IMG/VR virus record: IMGVR_UViG_3300009104_000093 | Coordinates: 1-28,395 of that record | Source: a virus | Reading direction: 5' to 3' (one strand) | Length of the DNA: 28,395 nucleotides | In this document: positions 1 to 28,395 of the stretch, piece by piece | Position numbering within the stretch: the first letter of the stretch is position 1 | Layout: every line of letters starts with the position of its first letter | Made by a program: the position numbers and the translations under genes | The notes under the pieces: model-generated | What the model saw: the letters and a program-made list of their open reading frames with translations, nothing else | The model's database searches: none | Told to the model about the DNA's origin: nothing

Positions 1-12
1 AGGAATGGGTAT

Positions 13-3000
13 ATGGCTTCGGCACTAACAGTATCAGCAAGCCCACCAACTAATCACACTCTCACATTAGGTTCAGCCAGCGCCACCACTACCACTCAAA
101 ACGCATCAAGTGCTCTTAAATGGCTCTATGATACTTACGGGAATCTCGTTGTGGAGTTCCACGACTCTAACGAAAACTTGTTGGGTTCGAGCATCATAAC
201 TAATGTTGCTTGGTCAGGCGTAGGGAACGCTACTGAACAGACCGCTCAAGGTTGGTTAGGAGGTGCTGGCCCTGATGTAAATGCCGCAGACGCATCATCG
301 GGGGATGACTTCGGAGATGTGGATTTAATAAAGGCTGCATTTGGATATAGACACGGTGAGTTATACAAGTTTGAGGATAGCGTAGTAGGTTCTGGAGGAC
401 AACCAGGCCCTGCTAACTACGAGGAACTTTGGGATGGGAGAGTCATACTAAGAGTGAATCACGACACCATTGCTAACATGAAGACTGGCTATTCAATAGA
501 ACTCGGTGGATTCGATAGCGAATTAGATTGCACTGGTATTGATGGTGGTTGGATTCTTGAGAAGGTATCGGCAACAATGAACTCAGGCACTAACAGATTA
601 GGACAAGAATATGCTCTAAGCGGCTTCGATTGGGCTCCATCGTTCATAAACCCTGAAGGTTCATGGGATTACTTCGGTTGCAGTTCATGGAATGGAACAA
701 ACTCTTGGGGATTGGCTTCCAGCACCAAACATAAGGTGTGGAGAGGTATTGGGTTTTTGACCGACTATGGAAATGATTACCAGAATATGTATTTCCTGGT
801 AAAGCCTGGAGAAAGAACTCATTTGACTTGGGCTGAATTAGGGTTTGATACTGCTGAAACCAACACAGCAAACCCAGCGTTTTGTCCTCCAGCACCTAAC
901 ACAGAAACAGACCATTCAGATGTAACTCCCGACATAGCAGGAACATGGTTGAAACACGGTGATGTAGTAGTGACTATGCCCTCTAAGTTTGGGCCTAACA
1001 GAACAATACCTGCTGGAAGTTATCTGAAGGTTAGGAACATATCAAGTGATTTCAAACACTGTTGGGTTCTATGGTCAGATATGAGAAACGATGGAACAGC
1101 AGATGCTGATGGAGGAACACGGAAGAGTGAGTTTGGCTTGCTATTACCTACCACTGAAAACTATTCATTGGATTTATCATTTACAGACCAAATAGTCGAA
1201 GGGTCGAGAGATTCATGGCTAAACATAAAGGCCGGTCAAGACTGCGATATATGGAATGTTAGCGCATTAACTGAACCAGTAACTGGTAGCACTTGGGCGG
1301 CTCAGACTGGTGGTTCTAATAGTGAAGGCAATTCTCTTTATCACAATTGGGAAAATAAAGCAGGGTCTTTCATAGTGATAGACATGAGCAAGTTTTTGAA
1401 CATGAATACAGAAAGTTCTGGAGGACAAATAGGTCTATCCAGTGGGGGCAAGAAGGACATGGGAGACTATATCACCACAAGCGCAGGTAAATCAATGCTA
1501 TGTGATAATTACTGGAAGCAAGCCGCTGCCAATTTCATTATGCCTGGAACAAAGAGCCAGTTTACTATGAATGAAAATTACCAATACTGGAATCAAGCAA
1601 CCACCTTAGTTACTCAAAGTATTAGGATTGGAGATACAGGTATATTTGTCGAAGATGTTAGCGAGTTCCCCTATCAAGGGTTCGGTCCTCTTAAGGCATA
1701 TATGGGTGACGAAATAGAGGAAGAACATTACATATCTTGGTTCGGTAAAGAGACTGGAACAGGACCAAATGGTGAAGATGCTCTATTAAATGTGTATTCT
1801 ATTAGCAAGGAAGATTTGATACAGGCGGCTCAAACCTACACCAATTCTCAAAGCACAAGCGGACTTCCAGTAGCAAGTTGGAGACAATTTAGAGAATACT
1901 ACTTGAGCCTAAAGAGCCTTGATTCCGCAGCCACAGCATCAACAAGTCAGCATTTGAAGATGAACAGCGGATTCTTGATGACTCAAGACCCATTGGCTCA
2001 AGAACAAGCATTCGATTCGGTGCAAATAGGCTCAACACTAAGCGAAAGATACCCTCTTAGATTGATGCTCAACATGGATGGCTTCGCTAAGAGCACTAAT
2101 TCAAATACATATTACCTATCAGACCAAATGAGATTTTTGGCTTCTATGGCTCTCACAGATAATTGGATGCAGACCTACGGCCTTAATTGTTTTTGGGATA
2201 TTGGGTCAGTACCGATGACGAAGAACTTTATTGTCCAACCAGAAAAAGGTATGGCAGACACCACTTCAACACTCGATGACTACGGAGGAGTATCAGATAA
2301 TAGGAACAGCGATGTTCTAAGTCTGGTGAAGAAGATTCAAGAGTTGACTAAGGTTGGAGATACTAATGGGTCTGCTTTGAGATTCAATTACTTAGCAGGT
2401 AAAGATGGTAAGTTGGATATGAGGCCTACATTCAATAGTGGTATTATTCTGAATACTACCAACACAAAACTCTCAAAACACAAATACAGCAACAAAGCAA
2501 ACTTCACTAATGTTCGAGTGTATTATGCTGGTGGTGGCTCGTTTGTTGATTACCCTACCCCAACAACAGGAACACAACCTTACAGATGGAAGGTAATAGA
2601 CATGGGAGATGTTATGTCTTCTGAAGAAGCGAGGAAAATTGCTAAATCTCAATATCAAGCAATGGGAGTATCTAACCACGAAATCAACCTCGAAATAATC
2701 AAGGACAATTCGTATGGAGATGAACCCTTTGAGGGGGATGACCTCATGCTTGAAAGAGGAAGGTATGGCTACATAGCAGATTGTACTCAACAAACCTTCG
2801 GTGATGGAGAAAATTGGTTCGGGCATCATTTAGGCACTACTGCTAAGGCATCAACTTTATTTCCTGGAATGGTTAGTGCTATGGATGGAAACCTCGATGG
2901 CTACAATTCCACAATAGCATCTGGTAATCTCTCTAATGATACTGGAGTTCACGGTAATGGTGTATCAGACCTTTACCCCGTAGGCACTTTTTCAGGCAAT

Positions 3001-4761
3001 GTTAGAGATGCTTGGGATGATTCCACAGTGACTGGAGATACACAAAGGAATGACGACGCATCAGTAGTAGGAACGAAAGTCCCCTGGCATCAGTGGTTTT
3101 ACTGGCATGGAGCAAGAAGTGTATCACAAGCAGTACAAGTGGTGAATATACCTCACAATATGCCTCTTGTTAGTGCTACTACAGGAGAAGAATTGAGAAT
3201 ATCCATCATGTTGAAGCCAGGCCAAACAGGCGGCGCTTCCGCCATAGACACAGCACAATTCTATGTGGTGCTAACAGACTGTGCTAAGGACAGCACCTGG
3301 AAAAACCACTCACCAACAAACACTACAAACGAGAATGGTTATACTAAGGCTCTAATCAATGGTAATGGGTTCGTGCAGATTAAAGTGCCGAGCGCGTATG
3401 TGAATGGAGTATCTGGCTTCGATGCTAACTCTTTAATAACACTATCAGTAAACTACGACTACTTGGTGGATTTGCTACGCTTCAGGACCCACAACGATGA
3501 CGGAGATACCAATAGGCTTAGGAATGCTCACGAAACAGATTGGTTGAACGGCATTACTGATAACGGAACATACAACCCTAATTCAATTTTCCCTCTTGGC
3601 GCAAGAATATACTCACAATTTGGAAACTTAGGAGGGTTTTACACCATGTCCTTTGCTCCGAGATTACACATCGTCAAGGACTTCGCCTTTACACCTGCTT
3701 CCACCGTGAAATATCAAGATGCTAATGCTGGCTACGATTCTCAAACCAGCCTATCCATAAAGAACATTTCATGGAGCATAACCAATAGGAAGACTGAAAA
3801 GGTATCTCTACTCTTAGACCCAGATGAAACAAGATACAGCGAAGACTTCTATGGTTGGCTCGCTCCCAAACTACCTGAAAAGGTGACGATAGAATGGCCT
3901 GAACACGGACAAGACGATAGAGGAGATAGTGGTGGTGAAATCCAACAAGAAGGAGATGGGTCTAAGGATTATCAAGACGAGTCTGATACACAGTATGATT
4001 ACGATAGGGACTCAACAGAAGCAGATGTTTATGATACGGCAACTGCTGGTGGAGAGTCCTTCACGACTTCTTCTGGACCATCTGGCAACAAGAATAGGAT
4101 GCAGATAGATGGCGGGATTAGTGCTGATACTGGAGATATATTCGGTGCGAGCAAGAGGCGGGGCGTTAGGTCAGAATCAGTCACCATTGATGGCCTGTCG
4201 TTCGGAATAAAAACTTCCGGCAGAGCAGTCGATACACCAAACGGGATAGTTTTCCCTGGGGCTGGCAGTAGCGATAAGATGGTTGGGGAACATGAGATGC
4301 TAATCAATTTGCCTGAATCTAATATGTATTCTGGAATCACCATAGAAGCGATAGTCAGCCTACCCGTAAATACTGCTACCAATAGGGCTGTTTTATACGC
4401 GGACTTAGAATCCACCACAACCAATATGACTGCCTCTTCAACATCAACAATTGCTCAACACAAGATTCAAACGGTGCTAAATGAAGGAGCATTACCCTAT
4501 TCAGACGGCACAGATATTAACCCTTCGACCTCCAGAAAACATGGTGGTGCAGTTCTAAGGAAATCAGTAACGCTCTTTTCAAAGGTGAATATGTCTGGGA
4601 CTCAAGAAGCAGGTTCAGCACTTAGATTGAAATTGTATAGGTCGGCAGGAGAAGGAGACGACAATGCTACATACACAGCACTGACTGTGCATTCTATCAA
4701 GGTCAGATACAAGAAGGTCTTGGGAAGAGAATTATCTCAAGCATCTTCCTTCTCAATATGA
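13..4761 (+). CDS. Giant virion protein, probable tail/baseplate hub or fibre (5' end possibly outside window)
   Basis: Not firmly recognised. The frame is open for at least 1582 residues, rich in Ser, Thr, Gly, Asn and aromatic residues, with no predicted membrane span, as in secreted or virion beta-structured proteins. Around residues 820-900 a stretch (VRVYYAGGG, then SSEEARKIAKSQYQ) resembles the layout of phage tail-hub proteins. Residues ~1296-1350 form an acidic Asp/Glu/Gly-rich linker, followed by a C-terminal segment that looks like a beta-sandwich. The first in-frame ATG is at 13, but positions 1-12 contain no in-frame stop, so the true start may lie upstream. It is the only plus-strand gene here and its last 9 nt overlap the end of the convergent nuclease gene. 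Virion role is inferred from size, composition and strand. Confidence 0.7.
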   Translation: MASALTVSASPPTNHTLTLGSASATTTTQNASSALKWLYDTYGNLVVEFHDSNENLLGSSIITNVAWSGVGNATEQTAQGWLGGAGPDVNAADASSGDDFGDVDLIKAAFGYRHGELYKFEDSVVGSGGQPGPANYEELWDGRVILRVNHDTIANMKTGYSIELGGFDSELDCTGIDGGWILEKVSATMNSGTNRLGQEYALSGFDWAPSFINPEGSWDYFGCSSWNGTNSWGLASSTKHKVWRGIGFLTDYGNDYQNMYFLVKPGERTHLTWAELGFDTAETNTANPAFCPPAPNTETDHSDVTPDIAGTWLKHGDVVVTMPSKFGPNRTIPAGSYLKVRNISSDFKHCWVLWSDMRNDGTADADGGTRKSEFGLLLPTTENYSLDLSFTDQIVEGSRDSWLNIKAGQDCDIWNVSALTEPVTGSTWAAQTGGSNSEGNSLYHNWENKAGSFIVIDMSKFLNMNTESSGGQIGLSSGGKKDMGDYITTSAGKSMLCDNYWKQAAANFIMPGTKSQFTMNENYQYWNQATTLVTQSIRIGDTGIFVEDVSEFPYQGFGPLKAYMGDEIEEEHYISWFGKETGTGPNGEDALLNVYSISKEDLIQAAQTYTNSQSTSGLPVASWRQFREYYLSLKSLDSAATASTSQHLKMNSGFLMTQDPLAQEQAFDSVQIGSTLSERYPLRLMLNMDGFAKSTNSNTYYLSDQMRFLASMALTDNWMQTYGLNCFWDIGSVPMTKNFIVQPEKGMADTTSTLDDYGGVSDNRNSDVLSLVKKIQELTKVGDTNGSALRFNYLAGKDGKLDMRPTFNSGIILNTTNTKLSKHKYSNKANFTNVRVYYAGGGSFVDYPTPTTGTQPYRWKVIDMGDVMSSEEARKIAKSQYQAMGVSNHEINLEIIKDNSYGDEPFEGDDLMLERGRYGYIADCTQQTFGDGENWFGHHLGTTAKASTLFPGMVSAMDGNLDGYNSTIASGNLSNDTGVHGNGVSDLYPVGTFSGNVRDAWDDSTVTGDTQRNDDASVVGTKVPWHQWFYWHGARSVSQAVQVVNIPHNMPLVSATTGEELRISIMLKPGQTGGASAIDTAQFYVVLTDCAKDSTWKNHSPTNTTNENGYTKALINGNGFVQIKVPSAYVNGVSGFDANSLITLSVNYDYLVDLLRFRTHNDDGDTNRLRNAHETDWLNGITDNGTYNPNSIFPLGARIYSQFGNLGGFYTMSFAPRLHIVKDFAFTPASTVKYQDANAGYDSQTSLSIKNISWSITNRKTEKVSLLLDPDETRYSEDFYGWLAPKLPEKVTIEWPEHGQDDRGDSGGEIQQEGDGSKDYQDESDTQYDYDRDSTEADVYDTATAGGESFTTSSGPSGNKNRMQIDGGISADTGDIFGASKRRGVRSESVTIDGLSFGIKTSGRAVDTPNGIVFPGAGSSDKMVGEHEMLINLPESNMYSGITIEAIVSLPVNTATNRAVLYADLESTTTNMTASSTSTIAQHKIQTVLNEGALPYSDGTDINPSTSRKHGGAVLRKSVTLFSKVNMSGTQEAGSALRLKLYRSAGEGDDNATYTALTVHSIKVRYKKVLGRELSQASSFSI

Positions 4762-5448
4762 TTCTCTCAATTTGAGAAGCATCCTTGCCTTTTGTCTGCC
4801 TATGCCCTTTATTCTCATCAAGTCCTTTTGAGATACTTTCGAGCGGAGCATTTGAGGCAAACCACCAAACTCTTTCATTAGGTCTTCTGCTATACGAACC
4901 GATATTCCAGATAGAGAAGATAGTGCTTGTATTCGAGGGTCTTTACTCATCTTAGGTAATCTGCTGGATGCGACAGAAGATATTTTCTCCTGAGTAGCAG
5001 AGCGACTAAGGAATAAAACGAACTCATCCATAGTGTCGAATTGCATAAACTTCAGGTTAGGATAACGCCTGTGTAAATCCATCTTGTAATTCAAAATGAC
5101 TCTTTGCATACGAGCAGCCTGCTTCGCATACATTTGCCTGCTGGATTTGCCTCTAATGTAAGGTTTGAGTTGAGTCCCATAGACTACGAGCATTGCGTCT
5201 TTGTAGGAGTTTTGTAAGTCATCGAGTTGGTCGTTGATAGTTCTGGTTCTCCCAACACCTACTATGCTGTTGTATAGGTCATTGATTTCTTTAGCCTCTA
5301 TTCCGAGACTACCTATCACATAGTCCCCGCTTTCCAGACGCTGGACTTTGGCTTGCCCCATGCTATCGAGTTTTCTATCACCGAGAGCCATAGTCAGTTT
5401 GTTGATGACCTTCGGGTTCTCTCTATCGTCTATCAATAACAGGGCCAT
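4753..5448 (-). CDS. XPF/Hef-family (ERCC4) structure-specific endonuclease
   Basis: 231 residues. The N-terminal half is an ERCC4 nuclease domain: IDDRE at residues 6-10, GDY at 41-43, and a variant of the ERKxxxD catalytic motif read as EAKEIND (51-57), with Ala in place of the usual Arg. The C-terminal ~60 residues form a tandem helix-hairpin-helix unit (LSGISVRIAEDL and RIKGIGRQKARMLLK). The family cuts branched DNA such as forks and flaps; archaeal XPF binds PCNA and Hef adds a helicase. Here there is no helicase domain, so it is the short form. The start follows a GGGGGG tract by one base and lies 24 nt from a TATA-like element over the preceding gene's stop. Its last 9 nt overlap the plus-strand virion gene. 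Confidence 0.88.
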   Translation of the reverse strand: MALLLIDDRENPKVINKLTMALGDRKLDSMGQAKVQRLESGDYVIGSLGIEAKEINDLYNSIVGVGRTRTINDQLDDLQNSYKDAMLVVYGTQLKPYIRGKSSRQMYAKQAARMQRVILNYKMDLHRRYPNLKFMQFDTMDEFVLFLSRSATQEKISSVASSRLPKMSKDPRIQALSSLSGISVRIAEDLMKEFGGLPQMLRSKVSQKDLMRIKGIGRQKARMLLKLRESY

Positions 5449-5469
5449 ACCCCCCCTACTAAGCGCAGG

Positions 5470-5482
5470 CTTATCAATGTTT
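5470..5482 (-). promoter_or_regulatory. TATA-like promoter of the XPF nuclease gene
   Basis: On the minus strand this reads AAACATTGATAAG. The same 13-mer recurs at 7964-7976. The 3' A of TTGATA (5472) is 24 nt before the ATG at 5448, the spacing seen for the AACATTTAATA elements elsewhere in the window. It overlaps the stop codon of the 39-residue gene. Archaeal TATA boxes lie about 25 nt before the transcript start, so a very short or absent leader is predicted. Confidence 0.55.
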
Positions 5483-5600
5483 AGATGAAGCAGTCGCCAT
5501 CACCACAACAGGAAACCACCTTGTTATGGCAGTTGATACAGGCTTTAGAACCATGCACTTCAACAAAGCCTCTATCACTTAGACACATAGGACATCTCAT
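5481..5600 (-). CDS. Zinc-ribbon micro-protein, 39 aa
   Basis: A 39-residue reading frame that begins one base after the primase stop codon (TGA-T-ATG), so it is probably translated by coupling. It contains CPMC at residues 3-6 and CINC at 21-24, the two knuckles expected of a zinc ribbon, plus three further Cys near the C-terminus (SCCGDGDCF). It fills almost the whole gap between primase and XPF nuclease, and its stop codon overlaps the nuclease promoter element. Function is unknown; similar small treble-clef or ribbon proteins often bind nucleic acid or a replication partner. Confidence 0.7.
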   Translation of the reverse strand: MRCPMCLSDRGFVEVHGSKACINCHNKVVSCCGDGDCFI

Positions 5601-5601
5601 A

Positions 5602-6642
5602 TCAGACTGCTGCTGCTTCATTCATCTTCACCGTTCCATCATATCGCCAGCATTTTCCTGTGCATAAATTACGCTGAACGAACCAAGCACATGAGGGAGT
5701 GCGAACATATTTCAATGCTGTCCTAACACCCCGTCTGGTTATGCCTTCGTTATAATCCCTCCAACCAAGAGTCGAAATGAAATCAACTATCTCATTCTCA
5801 ACTTCCTTAGTTTGTTCTGGGCTTAGTGAGTCTGGGTGGGCGAACCATCTAAGGTTCTCTCCCATGTGTTGCACAAGAGCAACTCTAACATGGTGTGGTG
5901 GGTTTGAAGTCCTGATTGCTACATTCAGACAATCCGGCAATGGAACACCATTTGCTCCCCCTACTTTGTAGTCCTGAGGAAGCGTGTTCTGGGGGAGAAT
6001 ATCCACCGGATGCACCTTCACCCATTCTGATAGGCTGAAGCCGTCAGCGATGGCTTCCTCACCCCTTAATGGGCAATATATTCTGTTATCTTTGGTGGGT
6101 CTATTCGGTATTGGTTCTCCTGATAGGAAATTGTCGAGTTTCATTACAACAGCCCACCTTCCCCTCTTTGGGTTGTAGGTGTCTGGAATCCTTGTAATCT
6201 TCTCAGGATAACCCACACCATCTAAGGTCTGTAATCCTCGACCCAACATGGTTTCATATCGCTGAATAGCATTACCCCACTCACGGCCACGAAAGACCTC
6301 ATTGAATAATTGATAAACATGAACTCCCCTGCCCGTAGCGACAATCCTAATGTTTCTCTTATTGACTCCGTTTTCTTCCAATCGTCTAACTAACTCTTGA
6401 GAATCAAAAAGTGCCTGTTGTGTGTTGTCGTCGTCGGGGGAGTCGAAATCCCACCACGCCTTGTCGAGAACAGCAGACGAATAATCAAACTTCCAGGGTC
6501 TGTTTCTAAGTGTCCTTTCAAACGAATAGAGGGAAGTGTAGCAAGATGCTCTTCTGTTTAGATTCTTGATGTAGTCTGTGAATTGAGACTTGTCCTTACA
6601 GATGGCTCGCTTTAGGCCGATTTCTCTCGGAAAGGAAATCAA
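5602..6642 (-). CDS. AEP primase: PriS-type catalytic domain fused to a PriL-like Fe-S C-terminal domain
   Basis: 346 residues. It should make RNA or DNA primers for replication. The catalytic AEP signatures are WWDFD (DxD metal site, D65/D67), TGRGVH (104-108, the S/GxH nucleotide-binding motif) and TRIPDTYNPKRG (150-161, third motif region). From about residue 235 the protein looks like the C-terminal domain of the archaeal large primase subunit: LPDC (C238), PPHHVR (249-253), PSC (C318), NLC (C327) and GKC (C331), i.e. four Cys placed as for a 4Fe-4S cluster. Small and large subunits are normally separate proteins, so this is a condensed single-chain primase. The start is TTG at 6642, overlapping the previous stop (TTGA) and preceded by GGGGA six bases upstream; no ATG near the N-terminus would serve. 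Confidence 0.85.
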   Translation of the reverse strand: MISFPREIGLKRAICKDKSQFTDYIKNLNRRASCYTSLYSFERTLRNRPWKFDYSSAVLDKAWWDFDSPDDDNTQQALFDSQELVRRLEENGVNKRNIRIVATGRGVHVYQLFNEVFRGREWGNAIQRYETMLGRGLQTLDGVGYPEKITRIPDTYNPKRGRWAVVMKLDNFLSGEPIPNRPTKDNRIYCPLRGEEAIADGFSLSEWVKVHPVDILPQNTLPQDYKVGGANGVPLPDCLNVAIRTSNPPHHVRVALVQHMGENLRWFAHPDSLSPEQTKEVENEIVDFISTLGWRDYNEGITRRGVRTALKYVRTPSCAWFVQRNLCTGKCWRYDGTVKMNEAAAV

Positions 6643-6806
6643 ACTAATTCCCCATCCACAGTCTTAAAATCCTTCTTGCAGTCCAGACAGGACCATGTTT
6701 CAACAAACACCATTTCCTTCCCCTCTTGCCCCATCAATAGGTAATTGTATTCACTCAGCGTTATTTGAGGGCCGTCGCACATAGGACACGCTAAAATAAC
6801 TCCCAT
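6639..6806 (-). CDS. Zinc-binding micro-protein, 55 aa
   Basis: A 55-residue frame between the Cas4-like nuclease and the primase. It carries CPMC (residues 7-10) and CLDC (39-43 region), spaced as in a zinc ribbon, with a short hydrophobic N-terminus. Its TGA overlaps the TTG start of the primase (TTGA), so primase translation is probably coupled to this gene. It starts 6 nt after the nuclease stop. Function unknown. Confidence 0.72.
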   Translation of the reverse strand: MGVILACPMCDGPQITLSEYNYLLMGQEGKEMVFVETWSCLDCKKDFKTVDGELV

Positions 6807-6812
6807 ACTAAC

Positions 6813-7634
6813 TCACATCGGAGGTTCTGCTATCCCATTTAATTCTTGCTCACAGGATAGGCAAAAATCGCACCACTCAACACAAAAATACTCGTTCCAA
6901 TTCATCGGCCATTCTTGAGCATATATTGCCTTAACAGCCTTGTGCAATTTATCTCGTATTCCGTTCATGGTTCTCTTGTTTATCTTCTCAACCAGCATCA
7001 ATCCTTGATTAACACCGCTCCAGATAAACTTGTTCTTCTTGTTGCTTTCAGCAATGAATAACTTTTCATCAACTGCGTCTGGTGCTATGTATGCAAAATG
7101 AGTTGCCTCTTCACCTAACAAATTGAGCAAGAAAGCGTAATAGGCGAGCTCTCTCCTTGTTCTGCCCAACTTACCTGAATTGAAATTGCCCGTCTTGATT
7201 TCAGTCAAACACAAACCACCATTAGGAGCAGCCATAACCGCATCAATGAAGCCCACCAAATAGACCTGAAATGTTCCGTCTTCGTCTGTGAACTCATACA
7301 TGGTTTCTATTCTTCTCTCAGATTGAATGGTATCGAATAGTTGCTGTTCCTTCCTTTGTTCCTCTATTTCTATGAACGATTGAACGGCTGGCTCATCGCT
7401 TTCCCACCCACCCCAGTCTTCTGGGTTGTTGTAGTAGTCATCTATTAGAGAATGGATTTCAGTCCCACGAATCATTGCTGGTGTGGCGGGTGAGCGCACA
7501 TCAGGCATCCCTACATATCTCCACCAATACTGGCGGGGGCATTGTAGGTAGCCCATGAATGAACTCTTAGACATACGGAGGACTTCTCCTTCCGCAGGAT
7601 TATAAGAGGTGTTGTTGTCGTAAGACATTCTCAT
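6813..7634 (-). CDS. Cas4/RecB-type PD-(D/E)XK nuclease with Fe-S cysteines
   Basis: 273 residues. The core of the PD-(D/E)XK fold is visible: H61 in RGTEIHSLID, D131 in GFIDAV, E145-x-K147 in TEIKTG, and a RRELAYYAFLL helix that matches the Q/Y motif. One Cys near the N-terminus (LQCPRQYWW, C32) and four at the C-terminus (C251, C255, C258, C261) fit the 4Fe-4S clasp of Cas4, AddB and Dna2 nucleases. These enzymes resect or trim DNA ends. No cas1/cas2 or repeats are present, so a role in viral replication, recombination or end processing is more likely than CRISPR adaptation. The ATG at 7634 overlaps the preceding stop as ATGA. Confidence 0.87.
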   Translation of the reverse strand: MRMSYDNNTSYNPAEGEVLRMSKSSFMGYLQCPRQYWWRYVGMPDVRSPATPAMIRGTEIHSLIDDYYNNPEDWGGWESDEPAVQSFIEIEEQRKEQQLFDTIQSERRIETMYEFTDEDGTFQVYLVGFIDAVMAAPNGGLCLTEIKTGNFNSGKLGRTRRELAYYAFLLNLLGEEATHFAYIAPDAVDEKLFIAESNKKNKFIWSGVNQGLMLVEKINKRTMNGIRDKLHKAVKAIYAQEWPMNWNEYFCVEWCDFCLSCEQELNGIAEPPM

Positions 7635-7942
7635 TCCTCTTCAGACGCACCTTGTTGTTCAACCACCATTAGTTGCTCACCACAGCCTGGGCAATCGCTA
7701 TCATCAACATTCCCTTCCTCATCTATTGCTTGGCAGACAACTGCTTCGCACTTATCGCAAGCAGCAATTCTTGCATACCCTTGTTTAACGAGCATGAATG
7801 TTAGCCGTTGGTCTGCTTCTATTTGGCGTTGAACAACTCCCTCAAGGACTTGTTTAATCGCTTCTATTTCCTGTATAATCATTTCATTCTTTGTCGGTTG
7901 CCTCGCATTGCGAAACCCTCGACTACCACCACTACGGCCCAT
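7631..7942 (-). CDS. Zinc-ribbon protein with basic N-terminus and coiled coil, 103 aa
   Basis: Not recognised. The order is a Gly/Arg-rich N-terminus (MGRSGGSRGFRNARQ), a helical segment likely to form a coiled coil (residues ~20-55), then a zinc ribbon with CDKC and CPGC and a Glu-rich tail. A longer frame starts at 8008 inside the polymerase gene, but the ATG at 7942 has GGTGAG six bases upstream and lies 24 nt from a TATA-like element, so 7942 is preferred. The gene overlaps the Cas4-like nuclease start by ATGA. Placement between polymerase and nuclease suggests a nucleic-acid role, but that is inference. Confidence 0.78.
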   Translation of the reverse strand: MGRSGGSRGFRNARQPTKNEMIIQEIEAIKQVLEGVVQRQIEADQRLTFMLVKQGYARIAACDKCEAVVCQAIDEEGNVDDSDCPGCGEQLMVVEQQGASEEE

Positions 7943-7963
7943 ATTATTCTCACCAATCAACGC

Positions 7964-7976
7964 CTTATCAATGTTT
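7964..7976 (-). promoter_or_regulatory. TATA-like promoter of the 103-aa zinc protein operon
   Basis: The minus strand reads AAACATTGATAAG, identical to 5470-5482. The 3' A of TTGATA (7966) lies 24 nt before the ATG at 7942. It sits a few bases after the polymerase stop codon, so it could drive the zinc protein, Cas4-like nuclease, 55-residue protein and primase genes as one unit. Confidence 0.55.
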
Positions 7977-7979
7977 GGG

Positions 7980-10226
7980 TCATAACCAGACCATGCTCCC
8001 AAGACCATTTAGTGCGTTCTGAAGAACAATAGGGTCTTCTCCCATGAGTATGAAGTATGGCTCAACCTTCTTCACAATGAATCTTTCAGCGATATGTCTA
8101 TACCCAAGTTTGGTAAATCGAGGAGACAATCTCAATTCTTGAATATCATCGAATGCTATGTATTTGCCCTCCTCATCCAAAGATACCATGAAAGATGAGC
8201 CAGCACCATACCCTTTACCTAAGTTTCTGTTAGCCCAATCAGCAGCCGCACGAGCCTCGGAAAGCACTTTGTATTGGCTGAGGTCCTTATCAAGTTTGCC
8301 TCGCATACACAGTTCCTCCCACGCATATTCTTTGCTCATAACCTTCTCTATCGTCTTCACTAAATGGTTGCTGATGTATTGGGGGGACAACCCATCTAAG
8401 AGGCCATCCACCACGAACTGCATTGAGTCCTTCATCACTTGAGGCATTCTTGTTTGTTTCATCTCTATACCTTTGATGTAGGTTTGAGGAGGGTGATAGC
8501 CACCATCAGTCCAAGCGACCTTACACGCATACCTGTTCTTAGCCACGATGATTGAGGACTCGCACCACTTCTCGAACTCGGTGATGATAGGGAACATTTC
8601 CTCATTTATGATTCTAAGACTCCTTTCACCATCTTCAGGTGTTTCCATCCTTACGAACACGGAGTCAGTATGCCCATATAGAACCTCATGTCCTAACGCT
8701 TCTGAATGTCGCCTCAATTCACGCAAGGTATTTCTTGAGGTATAGGTGATGGCAGCAGCCACATCGGGGTGGTATAGTCCGTATCGAGAATCACCAGCCG
8801 CACCATACATAGAAGCAACCAGGCTCTTGGTAGCGAATTGTAGTGCGTCATACCTCCTCCGCTCTTCATCGGTTTCGGCCTGTTTCATATTGTGTTTGTA
8901 TTCATTTCTCAATTCAGTCATGTAGTCCATCTGCCGTTGTAGCAGACCTTTCTTTGAGGTATCAAACTTCAGACCGTTTCCTATGTCTTCACCATAGTCT
9001 GAGATATTTTCCCAAGAGATACCATACTTCGCAACATTGCTGTGATACATGGCTCTAATATCGAGTATGCCTATGTTTTCATAGATTCCAGGAACTGGCT
9101 CCATTATATCAGCACCTTCGTAATCCACCTTATCGAATTGAGGTTTAGATGGTATCTTGAATGAGAAATCTCTATCCCTAAGAGCCAAAACAGTAAACAT
9201 CTTAGTGATATATGGAGTGGTTCTCAAATCACATTGGACTAAGTGCTGGATAGCCAAGTAATGCTCTATGCAATTATTGTAGGCATTTAGTCTGGGTAGC
9301 AGCGTCACATCTTTCCTGTTGTAGTCAATGTATGTGCCTATGTCTGAATAGAATGTATTGTGTCCGTCAGGAAGAGCAACCTTCCTATCCCCCAACGCTT
9401 CCCTCGCAGCCGTATCTAACTTCATGTTAGGCAGTTTGCCGTTCTTCATTTGATAGAGTTTAGTCCATGCTTGCATCAGGTCTATTGTGTTTACTCCAGG
9501 AATAGGTTGCGACCAATCATCCTGATATTCATATCGGTGTCTATCCATAGGAGATAGAGTCTTAGCCCCTATATCCCAATGGTCGAGTCGTTCTGCAAGC
9601 ACCCGTATATCAGCACCTGCTACATACCATCCGGCCACAACATCAGGGTCTTGTTTCCTCATGTGCTTAACAAAATGCCTCAACATATCCTTTTCAGACT
9701 TGAAGGCCATTGCCGGAGTTTCAAACTCAACATAGTCAAGACCTTCTGGGTGGTCTTTACAGGGCATCCTTCTAACAGCCCCTTCTTGACTCCATGAGTT
9801 ATTGCATAAAAACCATGTATAGAGTCGCTCGGTATAGGAATCCAATACAGTTATAGCAGTAATCACTCCACTATCCACAGACCACTCCATATCCAAATAC
9901 CAAACTCTATGTTTGTAATCTGGAAAGGTAGTCATCTTGTCTGATAGGACTCTATTGACGAAAGGTATGTTGGCCTCCCATGTCTTCATGCTCTTCTTGA
10001 GTTGGCCCACATCAAAGGGGTCTCGAAAAATACACTTGGTCAGTTCCTCACCATAGATTCCAGTATAACCATCTTGTTTGGCTGAGCATTCAACCAAGTC
10101 AGCATTTTTAGTTTCAACAAAACAGTAGGGCCAAACATCTGAAATTGTATCAACAATGCGCTCAAGTGTTTCTGGATTCCTTCTCCTTATTTGTATAGTC
10201 CGCCCTCTTAATCGTTCAACAATCAT
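7980..10226 (-). CDS. polB: Family B DNA polymerase with 3'-5' exonuclease domain
   Basis: 748 residues; the replicative polymerase. Exonuclease motifs: YLDMEW (D112/E114), WYVAGADIRVL (D206) and YNRKD (Y302-D306). Polymerase motif A is LDIRAMYHS (D389), replacing the usual DxxSLYPS. Motif B is KSLVASMYG (467-475), with Ala where Asn is usual in KxxxNSxYG. Motif C is YGHTDS (517-522); the catalytic Asp521 is kept but the first Asp is His. Later, YIKGIEMKQTRMP matches the thumb-side KxxG region. The length is near that of archaeal PolB. The start has GGGGGG six bases upstream and follows a structured 110-nt intergenic segment. Polymerase and proofreading activity are expected because the metal ligands are intact. 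Confidence 0.95.
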   Translation of the reverse strand: MIVERLRGRTIQIRRRNPETLERIVDTISDVWPYCFVETKNADLVECSAKQDGYTGIYGEELTKCIFRDPFDVGQLKKSMKTWEANIPFVNRVLSDKMTTFPDYKHRVWYLDMEWSVDSGVITAITVLDSYTERLYTWFLCNNSWSQEGAVRRMPCKDHPEGLDYVEFETPAMAFKSEKDMLRHFVKHMRKQDPDVVAGWYVAGADIRVLAERLDHWDIGAKTLSPMDRHRYEYQDDWSQPIPGVNTIDLMQAWTKLYQMKNGKLPNMKLDTAAREALGDRKVALPDGHNTFYSDIGTYIDYNRKDVTLLPRLNAYNNCIEHYLAIQHLVQCDLRTTPYITKMFTVLALRDRDFSFKIPSKPQFDKVDYEGADIMEPVPGIYENIGILDIRAMYHSNVAKYGISWENISDYGEDIGNGLKFDTSKKGLLQRQMDYMTELRNEYKHNMKQAETDEERRRYDALQFATKSLVASMYGAAGDSRYGLYHPDVAAAITYTSRNTLRELRRHSEALGHEVLYGHTDSVFVRMETPEDGERSLRIINEEMFPIITEFEKWCESSIIVAKNRYACKVAWTDGGYHPPQTYIKGIEMKQTRMPQVMKDSMQFVVDGLLDGLSPQYISNHLVKTIEKVMSKEYAWEELCMRGKLDKDLSQYKVLSEARAAADWANRNLGKGYGAGSSFMVSLDEEGKYIAFDDIQELRLSPRFTKLGYRHIAERFIVKKVEPYFILMGEDPIVLQNALNGLGSMVWL

Positions 10227-10237
10227 CCAATCCCCCC

Positions 10238-10264
10238 GTCTATTTTGGGTCTATTTTGACCCAA
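10238..10264. repeat. Tandem 10-mer and perfect hairpin upstream of polB
   Basis: On the plus strand GTCTATTTTG occurs at 10238-10247 and again at 10249-10258 (period 11). The second copy is part of a perfect inverted repeat, TTGGGTC (10245-10251) and GACCCAA (10258-10264), with a six-base loop. It precedes the polB ribosome-binding site. On the minus strand the copies read CAAAATAGAC; the A of AAAATA at 10252 is 26 nt before the polB start, so it may also be its promoter. An operator or origin element is another possibility. Confidence 0.5.
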
Positions 10265-10275
10265 TAGAAGCGCGT

Positions 10276-10334
10276 GTAGCCTTAGAGGTATAGGTGTGGG
10301 TATGAACCCCGCACCGACCCTTAGAGTGGGCTAC
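10276..10334. repeat. 59-nt imperfect inverted repeat (possible structured RNA or cruciform)
   Basis: Outer arms GTAGCC (10276-10281) and GGCTAC (10329-10334) pair. An inner stem pairs GTGTGGG with CCCGCAC (one G-U pair in plus-strand RNA) around a 7-nt loop. It lies just after the ABC-acetyltransferase stop codon and before the polB hairpin. It does not fold as a tRNA. It may be a terminator, leader element or origin component; a 29-codon TTG-started frame also crosses it. Confidence 0.45.
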
Positions 10335-10336
10335 AT

Positions 10337-11491
10337 TCAAATCCATTCAACACCCCCAGCATCAACCTTCCAGCCCCAAAACAATTCGGCTACTTCAGGT
10401 GGTGCTGCCTCTCCTACATATTCAAATGAATAACATTCGCGAGTATTCTGTTTCCAACCCCATTCTTCATTTCCAGGATGAGTATGAACCTTGCGGGACA
10501 CGGCTGTCTCCTTCCAGTTAGGATTATTAAATCTGTGTTTAGCAAAAGCGAAATGAGCATGACGGCTAAAGTAGCGACCGCCTCCAGCCAGAACCATTGA
10601 TGCTATGAAATCAGATAGTTGGACTCCAATACCTAATCCCTGATAATCGGGCAAAACCACAGTACGGCTCGCTCTCCAACCATTCTGAATACCACCGTTA
10701 GGGAACGGCAGGGTGCAAGATATAGCAACAGGTCTGTCTTCCCATGTCGCCACAAAGATTCGAGCAGCGGCATTCAAATCTTCAGTCAGATAGTGATGCG
10801 CTTTGAACAGGTCCCACGCCTCATATTCTGCTCGGAATACTTTGAGGTCAATTTGTGGTCTATGAAAAGACCACCCCCTGTTCTCGTTAATTATGGTTTT
10901 TCCCTCTAAAGGATTATAGACCCAATCAGCGTTCAACCATTCGAGTATATCGTCATGGCAGGAGGCTACGATAACCTTTGCTTCTGACTTACGAATAAAC
11001 TTCTGCAATGCAGATGATGCTGCCTTAGCAACATTCCTATCAACAACTGAAGTAAACTCATCTATTAGAATTACTCCACCATTGACTTGACCGTGAGCAA
11101 CTGCCGCCGCAAGGTTGGCTCTAAATTGCTCGCCGTTTGAAAGTGTGTGAAATGGTCTGCACCATGAAGGAACTGAGGAAAGGCCGACCGCCGAAAGAAT
11201 CCCTGCACTTTCTTCTGGGGTCAGACCAATGCCCCCCACAGACGAAATTATAGACTGGCCGCCTCCCCAGTCGTGCGTGTATATATCTCCAAATGTGCGA
11301 AGTAGCGTAGTCTTGCCTGCTCCAGATGGGCCATAGATACAACCTATTGCCCACTCTTCAGGAGGTCTGATATTGTTAATGATTGTGGTTCTCATTCTGT
11401 CTTCAAGGGGAATGTCGAACATCTTCTCAGCAATTGCTGTGTATTCATCGTGTTGAACATCTGTTTCTAATATGATTTGATTACTCGACAT
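10337..11491 (-). CDS. Soluble ABC ATPase fused to a GNAT acetyltransferase-like domain (COG2401-like)
   Basis: 384 residues in two domains. Residues ~20-205 are an ABC ATPase: Walker A GPSGAGKTT (54-62), signature LSNGE (117-121), Walker B VILIDE (140-145) and H-loop His179. No membrane segment or transporter partner is present. Residues ~215-345 look like a GNAT fold, with the acetyl-CoA loop in TVVLPDYQGLGIG (277-289), preceded by HHYLTEDL and ARIFVATW. The ATPase plus acetyltransferase arrangement matches the family described as COG2401. GNAT-fold proteins include phage Mu Mom, which modifies adenine in DNA, so DNA or nucleotide modification is a possible but unproven role. The ATG at 11491 has GGAGG seven bases upstream and overlaps the winged-helix gene by 11 nt. 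Confidence 0.82.
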   Translation of the reverse strand: MSSNQIILETDVQHDEYTAIAEKMFDIPLEDRMRTTIINNIRPPEEWAIGCIYGPSGAGKTTLLRTFGDIYTHDWGGGQSIISSVGGIGLTPEESAGILSAVGLSSVPSWCRPFHTLSNGEQFRANLAAAVAHGQVNGGVILIDEFTSVVDRNVAKAASSALQKFIRKSEAKVIVASCHDDILEWLNADWVYNPLEGKTIINENRGWSFHRPQIDLKVFRAEYEAWDLFKAHHYLTEDLNAAARIFVATWEDRPVAISCTLPFPNGGIQNGWRASRTVVLPDYQGLGIGVQLSDFIASMVLAGGGRYFSRHAHFAFAKHRFNNPNWKETAVSRKVHTHPGNEEWGWKQNTRECYSFEYVGEAAPPEVAELFWGWKVDAGGVEWI

Positions 11492-11717
11492 TCCTAAGCC
11501 TCCATACTGTCTTGTTAGGTCCGAGAGATATGCTTTCTATGCTGGGAGTACGAGCCATAACATTCACGACCATGTGAATGCTGCCTAATGCTCTTCTCGT
11601 AGTGTGGTTGTAATCGTATAGTGCTTCTTTCATCTCATGAGCACCCCATTCACGATGGGGTTCTCTCTCCATCAATTTGATTATTGATGCTCGCATCATG
11701 TTGTTTCGAGCGGTCAT
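11481..11717 (-). CDS. Small winged-helix DNA-binding protein, 78 aa
   Basis: 78 residues that fit a winged helix-turn-helix: RASIIKLMERE (helix 1), WGAHEMKEALY (helix 2), ALGSIHMVVNVMARTP (recognition helix), and a wing ending VWRLRN. The same architecture is seen in the proteins at 17272-17700 and 24519-24836. The start at 11717 follows GAGGGG by five bases and overlaps the stop of a 44-residue frame as ATGA. It is translated just before the ABC-acetyltransferase gene and may regulate it, but that is only position-based. Confidence 0.72.
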   Translation of the reverse strand: MTARNNMMRASIIKLMEREPHREWGAHEMKEALYDYNHTTRRALGSIHMVVNVMARTPSIESISLGPNKTVWRLRNVE

Positions 11718-11848
11718 ATAGACCCCTCAATAGGTCGGGGGAGGAGGAACGCACACACCACCAAAGCGTCGGGCCAGTTTAGAAAAAAGGAAAGACTATC
11801 CTCCTTCAATCCCGAAAGGATTGCTGACCAACCCCCGTTGAGTTTCAT
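11714..11848 (-). CDS. Micro-protein with hydrophobic C-terminal half, 44 aa
   Basis: This frame joins the clamp gene to the winged-helix gene. Its ATG overlaps the clamp stop (ATGA) and its TGA overlaps the next ATG (ATGA). GGGAGTG lies six bases before the start. The middle and C-terminal part (LSFFLNWPDALVVCAFLLP) is hydrophobic and could be a membrane segment. A small hairpin, CAATCC and GGATTG (11807-11823), lies inside it. The exact overlap at both ends argues that it is coding. Function unknown. Confidence 0.55.
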   Translation of the reverse strand: MKLNGGWSAILSGLKEDSLSFFLNWPDALVVCAFLLPRPIEGSI

Positions 11849-12693
11849 TCGAGCACTCCCGCTTGGAATACCCATGAGTTACCAGGCAGGACCATTAGCA
11901 TTCTAATGCCTTGTCCTTCTGGTCTGAAATCTATGAAGTTAAGTTTGACTTCACCTGAGAATGGCTTTACTATTGTTTCGAGCCCTCCCTCAAAGTCCCA
12001 CTCCCAATGCTGGTCGTAGCCCGTATTCTTTGTTGAGATACTTTCGTCATCAGCAAAGGAAAGTAATTGCGATATTGTTCTGCCCTTGAGTTCGCCTCCG
12101 ACTTCAACAAAGAGTCCGTCGGCATCAACCCTAAACAGGTATCGGTTAAGTTTCTGTCCGTTTATGGAGTCGCAGCGTAGTGCTTCAAAGAGTTCAACCG
12201 CCTCCACAACGAAGCGACAGAATGGCTGACGAGTTGAACCGTCGGCCATAGTGTATGAACCCTCTTCTATATTGAGCCTACCTGATAGGTCTATGGATTT
12301 CGCTTCCCACTCACCAATTGTTTCTGTTGAATGGGGGAATGCTAACCCACCTAAGTCTCCTGTTAGGCTTGTTCTCTTTGAACCTGAGCGAACACGAATC
12401 TTGTTTCCCTCAGTAAAGATATTGACTTGAGAACCATGAGCGTTTAGAACACCCATAAGTCTGTTTATGTCGGGAACACATATTGCTGCCTCACCGTCTT
12501 CACATGGAAGGGTGAATTGAGCCAAAGATGTTTTCCCATCACGAACGAGCGATGTAGTGGATATGAGCCCATCACCGCTCCTCAAGATACAAGCCGTGAC
12601 CTGCTCTTGATTCTTACCAGCGATAGTTTGCTTCCGCTGGGTGAGTTCGAGTGTCGTTCGTAGTGCGTTATTGTTTGTCGTTATTCCAGTCAT
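11845..12693 (-). CDS. Probable sliding clamp (PCNA-like)
   Basis: 282 residues. Sequence similarity to PCNA is weak by eye, but the pattern is consistent with the fold: SGDGLISTTSLVRDGKTS early, then VPDINRLMGVLNAHGSQV and an inter-domain hydrophilic stretch, and a second domain ending in GQGIRMLMVLPGNSW, like the C-terminal beta-strand of clamps. A clamp is expected because PolB and a clamp-loader small subunit are present. The frame extends to an ATG at 12711, but a TATA-like element ends at 12716, 23 nt from the ATG at 12693; GGTGG also precedes 12693. The shorter start is therefore chosen. Other beta-rich DNA-binding proteins cannot be excluded. Confidence 0.58.
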   Translation of the reverse strand: MTGITTNNNALRTTLELTQRKQTIAGKNQEQVTACILRSGDGLISTTSLVRDGKTSLAQFTLPCEDGEAAICVPDINRLMGVLNAHGSQVNIFTEGNKIRVRSGSKRTSLTGDLGGLAFPHSTETIGEWEAKSIDLSGRLNIEEGSYTMADGSTRQPFCRFVVEAVELFEALRCDSINGQKLNRYLFRVDADGLFVEVGGELKGRTISQLLSFADDESISTKNTGYDQHWEWDFEGGLETIVKPFSGEVKLNFIDFRPEGQGIRMLMVLPGNSWVFQAGVLE

Positions 12694-12715
12694 ATTTATA
12701 CCACCAATCATTGCC

Positions 12716-12727
12716 TATTAAATGTTT
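12716..12727 (-). promoter_or_regulatory. TATA-like promoter of the clamp gene
   Basis: The minus strand reads AAACATTTAATA. Its 3' end is 23 nt before the clamp ATG at 12693, which predicts a leaderless or nearly leaderless transcript. It begins at the stop codon of the 36-residue zinc protein. Confidence 0.65.
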
Positions 12728-12837
12728 CATACAGGCACGAATACCATCACACCACAGGTGCAGTTGTAATACGCCGCCTTCAAGTCTGTTTTGAAGTGTT
12801 CGAGTTCCTCTTCACACGAAGGGCATTTCAGAATCAT
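12727..12837 (-). CDS. Zinc-ribbon micro-protein, 36 aa
   Basis: A 36-residue frame with CPSC (residues 5-8) and CTC (26-28), separated by a charged stretch and followed by a hydrophobic end (VMVFVPV). This is a minimal zinc-ribbon layout. Its ATG overlaps the stop of the 52-residue membrane peptide as ATGA, and the clamp promoter starts at its own stop. It is the last of four tightly overlapping micro-genes. Function unknown. Confidence 0.68.
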   Translation of the reverse strand: MILKCPSCEEELEHFKTDLKAAYYNCTCGVMVFVPV

Positions 12838-12992
12838 AGCAACATCTCCGCAAAAACCATCCCTGTAAATCCAGCAAGAAAGCAAAGAGTAATTTTGAGT
12901 AAGAAAATCAATTCTTGTATCTCTGTATCATATACCTTTGGGAGAGGAGGAGGTAGGGCTATATTCACCTTTGAAGTTCCAGATTTACTCAA
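12834..12992 (-). CDS. Single-span membrane micro-protein, 52 aa
   Basis: Starts with TTG at 12992, overlapping the previous stop as TTGA. The N-terminal ~27 residues are soluble with a Pro-rich stretch (ALPPPLPK). The rest (LIFLLKITLCFLAGFTGM) is a clear membrane span. A small single-span protein next to another one (42 aa) could form a holin-like or membrane-anchoring pair, but nothing identifies it. Confidence 0.62.
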   Translation of the reverse strand: MSKSGTSKVNIALPPPLPKVYDTEIQELIFLLKITLCFLAGFTGMVFAEMLL

Positions 12993-13117
12993 GCCATCCA
13001 CCCCATGACCTTTACGAGGATAGCAACACCAACGAGCAGATTAACGAACCCAACAACAGTTCTTGTTAGTTGCAGACAACCAACATGATGAGTTGCCCAG
13101 CCTTCAATATCATTCAC
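12989..13117 (-). CDS. Single-span membrane micro-protein, 42 aa
   Basis: Starts with GTG at 13117, eight bases before the end of the previous gene. The N-terminus (MNDIEGWATHHVGCLQL) is soluble. Residues ~20-38 (TVVGFVNLLVGVAILVKVM) make a membrane span. Its TGA overlaps the TTG start of the next membrane peptide. Unknown function. Confidence 0.58.
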   Translation of the reverse strand: MNDIEGWATHHVGCLQLTRTVVGFVNLLVGVAILVKVMGWMA

Positions 13118-13274
13118 CAATCCCAATCACTCCAGTAAGATTAACTGTTGCGTTGCAAATAGAGCAACGACCAAACACAGCCATTTCTTCTCCTATGGAG
13201 GAGCCTCTTTGTCGAGTGTAATACCATTCGTGATAGGCGAAATCTGTGCCTATACCACAGTCTTTGATAGACAA
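13110..13274 (-). CDS. CxxC micro-protein, 54 aa
   Basis: A 54-residue frame directly after the RecA-fold ATPase gene. The proposed TTG start at 13274 has GGTGAG three bases upstream; no ATG lies before residue 31, so the start is uncertain. It contains an aromatic-rich segment (FAYHEWYYTRQRG) and CSIC (37-40) with another Cys at position 6. The frame overlaps the next GTG-started gene by 8 nt. Function unknown. Confidence 0.52.
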   Translation of the reverse strand: MSIKDCGIGTDFAYHEWYYTRQRGSSIGEEMAVFGRCSICNATVNLTGVIGIGE

Positions 13275-13278
13275 GGGC

Positions 13279-14232
13279 TCACCACTCAAGCATGGGCAAA
13301 CCAGACCACTTGACTTTGCCGCCCTTCACATTCAGTACTGTGTGTTCCGTTCCGAGATGCTCCATGTTCTTACCCTTCATTTCCTCGATGATGCCGCGTA
13401 TTTCCCACTCGCCATCCTTGAGGGACTTATCCGCTTGAACACCAGCCGCCTGGTCTGCCTTATTCATGTATCGGGTTAGGAATACCTGCGAAGTCATAAT
13501 TCGCTGAGTTCCATCAACCCAGTCAGGCCTTGAACCGATAGTCATTAGAACCTTACCTCCAGTTCCTGAGTCGACATAGTTTCGTATGTCCTTCAGGTGG
13601 AAGGTGAAGAATCCGTATTGCAGGGGAAGCGAGTGCATCCTATTGATTATGTCGCGGAACATCTGATTTCGGAATCTCCATTCTGCTTGATTAAATCTAT
13701 CTCCATCCTCAACATTGATTTTGTTCTTTGAGCGATTTTGTAGCATCCAGTTCATAGAGAACTCACACCACTTCATAAAGGTTGAGCCACCATCAAAGAT
13801 GAAACCTGCATGGTCGTCAGGGTTTGTCTTTATGTCTTCAGCCAGTAAGTTAGCGAAGCGACCCACCTTATCAATAACAGCGTGCCATTTGACTGTGTTA
13901 TCTTCATTGAATAGTGATTCATCTGCCTCATCATAGATGGGGATAACTTGAATGTTCTCATCACCAGAAAAGTTATGATGAACAGTTGATGCCGCAGAAC
14001 TATCGAAGTCAAATATAGTAATGAGTCCTTCGGGCTTGTTCTGTCGAATCAAATCAACAGCCAATCCGGTCTTTGCAGTATTCTCACGACCCACTAAAGC
14101 CATGCGAACAGGCACTACGGTTGGTGCTTGCTTACGCTTCTCAAAGAGGGAGCGGTAATACTCCTTGCCGTATTTTGGCTCGTCAGAAATCGCATCGGAG
14201 GCTTTCGCCCCCCATGTCTTCGCTTTACTCAC
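13279..14232 (-). CDS. RecA-fold ATPase, Sak4/RadA-like recombinase
   Basis: 317 residues. A RecA-type core is visible: Walker A region ALVGRENTAKTG (K54/T55; Ala instead of Gly before Lys), TIFDFDSSA (72-80) as the strand after it, Walker B GFIFDGGSTF (~143-152), and a later TFHLKDIR strand. This is the layout of the phage AAA_24/Sak4 family, which promotes single-strand annealing or strand exchange together with an SSB. The next gene upstream is a probable SSB, which supports that pairing. The start is GTG at 14232, overlapping the SSB-like stop as GTGA. Full RadA features such as an N-terminal HhH domain are absent. Confidence 0.75.
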   Translation of the reverse strand: MSKAKTWGAKASDAISDEPKYGKEYYRSLFEKRKQAPTVVPVRMALVGRENTAKTGLAVDLIRQNKPEGLITIFDFDSSAASTVHHNFSGDENIQVIPIYDEADESLFNEDNTVKWHAVIDKVGRFANLLAEDIKTNPDDHAGFIFDGGSTFMKWCEFSMNWMLQNRSKNKINVEDGDRFNQAEWRFRNQMFRDIINRMHSLPLQYGFFTFHLKDIRNYVDSGTGGKVLMTIGSRPDWVDGTQRIMTSQVFLTRYMNKADQAAGVQADKSLKDGEWEIRGIIEEMKGKNMEHLGTEHTVLNVKGGKVKWSGLPMLEW

Positions 14233-15395
14233 TCATCCCACCCCTCAACATCGTCGGAAGAGGTCTCTGGAGCAATTCCGTCAAGAATCCACCATCCATA
14301 GACTGAGAACCTAACTTCGTCTTCCTGTGTTTTCCAGGGAGCACCAGTCACAACCATAGATGAACCAACGGCGAAGGGCAGGTCGCCCTTTCCGAGCCAG
14401 ATATCAATAGTGGGTGCATCAGACATAATGTCTAAATCACCAACAGTTACAGTCCAACCGCCGTTATCGCGAGGGTCAATATGGACTACTTCAACAACAG
14501 TCGCTACTGACTGACCCCACCAATCATCGTCTTGTCTGTGAGCATCGAAGTAAGGTCCGAGTTCATTCAAGCCACCGAGAAACTCAGTTACCAAATCAGG
14601 TATGATTCCAACAGGTCCGTCATCGGTGATAGCCAATGGAGGTCCTGGGAATATAGAAGCCGCAGAAGCATCAACAGTAAAGGTCGTAATTCCTGCCTTA
14701 GAATAACAATTGTTGTTATTGCCCCTCTTCAATGCTATATATCCTGGCTCAAAAGATGGTGGGCCACGCTGGGCTTCTTCGCCTCTAAATCGAACGGTGA
14801 ATAGAGTCAATTCGCTGTCTGCTTCACCCATTCCGAGAAACTTGCAAGAGCGTTCTGATTCTTCAAGTGGTCGCGCAATACCATACTGCCAGTTCGCATC
14901 ACCCGAAGGCAGTTTGTGGTTGGTCTTGTTCCAGACCAAACTAAATGCGTCGCCGTTGTTCAGTTCCTGCATACGCTTTGGGAGTGAATCCCATGTTCCT
15001 GTTGATAGGTCAGGTGCAAATGCGTTCTTGTTTTCTAAGTTGGAGTTGTATAGGCGCGTGTATGAGCCATCACCGTTGTTCTGGTAATAGATTATCTCGC
15101 CGTTTGATACCAACGCTTCTATTTGCTCTTGAGAAGCACCGTTGTTAAGGGTCGCAGTCATCTTTCGATAAGCCATTCGCGCCCAGTCCTTCTTTGGTGG
15201 AACAGACACAAACATACCGTCGAATCGCTCAAGACCCGACTTTGCTATACGAGTCTTCTCGCTTTGCAATTGTCGGGCGGCAATCCTAACAGCCTTATCA
15301 CCAGTCACCTGACTGGTCGTCACCATTTCTATTCGTGATTGTAATGCCTCTTCCGAGACACCAATCTGTTTTGCTACATTCTTTAAGTCAGTCAT
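14229..15395 (-). CDS. Probable RPA-like single-stranded DNA-binding protein
   Basis: 388 residues. The N-terminal ~50 residues are helical. The C-terminal ~110 residues look like an OB-fold: TVVEVVHIDPRDNGGWTVTV, then DIWLGKGDLPFAVGSSMVVTG and EVRFSVYGWWILDG. The protein ends in an acidic tail (ETSSDDVEGWDE), as in many SSBs that recruit partners. The position just before the RecA-fold ATPase (GTGA overlap) also fits. The gene has its own TATA-like box 52 nt upstream, leaving a leader of about 30 nt. No family name can be read directly, so this is a fold- and context-based call. Confidence 0.58.
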   Translation of the reverse strand: MTDLKNVAKQIGVSEEALQSRIEMVTTSQVTGDKAVRIAARQLQSEKTRIAKSGLERFDGMFVSVPPKKDWARMAYRKMTATLNNGASQEQIEALVSNGEIIYYQNNGDGSYTRLYNSNLENKNAFAPDLSTGTWDSLPKRMQELNNGDAFSLVWNKTNHKLPSGDANWQYGIARPLEESERSCKFLGMGEADSELTLFTVRFRGEEAQRGPPSFEPGYIALKRGNNNNCYSKAGITTFTVDASAASIFPGPPLAITDDGPVGIIPDLVTEFLGGLNELGPYFDAHRQDDDWWGQSVATVVEVVHIDPRDNGGWTVTVGDLDIMSDAPTIDIWLGKGDLPFAVGSSMVVTGAPWKTQEDEVRFSVYGWWILDGIAPETSSDDVEGWDE

Positions 15396-15446
15396 TTCAT
15401 TTCACTAATCCTTCCGTTTCCGGTAAATCTCCCACAATTCGCGGGG

Positions 15447-15454
15447 TTATATAG
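15447..15454 (-). promoter_or_regulatory. TATA-like promoter of the SSB-RecA-fold operon
   Basis: The minus strand reads CTATATAA in an otherwise GC-richer gap (15396-15465). Transcription would start near 15425, giving a leader of about 30 nt that contains GGAAGGA. It differs from the AACATTTAATA set both in sequence and in leaving a real leader. Confidence 0.45.
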
Positions 15455-15465
15455 GTTTGGGTTGC

Positions 15466-15648
15466 CTATTCTTCCTCCCTGCTTTCGTGGAATGGGTTGG
15501 TTATGAGAGCCGAGCATCTTTTGCATATACAGGCTTCCCAATCGGCATGATGGGCAGAACTTATGTCTTCACAGTTGGGGCAAAGTATCAGGTATTTCGT
15601 TCCGACACCAGCAATGTAATGAAAGTCATCTCTATTTATGCGCTCCAT
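15466..15648 (-). CDS. Zinc-ribbon protein, 60 aa
   Basis: 60 residues with CPNC (23-26) and CICKRC (40-45), a four-Cys zinc ribbon, followed by a polar Glu-rich tail. Its ATG shares a base with the clamp-loader stop (TAATG), so the two are translationally coupled. It is the last gene of the kinase/clamp-loader unit before the SSB promoter. Function unknown; a zinc protein beside the loader could bind DNA or the loader itself. Confidence 0.75.
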   Translation of the reverse strand: MERINRDDFHYIAGVGTKYLILCPNCEDISSAHHADWEACICKRCSALITNPFHESREEE

Positions 15649-16547
15649 TATTGAGTCAACTCCTTGCAGAAATTATAGAGTGCTATCGTGCTGTCGACTC
15701 CATTTATCAAGTCGCGCTCAGTAACAATTGATGCTCTTATCAATTTCATTTTCGATTCATTATTTGCTGGAGATGATATACCAAACTCAAATATGGATTG
15801 GACCGACTTTCTGGGTTTGGATATATTGAGCATAGAGAACGCCAAGTCAATTTGCTTCTCCTTGAAGCACAGATTGAGAAACTTCTTATGGTCTATATCG
15901 CTCACGAATAAAGAGCGGAGAAATTGTTGTGATTGGTCTTCTGGTAATGAAGCATAGGATTGTAGGGCCGATATAGAGTTCCTCAAATCCCCTTCGTGAT
16001 AAGAGGCTATCGTTTTCATTTCCACATCAGTTATTTGAACGCCCTCGCGAGCGGCTATCAAAGCGAGTTGGTTTTCTATGACCTCTTTGGAAATTGGTTT
16101 GAAATGCCTGACTTGACAGCGTGATTGGAGCCAGGGACTCACTTTGGATAGGTCGTTGCAGGTCAGAATGAAGTAGCCCGTAGCATCCTCTATTACACCC
16201 TTAAGAGCGTCTTGTGCTTGAGGTGTTAGTCTATCGGCCTCATCCAGAAGAAAAATAGTTTCCCACAAACCAGAACGCGAAAGGGGAGCAACATCTTCTT
16301 CAACGAAGTCTATTCCTCTTGTTCGCTTAGAAGAGGCGTTAAACCTATGGACTTGATAACCGAGTTCCTTAGCGATAGCGTAGGCGAGGCTTGTCTTACC
16401 AGTTCCTGGCTCAGGAGAATAGAATAGATAGTGCTGCATAGAGTTATTCTTCACAACATTAACAATTTCAGAAGTAATATGCTCCTGCCCCACTACGCCA
16501 TCTATCGTGTCCGGTCTGTATCTCTCAACCCATAATTGTTTAACCAT
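15648..16547 (-). CDS. rfcS: Clamp-loader small subunit (RFC-S-like AAA+ ATPase)
   Basis: 299 residues; loads the ring clamp onto primed DNA. The N-terminus has WVERYRP (6-12), the classic RFC box. Walker A is PEPGTGKTS (45-53, Glu replacing the usual Pro). Walker B is LLDEAD (100-105). Sensor 1 is LTCND (128-132) and the Arg-finger SRC motif is at 142-144. Archaeal RFC small subunits are about 320-330 residues, so the collar domain is slightly short. The start has GGAGAG six bases upstream. No RFC large subunit is seen in the window. Confidence 0.94.
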   Translation of the reverse strand: MVKQLWVERYRPDTIDGVVGQEHITSEIVNVVKNNSMQHYLFYSPEPGTGKTSLAYAIAKELGYQVHRFNASSKRTRGIDFVEEDVAPLSRSGLWETIFLLDEADRLTPQAQDALKGVIEDATGYFILTCNDLSKVSPWLQSRCQVRHFKPISKEVIENQLALIAAREGVQITDVEMKTIASYHEGDLRNSISALQSYASLPEDQSQQFLRSLFVSDIDHKKFLNLCFKEKQIDLAFSMLNISKPRKSVQSIFEFGISSPANNESKMKLIRASIVTERDLINGVDSTIALYNFCKELTQ

Positions 16548-16548
16548 A

Positions 16549-16707
16549 TCAGTCTCTCCATTTGTAATTCTTTGTTATTGGTGGTTTTTCGCTCAATTTC
16601 CCGCCGCAGAAAAAGCAGTTCCTACCGTCAAAAGAGGTATGCTTCTTCGCCCTCCACTTACTACAATAATTGCAGTAGCCTACCCATTCAGTCGATGATA
16701 CCAACAT
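16549..16707 (-). CDS. Zinc-ribbon protein, 52 aa
   Basis: Two CxxC pairs, CNYC and CFFC, separated by 17 residues of basic sequence, make a standard four-Cys zinc ribbon. A longer frame begins at 16734 inside the kinase gene but has no ribosome-binding site; the ATG at 16707 follows AGGTG by seven bases and is preferred. It overlaps the kinase end by 20 nt and ends one base before the clamp-loader ATG, so it belongs to that operon. Function unknown. Confidence 0.72.
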   Translation of the reverse strand: MLVSSTEWVGYCNYCSKWRAKKHTSFDGRNCFFCGGKLSEKPPITKNYKWRD

Positions 16708-17263
16708 TTGTGAGCACCTGGTGTATCTGTGCATAGGCTTCGTGTGGAAGCAGGGAAGATGTATCTATGGTAGCAAGATAACTGGAGAAGCCATCCAGAC
16801 CTACCTCCGATGGATGGTTAAGGCTGGTGGGGTCGTTCTTCGCTCCTCTTTCTATTCGAGTTTCTTCGTCGCAATCAAGCCTAATGAGAACTCCCCCTTC
16901 TTCTATTATCATAGTGGCCTCATTCAGATATCTAACATCGTCTATGAAAACTATTGAGTCAGGTGGTATTAGATTCCAGAAGGGGTCATCAAACATGAGG
17001 TCTATCCAGTAGTCATCTCCCCACACTTCTCTCATACCATTACCCCACGCTTGCAGTATAGGTCTTAGTTTCTGCTTATCCATTCCTCCTAAAATGCTCT
17101 TATTGATTCCCATACCCGTTGCTACCTGTTGTCTAACGGGGTCAGCAAAGGATATTCTTCTGGCTTTGCCTGCGTGGTTCTTGAGGAAGAGGTTAGCAAT
17201 GGTGGTTTTGCCGGACCGAAGCCCTCCACATAACCCAACGATGACTATTTCATCCCCGCTCAT
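16688..17263 (-). CDS. Deoxynucleoside monophosphate kinase (phage T4 gp1-like)
   Basis: 191 residues. Phosphorylates dNMPs to dNDPs for viral DNA synthesis. The P-loop is GLCGGLRSGKTT, followed by RISFADPVRQQVA, then LQAWGNGMREVWGDDYW, a segment typical of phage dNMP kinases, and DDVRYLNEATMI with GGVLIRL further on. A TTG-started frame at 17275 overlaps the previous stop, but the ATG at 17263 lies 24 nt from a TATA-like element and is chosen. It may therefore start its own leaderless transcript as well as being read through. Confidence 0.87.
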   Translation of the reverse strand: MSGDEIVIVGLCGGLRSGKTTIANLFLKNHAGKARRISFADPVRQQVATGMGINKSILGGMDKQKLRPILQAWGNGMREVWGDDYWIDLMFDDPFWNLIPPDSIVFIDDVRYLNEATMIIEEGGVLIRLDCDEETRIERGAKNDPTSLNHPSEVGLDGFSSYLATIDTSSLLPHEAYAQIHQVLTNVGIID

Positions 17264-17271
17264 GAATCTAA

Positions 17272-17700
17272 TCAATCGTCATGGGTTATTAAATGTTCCT
17301 TTCTGGAACACCGTAGGCACATTTCAGAATCTTCTGGTAGTATTCTGCTACGGTTGCATTGCGAACACCGTTGAGCCCTCTTGGCTTCGTAGGCATAAAG
17401 GCTGGATATTGGGAGGGACATTACTATATCCTCAACACAAAATATATAACTCCTGTCTATGTCGAAGGTTGGTTTGTTCTTCATCCTTCCACTGCTCGAA
17501 GCCACCTTAGTTGTGCCTACTGTTAGTATGGCTTGAGTCTTGGTGAGTATAGAAGCAAGTGATTGAGCAGATGGCTGGAGTCTGTTATCGAAATAGGATA
17601 ATTTGGACATGAGTTCGAATCTCGACATTTCACCTCGTTCCAATAATATCTGCATAACCGCCCGCCTGAGACGAGAATTGTTGGCGCACGATGCTGGCAT
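17272..17700 (-). CDS. Winged-helix protein with C-terminal zinc ribbon, 142 aa
   Basis: The N-terminal ~75 residues are a winged-helix domain (LRRAVMQILLERGEMSRFEL, then a recognition helix near SAQSLASILTKT). The C-terminus has CSQC and CLRC, a zinc ribbon. This combination is common in archaeal transcription regulators. The ATG at 17700 is about 22 nt from a TATA-like element. It precedes the kinase/loader genes and could regulate them; that is inference. Confidence 0.72.
   Translation of the reverse strand: MPASCANNSRLRRAVMQILLERGEMSRFELMSKLSYFDNRLQPSAQSLASILTKTQAILTVGTTKVASSSGRMKNKPTFDIDRSYIFCVEDIVMSLPISSLYAYEAKRAQRCSQCNRSRILPEDSEMCLRCSRKEHLITHDD
17287..17298 (-). promoter_or_regulatory. 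TATA-like promoter of the dNMP kinase operon
   Basis: The minus strand reads GAACATTTAATA, inside the last codons of the winged-helix/zinc gene. Its 3' end is 24 nt before the ATG at 17263. A short ATG between the two is followed by no useful frame. Confidence 0.6.
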
Positions 17701-17721
17701 GATTTGTCGGCTCCGTGAGGG

Positions 17722-17731
17722 TATTTAATAG
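17722..17731 (-). promoter_or_regulatory. TATA-like promoter of the winged-helix/zinc gene
   Basis: The minus strand reads CTATTAAATA, overlapping the stop codon of the 61-residue membrane protein, with its 3' end 22 nt before the ATG at 17700. It is related to but not identical with the AACATTTAATA elements. Confidence 0.5.
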
Positions 17732-17910
17732 TCTTGGAATGCTGCGGCAAAAACGATAGCATTTGAGTCAATTCCTTCACCATGCTCAACTGTTTCAACA
17801 TGATGAATAGGATAGAGTTCGTAGTCAAGACCATGCACCCTCCACAGGTAAATTGCTGCTGAAATCGTGTAGCCTATCAGCAACCAGAAGATTTGCCACT
17901 CGTTCCCCAT
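17725..17910 (-). CDS. Small membrane protein, 61 aa
   Basis: One clear membrane span near the N-terminus (WQIFWLLIGYTISAAIYLW), then a soluble tail with several His and acidic residues. A GTG start at 17922 is possible, but the ATG at 17910 has GTGG eight bases upstream. It follows the 223-residue unknown gene with little or no gap. Function unknown. Confidence 0.6.
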   Translation of the reverse strand: MGNEWQIFWLLIGYTISAAIYLWRVHGLDYELYPIHHVETVEHGEGIDSNAIVFAAAFQDY

Positions 17911-17912
17911 GC

Positions 17913-18584
17913 CTACAACCACTCAACAATGCTGGTTTGTCGCTTTGCGACTCCCTTTGGCAGTTGGGCGGTATCAACGGCTCTTATCATATTCTGGACT
18001 TCGGGCGCGTGTTTAGAAAGAGTCATCCAATAGATATCTGATATTCGGAATTGGTCGGGGGGAGATGCTTCGGCAACCTTCTTAGTGGGCCAGTCCATTC
18101 TGGTTGATTTAGGCTTTACGCTGAAAGCAAATACAGCATTTGTATATGAGTCAGGTAATGTGAATATGGTTTGTGAGAGAAGTCTTGCCGACTCAATATC
18201 ATTTATGTGGTTTGTTCTGAAGAACGCCATAGTCAATGGGTGAGGCACTTCTGCTATCAAAGGCATGGTTCGCCCCCTATCACTCCAACTGTGCCATGAC
18301 TTCAACTGTCTGGTGAAGCCGACCTTGTTATCTCGCAGGTTGTTATCAATGATTACAAAGTCAGAAGATTTGGCTGTAATCTTAGGCTTCTTGCTGGTCA
18401 CGACTACTAATCTGTGAGAAATGAGTGGCTCCCAAGTAATGCAATCGGCCTCAGTAAACTTGTTAGTGTGGAGAATGTATGTGGTATCAGGTGCTGTGGG
18501 GGGGTAGGTTATCTCATTGTGCATGACTACAAAATCTCCTTGACGAAACTTCTTGTCGTCAGCAGTAAAAATTATGATTCCCAT
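17913..18584 (-). CDS. Unknown protein, 223 aa
   Basis: Not recognised. The sequence alternates beta-strands and helices: VVVTSKK, DFVIIDNNL, then TMPLIAEVPHPLTMAFF, ARLLSQTIFTLPDSYTNAVFAFSV, and a C-terminal helical part. No catalytic motif is visible. Position beside the clamp-loader operon and lack of an RFC large subunit make a loader accessory subunit conceivable, but the sequence does not show it. The ATG at 18584 has GGGGTGA four bases upstream and directly abuts the preceding stop (TAAATG). Confidence 0.8.
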   Translation of the reverse strand: MGIIIFTADDKKFRQGDFVVMHNEITYPPTAPDTTYILHTNKFTEADCITWEPLISHRLVVVTSKKPKITAKSSDFVIIDNNLRDNKVGFTRQLKSWHSWSDRGRTMPLIAEVPHPLTMAFFRTNHINDIESARLLSQTIFTLPDSYTNAVFAFSVKPKSTRMDWPTKKVAEASPPDQFRISDIYWMTLSKHAPEVQNMIRAVDTAQLPKGVAKRQTSIVEWL

Positions 18585-18758
18585 TTAATCACCCCAGAAT
18601 TTTCTCAAAAAAATGCTCATGGTGGAGGTGTGTGGGCTTGGGCGTTGCAATCTAATCTCTCTCCGACCCTTCGCTGGAAGACTACCGTGTGCCTCGTTTA
18701 TCAGTCGTGATGACCTTACTCCTTGCCGTAGTTTTGCCTCCCAGTTCGTTATTCCCAC
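18585..18758 (-). CDS. Basic micro-protein, 57 aa
   Basis: An open frame fills the gap between the chaperonin and the 223-residue gene. It starts with GTG at 18758, preceded by a perfect GGAGG four bases upstream. About a quarter of the residues are Arg or Lys (for example GRREIRLQR), and it ends IFLRKFWGD. Its TAA is immediately followed by the next ATG. No known family; a DNA- or RNA-binding role would fit the charge. Confidence 0.58.
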   Translation of the reverse strand: MGITNWEAKLRQGVRSSRLINEAHGSLPAKGRREIRLQRPSPHTSTMSIFLRKFWGD

Positions 18759-18767
18759 ACTACCTCC

Positions 18768-20231
18768 TTATGTTTCGATAATCAATGTATCTGTTGTTAG
18801 AACCAAACTTGATACTGATGTTGCGGCTCTTAGAGAATTAGCAACGACAGATGCTGGGTCAATAATAATTGAACTGCAAGCATCTATCCAATCTGCTACT
18901 GATATGCCAGCATTATTCGCCAATGTTTCTGCAACTGCCATAAGCCCCTTCATCATAATACCTGAACGGCATAGTGGGAGCATACTGTGGTGTATCACAC
19001 CACCACCTCTTACCACGCCACTTTGAAGAGCGGCTCTTGTAGCATTGATAGAGTCGTCAATTCGCATCTTAGTCTCCATTCCTTCTGCTTCTGTGTTAGC
19101 ACTTATGCTGATGGTCGCTACTCGGCCTTGAAGGTTGGCTATCCTATCAGCCATGACTCGCTTATCCCAATCATGTTCTGATTCCTCCATTGCTTTCCTC
19201 ATTATTGCTTCTCTCTCATTAACATCTTCGTCAGTTTGTTCGTTAAGTGGAATGAGTACTGAAGAGTTATCCCTAACGATAACACTTGCCTCGCCGGACC
19301 AATCTTCCTCAAAGTCCTTCAACCTTTCGCCCAATCCAGACATGATGTGTTTAGCACCAGCCCTACAAGCAATATCTCCTGCTATGTCTTCCTTTTGCTT
19401 GCCCTGACCTGGCAGAACGAGAACCGTAGCATCAACCTTACCCTGAACAACATTCAGCGCGAGCGTATCTAATGCTATCTTGCTGATATTACCACATATC
19501 AAAACCAATGGTAATTTCTCTTCGACTGAATATGTTAGTGCGGGAACGAGTTCTGGGAAGTCATTGATGACCTCATCAGTCACCACCACTATTGCATCTG
19601 TGTATTCGACCTCTTGTTGGTTCTTCATCAAATGTTGTGATGCTGGACCAGAAGAAATCTTCATCCCTTGAATGAAATCGAGTTGGGGGGAATCTGTTAG
19701 GCCGTCAATCATTACTATTGTTCCTGTATCTCCGACAACATTGAAAGCATCCGAGATAACCTTGCCTAACTCCTCATCATTGTTGGCTGAAATGGTAGCC
19801 ACACTCAATAGGCTATCCTCATCAACATCAACAGCCACTTCTCCTATGTGGTGCAATAGTGATAAGAGGTCATCATCTAATTCGCGTTTGAGTTTCTTTG
19901 CACTATTGCCTTCGTTGAGCAGTTGGAATGCGTGAAGACACATTGCTTCAGCCATTATGGTTGCTGTCGTAGTCCCATCACCAGATGCCTTTTGTGCTTC
20001 TTCAGCAACTTCGCGCATTAGCGACGCACCGAGTTCCTCGAATGGGTCTTCGGGTTTGATTTGTCTAACGACAGAAACTCCATCATTAACTACGAATGGT
20101 CTGCCGCTCGGGGCTTTGTATAGGACTGTGTAAGCATCAGGTCCAAGCGTTCCACGAACAGAATCAGCCACCGCTGATATGCCTTTCACCATTGCGGACC
20201 TCGCTTCATTACCCTTTAGTATTTTACTCAT
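18768..20231 (-). CDS. groEL: Group I chaperonin (GroEL-like)
   Basis: 487 residues; ATP-driven protein-folding ring. The sequence follows GroEL rather than the archaeal thermosome: NDGVSVVRQI (equivalent to GroEL Asp52), SGDGTTTAT (Asp87), GMKISSGP at the apical boundary, and RIDDSINATRAALQSGVVRGGG (Asp398). The ATPase aspartates are kept. The C-terminal equatorial part (LDP-like IIIDPASVVANSLRAATSVSSLVLTT) also aligns with GroEL. It is about 60 residues shorter than GroEL and lacks the GGM tail. The ATG at 20231 has GGTGGG six bases upstream and is preferred over the ATG at 20237. It overlaps the end of a candidate co-chaperonin gene. Confidence 0.93.
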   Translation of the reverse strand: MSKILKGNEARSAMVKGISAVADSVRGTLGPDAYTVLYKAPSGRPFVVNDGVSVVRQIKPEDPFEELGASLMREVAEEAQKASGDGTTTATIMAEAMCLHAFQLLNEGNSAKKLKRELDDDLLSLLHHIGEVAVDVDEDSLLSVATISANNDEELGKVISDAFNVVGDTGTIVMIDGLTDSPQLDFIQGMKISSGPASQHLMKNQQEVEYTDAIVVVTDEVINDFPELVPALTYSVEEKLPLVLICGNISKIALDTLALNVVQGKVDATVLVLPGQGKQKEDIAGDIACRAGAKHIMSGLGERLKDFEEDWSGEASVIVRDNSSVLIPLNEQTDEDVNEREAIMRKAMEESEHDWDKRVMADRIANLQGRVATISISANTEAEGMETKMRIDDSINATRAALQSGVVRGGGVIHHSMLPLCRSGIMMKGLMAVAETLANNAGISVADWIDACSSIIIDPASVVANSLRAATSVSSLVLTTDTLIIET

Positions 20232-20454
20232 CTTCATCCCACCCCATTACTTGCATTCTGCCTATCAGCCAGATGTTAGGTGCTACTTCTATATCAGTTT
20301 CGCTCGAACAGAAATAAATGTGTTTGTCTGTGAAGGTGTCGAGTGGGTCATCAATGACTTTCGCTCTGTATTCGCTGATGTTGGATATTAACCCATGCGA
20401 GTGGCTCGTGTTTCCAATCTCAATCAATAAGTTTCCTACTGTTGCCTTAATCAT
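20224..20454 (-). CDS. Candidate divergent GroES-like co-chaperonin, 76 aa
   Basis: 76 residues, directly before and overlapping groEL, which is the usual groES position. The order of hydrophobic strands resembles GroES and T4 gp31: IKATVGNLLIEI, a short loop ending HGLI (compare the GGI/SGLI mobile-loop tripeptide), YRAKVID, DKHIYFCSSE, then EVAPNIWLIGRMQV. It is shorter than GroES (about 97). This is by-eye reasoning and needs structure prediction. A weak TATA-like CATAATA lies 23 nt upstream of the ATG, and AGG is seven bases before it. Confidence 0.45.
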   Translation of the reverse strand: MIKATVGNLLIEIGNTSHSHGLISNISEYRAKVIDDPLDTFTDKHIYFCSSETDIEVAPNIWLIGRMQVMGWDEDE

Positions 20455-20635
20455 TCAAAACCTTCCCTAAATCTCGTATTATGAAGTTCTCCATCCAGAA
20501 CCAAAATGTTGAAGCCACATCATCTCCGTCTTTGTGTTCCAGAAAGAAGTTTTCGTTCTCATCTAATGCTTCTCTAACGAAGCGCTCGAACAGTTCTTGA
20601 AGACACTCAAATCCTTCTTCAGGAGTTGATACCAT
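20447..20635 (-). CDS. Small acidic helical protein, 62 aa
   Basis: Unknown. It is mostly helical, acidic and aromatic (LQELFERFVREALDENENFFLEH, FWFWMENFIIRDL). A longer frame begins at 20686, but that would overlap the preceding gene by 68 nt; the ATG at 20635 follows GGGGTGG by six bases and overlaps by only 17 nt. It overlaps the candidate co-chaperonin start by 8 nt, so the three genes through groEL form one unit. Confidence 0.65.
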   Translation of the reverse strand: MVSTPEEGFECLQELFERFVREALDENENFFLEHKDGDDVASTFWFWMENFIIRDLGKVLND

Positions 20636-20873
20636 CGAAGCCACCCCAGGGATTCTCAGCCAAAACATACGCTCTAAATCGTGCATATTGTGATTGAGTT
20701 AATCCATATACCTCCATTAGTGCTGTATTAGTTATTCGGAATCTTCCTACATACCAATGCAGACCATCGGGCTTTAGAGCGCACCATACGCCTTCGCCCT
20801 TCATGTCCGCAACTAATACTGGGTATTGTCTTCGGGTTATATATGTTGCTATGAGTCGCCTTTTCCTTTTCAT
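20619..20873 (-). CDS. Unknown small basic protein, 84 aa
   Basis: Begins MKRKRRLIATYITRRQYP, strongly basic, then a compact mixed domain (GVWCALKPDGLHWYVGRFRITN) and a helical end. No family recognised. The ATG overlaps the previous stop as ATGA and has GAGGAGA four bases upstream. A weak AATTATA lies 24 nt before the start, similar in position to the other promoter elements. Confidence 0.68.
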   Translation of the reverse strand: MKRKRRLIATYITRRQYPVLVADMKGEGVWCALKPDGLHWYVGRFRITNTALMEVYGLTQSQYARFRAYVLAENPWGGFDGINS

Positions 20874-21493
20874 ATTGTCTCCTCAAAATCTGCGTCTATA
20901 ATTGGTGGCCCTTCTATGAGCATCATCTCGTCTTGAATCTTATCCAGTATATTTGGGTGCTCAACCAAGTTAGCAACGAGAACTCTCATTATGTGGTCTT
21001 GTCTGCCTTGTAGTAGTAGTATTTGTGATTCGACTCCGATTTCCTTTTTGAGCGTTCCCACCAATTTCAAACAGCCCTTTAATTCACCTACGAGTCGAGT
21101 AGCCATAGCGACCCATTCAGAATCCATGCCTTGCTCATTCTTTATGTTTTCCCACTCATCAACCCATGTTAGGACTCGTTGGGCTACGCTCTCCGCCGTG
21201 TTGAGTGTGCTTATAGATTCTTGACGCATCTTCTCGACATGGACTTCTGCTTCGGGGTCAGACCCTAAGTGGTCGGTCATGTGTTGCATAACAGTCCCTA
21301 AAGGCCAGCGCAGTTTGGTTTCTAAGAAGGCTGCTGTTGATTCACCGTTCTGGTATCGCCTTTCTATATCAGTTCTTTGTGGGTGAGAACAGAATGGGCA
21401 TCCGGTATCTTCTATGACCCACAACAGGCCCTCGACCACGCGGTCATCCGTTTCATCAGCAATCCTTCTTTCAATTTCTCTCAACGAGCGCAT
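20870..21493 (-). CDS. Zinc-containing HTH DNA-binding protein, terminase small subunit-like
   Basis: 207 residues. Residues ~28-72 contain TGCPFCSHPQRTDIERRYQNG, STAAFLETKLRWPLGTVMQHM and a DHL end, a layout (CxxCxHP...IE...G.S......H..HL) seen in phage DNA-binding and terminase small-subunit proteins. A long amphipathic helix, probably a coiled coil, follows (residues ~85-165), then an acidic C-terminus. No large terminase is in the window to confirm packaging. The ATG at 21493 has GGTG six bases upstream; GTG at 21502 and ATG at 21499 are alternatives. Confidence 0.6.
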   Translation of the reverse strand: MRSLREIERRIADETDDRVVEGLLWVIEDTGCPFCSHPQRTDIERRYQNGESTAAFLETKLRWPLGTVMQHMTDHLGSDPEAEVHVEKMRQESISTLNTAESVAQRVLTWVDEWENIKNEQGMDSEWVAMATRLVGELKGCLKLVGTLKKEIGVESQILLLQGRQDHIMRVLVANLVEHPNILDKIQDEMMLIEGPPIIDADFEETI

Positions 21494-21929
21494 CTTCATC
21501 ACCTATTAGTTCCAGCAAGTCCTTTTGTAGTCTTTGGTCTGACTTTATAACTGCTCTTGCCGCTTCGACTGTATCGGCTATACCCCATTCGAACTCAGGA
21601 GAACTGATGAGTGGCATACCAGTCATATTGTATGCTTGTAGTGAAACTCCCTTATCTTTCATTATGACGAGGTATTCATCTCCCTTAGTGCTTATTGGAG
21701 AAATGAGTGGTTCTATATCATCACCCCACTGTAATTCTGATTTGAACCGGCTCATAGATTCATCTTCAAACAATGCTGATACCCAGTCAGGTATTTGGTT
21801 TTCCATAATCACCCATGAGTAAACCCAGACATCACAGGATAACCCACCATAGAAAAACTTGTTCGGGTCAGATATTGTTTCTGATATTTGTTTTGGTAGG
21901 CTATCCCAACTGGCTCTTTCCATCTTCAT
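21471..21929 (-). CDS. Unknown protein, 152 aa
   Basis: No motif recognised. The first half is mixed alpha/beta with several Trp (CDVWVYSWVIMENQIPDWV), the middle has short strands (DEYLVIMKDKGVSLQAYN), and the C-terminus is a helix (TVEAARAVIKSDQRLQKDLLELIGDED). The start at 21929 overlaps the previous stop as ATGA and is 24 nt from a TATA-like element, which supports it over the ATG at 21923. Confidence 0.75.
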   Translation of the reverse strand: MKMERASWDSLPKQISETISDPNKFFYGGLSCDVWVYSWVIMENQIPDWVSALFEDESMSRFKSELQWGDDIEPLISPISTKGDEYLVIMKDKGVSLQAYNMTGMPLISSPEFEWGIADTVEAARAVIKSDQRLQKDLLELIGDEDALVERN

Positions 21930-22108
21930 ATACCACCATAGCCTCCCTGAGCTATTAAAGGAAGATTGAGGTTAGTTATGAGTATTAAGTGTTTTGCATC
22001 AATTGGCTCACCAAATTGAGGAGGAGGATAGCACAAGCCATTAACCATGAAGCAGATAAAGCAGTGGTTAGCGTCATCACGCCGAGCAACCAACCACCAA
22101 TCACTCAT
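21926..22108 (-). CDS. Unknown small protein, 60 aa
   Basis: 60 residues starting MSDWWLVARRDD, with CFICF and a further Cys mid-protein, and a hydrophobic strand (HLILITNLNLPLI) near the end. Not recognised; three Cys are too few to claim a zinc ribbon. Its ATG overlaps the end of the MCM-like helicase gene by 8 nt, and its TGA overlaps the next ATG. Confidence 0.65.
   Translation of the reverse strand: MSDWWLVARRDDANHCFICFMVNGLCYPPPQFGEPIDAKHLILITNLNLPLIAQGGYGGI
21953..21961 (-). promoter_or_regulatory. TATA-like promoter of the 152-aa gene
   Basis: The minus strand reads CCTTTAATA inside the 60-residue gene. Its 3' end (21953) is exactly 24 nt before the ATG at 21929. It could drive the run through the terminase-like, co-chaperonin and groEL genes. 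Confidence 0.52.
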
Positions 22109-23450
22109 CAGGACTACCCCATTTAATAGCCTTCTCTTTCTTCTTCACGGCTTCAGATGGGGCTGGGTTTCCTATTCGGCAGACTACTCCGCGCCTACCA
22201 CGCCCTTCCTTATTTGGAGTGAACTCAGAATACCAGGGTTGGTCTTTCAATGATTCTTCTATCCATCTTCTTGCTGACTGATAATCTCCCATAGTCACCA
22301 TTCGAGCAACCTCCTTAATCATTTGGCTCTTAGGCATATCCTTCATCCAGAAGGTTGAGCGTATCAATTGTATATCAGCATCCATAACATTCCTTCTTTG
22401 CAGCAGGCTTGTTTCAAGTAATTCAGACAATCTATCATCGAGGCCAACCATCATCACTTTACCACCCCACTCCCATGTCGGTTGCATCATGTGGTAGCCA
22501 AGAGCCAACCTACGGAACAGGTCGGCTTCAAAGGAGCGCACCTCCGGTCGAGATAACCAATCGCTTAAATCGTCGCTGAAATAAACTCCCTTTGGGGGGT
22601 TGAGCATAACGGCTTGTTGCCTCTTGATAAACCACTGCTTCAGAAGTATGGCTTGGTCTGCTAACAAGACCCTTTCATCAGTATTCATGTTAGATTGTCT
22701 GGCTTGTGCCTGCTTGAAGAACAACTCCTTAGCAGGATTCATTTCAATCTCAATGATGAAGAACCTACGGTCGAGGCCGGACTCCAATTCAAATCGTGCG
22801 GGTTGAGTTCCAGCCCATATCGTATAGCGAGTGTCGTAGCGCACCCAGCCAGACTTCATGGCCTTATTCACACGCCCATTATCAGTTGATGTAAGCAGTT
22901 GGTTCTTCATGTCTATTGAGTGGTCTTTCGACATAGAGTCAGTTAGTGCCGAGAATTCCTCAAATCCTAAGAAGCCGCCACACATTTCTCTGGCGAGCGG
23001 TCTGCCGGTTATGTTCCCTTCTTCATCCACAGACCCAAACATACCTGCTTCGGTGATTGAGTTCGGACCAATCATAGTGCTGAACCCTTCACCAATATCT
23101 GAACGAGAAGAATGCAATAGACCTGTTCTTTCGGCCAAGAAGAAATCAACCAGAACAGATTTACCCGACCCCTTCTGACCTCGCATTAGAATGTGAATGC
23201 GAGTGTCTGGCAATTTGCTCATCGGAGTATAGATTGGGTTATTGTGATGCCTCAATGGGCAGTAAGGAATGGTAAATGCTCCAGGATTATCTTCGTGCTT
23301 ATCAGGGTCGAAGTCGCACATCGAGCACTTGTTGACGGAGTTAAACAGATGAGCACCTATACTACAAATGAATATGGGTAATTTATCCTCAACATCTATG
23401 AGGTGATTCTTAGCAGCAAAATCAAGCACTTCATCGAATACATCAGTCAT
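22101..23450 (-). CDS. MCM-like AAA+ ATPase, probable replicative helicase
   Basis: 449 residues. The ATPase core has Walker A RGQKGSGKS (90-98), Walker B GFLGFEEF (159-166), sensor-1 region AGTQPA (213-218) and an Arg-finger segment LESGLDRRFF (222-231), in the order of MCM-family helicases. The N-terminal part has four metal ligands (C42, C45, C64, His68 or His69) like the MCM zinc site. Residues ~250-330 are helical and the C-terminus is basic (KKKEKAIKW). It is shorter than cellular MCM (about 650-700), which suggests a reduced N-terminal domain. With PolB, primase and loader present, a helicase role fits. The ATG is 24 nt from a strong TATA-like element. Confidence 0.77.
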   Translation of the reverse strand: MTDVFDEVLDFAAKNHLIDVEDKLPIFICSIGAHLFNSVNKCSMCDFDPDKHEDNPGAFTIPYCPLRHHNNPIYTPMSKLPDTRIHILMRGQKGSGKSVLVDFFLAERTGLLHSSRSDIGEGFSTMIGPNSITEAGMFGSVDEEGNITGRPLAREMCGGFLGFEEFSALTDSMSKDHSIDMKNQLLTSTDNGRVNKAMKSGWVRYDTRYTIWAGTQPARFELESGLDRRFFIIEIEMNPAKELFFKQAQARQSNMNTDERVLLADQAILLKQWFIKRQQAVMLNPPKGVYFSDDLSDWLSRPEVRSFEADLFRRLALGYHMMQPTWEWGGKVMMVGLDDRLSELLETSLLQRRNVMDADIQLIRSTFWMKDMPKSQMIKEVARMVTMGDYQSARRWIEESLKDQPWYSEFTPNKEGRGRRGVVCRIGNPAPSEAVKKKEKAIKWGSPDE

Positions 23451-23473
23451 ATATCACACCATCCGTCTTAGGT

Positions 23474-23485
23474 TATTAAATGTTT
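23474..23485 (-). promoter_or_regulatory. TATA-like promoter of the helicase operon
   Basis: The minus strand reads AAACATTTAATA in a non-coding stretch, 24 nt before the ATG at 23450. Because it lies outside any gene, it is the cleanest example of the recurrent element. Confidence 0.7.
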
Positions 23486-23606
23486 TTGAGTCGCGTTAAT
23501 TCTTTCTATTCTTTCAATTGTGAGATTACAAAAATAATCGGGGGACTACGCCGCATTCTGGGTAATTATGTTTTTTCACTATGGGGTTTGTATAGTAATA
23601 CTCTAT
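23486..23606. other. Non-coding segment with T-run hairpin
   Basis: No frame longer than 16 codons is seen. On the minus strand GATTA (T-rich loop) TAATC at 23524-23539 makes a short hairpin whose loop has five T, placed after the 34-residue zinc gene; it may be its terminator. The segment is AT-rich near the helicase promoter. Together with 23712-23817 this is the least coding part of the window. Confidence 0.5.
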
Positions 23607-23711
23607 CTATGACTCCCAACAATGGGAACACTCCTTACAGATGACCCGTAGGCTCCCTGTGTAAGGATTCTTGATTGCGAGCGTTTTACCGTTGCAGATT
23701 TCACATTCCAT
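23607..23711 (-). CDS. Zinc-ribbon micro-protein, 34 aa
   Basis: 34 residues: CEIC (3-6) and CKECSHC (25-31) around a basic loop, a clear minimal zinc ribbon. The ATG at 23711 follows GGGGGG by seven bases, one of the stronger ribosome-binding sites here. Unlike the other micro-genes it stands alone between two non-coding segments, so it has its own transcript. Function unknown. Confidence 0.72.
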   Translation of the reverse strand: MECEICNGKTLAIKNPYTGSLRVICKECSHCWES

Positions 23712-23817
23712 TTTATACCCCCCTTAGAGAAATAACATAATTAGATGAATCGGGCCTTAGTGCGTCGTTTTTTTCTTTATTGCTCAAACCTAAATAATTA
23801 AAAGAAATCTCGTATCT
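23712..23817. other. Non-coding AT-rich segment
   Basis: No coding frame is seen on the minus strand. Just after the 232-residue gene's stop the minus strand is T-rich (23791-23807, TTTCTTTTAATTATTTA), plausibly an archaeal T-tract terminator. The rest should hold the promoter of the 34-residue zinc gene, but no element matches the recurrent motif well. Confidence 0.45.
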
Positions 23818-24516
23818 TTACTCCAAAGAAATTAAGCCGGAGGTGGGCATGGCTTGTTTTTGTATCTTTATCAGTTCTTCGGAATGGCATTCAGCATACG
23901 AGCGGTCTGTCGTTTTCGATACCTGCCAGTGATAGGCGGGTAGTGCGTTGAGACGAGATACCTCATTTGATATGAAGCATCCTCTATCATAGAATCTGAC
24001 CCACTTGTAAAGAGGTGTGAATACAATTGGGTTTTGAGTTTTTACAGCCATACATTCAATCCATTCCAAACCATTCTTTGTTCTCCAGGGAAAAGAGACA
24101 ACTTCTCCAACAGAAGAACAATCATTTTCCTGTCTTGGTGGTGAGGGCATTATTTCGTTAATAATTACGCTGCCACTCTTATCTGTATAACCTATGCCTA
24201 CCATGACTCTTGAAAACGATAGAGTTTCATCAATTGCTTCTCTCCAACCGTAATCAGCCGCTTCGCTTATCCAATACATAGTTTCTTTATCTGACCAACC
24301 CCCCTCTTGAGGGTATATATTTTGTAGCAATCCTCTAATAGCCTTCCTACCTCTTATCGAGTACTGATTCCCAAAATAAATGGTAGGTTGAATGCTCGCA
24401 TTGCTCATGGTTACTCCTGAGAAGGGGAATGTGTATTCGACTTTACTATTTTCTGGATAAAATAAATAATACTCGATTTTTCCATCTGTCAGCAATTTTA
24501 TTGCTTTTGGTTGCAT
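23818..24516 (-). CDS. Unknown protein, 232 aa
   Basis: Not recognised. Mixed alpha/beta, rich in Tyr and Trp, with a strand-helix stretch YSIRGRKAIRGLLQNIYPQ, an EAADYGWREAIDETL helix and strands such as MVGIGYTDKSGSVIINEIMP. No catalytic motif stands out. A longer frame starts at 24546, but the ATG at 24516 has GGGGGGAG five bases upstream and comes 2 nt after the winged-helix stop, so it is chosen. The gene is co-transcribed with that winged-helix gene. Confidence 0.75.
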   Translation of the reverse strand: MQPKAIKLLTDGKIEYYLFYPENSKVEYTFPFSGVTMSNASIQPTIYFGNQYSIRGRKAIRGLLQNIYPQEGGWSDKETMYWISEAADYGWREAIDETLSFSRVMVGIGYTDKSGSVIINEIMPSPPRQENDCSSVGEVVSFPWRTKNGLEWIECMAVKTQNPIVFTPLYKWVRFYDRGCFISNEVSRLNALPAYHWQVSKTTDRSYAECHSEELIKIQKQAMPTSGLISLE

Positions 24517-24518
24517 AT

Positions 24519-24836
24519 TTACTCCCCCCGAATATAGGATTCCCACTCATTGATATTTTTAATCTTCCAGATAGAATAAGTCCTACTACCAACAGTCGAG
24601 GCCATCCTTAGCCGTTCGTCTGCTCTTTTTATTCCAGGAGTCATGCGTAGCACATTGGCTATCTCATTTGGAGAGCCGGTATGCTTCCAGCCACTTGTCT
24701 TAAGTCTATCAACCAGTTGAGGGGTGGTAAGTCCGTCTGGTTCCTGTTTTAATAACCCAACTAATTTCGTTCTCAGCGCATCCTTTCTTCTTCTGGATTT
24801 AGTCGGTCCTCTATTCTTTCTATCTCTTACTACCAT
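24519..24836 (-). CDS. Winged-helix DNA-binding protein, 105 aa
   Basis: A basic N-terminus (RDRKNRGPTKSRRRKDALR), then a winged-helix fold: LVGLLKQEPDGLTTPQLVDRL, a recognition helix near SPNEIANVLRMTPGI, and a wing ending TYSIWKIKN. It shares its layout with the proteins at 11481-11717 and 17272-17700. GGAG is eight bases before the ATG. It may be a viral transcription regulator. Confidence 0.72.
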   Translation of the reverse strand: MVVRDRKNRGPTKSRRRKDALRTKLVGLLKQEPDGLTTPQLVDRLKTSGWKHTGSPNEIANVLRMTPGIKRADERLRMASTVGSRTYSIWKIKNINEWESYIRGE

Positions 24837-24848
24837 TATATCTCTCCG

Positions 24849-24944
24849 TCATGTTCCCATACCCCCTGTTCCTCGACCCATCCGCCCCATCGGTAAAGTC
24901 CAAGAACCCACAGCGAGGATACTGTGGTTTCTGTGGTCGTGCAT
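24849..24944 (-). CDS. Possible micro-protein, 31 aa
   Basis: A short frame between a TATA-like element (24981) and the winged-helix gene. AGGGG lies about eight bases before its ATG. The product is Gly/Met/Arg-rich at the C-terminus (MGRMGRGTGGMGT) and has no known motif. It may instead be part of the leader of the winged-helix gene. Confidence 0.35.
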   Translation of the reverse strand: MHDHRNHSILAVGSWTLPMGRMGRGTGGMGT

Positions 24945-24980
24945 CCCGTCTTCCCCTAATATGAGAAAGGGGTCGGCGGC

Positions 24981-24990
24981 TATTAAAGGT
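24981..24990 (-). promoter_or_regulatory. TATA-like element upstream of the winged-helix gene
   Basis: The minus strand reads ACCTTTAATA, overlapping the stop codon of the 170-residue gene, as in other cases. Here no ATG lies 22-24 nt downstream, so the transcript would have a leader of at least 13 nt. Confidence 0.42.
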
Positions 24991-25495
24991 TGCGATGCTC
25001 AGCCAGAAGACGCTTCCACCATTCAGGAAACTTCCTACATTTACTCCAAGAGGCGTTGCTCTTTACTATAACGGAGTTCAGATAGTATAATCTATATGAC
25101 TCAATAGAGTTATTTGATTTGTATTTTTCAGGCATAACTTGTGGAAAGGCAGTAAATCCCCCCTCCCAATCTTCAAGTTTTTGAGCCTGGTAGTAGTAAT
25201 GCGACATATCTGACTCGCTTCGGTGATATGACTTAGACCAGCGAATAGAGTATTCTATGCAAATCATCTTCCCAAACTCAGCGAGCCACCAGAAGTTATC
25301 AAGACTTTCTGAGGCCCAAACAGCCCAGGGGTGATTAGGTTGTAATTTTTCAGTGTAATGAAGAGGCTTCGCTCCCCTTCTTTCCAGCGCAGAAGCCAAT
25401 AGAAAAGAGATATGGTTCGGCATCCACTTGAGGTGCTGGTCGCATAGCATATTGGCTGCTTCGGGTGGGTCAGTTGAAAGAGGATAGACTAACAC
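24983..25495 (-). CDS. Phage-type conserved hypothetical protein, 170 aa
   Basis: The pattern matches a widespread phage hypothetical family: TDPPEAANMLCDQHLKWM near the N-terminus, NHPWAVWASES (54-64), WLAEFGKMICIEYSIRW (70-86), then FPQVMPEKY and ESYRLYYLNS, ending FPEWWKR. Biochemical function of that family is unknown to me. The start is GTG at 25495, seven bases after GGGGG; no in-frame ATG occurs earlier than residue 16. A T/A-run terminator-like structure lies just upstream. Confidence 0.72.
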   Translation of the reverse strand: MLVYPLSTDPPEAANMLCDQHLKWMPNHISFLLASALERRGAKPLHYTEKLQPNHPWAVWASESLDNFWWLAEFGKMICIEYSIRWSKSYHRSESDMSHYYYQAQKLEDWEGGFTAFPQVMPEKYKSNNSIESYRLYYLNSVIVKSNASWSKCRKFPEWWKRLLAEHRNL

Positions 25496-25518
25496 AGGTT
25501 AGCCCCCGATTTTTTTTG

Positions 25519-25525
25519 AAAAAAA
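25519..25525 (-). terminator. T-run terminator of the right-hand operon
   Basis: Seven T on the minus strand, four bases after the stop of the 20-residue frame, followed by C and eight A (25510-25517), so it can also form a short A/T hairpin. Archaeal termination relies on T-runs. It separates the 28378-25530 gene run from the GTG-started 170-residue gene. Confidence 0.5.
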
Positions 25526-25529
25526 CTGC

Positions 25530-25592
25530 TCAACGGGATTTCCTCCTCGCTTTGTATTCTCTCATACGCCTGAAGTATTCTTCCCAAGTCAT
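25530..25592 (-). CDS. Possible basic micro-peptide, 20 aa
   Basis: A 20-codon frame whose ATG overlaps the 164-residue gene's stop as ATGA and which ends just before the T-run terminator. It is strongly basic at the C-terminus (EYKARRKSR). The exact ATGA overlap is the argument for translation; at this length chance cannot be excluded. Confidence 0.38.
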   Translation of the reverse strand: MTWEEYFRRMREYKARRKSR

Positions 25593-26083
25593 TCTTCTTC
25601 CTCAACACAGCATTCTGAGTCATAACAATTCTCACAGTAGCATTCGCCACATTCAGAACAGTCCCAACCTTCTAAATTATCCTGTCTATCTTCTTGACCG
25701 CAGTTCGAGCAATGACCCCAAGAATTATCTTTTTCTCCATTGAGCATAACCCAATAGTTTCTGTTGCAAGTTTCGAGTTCAGGTTCTTCATCGAACCATA
25801 CTCCACCATAGGGTTCTCCTGCTTCCATAACCACTTCTTCAGGGATAATTGCTAATAGTCCAGCATCGACTCCGAATGAACCACAGTGAAAGTTCCATAC
25901 TCCGTCTCCTCCTGGGCTGTCCCAAGTTTCAACATAATACTTTTCTCCATCCACTTCCCACTCAATCAAGCAAGCACCATTTCTGCTGTAATTTTCATGA
26001 GCAAATAATTTTTCGCAAAACTCATCCCAGCGCTCATTGGGGATTGCGTAGCAGGGGTCTGAAACATACCATCTATCAGTCAT
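25589..26083 (-). CDS. Acidic Cys-rich protein with C-terminal zinc knuckles, 164 aa
   Basis: The N-terminal ~105 residues start WYVSDPCYAIPNERWDEFCEKL, reminiscent of small proteins with an SDPCY motif in bacteria and phages, and contain an ETWDSPGGDG turn. The C-terminal 45 residues carry CSNC, CSEC, CYCENC and CC, enough for two zinc sites, and end in EEEE. Function unknown. AAGGAG lies eight bases before the start. Confidence 0.75.
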   Translation of the reverse strand: MTDRWYVSDPCYAIPNERWDEFCEKLFAHENYSRNGACLIEWEVDGEKYYVETWDSPGGDGVWNFHCGSFGVDAGLLAIIPEEVVMEAGEPYGGVWFDEEPELETCNRNYWVMLNGEKDNSWGHCSNCGQEDRQDNLEGWDCSECGECYCENCYDSECCVEEEE

Positions 26084-26174
26084 ATTGATAACTCCTTAAT
26101 TCAACACAATGCTCACAGGGGCATTTAGACCAAATCGCTTCTTCTATTGAGTCAATTTCACTGATACATTTCAT
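26076..26174 (-). CDS. CxC/CxxC micro-protein, 32 aa
   Basis: 32 residues with an N-terminal Cys (MKCI), an acidic helix, and CPCEHC (18-23). A single zinc site is plausible. GGAGG is eight bases before the ATG, which overlaps the stop of the membrane peptide as ATGA; its end overlaps the 164-residue gene by 8 nt. Unknown function. Confidence 0.6.
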   Translation of the reverse strand: MKCISEIDSIEEAIWSKCPCEHCVELRSYQYD

Positions 26175-26248
26175 ATAATTTTCCTCCAGTTAAGGAACAG
26201 AACGATTAAGCCGATGAAAAGAGCCATCAACCCAACAGTTTGATTCAT
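26171..26248 (-). CDS. Membrane micro-peptide, 25 aa
   Basis: Almost the whole 25-residue product is one membrane span (VGLMALFIGLIVLFLNW), ending in RKII, so the basic end is probably cytoplasmic. Both its start and stop overlap neighbours as ATGA. It is the smallest gene here with strong overlap support. Confidence 0.6.
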   Translation of the reverse strand: MNQTVGLMALFIGLIVLFLNWRKII

Positions 26249-26346
26249 AATTGCTCACCACAGTCGCACAGGTGATTAGGGGCATAACCCAAAAAGTCCT
26301 GGTCTCTTTTGTAGCAATTGCAGGTTTCACAAATTATCCATTTCAT
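26245..26346 (-). CDS. Zinc-binding micro-protein, 33 aa
   Basis: 33 residues with CETCNC (6-11) and CDC (27-29), a compact zinc site. The ATG at 26346 has GGAGAG eight bases upstream. It overlaps the preceding frame by 20 nt and the following membrane peptide by ATGA. Unknown function. Confidence 0.62.
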   Translation of the reverse strand: MKWIICETCNCYKRDQDFLGYAPNHLCDCGEQL

Positions 26347-26455
26347 ATATTTTTCTCTCCTGTTTTTTTCTGACGCAACGAGCACATCTCACGGTTGATT
26401 TCCTCACAGAAACAGATATTCTTGTAGTGCAGTAAGGTTCTATGCACTCTTTCAT
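26327..26455 (-). CDS. Basic zinc-ribbon micro-protein, 42 aa
   Basis: 42 residues: C4 and C9, then CARC (24-27) in a strongly basic setting (VRCARCVRKKQERK), consistent with a nucleic-acid-binding zinc ribbon. The ATG overlaps the 141-residue gene's stop as ATGA. It is the first of four overlapping micro-genes. Confidence 0.62.
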   Translation of the reverse strand: MKECIEPYCTTRISVSVRKSTVRCARCVRKKQERKIYEMDNL

Positions 26456-26877
26456 GACTCTTCCTCATTGTGTTTCTTCATAGGTTCAACAGCCCAGTCT
26501 TTATTTGACGATACTTCTTCAAATGATTGAGCCCTGCCGCAAAAATCAACGAGTTGCTCATCAACATATATTTTCAGTTCAGGATATTCTGTGTCGCATT
26601 TGTAGGGAGCAATACCCCACGATAAGTTTTGACTCCATTGAGTCCCTATGAGTCGGCTCATCACTATCCTGACGAAGTAAGAGGGGTCTCCCCAACGCCT
26701 CCTCGCTTCTTCTATTGCATTAGAAAGTGAGCCTTCTATTTGAGAAAACAAAATCCTGTCTCCTCCCCAATGTGAATATAGGTGGATAGAGGACTGACCT
26801 ACTTTTTCGACTTTTTGTTTTTCAGTATTCCACTCATGAACCCCATAGATGAACTCTATGTTTAGTCTATCTCCCAT
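26452..26877 (-). CDS. Unknown protein with LYSHWGG motif, 141 aa
   Basis: The N-terminus is beta-rich (RLNIEFIYGVHEW) and followed by IHLYSHWGGDRI, a motif I associate with phage and bacterial hypothetical proteins, then a helix NAIEEARRRWGDPSYFVRIVMSRLI. Function is not known. The ATG shares a base with the preceding stop (TAATG), with GGAGGG seven bases upstream. Confidence 0.72.
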   Translation of the reverse strand: MGDRLNIEFIYGVHEWNTEKQKVEKVGQSSIHLYSHWGGDRILFSQIEGSLSNAIEEARRRWGDPSYFVRIVMSRLIGTQWSQNLSWGIAPYKCDTEYPELKIYVDEQLVDFCGRAQSFEEVSSNKDWAVEPMKKHNEEES

Positions 26878-27182
26878 TACTTTCCCTCCTCATATGTTCC
26901 GTGTTCGAGTAATTCTTCAACGCAGTTATCACAGATAATGCGCGGCTCTCTAATAATCTCTTTTTCTGATTCAGTTAGACCACATTGGAAATCTCCTGAA
27001 AGCCTATCTTTTTCACAACGCTCACAGTATTTACAATCGCACATCTCTATGCCGTATTCAGCAGCATCTTCGTCGTCGAGGTCGTTCGCTTTATCGCAAA
27101 CTGAACAGGTATCGTAATCAAAAACCCAGCCAGGCAGGTCATCTTCAGGGTGGATGCTCAGCCACCTATCATAAGGATGCAA
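26877..27182 (-). CDS. Acidic Cys-rich zinc protein, 101 aa
   Basis: Contains CSVC (26-29), CDCKYCERC (48-56), a later Cys and CDNC near the end: up to nine Cys, probably two zinc sites. The rest is acidic. The start is TTG at 27182, immediately after the previous stop, with GGTGG about five bases upstream; no suitable ATG exists before the first Cys cluster. Unknown function. Confidence 0.7.
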   Translation of the reverse strand: MHPYDRWLSIHPEDDLPGWVFDYDTCSVCDKANDLDDEDAAEYGIEMCDCKYCERCEKDRLSGDFQCGLTESEKEIIREPRIICDNCVEELLEHGTYEEGK

Positions 27183-27680
27183 TCAGCCACCTCGCATTTG
27201 CATGAGGCCTCGTTGCATAGTCCTTGATATTGCTTCATCAGCATAAACATTGTTGCAGTAAAACTCGACAGATTCGTCGTCTTTGAACCACTCTTGATAG
27301 CCACAAAAACCTATACCTGCTTCAGAATAGGTTAAGGTGATGAGTAGGTTAGGAAAGGTTTTGGCGAGGCCATGAATTGCTCCGAATGGAGGAGACCAAG
27401 CAGTTTCAAACTCATAAAGCATGGTTTTTATTACCTTCTCTTGCTCACCAGCCCAATACTCATCGTATTCGATAAACCAATCCTCTTCCATATTGGGGTG
27501 CTCTTGAGGTTCTATATCCCACTTCGTTCCCCAGTTCTGAACGCACCAATCATAATCCCACTCCCCTCCAGGAATCGGCTTCATGGCCTCTAAGGTCAAT
27601 TGAGGTATCTCTTTCTTGAAGTGTTCGAGGTCCTCTTCAGGACCGCTAATTGTGAGGACATTGTGATTCCAATTAGGCAT
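27183..27680 (-). CDS. YubB/DUF1281-like protein (ferredoxin-like fold), 165 aa
   Basis: Begins MPNWNHNVLTISGPEEDLEHF, the pattern (MPNWC.N.L.I.G....) that opens the DUF1281/YubB-like proteins of plasmids and phages. Later come ETAWSPPFGAIHGLAKTFPNLLITLTYSEAG and GYQEWFKDD, also typical. Function of the family is unclear. A longer frame starts at 27707, but the ATG at 27680 has GGAGG eight bases upstream and matches the family start. Confidence 0.78.
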   Translation of the reverse strand: MPNWNHNVLTISGPEEDLEHFKKEIPQLTLEAMKPIPGGEWDYDWCVQNWGTKWDIEPQEHPNMEEDWFIEYDEYWAGEQEKVIKTMLYEFETAWSPPFGAIHGLAKTFPNLLITLTYSEAGIGFCGYQEWFKDDESVEFYCNNVYADEAISRTMQRGLMQMRGG

Positions 27681-27903
27681 TGAGTTTACCTCCTTCGTGC
27701 AAATCATTCAATGAATCTTTGAGTGTTTTGTGGTGCTCAACTCCTATGCGTTCCATAGTGTCGAGCATTTTGAGCATTTCAATAAGAATGCCGTGAGCCG
27801 CCCCCCTTAATTCTGGTTGGTATTTTTCATCGAGCATTTCTGTTAGTGCAGCAACCACTCCGGCTAATATGCAACCATAAAGGTCTGAGTCAGTTCCAGC
27901 CAT
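27673..27903 (-). CDS. Small helical protein, 76 aa
   Basis: Helical throughout (ILAGVVAALTEMLDEKY, AHGILIEMLKMLDTMERI, LKDSLNDLHEG), perhaps a helical bundle or a small dimerising protein. No family known. The frame extends to 27942, but the ATG at 27903 follows GGAGG by seven bases and shares its base with the previous stop (TAATG). Confidence 0.68.
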   Translation of the reverse strand: MAGTDSDLYGCILAGVVAALTEMLDEKYQPELRGAAHGILIEMLKMLDTMERIGVEHHKTLKDSLNDLHEGGKLNA

Positions 27904-28142
27904 TAGAATACCTCCTTCAGGGTAAGCGAGATACATTCGCATTTGTATTCAACATATCTCCATCCCTCTATTTCAGTCGTTTTCATTATTTTCATATCTT
28001 CCCTGCACTTCCTACACGAAAGAACAGGATTGGTGGTGTCGCCTTCGCCCATATTATTCTGTATGAATCGGCGGCTTATAGTAGTTCCGTGCTGCTTTTC
28101 GGATGGTCGAGGCCAATAAGGTTCAGTCCAATCTGGAATCAT
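27903..28142 (-). CDS. Zinc-ribbon protein, 79 aa
   Basis: N-terminal 40 residues are polar and Trp/Pro-rich (IPDWTEPYWPRPSEK). The second half has CRKC (43-46) and CEC (68-70), a probable zinc ribbon with strands between. The ATG overlaps the preceding stop as ATGA. Unknown function. Confidence 0.68.
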   Translation of the reverse strand: MIPDWTEPYWPRPSEKQHGTTISRRFIQNNMGEGDTTNPVLSCRKCREDMKIMKTTEIEGWRYVEYKCECISLTLKEVF

Positions 28143-28378
28143 CCTTCCACCTCTCTCATAACCACAAACTCATCTCCTTCATAGGGTGGGTCAGTTAGAA
28201 ACTCAATAGAGTTTTCTCCATCATAGACGAAGCCAACAACTTTATGTCCTGTTGCCTCAACTCGTTTTATACACTTAACGAAATCAAAGCAGCGAAAATA
28301 GAGCCCACTCTTTCTCACCTCATTAACGGCCACATCAGCAAACAGTCTTGTGTTTAGCAATTTTTCTTCAGTCATCAT
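28139..28378 (-). CDS. Unknown small protein, 79 aa
   Basis: A compact alpha/beta protein: helix TEEKLLNTRLFADVAVNEVRK, strand YFRCFDFVKCIKRV, and strands KVVGFVYDG and DEFVVMREVEG. No family recognised. GAGGA lies three bases before the ATG at 28378 (nine to the alternative at 28375). Its promoter would be at or beyond the right edge. Confidence 0.68.
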   Translation of the reverse strand: MMTEEKLLNTRLFADVAVNEVRKSGLYFRCFDFVKCIKRVEATGHKVVGFVYDGENSIEFLTDPPYEGDEFVVMREVEG

Positions 28379-28395
28379 TCTTCCTCACTTTTATC

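Follow-up and report, generated by a model that had tools for sequence, protein, structure and literature searches.

The window and its seven TATA-like boxes

The window was a whole IMG/VR virus record of 28,395 bases, a fragment of a virus. Its minus strand holds all the large genes from about 4.75 kb onward, and one long ORF of the plus strand ends at 4761. The gene set includes PolB, an RFC small subunit, a PD-(D/E)XK nuclease and a chaperonin, and fits an archaeal virus. An earlier note had placed a TATA-like element before seven minus-strand starts, and all seven were present where claimed. Counted to the A of ATG, the last base of each is 22-24 nt upstream, as the note had given; the gap itself is 21-23 nt. 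The boxes are listed below, with distances as intervening nucleotides.

5472..5477, minus strand: TTGATA within AAACATTGATAAG, 23 nt before ATG 5448 of the ERCC4-domain nuclease gene 4753-5448
7966..7971, minus strand: TTGATA within AAACATTGATAAG, 23 nt before ATG 7942 of gene 7631-7942
12716..12726, minus strand: AACATTTAATA, 22 nt before ATG 12693 of gene 11845-12693
17287..17297, minus strand: AACATTTAATA, 23 nt before ATG 17263 of the P-loop kinase-like gene 16688-17263
17722..17731, minus strand: CTATTAAATA, 21 nt before ATG 17700 of gene 17272-17700
21953..21959, minus strand: TTTAATA, 23 nt before ATG 21929 of gene 21471-21929
23474..23484, minus strand: AACATTTAATA, 23 nt before ATG 23450 of gene 22101-23450

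Exact AACATTTAATA occurs three times in the window, on the minus strand only and only at starts 12693, 17263 and 23450. Gene 11845-12693 is putatively sliding-clamp-like, judged by gene position. Gene 22101-23450 is AAA+ helicase-like by sequence motif, and gave no match in Pfam. The earlier statement that most copies overlap the upstream gene holds for the box of 17263, which falls within the 3' end of gene 17272-17700. It extends to the boxes of 17700 (overlapping the stop codon of small ORF 17725-17922) and 21929 (inside small ORF 21926-22108) if these two small ORFs are real. It does not hold for the other four: the box of 7942 starts directly downstream of the PolB stop codon, and those of 5448, 12693 and 23450 lie in longer intergenic gaps.

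Two of the starts are rivalled by upstream in-frame ATGs (12711 for 12693, 8008 for 7942), which a longest-ORF caller would take. Promoter position and homologues clearly favour 12693 over 12711 and, less clearly, 7942 over 8008; start 7942 is supported by a homologue in related locus L002. For the chaperonin (18768-20237), an alternative start at 20231 instead of 20237 is possible. Elsewhere in the window, 10337-11491 encodes an ABC-type ATPase part and a GNAT acetyltransferase part in one protein, and 27183-27707 an Api92-like protein with a DUF1281_C domain.

The best solved relatives of the clamp loader were archaeal RFC small subunits, and those of the chaperonin were group I GroEL, not archaeal thermosomes. 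Magrovirales are viruses of Poseidoniales and include Aoguangviridae and Apasviridae (PMC10768690, PMC12999244). They are described as carrying PolB, a clamp loader and a GroEL-type chaperonin, with replication and structural gene clusters opposed (PMC10768690, PMC12999244). The window matches this description in both gene set and opposed arrangement. Its virus is most probably a magrovirus of Poseidoniales, and its probable hosts are marine Group II archaea. The Aoguangviridae type virus encodes TFB (PMC10768690), whereas no virus-encoded TFB was detected in 26 records here using PF00382, and PF08271 gave sub-threshold fragments only. Genome contigs were searched for a host genome, yielding only one contig, in an Altibacter bin. 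This contig (L032, NZTP01000016.1 of an Altibacter MAG) encodes a PolB 28% identical to that of the window virus and is perhaps a mis-binned viral contig.

Positional enrichment and conservation

Two IMG/VR scans with the polymerase produced 102 related loci (1.6 Mb including the window), which fall into 13 polymerase clusters; the window groups with L002, L033 and L034. The chaperonin was also used as search bait and found no relatives. In the window, a TATA-like hexamer begins at -32..-27 in 8 of 34 minus-strand starts. The same hexamers at random positions gave a mean of 0.46, with none of 5000 samples reaching 8, and were found at 4 of 581 other minus-strand ATGs. Allowing up to two mismatches, AACATTTAATA matched 16 times over the whole window against 12.1 expected, which is not above chance. 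The window signal is purely positional, and not a motif excess over the whole window.

As part of the hexamer list had come from the window itself, the independent test was made on related viruses. The first ATG of each called gene was taken (some of these starts are wrong), near-duplicate upstream regions were removed and the window was excluded, finally yielding 873 starts. Hexamer matches peaked sharply at -31..-28 (23, 56, 43 and 26 matches), whereas almost every other position had 0 to 8. At -32..-26 a hexamer was present in 15.9% of starts; at -60..-54 the figure was 1.8%, and at internal ATGs it was 1.0%, so that the starts exceed internal ATGs about 16-fold in a position-specific manner. 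In no cluster with more than 10 starts did the share fall outside 9% to 22%. The enrichment implied by the earlier note was thus found in both the window and its relatives. Exact AACATTTAATA-N-ATG was absent from 18 related records, so the 11-mer is particular to this virus. Among the matches listed for the collection-wide patterns AAACATTTAATA-N-ATG and TTATATASTGGCG-N-ATG, most were chance or coding.

Conservation of the box was counted in non-redundant homologues with starts placed by homology. A TATA-like box was found in 16 of 47 homologous starts of the clamp-like gene (12693), 15 of these 16 with a pyrimidine at -1. It was found in 18 of 40 for the nuclease gene (5448), 12 of 28 for gene 17700 and 5 of 15 for the kinase-like gene (17263). 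The nuclease family is odd in that only 9 of its 18 TATA-bearing homologues have a pyrimidine at -1. PolB has the box in 20 of 44 homologous starts, and the window's own PolB is without a clear one. For gene 23450 the box is common to the two closest relatives only (GCATTAATAACC and GTTAATAAAG). Gene 21929 has a single homologue, distant and without TATA, and for this gene as for gene 7942 the homologues are too few for a judgement. Where a window gene lacks a box, its homologues mostly lack one too (0 of 19 for 18584, 0 of 17 for 21499 and 1 of 37 for 15395).

Start-site geometry and competing readings

In archaea the TATA box has its centre about 27 nt upstream of the start site (PMC5316973), which is a purine following a pyrimidine (PMC7289017). 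Here the spacing was fixed, with the centre of the TATA-like box about 26-27 nt upstream of the start codon, and the step from pyrimidine at -1 to purine at +1 coincided with the start codon. Among the 873 starts, a pyrimidine stood at -1 in 116 of 136 with TATA (85%) and in 308 of 737 without (42%; P = 5e-22). The share was 92% with the box beginning at -30, the highest among well-filled classes, dropping to 62% with the box at -31 and lower still further upstream. In the window, T or C was found at -1 in 7 of 7 claimed starts and in 8 of 27 others. Because the -1 pyrimidine is enriched at TATA-bearing starts, it lends specific though indirect support to the A of ATG as the predicted +1.

Where the upstream gap was 16-40 nt, 58% of starts carried TATA, and of genes overlapping their upstream neighbour 2% did. 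A Shine-Dalgarno match of at least 5 was found in 37% of overlapping genes and 44% of genes with a 0-15 nt gap. The fixed distance, the -1 pyrimidine and these gap classes all support the leaderless reading proposed in the earlier note. The boxes are very probably archaeal core promoters giving leaderless mRNAs, in the replication genes of a probable magrovirus. Host TBP would bind the box (TTTAATA, TTGATA or TTAAATA), whose centre lies about 27 nt upstream of the start codon, with TFB on the flanks. RNA polymerase would thereby be set to start at the A of ATG, after the pyrimidine, producing a leaderless mRNA. Within the block of replication genes the boxes may act as promoters, at operon heads or internally. 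A gene that overlaps the one upstream has no such box and would depend on Shine-Dalgarno sites in polycistronic mRNA.

Upstream neighbours were present for 278 TATA-bearing starts (not deduplicated); at 53 of these the box lies in or overlaps the upstream ORF, and 115 boxes begin no more than 10 nt from the upstream stop. Some TATA-bearing starts retain a Shine-Dalgarno site and may be translated both ways. Because such sites are enriched at TATA-bearing starts (a match of at least 5 in 22%, with none in the other 78%, against 4% of internal ATGs), double use, from an own leaderless mRNA and a read-through mRNA, is plausible. This was the weaker part of the earlier note, its Shine-Dalgarno component being borne out and its double reading only compatible with the data. 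In some genes of L004, L005, L007, L017, L065, L069 and others, the same promoter was seen 37-48 nt before ATG, with a Shine-Dalgarno site in the predicted short leader.

The same Shine-Dalgarno enrichment would also suit a bacterial-type or T4-late-type -10 element (TATAAATA), with leaders of about 20 nt carrying the site. A T4-like cyanophage, used as a control, has the same hexamers near -30 at 6 of 56 starts, and such hexamers alone do not prove an archaeal promoter. The intended positive control, the haloarchaeal virus HVTV-1, has a G+C-rich genome and gave almost no matches to them. We consider a -10 element very unlikely: the replication genes are archaeal, and the pyrimidine at -1 is found in only 3 of the 6 cyanophage starts against 85% of the TATA-bearing starts here. 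Shine-Dalgarno matches are moreover rarer at TATA-bearing starts than at the others (22% vs 29%).

Little weight is likewise given to the boxes being operators for a viral or host regulator rather than start-setting TATA boxes. What speaks for an operator is STGGCG, which in PolB clade 12 adjoins the TATA boxes of five gene families unrelated to one another. The flanks differ by lineage, however, and most lineages share the TATA-like core only; the constant spacing from ATG, together with the pyrimidine at -1, indicates an element that sets the start. Cluster 12 has TATATA[G/C]TGGCG, clusters 4, 5 and 7 often have GGGTTTATA..GACAT, cluster 8 has ATGTTTATAT, and the flanked forms in the window are AACATTTAATA or CATTGATAA. 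AAACA precedes the box in several window copies, with GGG or ATG there in other lineages. Least probable of all are chance AT-rich stretches near starts, with which the lack of AACATTTAATA over-representation across the window would agree, and which the window enrichment, the position-specific excess in independent relatives, the gene-specific conservation and the -1 pyrimidine contradict.

The core promoter reading may have a lineage-specific extension, clearest in PolB clade 12 (TATATA[G/C]TGGCG). Held-out testing, done by gene family, gave the downstream element of cluster 12 a gain of +6.4 to +9.0 bits in 5 of 9 families; the gain was strong in clade 12 only and is not established for the window's own clade. 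It is conceivable, though rather doubtful, that magrovirus lineages evolved their own composite core promoters. A fixed-distance TATA box with an abutting lineage-specific element would then be recognised by a virus-encoded or virus-adapted factor, setting viral promoters apart from those of the host and marking a temporal gene class. TATATA[G/C]TGGCG was seen 25-28 nt before ATG at several unrelated genes of one polymerase clade (L007, L010, L013, L014, L017, L021, L023, L025 and L027); an example of the composite form is L010:7878-7895. At L021:4985-5010 the TATA box is enclosed by an inverted repeat (CGCCAGTA...TACTGGCG) that includes TGGCG and whose upstream arm is absent from most other TGGCG copies.

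Comparison with known promoters

All that is known of magrovirus-type viruses comes from metagenomes, and the literature examined is silent on their transcription. In the open-access magrovirus literature no promoter description was found, and the open-access literature yielded nothing joining 'leaderless' and 'Poseidoniales'. With TATA at about -30 and a pyrimidine at -1 as a positional rule, start codons and operon heads could be called from sequence, and the predictions that follow are specific and cheap to check in seawater metatranscriptomes. A concrete lead to promoter recognition specific to the virus comes from the TGGCG element found in one lineage.

The kind of promoter is already known from archaea; what is new is the virus group, for which the open-access literature gave no promoter description. 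In Haloferax volcanii 72% of coding transcripts are leaderless (PMC4983044, PMC5316973). The leaderless TATA promoters of Haloferax volcanii, Sulfolobus solfataricus and Thermococcus onnurineus share with those described here a box centred about 27 nt upstream, a purine after a pyrimidine and a start at ATG (PMC4983044, PMC5316973), whereas the present ones belong to virus genes and are predicted from sequence only. The promoters of HFTV1, a haloarchaeal tailed virus, were found by RNA-seq, and the text of that paper mentions neither TATA nor leaderless mRNAs (PMC12542753); those reported here are predicted, many per genome and with fixed spacing. The two sets are alike in placement, as the promoters of HFTV1 also lie inside apparent operons, one of them inside a gene (PMC12542753).

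Follow-up and report, generated by a model that had tools for sequence, protein, structure and literature searches.

The ABC ATPase-GNAT fusion gene

The window, a stretch of 28,395 nucleotides covering positions 1 to 28,395 of the IMG/VR virus record IMGVR_UViG_3300009104_000093, carries a minus-strand gene in which an ABC ATPase domain is joined to a GNAT acyltransferase domain. The gene, its domains and its motifs are located as follows.

10337..11491, minus strand: ABC ATPase-GNAT fusion gene, 384 amino acids, ATG start (PHROG 11143 match, structure model, purifying selection)
10877..11491, minus strand: ABC ATPase domain, residues about 1-205 (PF00005, ABC_tran, above cut-off; fold match to 1l2t, Z 14.8)
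11309..11332, minus strand: Walker A, residues 54-61 (G54, S56, G57, G59 and K60 invariant in 77/77 sequences)
11129..11143, minus strand: ABC signature LSNGE, residues 117-121 (S118 and G120 invariant; L117 and E121 at least 90%)
11057..11074, minus strand: Walker B, residues 140-145 (D144 and E145 invariant in the 77 sequences)
10955..10957, minus strand: H-loop His179 (invariant in 77/77)
10406..10855, minus strand: GNAT acyltransferase domain, residues about 213-362 (structure model, GNAT folds, Acetyltransf_7 in relatives)
10787..10807, minus strand: FxxHHYL motif, residues 229-235, putative active-site or substrate side (F229, H233 and Y234 invariant in 77/77)
10625..10642, minus strand: acyl-CoA pyrophosphate loop QGLGIG, residues 284-289 (Q284 and G285 invariant; G287 in 75/77, G289 in 72/77)

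PHROG 11143, a family annotated as of unknown function, matched residues 5-363 of the 384 (profile positions 2-353 of 357) with an E value of 4.1e-106. When 77 family sequences including the window protein were aligned, 27 positions were invariant; those in the GNAT part were F229, H233, Y234, R276, P281, Q284, G285 and W326, the first three belonging to the motif to which an active-site or substrate-side role is putatively assigned. The Pfam profiles Acetyltransf_7 and Acetyltransf_1 fell below cut-off in the window protein and matched 78 and 77, respectively, of 79 GNAT domains from relatives, with E values up to 1. The pN/pS of the fusion gene was 0.12-0.28 against four close relatives, with synonymous changes near saturation in these comparisons, indicating purifying selection. 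The GNAT half was under stronger constraint in both relatives compared by domain, with a pN/pS of 0.097 (GNAT) and 0.139 (ABC) against L002 and of 0.221 and 0.329 against L006. Domains, motifs and selection together show that the fusion is a working gene and no chance ORF, and the slower evolution of the GNAT domain with its retained acyl-CoA loop shows that this domain is no passenger.

The whole-protein AlphaFold2 model, built with 77 related sequences, had a mean pLDDT of 90.0 and a pTM of 0.86; the GNAT part modelled alone reached a pLDDT of 88.4. The solved structures nearest to the ABC half were ABC ATPases, e.g., MJ0796 (1l2t; Z 14.8, 178 residues aligned, rmsd 3.1). The fold search with the GNAT model returned many GNAT structures at Z 12-13.5, such as 1y9k (Z 13.5, rmsd 3.6, 135 aligned) and RimI 5isv (Z 13.3, rmsd 3.4, 131 aligned), and no Mom among the matches listed. 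The GNAT superfamily hallmark was present, namely the GNAT fold with a Q/R-x-x-G-x-G/A loop (QGLGIG). The joining of an ABC ATPase to a GNAT domain, as proposed in the sequence-only reading, is thus real, with intact motifs and both domains confidently modelled. The same reading held that it would be refuted by a fold match to a protein-acetylating enzyme with a clear protein target. Protein acetylases (RimI, Naa50) were literally among the best matches, but the listed GNATs all tied at Z 12-13.5, and such a match therefore discriminates nothing. A modelled GNAT fold by itself cannot separate DNA, protein or RNA targets, nor can it name the substrate.

Position of the fusion gene in the replication block

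The fusion gene lay between a sliding-clamp-like gene and PolB, in agreement with the proposed location beside DNA polymerase in a replication block. Three minus-strand neighbours define this setting.

11845..12711, minus strand: sliding-clamp gene of PCNA type, bounding the accessory slot on the left (processivity factor PHROG 947, E 0.006; conserved synteny)
7980..10226, minus strand: family B DNA polymerase (PolB), right border of the slot (PF00136, E 1.6e-28; conserved synteny)
11481..11717, minus strand: 78-aa ORF, possible winged helix (11-nt overlap with the start of the fusion gene)

Besides PolB and the clamp-like protein, the neighbours in the window comprised a clamp-loader small subunit, a chaperonin, nucleases and a primase-like ORF, with the primase and ERCC4-type names assigned by eye. 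Judging from their sequences, the genes around the fusion form an archaeal-type replisome. This gene content, from which the host is also inferred, suggests a magrovirus-like archaeal tailed virus of marine Poseidoniales. The ICTV profile describes a magrovirus group with PolB and an archaeal-like primase (PMC12999244). When PolB was compared with the collections searched, only distant relatives were found, none of them a named magrovirus.

Two other genes of the window were recorded. A TCP-1/cpn60-type chaperonin is encoded at 18768-20237 (PF00118, E 2e-33); its position varies among the related contigs, lying between an AAA gene and the clamp in L006 and L007 and before the primase in L004. 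A kinase-like ORF at 16688-17275 matched dephospho-CoA kinase and deoxynucleotide monophosphate kinase weakly, and its product could serve the supply of CoA or nucleotides.

The 78-aa ORF had been read as a winged-helix protein translated with the fusion. The winged-helix identity is unproven: the ORF had no Pfam match, and its best PHROG match had an E value of 0.08. A winged helix common to the slot was also considered and gave weak matches, at hhalign probabilities of 10-21%. Relatives of this ORF were present in L002, L003/L004 and L005 and absent from L006 and L007; counting the window, four of the six distinct carriers have it, showing that it is no obligate partner of the fusion.

The order clamp-fusion-PolB was kept in six further contigs (L002-L007). 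Since L003 and L004 encode an identical fusion protein, the distinct carriers number six (window, L002, L003/L004, L005, L006 and L007). A PolB search yielded 30 more loci, 27 of which span the clamp-PolB interval; L051 and L006 are one contig, so L051 was set aside, and the remaining 26 were all without the fusion, indicating that the fusion was inserted as an accessory gene into a block that is otherwise conserved. Its place as an accessory insert of the clamp-PolB slot in apparent archaeal tailed viruses is new. In a tree of 121 rows made by a quick method, with L003, L005 and L006 left out, the window grouped with L002, L004 and L007 (support 100) and then with L080 and L161-L164 (support 98).

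DNA modification genes recurred in the slot. In L002 the order was C5-cytosine methylase (PF00145, 1e-33), small ORF, fusion, Mom-like gene and a further small ORF; in L006 it was C5-methylase, fusion, N6/N4-methylase (3e-44) and HTH protein. An N6/N4-methylase ORF also occupied the slot in 3 of the 26 fusion-less relatives (L052, L053 and L054), with the first two scanned and that of L054 called from near-identity to the ORF of L053. The Mom-like gene directly behind the fusion in L002 (9143-9700) matched PHROG 1384 (E 4e-33) and XF1762 (163 bits, cut-off 50); it was under the Pfam Mom cut-off and had no BLASTP match to Mu Mom. In the window, L003/L004, L005 and L007, the four remaining distinct carriers, where the ORFs were read and not each scanned, no modification enzyme was recognised beside the fusion, which counts against the DNA-modifying function favoured below.

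Distribution of the family and pairing of the two domains

The fusion had been thought uncommon; it proved to belong to a widespread phage, virus and prophage family. Among named phages, 74 of 50,697 records matched, and in 30 of these the match extended across 80% or more of the query; the hosts, as read from their names, were Bacteroidota, Pseudomonadota, Actinomycetota, Bacillota and Spirochaetota. Cultured carriers include Nonlabens phage P12024S, Leptospira phage LE3, the Gordonia phages Sisko and Jace, Lactococcus phage P335 and Pseudomonas phage Komp_PAO1_1. Relatives at E <= 1e-3 among the matches listed made up 589 of 600 viral and 358 of 595 GTDB stretches, figures that count matches, not every one of which was verified as a fusion. 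The best 80 GTDB loci were mostly from Planctomycetota, and many had terminase and portal genes nearby, so that they resemble prophages or related elements.

The ATPase and the GNAT were separate adjacent genes in P335, Javan523, TR-TP1 and one IMG/VR contig (L033, L035, L042 and L044). A second, free-standing GNAT gene stood directly behind the fusion in six IMG/VR loci (L015, L023 and L025-L028). The split genes and the extra GNAT genes indicate that ATPase and GNAT work together as a pair. On a 176-kb contig binned as an archaeon (L080:3879-6131), overlapping ASCH-like, macro-domain and nucleoside 2-deoxyribosyltransferase-like genes ran into an ABC-GNAT gene with 50% identity to that of the window.

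Partner genes

Partners were counted in loci that were non-redundant at 90%, the GTDB loci being the best 80 and no random draw. When the open frames of loci with enough upstream sequence were searched with profiles, a ParB-like gene was found directly upstream of the fusion in 60 of 71 GTDB loci and 13 of 88 viral loci; the same search found none in the window or in L002-L007. Calling the longest ORFs gave ParB in 44 of 75 GTDB loci, as this approach missed many in G+C-rich loci. The same ParB family occurred in several phage genes annotated as adenine-specific methyltransferase, and such a ParB and methylase protein matched the PHROG 498 DNA methyltransferase with an E value of 4.5e-45. A terminase gene lay within four genes of the fusion in 30 of 75 of the best 80 GTDB loci.

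A formyltransferase gene followed the fusion directly in Komp_PAO1_1, Sisko, phage008a_KCOM2797 and two gut contigs; a third gut contig, MT835521, had none within 2.5 kb, none is annotated there in P12024S, and nine further Gordonia phages fit the arrangement by coordinates. The three such members placed in the tree fell into one subclade of the fusion family and were therefore counted as one origin. Gene 3 of Gordonia phage Sisko (L037:1814-2461), annotated as 'tRNA-methyltransferase', matched formyl transferase PF00551 (E 4.5e-10); its annotation, repeated in related phages, is probably wrong. An aspartate decarboxylase gene came after the fusion in Jace and in the Gemmataceae locus L122.

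ASCH-type proteins include the N4-acylcytosine hydrolase YqfB. ASCH matches clustered near the fusion gene, 9 of 11 lying within 1.5 kb; in a crude comparison their density was 1.94 per 100 kb near the gene and 0.25 and 0.19 further out. The catalytic residues proposed for YqfB are Lys21, Thr24, Glu74 and Arg26 (PMC6972931). All seven ASCH neighbours that were aligned had Lys-x-x-Glu-Asn-Arg and not Lys-x-x-Thr-x-Arg, showing that the YqfB nucleophile is missing, and a role as YqfB-like erasers was rejected; they may instead be readers of a mark. One locus, L080, had an ASCH-like sequence with Lys-x-x-Thr-x-Arg, as judged by eye. For the one member of this group scanned, from L157, Pfam gave no match, and the name ASCH is likewise a reading by eye.

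Palindrome avoidance

The window was nearly empty of several short palindromes: GATC occurred 0 times (138 expected by shuffling), AGCT twice (116 expected), CTAG 0 times (84 expected) and ACGT 0 times (43 expected), showing that any modification does not free those sites; in the per-locus count the expected numbers for the four lay between 43 and 114. The per-locus repeat covered 16 of the 26 fusion-less slot-spanning loci, the other ten being short or near-duplicate and excluded. AGCT was absent from these 16 loci (about 660 expected), and CGCG was at 5% of expectation. By contrast, L006, which carries two methylases and the fusion, had 100 AGCT (102 expected) and 50 CTAG (52 expected), with GATC at half of expectation. 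Methylases may therefore lessen the avoidance, an effect not seen with the fusion by itself. Weaker avoidance had been expected in carriers and was not seen: with 6 carrier and 11 non-carrier loci, the observed/expected ratio was 0.605 vs 0.615 for tetramers and 0.412 vs 0.426 for hexamers.

If DNA were simply shielded from restriction, palindromes would need no purging. The avoidance in the window therefore speaks against simple blanket anti-restriction protection. Avoidance may, however, be slow to respond to the gain of the gene, and a mark may have another role, with a packaging signal, regulation and escape from other defences as options.

Comparison with known systems

The closest counterpart was the family of PHROG 11143 and Iyer et al. 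(2013), which matched over its full length and has the same domain order as the window protein. The window member differs in lying in an archaeal-type replication block, in having no ParB gene and in an extra C-terminal tail past residue 363. Mu Mom and Mom-like proteins (PF25680, PHROG 1384, XF1762) are viral members of the GNAT superfamily linked to DNA modification, a setting like that of the fusion. Membership in the Mom family was rejected: hhalign against Mu Mom gave a probability of 0.2%, and Pfam Mom matched 1 of 79 GNAT domains (E 0.041). Mom is not known to have an ABC ATPase.

The RNA cytidine acetyltransferases TmcA, Kre33 and NAT10 combine a P-loop ATPase and a GNAT in one protein and act on a nucleic-acid base. 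Their ATPase is a helicase-type P-loop domain, whereas that of the window protein is ABC; PF13718 was found in 9 of 79 members, and the similarity was at the level of motifs. TmcA ranked 13 in the whole-model fold search, but the superposition was poor (TM 0.26, rmsd 13.9), leaving an analogy and no homologue. The phage proteins that combine a ParB domain and a DNA methylase have the same ParB family beside or fused to a modifying enzyme. They carry a methylase in place of the ABC-GNAT pair, and the window is without a ParB partner.

Function of the fusion protein

We consider it reasonably probable that the fusion protein is an ATP-gated DNA-base acyltransferase. Other non-transport ABC ATPases, such as Rad50, UvrA and MutS, clamp DNA. 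In the predicted mechanism, two ABC domains would close around ATP and clamp the viral DNA, thereby placing the GNAT domain so that it could pass an acyl group from acyl-CoA onto a base, at its exocyclic amino group; ATP hydrolysis would then reset the clamp. The ParB-like protein of most bacterial prophage members may help to find or load DNA, and it would have been lost or replaced in the viral lineage of the window. Freshly replicated viral genomes would probably be marked or protected in this way. A DNA-modifying GNAT, as in the sequence-only reading, is the reading best supported by the neighbourhoods, in which the slot holds methylases and a Mom-like gene and the ParB partner is one that DNA methylases also have; the proposed link to Mom fell with the profile comparisons above, and we obtained no support for a DNA-translocating version.

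Other functions were weighed against the same evidence. The GNAT domain might acetylate a host or viral protein, such as RNA polymerase, a ribosomal protein or a part of the replisome, during host takeover, with the ABC domain regulating or targeting it. RimI and N-terminal acetylases were among the best fold matches, and a review describes Rac, a GNAT that phiKMV-like phages encode, as an acetylase of the host's RNA polymerase (PMC7824862). The tie among GNAT folds means that such matches say little, however, and the genes that recur nearby encode DNA methylases, ParB-like proteins, terminase and a Mom-like protein, so that we regard this function as unlikely. The replication block of the window, the ParB genes directly upstream (60 of 71 of the best 80 GTDB loci) and the terminases within four genes (30 of 75), which fit packaging, would also suit an ABC protein that acts on DNA with ParB and terminase in end binding, recombination or the start of packaging, the GNAT domain serving as a sensor or modifying packaging proteins. 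Against this stand the slower evolution of the GNAT domain with its retained acyl-CoA loop and the position of the window fusion between clamp and PolB, with no terminase; we hold it to be quite improbable.

Acylation of tRNA or rRNA by the GNAT domain, with an ABC-F-like ATPase part, has little to recommend it in our judgement. The best PDB sequence matches of the fusion (E 2e-6) are to what we take to be ABC-F proteins, the GNAT part had a weak, motif-level match to RNA cytidine acetyltransferase (E 0.33), and the best E value for PF13718 in its 9 of 79 GNAT domains was 0.0035. ABC-F proteins carry two ABC domains, whereas the fusion has one per chain; a generic ABC domain matches many ABC families, and the gene neighbours concern DNA. 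We give almost no credence to a transporter ATPase or small-molecule acetylase kept as an auxiliary gene, even though relatives are automatically annotated as 'hemin importer' and 'siderophore transporter' and PHROG 293 'ABC transporter' matched with an E value of 3e-19: the NCBIfam transporter families were far under cut-off among the matches listed (best 35.1 vs 261 bits), and no permease was annotated beside the fusion in the loci inspected.

The favoured function, DNA-base acylation, is sound as an idea but not new. In section 19 of a review, citing Iyer et al. 2013, the ABC-GNAT pair is already predicted to perform an uncharacterised acyl modification of DNA bases, and Tenacibaculum phage pT24 is named as an example (PMC7824862); the sequence-only reading thus reached a known prediction independently. 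The protein of pT24 was among the best matches to the window protein, with 43.6% identity. The partner genes listed here may partly stand already in Iyer et al. 2013. The pair was not described in the passages of the BREX, restriction-modification and archaeal-virus literature, and none of the terms ABC, GNAT, acetyltransferase, DNA modification, chaperonin and thermosome occurred in the main text of a 2023 magrovirus paper (PMC10160649). An extended version of the prediction, tentative and as a whole rather doubtful, would have the ABC-clamped GNAT make a new acyl or aminoacyl DNA base, as the DNA counterpart of the RNA N4-acetylcytidine writers. A formyltransferase would finish the modification in one clade, aspartate decarboxylase could supply beta-alanine in two loci, nearby ASCH/DUF3850 proteins may read the mark, and the archaeal slot would swap methylases, the Mom-like gene and this writer.

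If the prediction is true, ATP-driven acyltransferases acting on DNA would form a new class of enzyme and account for a family that occurs in phages of many bacterial phyla, in apparent archaeal viruses and in loci of Planctomycetota that resemble prophages. The formyltransferase and aspartate decarboxylase neighbours provide concrete guesses at the chemistry, and the cultured carriers, with DNA that can be measured, make this decade-old prediction directly testable.

Follow-up and report, generated by a model that had tools for sequence, protein, structure and literature searches.

The described viruses closest to the one considered here are the magroviruses of marine Poseidoniales, for which the ICTV description lists a family B DNA polymerase (PolB), a sliding clamp, a clamp loader and a chaperonin. 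In the Aoguangviridae, PolB is known to be split into two genes that encode its N-terminal and C-terminal domains (PMC10768690, PMC12999244). Membrane proteins have also been connected with viral replication. For example, p1 and p16.7 of phage phi29 are proposed to anchor phage DNA replication (PMC4974454). Here, we report a family of microproteins and an arrangement of micro-genes that recurs in the replication operons of viruses; both are new, while the general kind is already known.

Results

The analysed stretch of DNA (the window) is a virus record 28,395 bases long. Its genes encode a B-family polymerase, an AAA ATPase resembling a clamp loader, a Cpn60-type chaperonin, and PD-(D/E)XK and ERCC4 nucleases. 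PolB, clamp, clamp loader and chaperonin are all present, and the gene set fits magroviruses of marine Poseidoniales (PMC10768690, PMC12999244), from which we infer host and group. The locus of interest lies on the minus strand between two genes. Upstream is a Sak4/RecA-like ATPase (13279..14232; Walker A GRENTAKT), whose relatives match PHROG 124, and downstream is a sliding clamp, or polymerase processivity factor (11845..12693), which matches PHROG 947 at E 0.0095, its best relative doing so at E 1.8e-5. The first search with the ATPase recovered 22 relatives; none were found in genome_contigs or among the GenBank phages searched. A pattern query for the clamp in viral_contigs gave no match, although clamps are nonetheless present beside the ATPase matches. 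Neither the ATPase profile nor the clamp profile matched a solved structure by sequence. The closest virus, L001, has an ATPase about 85% identical to that of the window. Elsewhere in the window, weak Pfam matches suggest that 10337-11491 (minus strand) encodes an ABC-type ATPase fused to a GNAT acetyltransferase-like domain; this product is 88% identical in L001, and its gene is the most conserved of those compared between the two viruses.

The ATPase stop (13279) is separated by 585 nt from the clamp start at 12693, which was chosen by comparison with relatives (567 nt if the clamp began at the upstream ATG at 12711). An earlier, sequence-only reading had proposed that this apparent gap hides four micro-genes, and the coordinates, codon counts, overlaps and three non-ATG starts of the four minus-strand frames that fill it are all confirmed. 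ORF1 (13110..13274; TTG start, 54 codons) contains C6, H15 and the pair C37xxC40 (CSIC), a possible zinc site, and overlaps ORF2 (12989..13117; GTG start, 42 codons) by the 8 nt GTGAATGA. ORF2, a putative one-span membrane microprotein, shares TTGA (4 nt) with ORF3 (12834..12992; TTG start, 52 codons), which has a predicted single span near its C-terminus. ORF3 in turn shares ATGA (4 nt) with ORF4 (12727..12837; ATG start, 36 codons), a probable zinc ribbon with CPSC and CTC. The two membrane spans and two Cys-pair frames of the earlier reading were thus recovered, the 19-residue Kyte-Doolittle maxima of the spans being 2.27 for ORF2 and 2.14 for ORF3.

Coupled ORFs, none shorter than 36 codons, form a chain over 548 of 589 nt, a coverage that none of 2000 dinucleotide shuffles reached. 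It was equalled by one of 154 antisense segments from the same genome, and for this reason the open frames by themselves are only suggestive. SD-like matches of 4-5 bases occur 4-8 nt upstream of all four starts, and about one third of random places match equally well. Codon use is gene-like in ORF1 and ORF2 (2 of 196 null ORFs scored as high), intermediate in ORF3 (10 of 196) and uninformative in ORF4 (26 of 196). Given the antisense result and the uneven codon-use scores, homology bears the main weight, and the four frames are not equally supported as genes.

ORF2 is almost certainly a real gene. A first search found relatives in L006 (E 4e-9) and L052 (E 7e-6), and profile searches identified the family in 32 viral contigs besides the window. 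Members are about 40-45 residues long with a fixed C-terminal end in the family alignment, and W7, R19, N26 and K36 are invariant. A short N-terminal segment (W...H.G.L.L.RT) is followed by one predicted span that contains the invariant Asn and by a C-terminal K.(F/M)GW, usually K(L/V)FGWI. The AlphaFold2 model of ORF2 is a single helix over residues 2-37 (mean pLDDT 84). The sequence-only reading had named codon-level constraint as the mark of real genes at this locus, and in the ORF2 family the evidence for it is decisive, with dN much lower than dS in moderately diverged pairs. Between L108 and L109, 13 of the 14 differing sites are third positions (dN 0, dS 0.88), as are 20 of the 24 that separate L146 and L147. 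These values, computed among relatives (the window has no member that close), place the family under strong purifying selection. It has no significant match in Pfam or PHROGs, no relative in genome_contigs and no credible match among GenBank phages, and the open-access literature searched, in which coverage is incomplete, makes no mention of such a family. By these comparisons ORF2 represents a microprotein family new to the databases searched.

ORF1 is very likely a gene as well. A relative found in the same slot of L001 (46% identity over 46 residues, E 3e-9 among 18,364 ORFs) preserves C6, H15, C37 and C40, a pattern consistent with one zinc site. For ORF4, which is probably a gene, same-slot matches were found in L003/L004/L022 (E 0.024) and L002 (E 0.84) in the database of 18,364 ORFs. 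These E values are better than at face value because only a handful of ORFs fill that slot, and homology is probable but unproven because Cys-rich sequences align easily. Pfam zinc-ribbon matches to ORF4 were below threshold, and no curated zinc-ribbon family reached its threshold for these Cys-pair micro-ORFs. That ORF3 is a gene is somewhat favoured by its position, the TTGA and ATGA overlaps and its intermediate codon use only; no homologue was found in 50 whole contigs, in viral_contigs or in any of the loci examined. One-span micro-ORFs with a similar stop-start overlap follow ORF2 in L125, L126 and L134 (27-30 codons, hydropathy 2.0-2.4) and resemble ORF3 by position, as analogues; a possible one in L105 would require a CTG start.

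The slot between the ATPase and the clamp is a variable cargo site. Its size varies widely among relatives, close to zero in some and reaching about 2,900 nt at most; in many of the first 22 ATPase relatives the clamp directly follows the ATPase, and others carry different cargo. The slot of L001 holds the ORF1 relative and an unrelated 55-codon ORF, a single zinc-ribbon-like ORF occupies it in L002 and in L003/L004/L022, and unrelated 86-codon ORFs are found in L006 and in L019/L020. In L005 and L021 it contains a chaperonin gene with an ORF of 70 or 91 codons before it. ORF2 itself has a patchy distribution, being present in 5 of the 50 contigs that carry the ATPase (the majority of which are incomplete), and is therefore dispensable for this replisome.

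Two further observations concern the genes around this slot. The chaperonins of L005 (4122-5898, with the preceding ORF) and L021 (2774-4297, likewise) are GroEL-like, and by eye the preceding ORF is possibly GroES-like. In the window, the chaperonin (18768-20237) and the 76-codon gene before it (to 20454) sit outside the slot; the 76-codon protein, also possibly GroES-like by eye, had no match in Pfam. The clamp region of L002 (5722-6543, a tblastn match) contains one stop codon, which could be a sequencing error or a genuine break, or could stem from a slip in the coordinates.

Across the family, ORF2 occupies varied sites, mostly among replication genes, the ATPase-clamp slot being that of the window. 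It lies between PolB and a nuclease in L110, L112 and L116, between the PolB halves, split near residue 503, in L108, L109, L125 and L134, and next to primase-like genes in L123 and L147. In L105, L106 and L107 it is beside a homologue of the window gene at 24983-25495, and in L006 it is between homologues of 20619-21502 and 17913-18584, with similar surroundings in L052 and L121. Further neighbours include PD-(D/E)XK nuclease and clamp-loader-region genes. Given this range of neighbours and the variability of the slot, the special link to the clamp suggested by the sequence-only reading is not supported. A clamp-specific tether was dropped from consideration, ORF2 being located elsewhere in the contig of L001 and in other relatives.

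The immediate surroundings of ORF2 recur. In 29 of the 33 members examined, the stop codon of ORF2 shares 1 or 4 nt with the start codon that follows, and the ORF directly after ORF2 encodes, in 11 members, a 40-68-codon protein with Cys pairs (zinc-type); those of L110, L112, L116 and L118 are mutually homologous. L134 has the same order as the window, namely Cys-pair micro-ORF, ORF2, one-span ORF and Cys-pair micro-ORF, and tandem one-span ORFs are common to the window, L125, L126 and L134.

In L108, L109, L125, L126, L134 and L145, PolB was seen to be split into two genes at the YGHTDS motif, around residues 503-514 of the window protein; the C-terminal half of L109 begins MEVVYGHTDS. Small genes, ORF2-family members among them, lie between the halves, and L109 also has an HNH-like ORF there.

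In the PolB tree, WIN (the window), L001, L006 and L052 form one fully supported clade. The ORF2 tree, which is limited to 41 columns, rejects these four together with L121 (the near-core set) as a single clade (AU p 5e-5). Pairwise identities disagree in both directions: ORF2 is 88% identical between L110 and L112 versus 46% for PolB, and 61% identical between L112 and L116 versus 75% for PolB. This conflict can be explained either by exchange between lineages or by ancient duplication with differential loss. The synonymous sites of ORF2 are saturated between L110 and L112, and slow protein evolution within types is therefore favoured over recent transfer, which was considered and is not claimed. 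Around 2990-3250 of L110/L112/L116/L120, the identity of ORF2 is out of step with the flanking PolB, nuclease and primase-like genes alike (88% vs 46-56% for L110/L112; 61% vs 73-75% for L112/L116).

Discussion

The best overall explanation, which we hold tentatively, is that a marine tailed virus resembling the magroviruses carries a polycistronic cargo slot within its replication operon, and that ORF2 is an early, oligomerising membrane factor. Judging from the overlaps, translation of the ATPase gene, of ORF1 to ORF4 and of the clamp gene is probably coupled, with the same ribosomes re-initiating at each successive start. Asn residues can drive the association of membrane helices, and the Asn within the ORF2 span should favour self-association. 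We infer that ORF2 inserts into the host membrane early in infection, probably as a small oligomer, where it would either anchor viral replication functions, perhaps with the adjacent zinc-ribbon microproteins, or bind a host membrane target. Anchoring of replication is a possible but doubtful role: the location among replication genes holds for ORF2 and is consistent with a membrane anchor, yet is not specific to anchoring. A wider proposal, unlikely as a whole, concerns viruses of marine archaea in general: ORF2, as a widespread microprotein invisible to the databases, would build a replication site attached to the membrane together with coupled zinc-ribbon microproteins, and as a gene of ~130 bases it would move between viruses and operon positions.

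It is possible, and similarly doubtful, that ORF2 acts on the host instead, for example in superinfection exclusion or against host defences, and that viruses exchange its types with one another. The surrounding micro-genes would then be unrelated small cargo, and the location among replication genes would merely set early expression. The patchy presence of ORF2 and its many insertion sites would fit such a factor, as would the conflict between its types and the polymerase tree, including the L112/L116 pair, in which PolB is the more similar of the two proteins. The recurring coupling with zinc micro-genes and the strong sequence constraint within types argue against it, and no known exclusion protein was matched in Pfam or PHROGs. 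A role other than anchoring, host-directed action or lysis is somewhat improbable.

Lysis is less likely because ORF2 sits with replication genes, and a holin-like function, in which ORF2 alone or together with ORF3 would make the host membrane permeable, is in our view quite improbable. A small, hydrophobic protein whose single span has an invariant polar residue would suit this function, tandem one-span ORFs occur in four of the viruses, archaeal viral holins are largely unidentified (PMC4456609), and two ORF2 members match holin PHROGs, at E values of only 0.11 and 0.59. These matches are not significant, the best coming from one member. Also against lysis are the consistent placement of ORF2 among replication-type genes, its patchy distribution and the organisation of magroviruses, whose virion genes are grouped apart in a cluster transcribed in the opposite direction (PMC10768690).

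That the frames are open by chance or are left over from a decayed gene, as the one matching antisense segment, the lack of firm homologues for ORF3 and ORF4 and the many relatives without any insert might suggest, is refuted for ORF2, very unlikely for ORF1 and highly improbable overall, given that ORF1 and ORF2 are conserved as separate short proteins and the ORF2 family is under purifying selection; chance ORFs were dropped as a general explanation on the basis of homology.

More widely, replication-operon gaps of abundant uncultured archaeal viruses can hide conserved genes below the usual annotation limits. The 42-residue ORF2, in several genome pairs better conserved than the adjoining polymerase, points to an unrecognised membrane-based infection step, and its family profile provides a direct handle for testing that step.

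The window shares PolB, clamp, clamp loader and chaperonin with the magroviruses (Magrovirales, e.g., Aoguangviridae and Apasviridae), whereas micro-genes of the ORF1-ORF4 type are unmentioned in the published profiles of that group (PMC10768690, PMC12999244). ORF4, ORF1 and the ORFs that follow ORF2 are like the zinc-ribbon micro-proteins of phages and archaea in being short and in having Cys pairs, but curated family thresholds are never reached. ORF2 is like holins and other small viral lysis membrane proteins in being small, hydrophobic and viral, and differs in its position among replication genes and in having no significant holin family match. Compared with phi29, whose host is a bacterium, no sequence relation to ORF2 was found, and p16.7 also binds terminal protein and ssDNA, whereas the 42-residue ORF2 has no evident domain for either. 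The likeness lies in the fact that p1 and p16.7 are viral early membrane proteins encoded with replication functions, and in this respect they offer a model for a possible role of ORF2.

Follow-up and report, generated by a model that had tools for sequence, protein, structure and literature searches.

A viral group I chaperonin and a strongly reduced, candidate GroES lid encoded side by side in an archaeal-type virus

The DNA analysed here, referred to as the window, is the whole 28,395-nucleotide viral record IMGVR_UViG_3300009104_000093 from IMG/VR. Two neighbouring open reading frames (ORFs) on its minus strand are the subject of this work: groEL (18768–20237), which encodes a 489 amino acid group I chaperonin, and a groES-like gene (20224–20454), which lies just upstream and encodes a 76 amino acid protein that is most likely its GroES. 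The end of the smaller ORF overlaps the groEL start by 14 nt and the two are probably co-translated; a preliminary description of this DNA had placed both ORFs exactly. The groES start in turn overlaps the end of p79 (20447–20686, minus strand), an unknown backbone gene that is 65–68% identical in the related contigs L177, L178 and L180. Downstream lies p223 (17913–18584, minus strand), an unknown backbone gene conserved across relatives. In two relatives without the chaperonin genes at this site the p79 and p223 matches are separated by about 2 nt (437/440, L178) and by 13 nt (L180), and these gap sizes give the groES–groEL cassette an apparent extent of 18585–20446 on the minus strand. We also considered p79 as a cassette member, but this was rejected as the gene is present in relatives that have no groES–groEL adjoining it.

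The pair is embedded in a replication module that is colinear with a few dozen IMG/VR contigs, although not all genes are found in each. The order of the module is AAA, p210, p84, p79, p223, p142, dNMP kinase, replication factor C (RFC) and p388, followed by RecA-like, PCNA-like, ABC-GNAT, family B DNA polymerase (PolB), Cas4-like, p55, primase and ERCC4. PolB (7980–10226, minus strand) is a single 748 amino acid ORF (Pfam PF00136, 1.6e-28) and marks an archaeal-virus lineage, the best annotated relatives by coverage in the phage collection being haloarchaeal tailed viruses. The RFC small-subunit-like clamp loader (15648–16547, minus strand) was assigned by Pfam, and the PCNA-like gene (11845–12711, minus strand), which has no Pfam match, by its position and the ICTV gene list. 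The host is probably an archaeon and probably marine, as judged from the archaeal-type replisome and the relatives rather than from a direct host link. On the plus strand, convergent with the module, a 1582 amino acid ORF (13–4761) resembles part of a 2533 amino acid protein of L036 and is likely to be a virion or tail protein. A capsid gene was not recognised anywhere in the window.

The 489 amino acid protein matches Pfam Cpn60_TCP1 (E=2.4e-33) and the PHROG GroEL family (1e-87), and its best PDB sequence matches are all GroEL, at about 244 bits. It scores 320 bits against the NCBIfam GroEL model TIGR02348, short of the curated cut-off for equivalogs (582), and the best of the thermosome models (thermosome_alpha) gives 48 bits. 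The three ATPase aspartates and the INATRAA-like group I segment attributed to the chaperonin earlier are all present (D52, D87 and D398; RIDDSINATRAA), D495 is kept, and the TLGP and GDGTTT motifs are intact. The GroES-contact positions 234, 237, 259, 263 and 264 are still hydrophobic (V, L, L, A and L). The AlphaFold2 (AF2) model (pLDDT 82) has a three-domain fold like that of GroEL subunits and is closest to GroES-bound rings, namely 4v4o (TM 0.94), which is Thermus Cpn60 in its Cpn10-bound state, and 5opx (TM 0.92). The protein is predicted to assemble into rings and to possess ATPase activity. An Asn at position 51 was considered as a link between these GroELs and the thermosomes and was rejected, as the PIVINDGV motif also finds bacterial GroELs; in a genome scan with this motif the best 80 matches listed were all bacterial.

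The protein is shorter than usual (489 versus about 548 amino acids) through losses in the equatorial domain, which affect a loop near 420–435, the 477–481 hairpin and the Gly-Met tail. In the residue alignment the nucleotide-contacting G-Y/F-N-A hairpin (477–481) was not found in the window GroEL; it is also absent in L193 and in the crAss-like phage cr111, is reduced in L177 and is kept in most others. An assembly error was considered for this loss and rejected on the basis of the related losses. The hairpin is common in group I but does not define it, and its absence is a difference rather than an exclusion, which could weaken nucleotide binding. One hypothesis is that the pair is decaying or repurposed, with a GroEL that has lost its nucleotide contacts and works as a holdase independently of ATP, or in some other capacity. 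Besides the shortening and the lost hairpin and tail, the rate of change would fit this: between the window (18768–20454) and its close relative L177 (3776–5550) GroES is 30% and GroEL 51% identical, far faster divergence than that of the backbone genes (RecA-like 85–86%, ABC-GNAT 88%). Yet D52, D87, D398 and D495 are intact in each archaeal-virus GroEL copy examined, the reading frame and both motifs are intact in the window, and a hairpin that is lost or reduced in other viruses as well is not a one-off error. We regard decay or repurposing as unlikely.

The upstream protein was described as having little sequence identity to GroES, and this holds to the point that no profile library recognises it: by itself it has no match in Pfam (including PF00166), PHROGs, the PDB, phage records or IMG/VR. 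Against a leave-one-out profile of the viral GroES family it scores 8.0 bits, which is the top score among the 305 ORFs of the window and is matched by only 1 in 2000 shuffles, so that the signal exceeds what chance would give. Alignment to the family in hhalign is weak (P=0.004, with 2 of 300 shuffles equally good); when the L177 homolog is added it runs over the full length in register and is still weak (P=0.003). The family profile itself matches solved GroES structures at 1e-8, and 5 of its 17 members match Pfam Cpn10. The L177 homolog (30% identity, 43.5 bits) has no score against the GroES profile.

The AF2 model of the 76 amino acid protein, which was computed for the protein alone from 17 alignment rows (pLDDT 83, pTM 0.72), is a GroES β-barrel of six strands, with the strand order and the GLI loop that had been proposed from the sequence. 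The mobile loop spans about residues 14–27 (GNTSHSHGLISNIS), and residues 17–24 within it are at low confidence, that is, disordered. Its core keeps a glycine followed by two hydrophobic residues, as HGLI in the window and SGII, SGLM or HGII in relatives. The roof hairpin was found neither in this protein nor in most of the viral GroES family, as compared with E. coli GroES (97 amino acids). In a Foldseek search of the PDB the top 28 matches were all GroES/Cpn10 (TMq about 0.54–0.74), with E-values of 0.009–0.1 for the best, which are not strong; the top named viral structural matches are viral GroES models. The AF2 alignment held recognisable GroES rows, so the family assignment is to some degree built into the model, and it is because of this dependence that we call the protein very probably a GroES and go no higher. 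The L177 counterpart (3776–4078) is longer than the window protein by about 15 residues close to the mobile loop.

Gene order in relatives bears on the same question. Relatives were collected through the chaperonin (first set) and through a backbone gene (second set); a search with the window GroEL as a single sequence missed all of them and a two-sequence alignment found them. Each of the 30 testable contigs from related viruses has a GroES-like ORF just before its groEL; several of these contigs are near-duplicates, so that the independent cases are fewer. In the first set it is directly upstream in 18 of 19, and in L046 it is two small genes away. All 11 testable groELs of the second set have it, in one case separated by a small ORF. 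Eight of these GroES-like proteins match the GroES-family profile at E < 5e-4 and those of L194 and L193 do so weakly; the L177 protein can be recognised only by its 30% identity to that of the window. Neither of the refuting outcomes named in the preliminary description, a fold of the small protein unlike the GroES barrel or the lack of its gene next to groEL in relatives, was observed. An alternative explanation is that the GroEL works while the 76 amino acid protein is an unrelated small β-rich protein, the GroEL borrowing a host GroES or acting lidless. The direct sequence evidence for a GroES is weak, marine group II (MGII) hosts are reported to have group I chaperonins (PMC5332604) and may offer a lid, and no groES is annotated beside several phage GroELs. 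However, the protein agrees with the recognisable GroES of relatives in its position, size and predicted fold, and the gene still adjoins groEL in L177, and we consider this alternative improbable. The small ORFs between groES and groEL in L046 (2504–3113) include one with CxxC motifs, and a small CxxC ORF lies between the two genes in L194 as well.

The GroES–GroEL pair does not keep one place in the module. In the window and L177 both genes sit between p79 and p223, in G002 and L197 between RecA-like and PCNA-like, in G045 between p55 and primase, and in L186–L194 between p388 and RecA-like; L036 has an empty p55/primase slot with a gap of about 2 nt. The backbone tree joins the window with L177, then with L178 and G045, and then with G002, whereas the tree of the chaperonins has G002 beside the window and L177 and leaves G045 outside. 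The four slots together with this mismatch indicate that the two-gene unit was moved or acquired repeatedly, with both genes together each time, and such paired movement supports the joint working of groES and groEL. No chaperonin is found in the sequence of 29 of the 30 PolB-related contigs of the first search (some of them short fragments), and the pair is therefore an optional gene set, which stays together while relocating within colinear viral genomes.

Trees of GroEL place 20 archaeal-virus GroELs on one side of a branch with support 100, and when the tree is widened to include distant phages, 14 of the 15 tested group together at 99. These trees come from quick searches and have long branches, so that neighbours outside the archaeal-virus group are unsure; within that limit the archaeal-virus GroELs, by their sequences, form one group apart from bacterial GroELs. 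L051 was considered as a member and rejected, as it falls outside the group and is not clearly an archaeal virus. In the literature, a survey of 58 putative MGII virus genomes reported chaperonins in 38, and these were of GroEL type in 20 (Nishimura 2017, PMC5332604), and the ICTV profile of Aoguangviridae lists GroEL and GroES (PMC10768690). A GroES–GroEL pair in an archaeal virus, presented earlier as a novelty, is thus already known, and what is unusual here is how far the lid is reduced. The contrast with a GroEL-less host that was implied at the same time is not supported either, since both chaperonin groups are reported in MGII genomes (PMC5332604); the idea that the machine of such a virus must be foreign to its host is thereby corrected.

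Aoguangviridae, or magroviruses, share with the window the archaeal-type replisome, a GroES upstream of a group I GroEL, and GroELs in one phylogenetic group. Contigs G035–G037, G041–G043, G047 and G048 carry the pair, most with PolB split in two ORFs, and these split-PolB contigs fit the Aoguangviridae description. In contrast to the split N- and C-terminal ORFs of that family, the window PolB is unsplit and about 30–34% identical; its GroES is more divergent, so that no library finds it, and its GroEL is without the 477–481 hairpin. The window represents a related but separate, neighbouring lineage.

Among other known systems, T4 gp31 resembles the window lid in its very low identity to GroES and in having no roof loops (PMC6318259), and the roof hairpin is not needed for gp31 co-chaperonin function. 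Unlike this virus, which brings its own GroEL, T4 uses that of the host, and the gp31 mobile loop is longer (22 residues) whereas the loop of the window lid is ordinary or slightly short. Phage EL gp146 is also a virus-encoded GroEL-like chaperonin (PMC7185714), but it is very distant (27.7% over 84%) and no groES is annotated beside it. The GroELs of Vibrio phages K469 and 207E48.1 are among the best annotated phage matches (34–36% identity), yet these phages have a bacterial host and no annotated GroES adjoining, and their GroELs have a full-length equatorial domain including the hairpin.

Taken together, the data support the view that this archaeal-type virus encodes a group I GroEL along with a divergent GroES to match. 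The reading that we find highly probable is a virus-owned group I chaperonin in which GroEL rings work with a reduced, roofless GroES lid, both moving as one cassette. In such a machine the lid would pair physically with GroEL and cap its rings through the G-L-I mobile loop, and ATP cycling would drive the encapsulation and folding of proteins that infection produces in large amounts. By analogy with T4 gp31 and gp23, the main clients would be virion proteins, with the capsid protein the likeliest. Another possibility is that the GroEL–GroES cage works on replication proteins or for a stressed host and not on the capsid. The cassette does lie within the replication module, and it is dispensable, as the PolB-related contigs without a chaperonin (again including short fragments) must still build capsids; on the other hand T4 gp31, which among viral co-chaperonins has been studied best, has the major capsid protein gp23 as its client (PMC6318259). 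We see this as possible but doubtful.

A more tentative proposal, which we would not yet favour, is that the virus-owned chaperonin is a distinct variant, with a minimal roofless lid and a hairpin-less ATP pocket in a fast-diverging, hopping two-gene cassette that is tuned to one viral client; if true, the lid, the cavity and the nucleotide handling would all be tuned to that client. The viral pair offers a small natural system of two proteins in which to ask what parts of GroES and GroEL are needed, and it suggests that highly reduced GroES lids, invisible to annotation, go with viral GroELs in archaeal viruses.

Two further observations concern the module itself. The ABC-GNAT gene of the window (10337–11491, minus strand) encodes a fusion of two domains, an ABC-type ATPase and a GNAT acetyltransferase, and matches phrog_11143 (4e-106), a family of unknown function; it is 80–88% identical in L159 and L177, where no other gene of the module is as well conserved, and was not detected in many other relatives. 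In G002 a cytosine-methyltransferase-like ORF (named by eye; L035 7812–8777) lies between PCNA-like and ABC-GNAT and is another insertion into the same colinear module.
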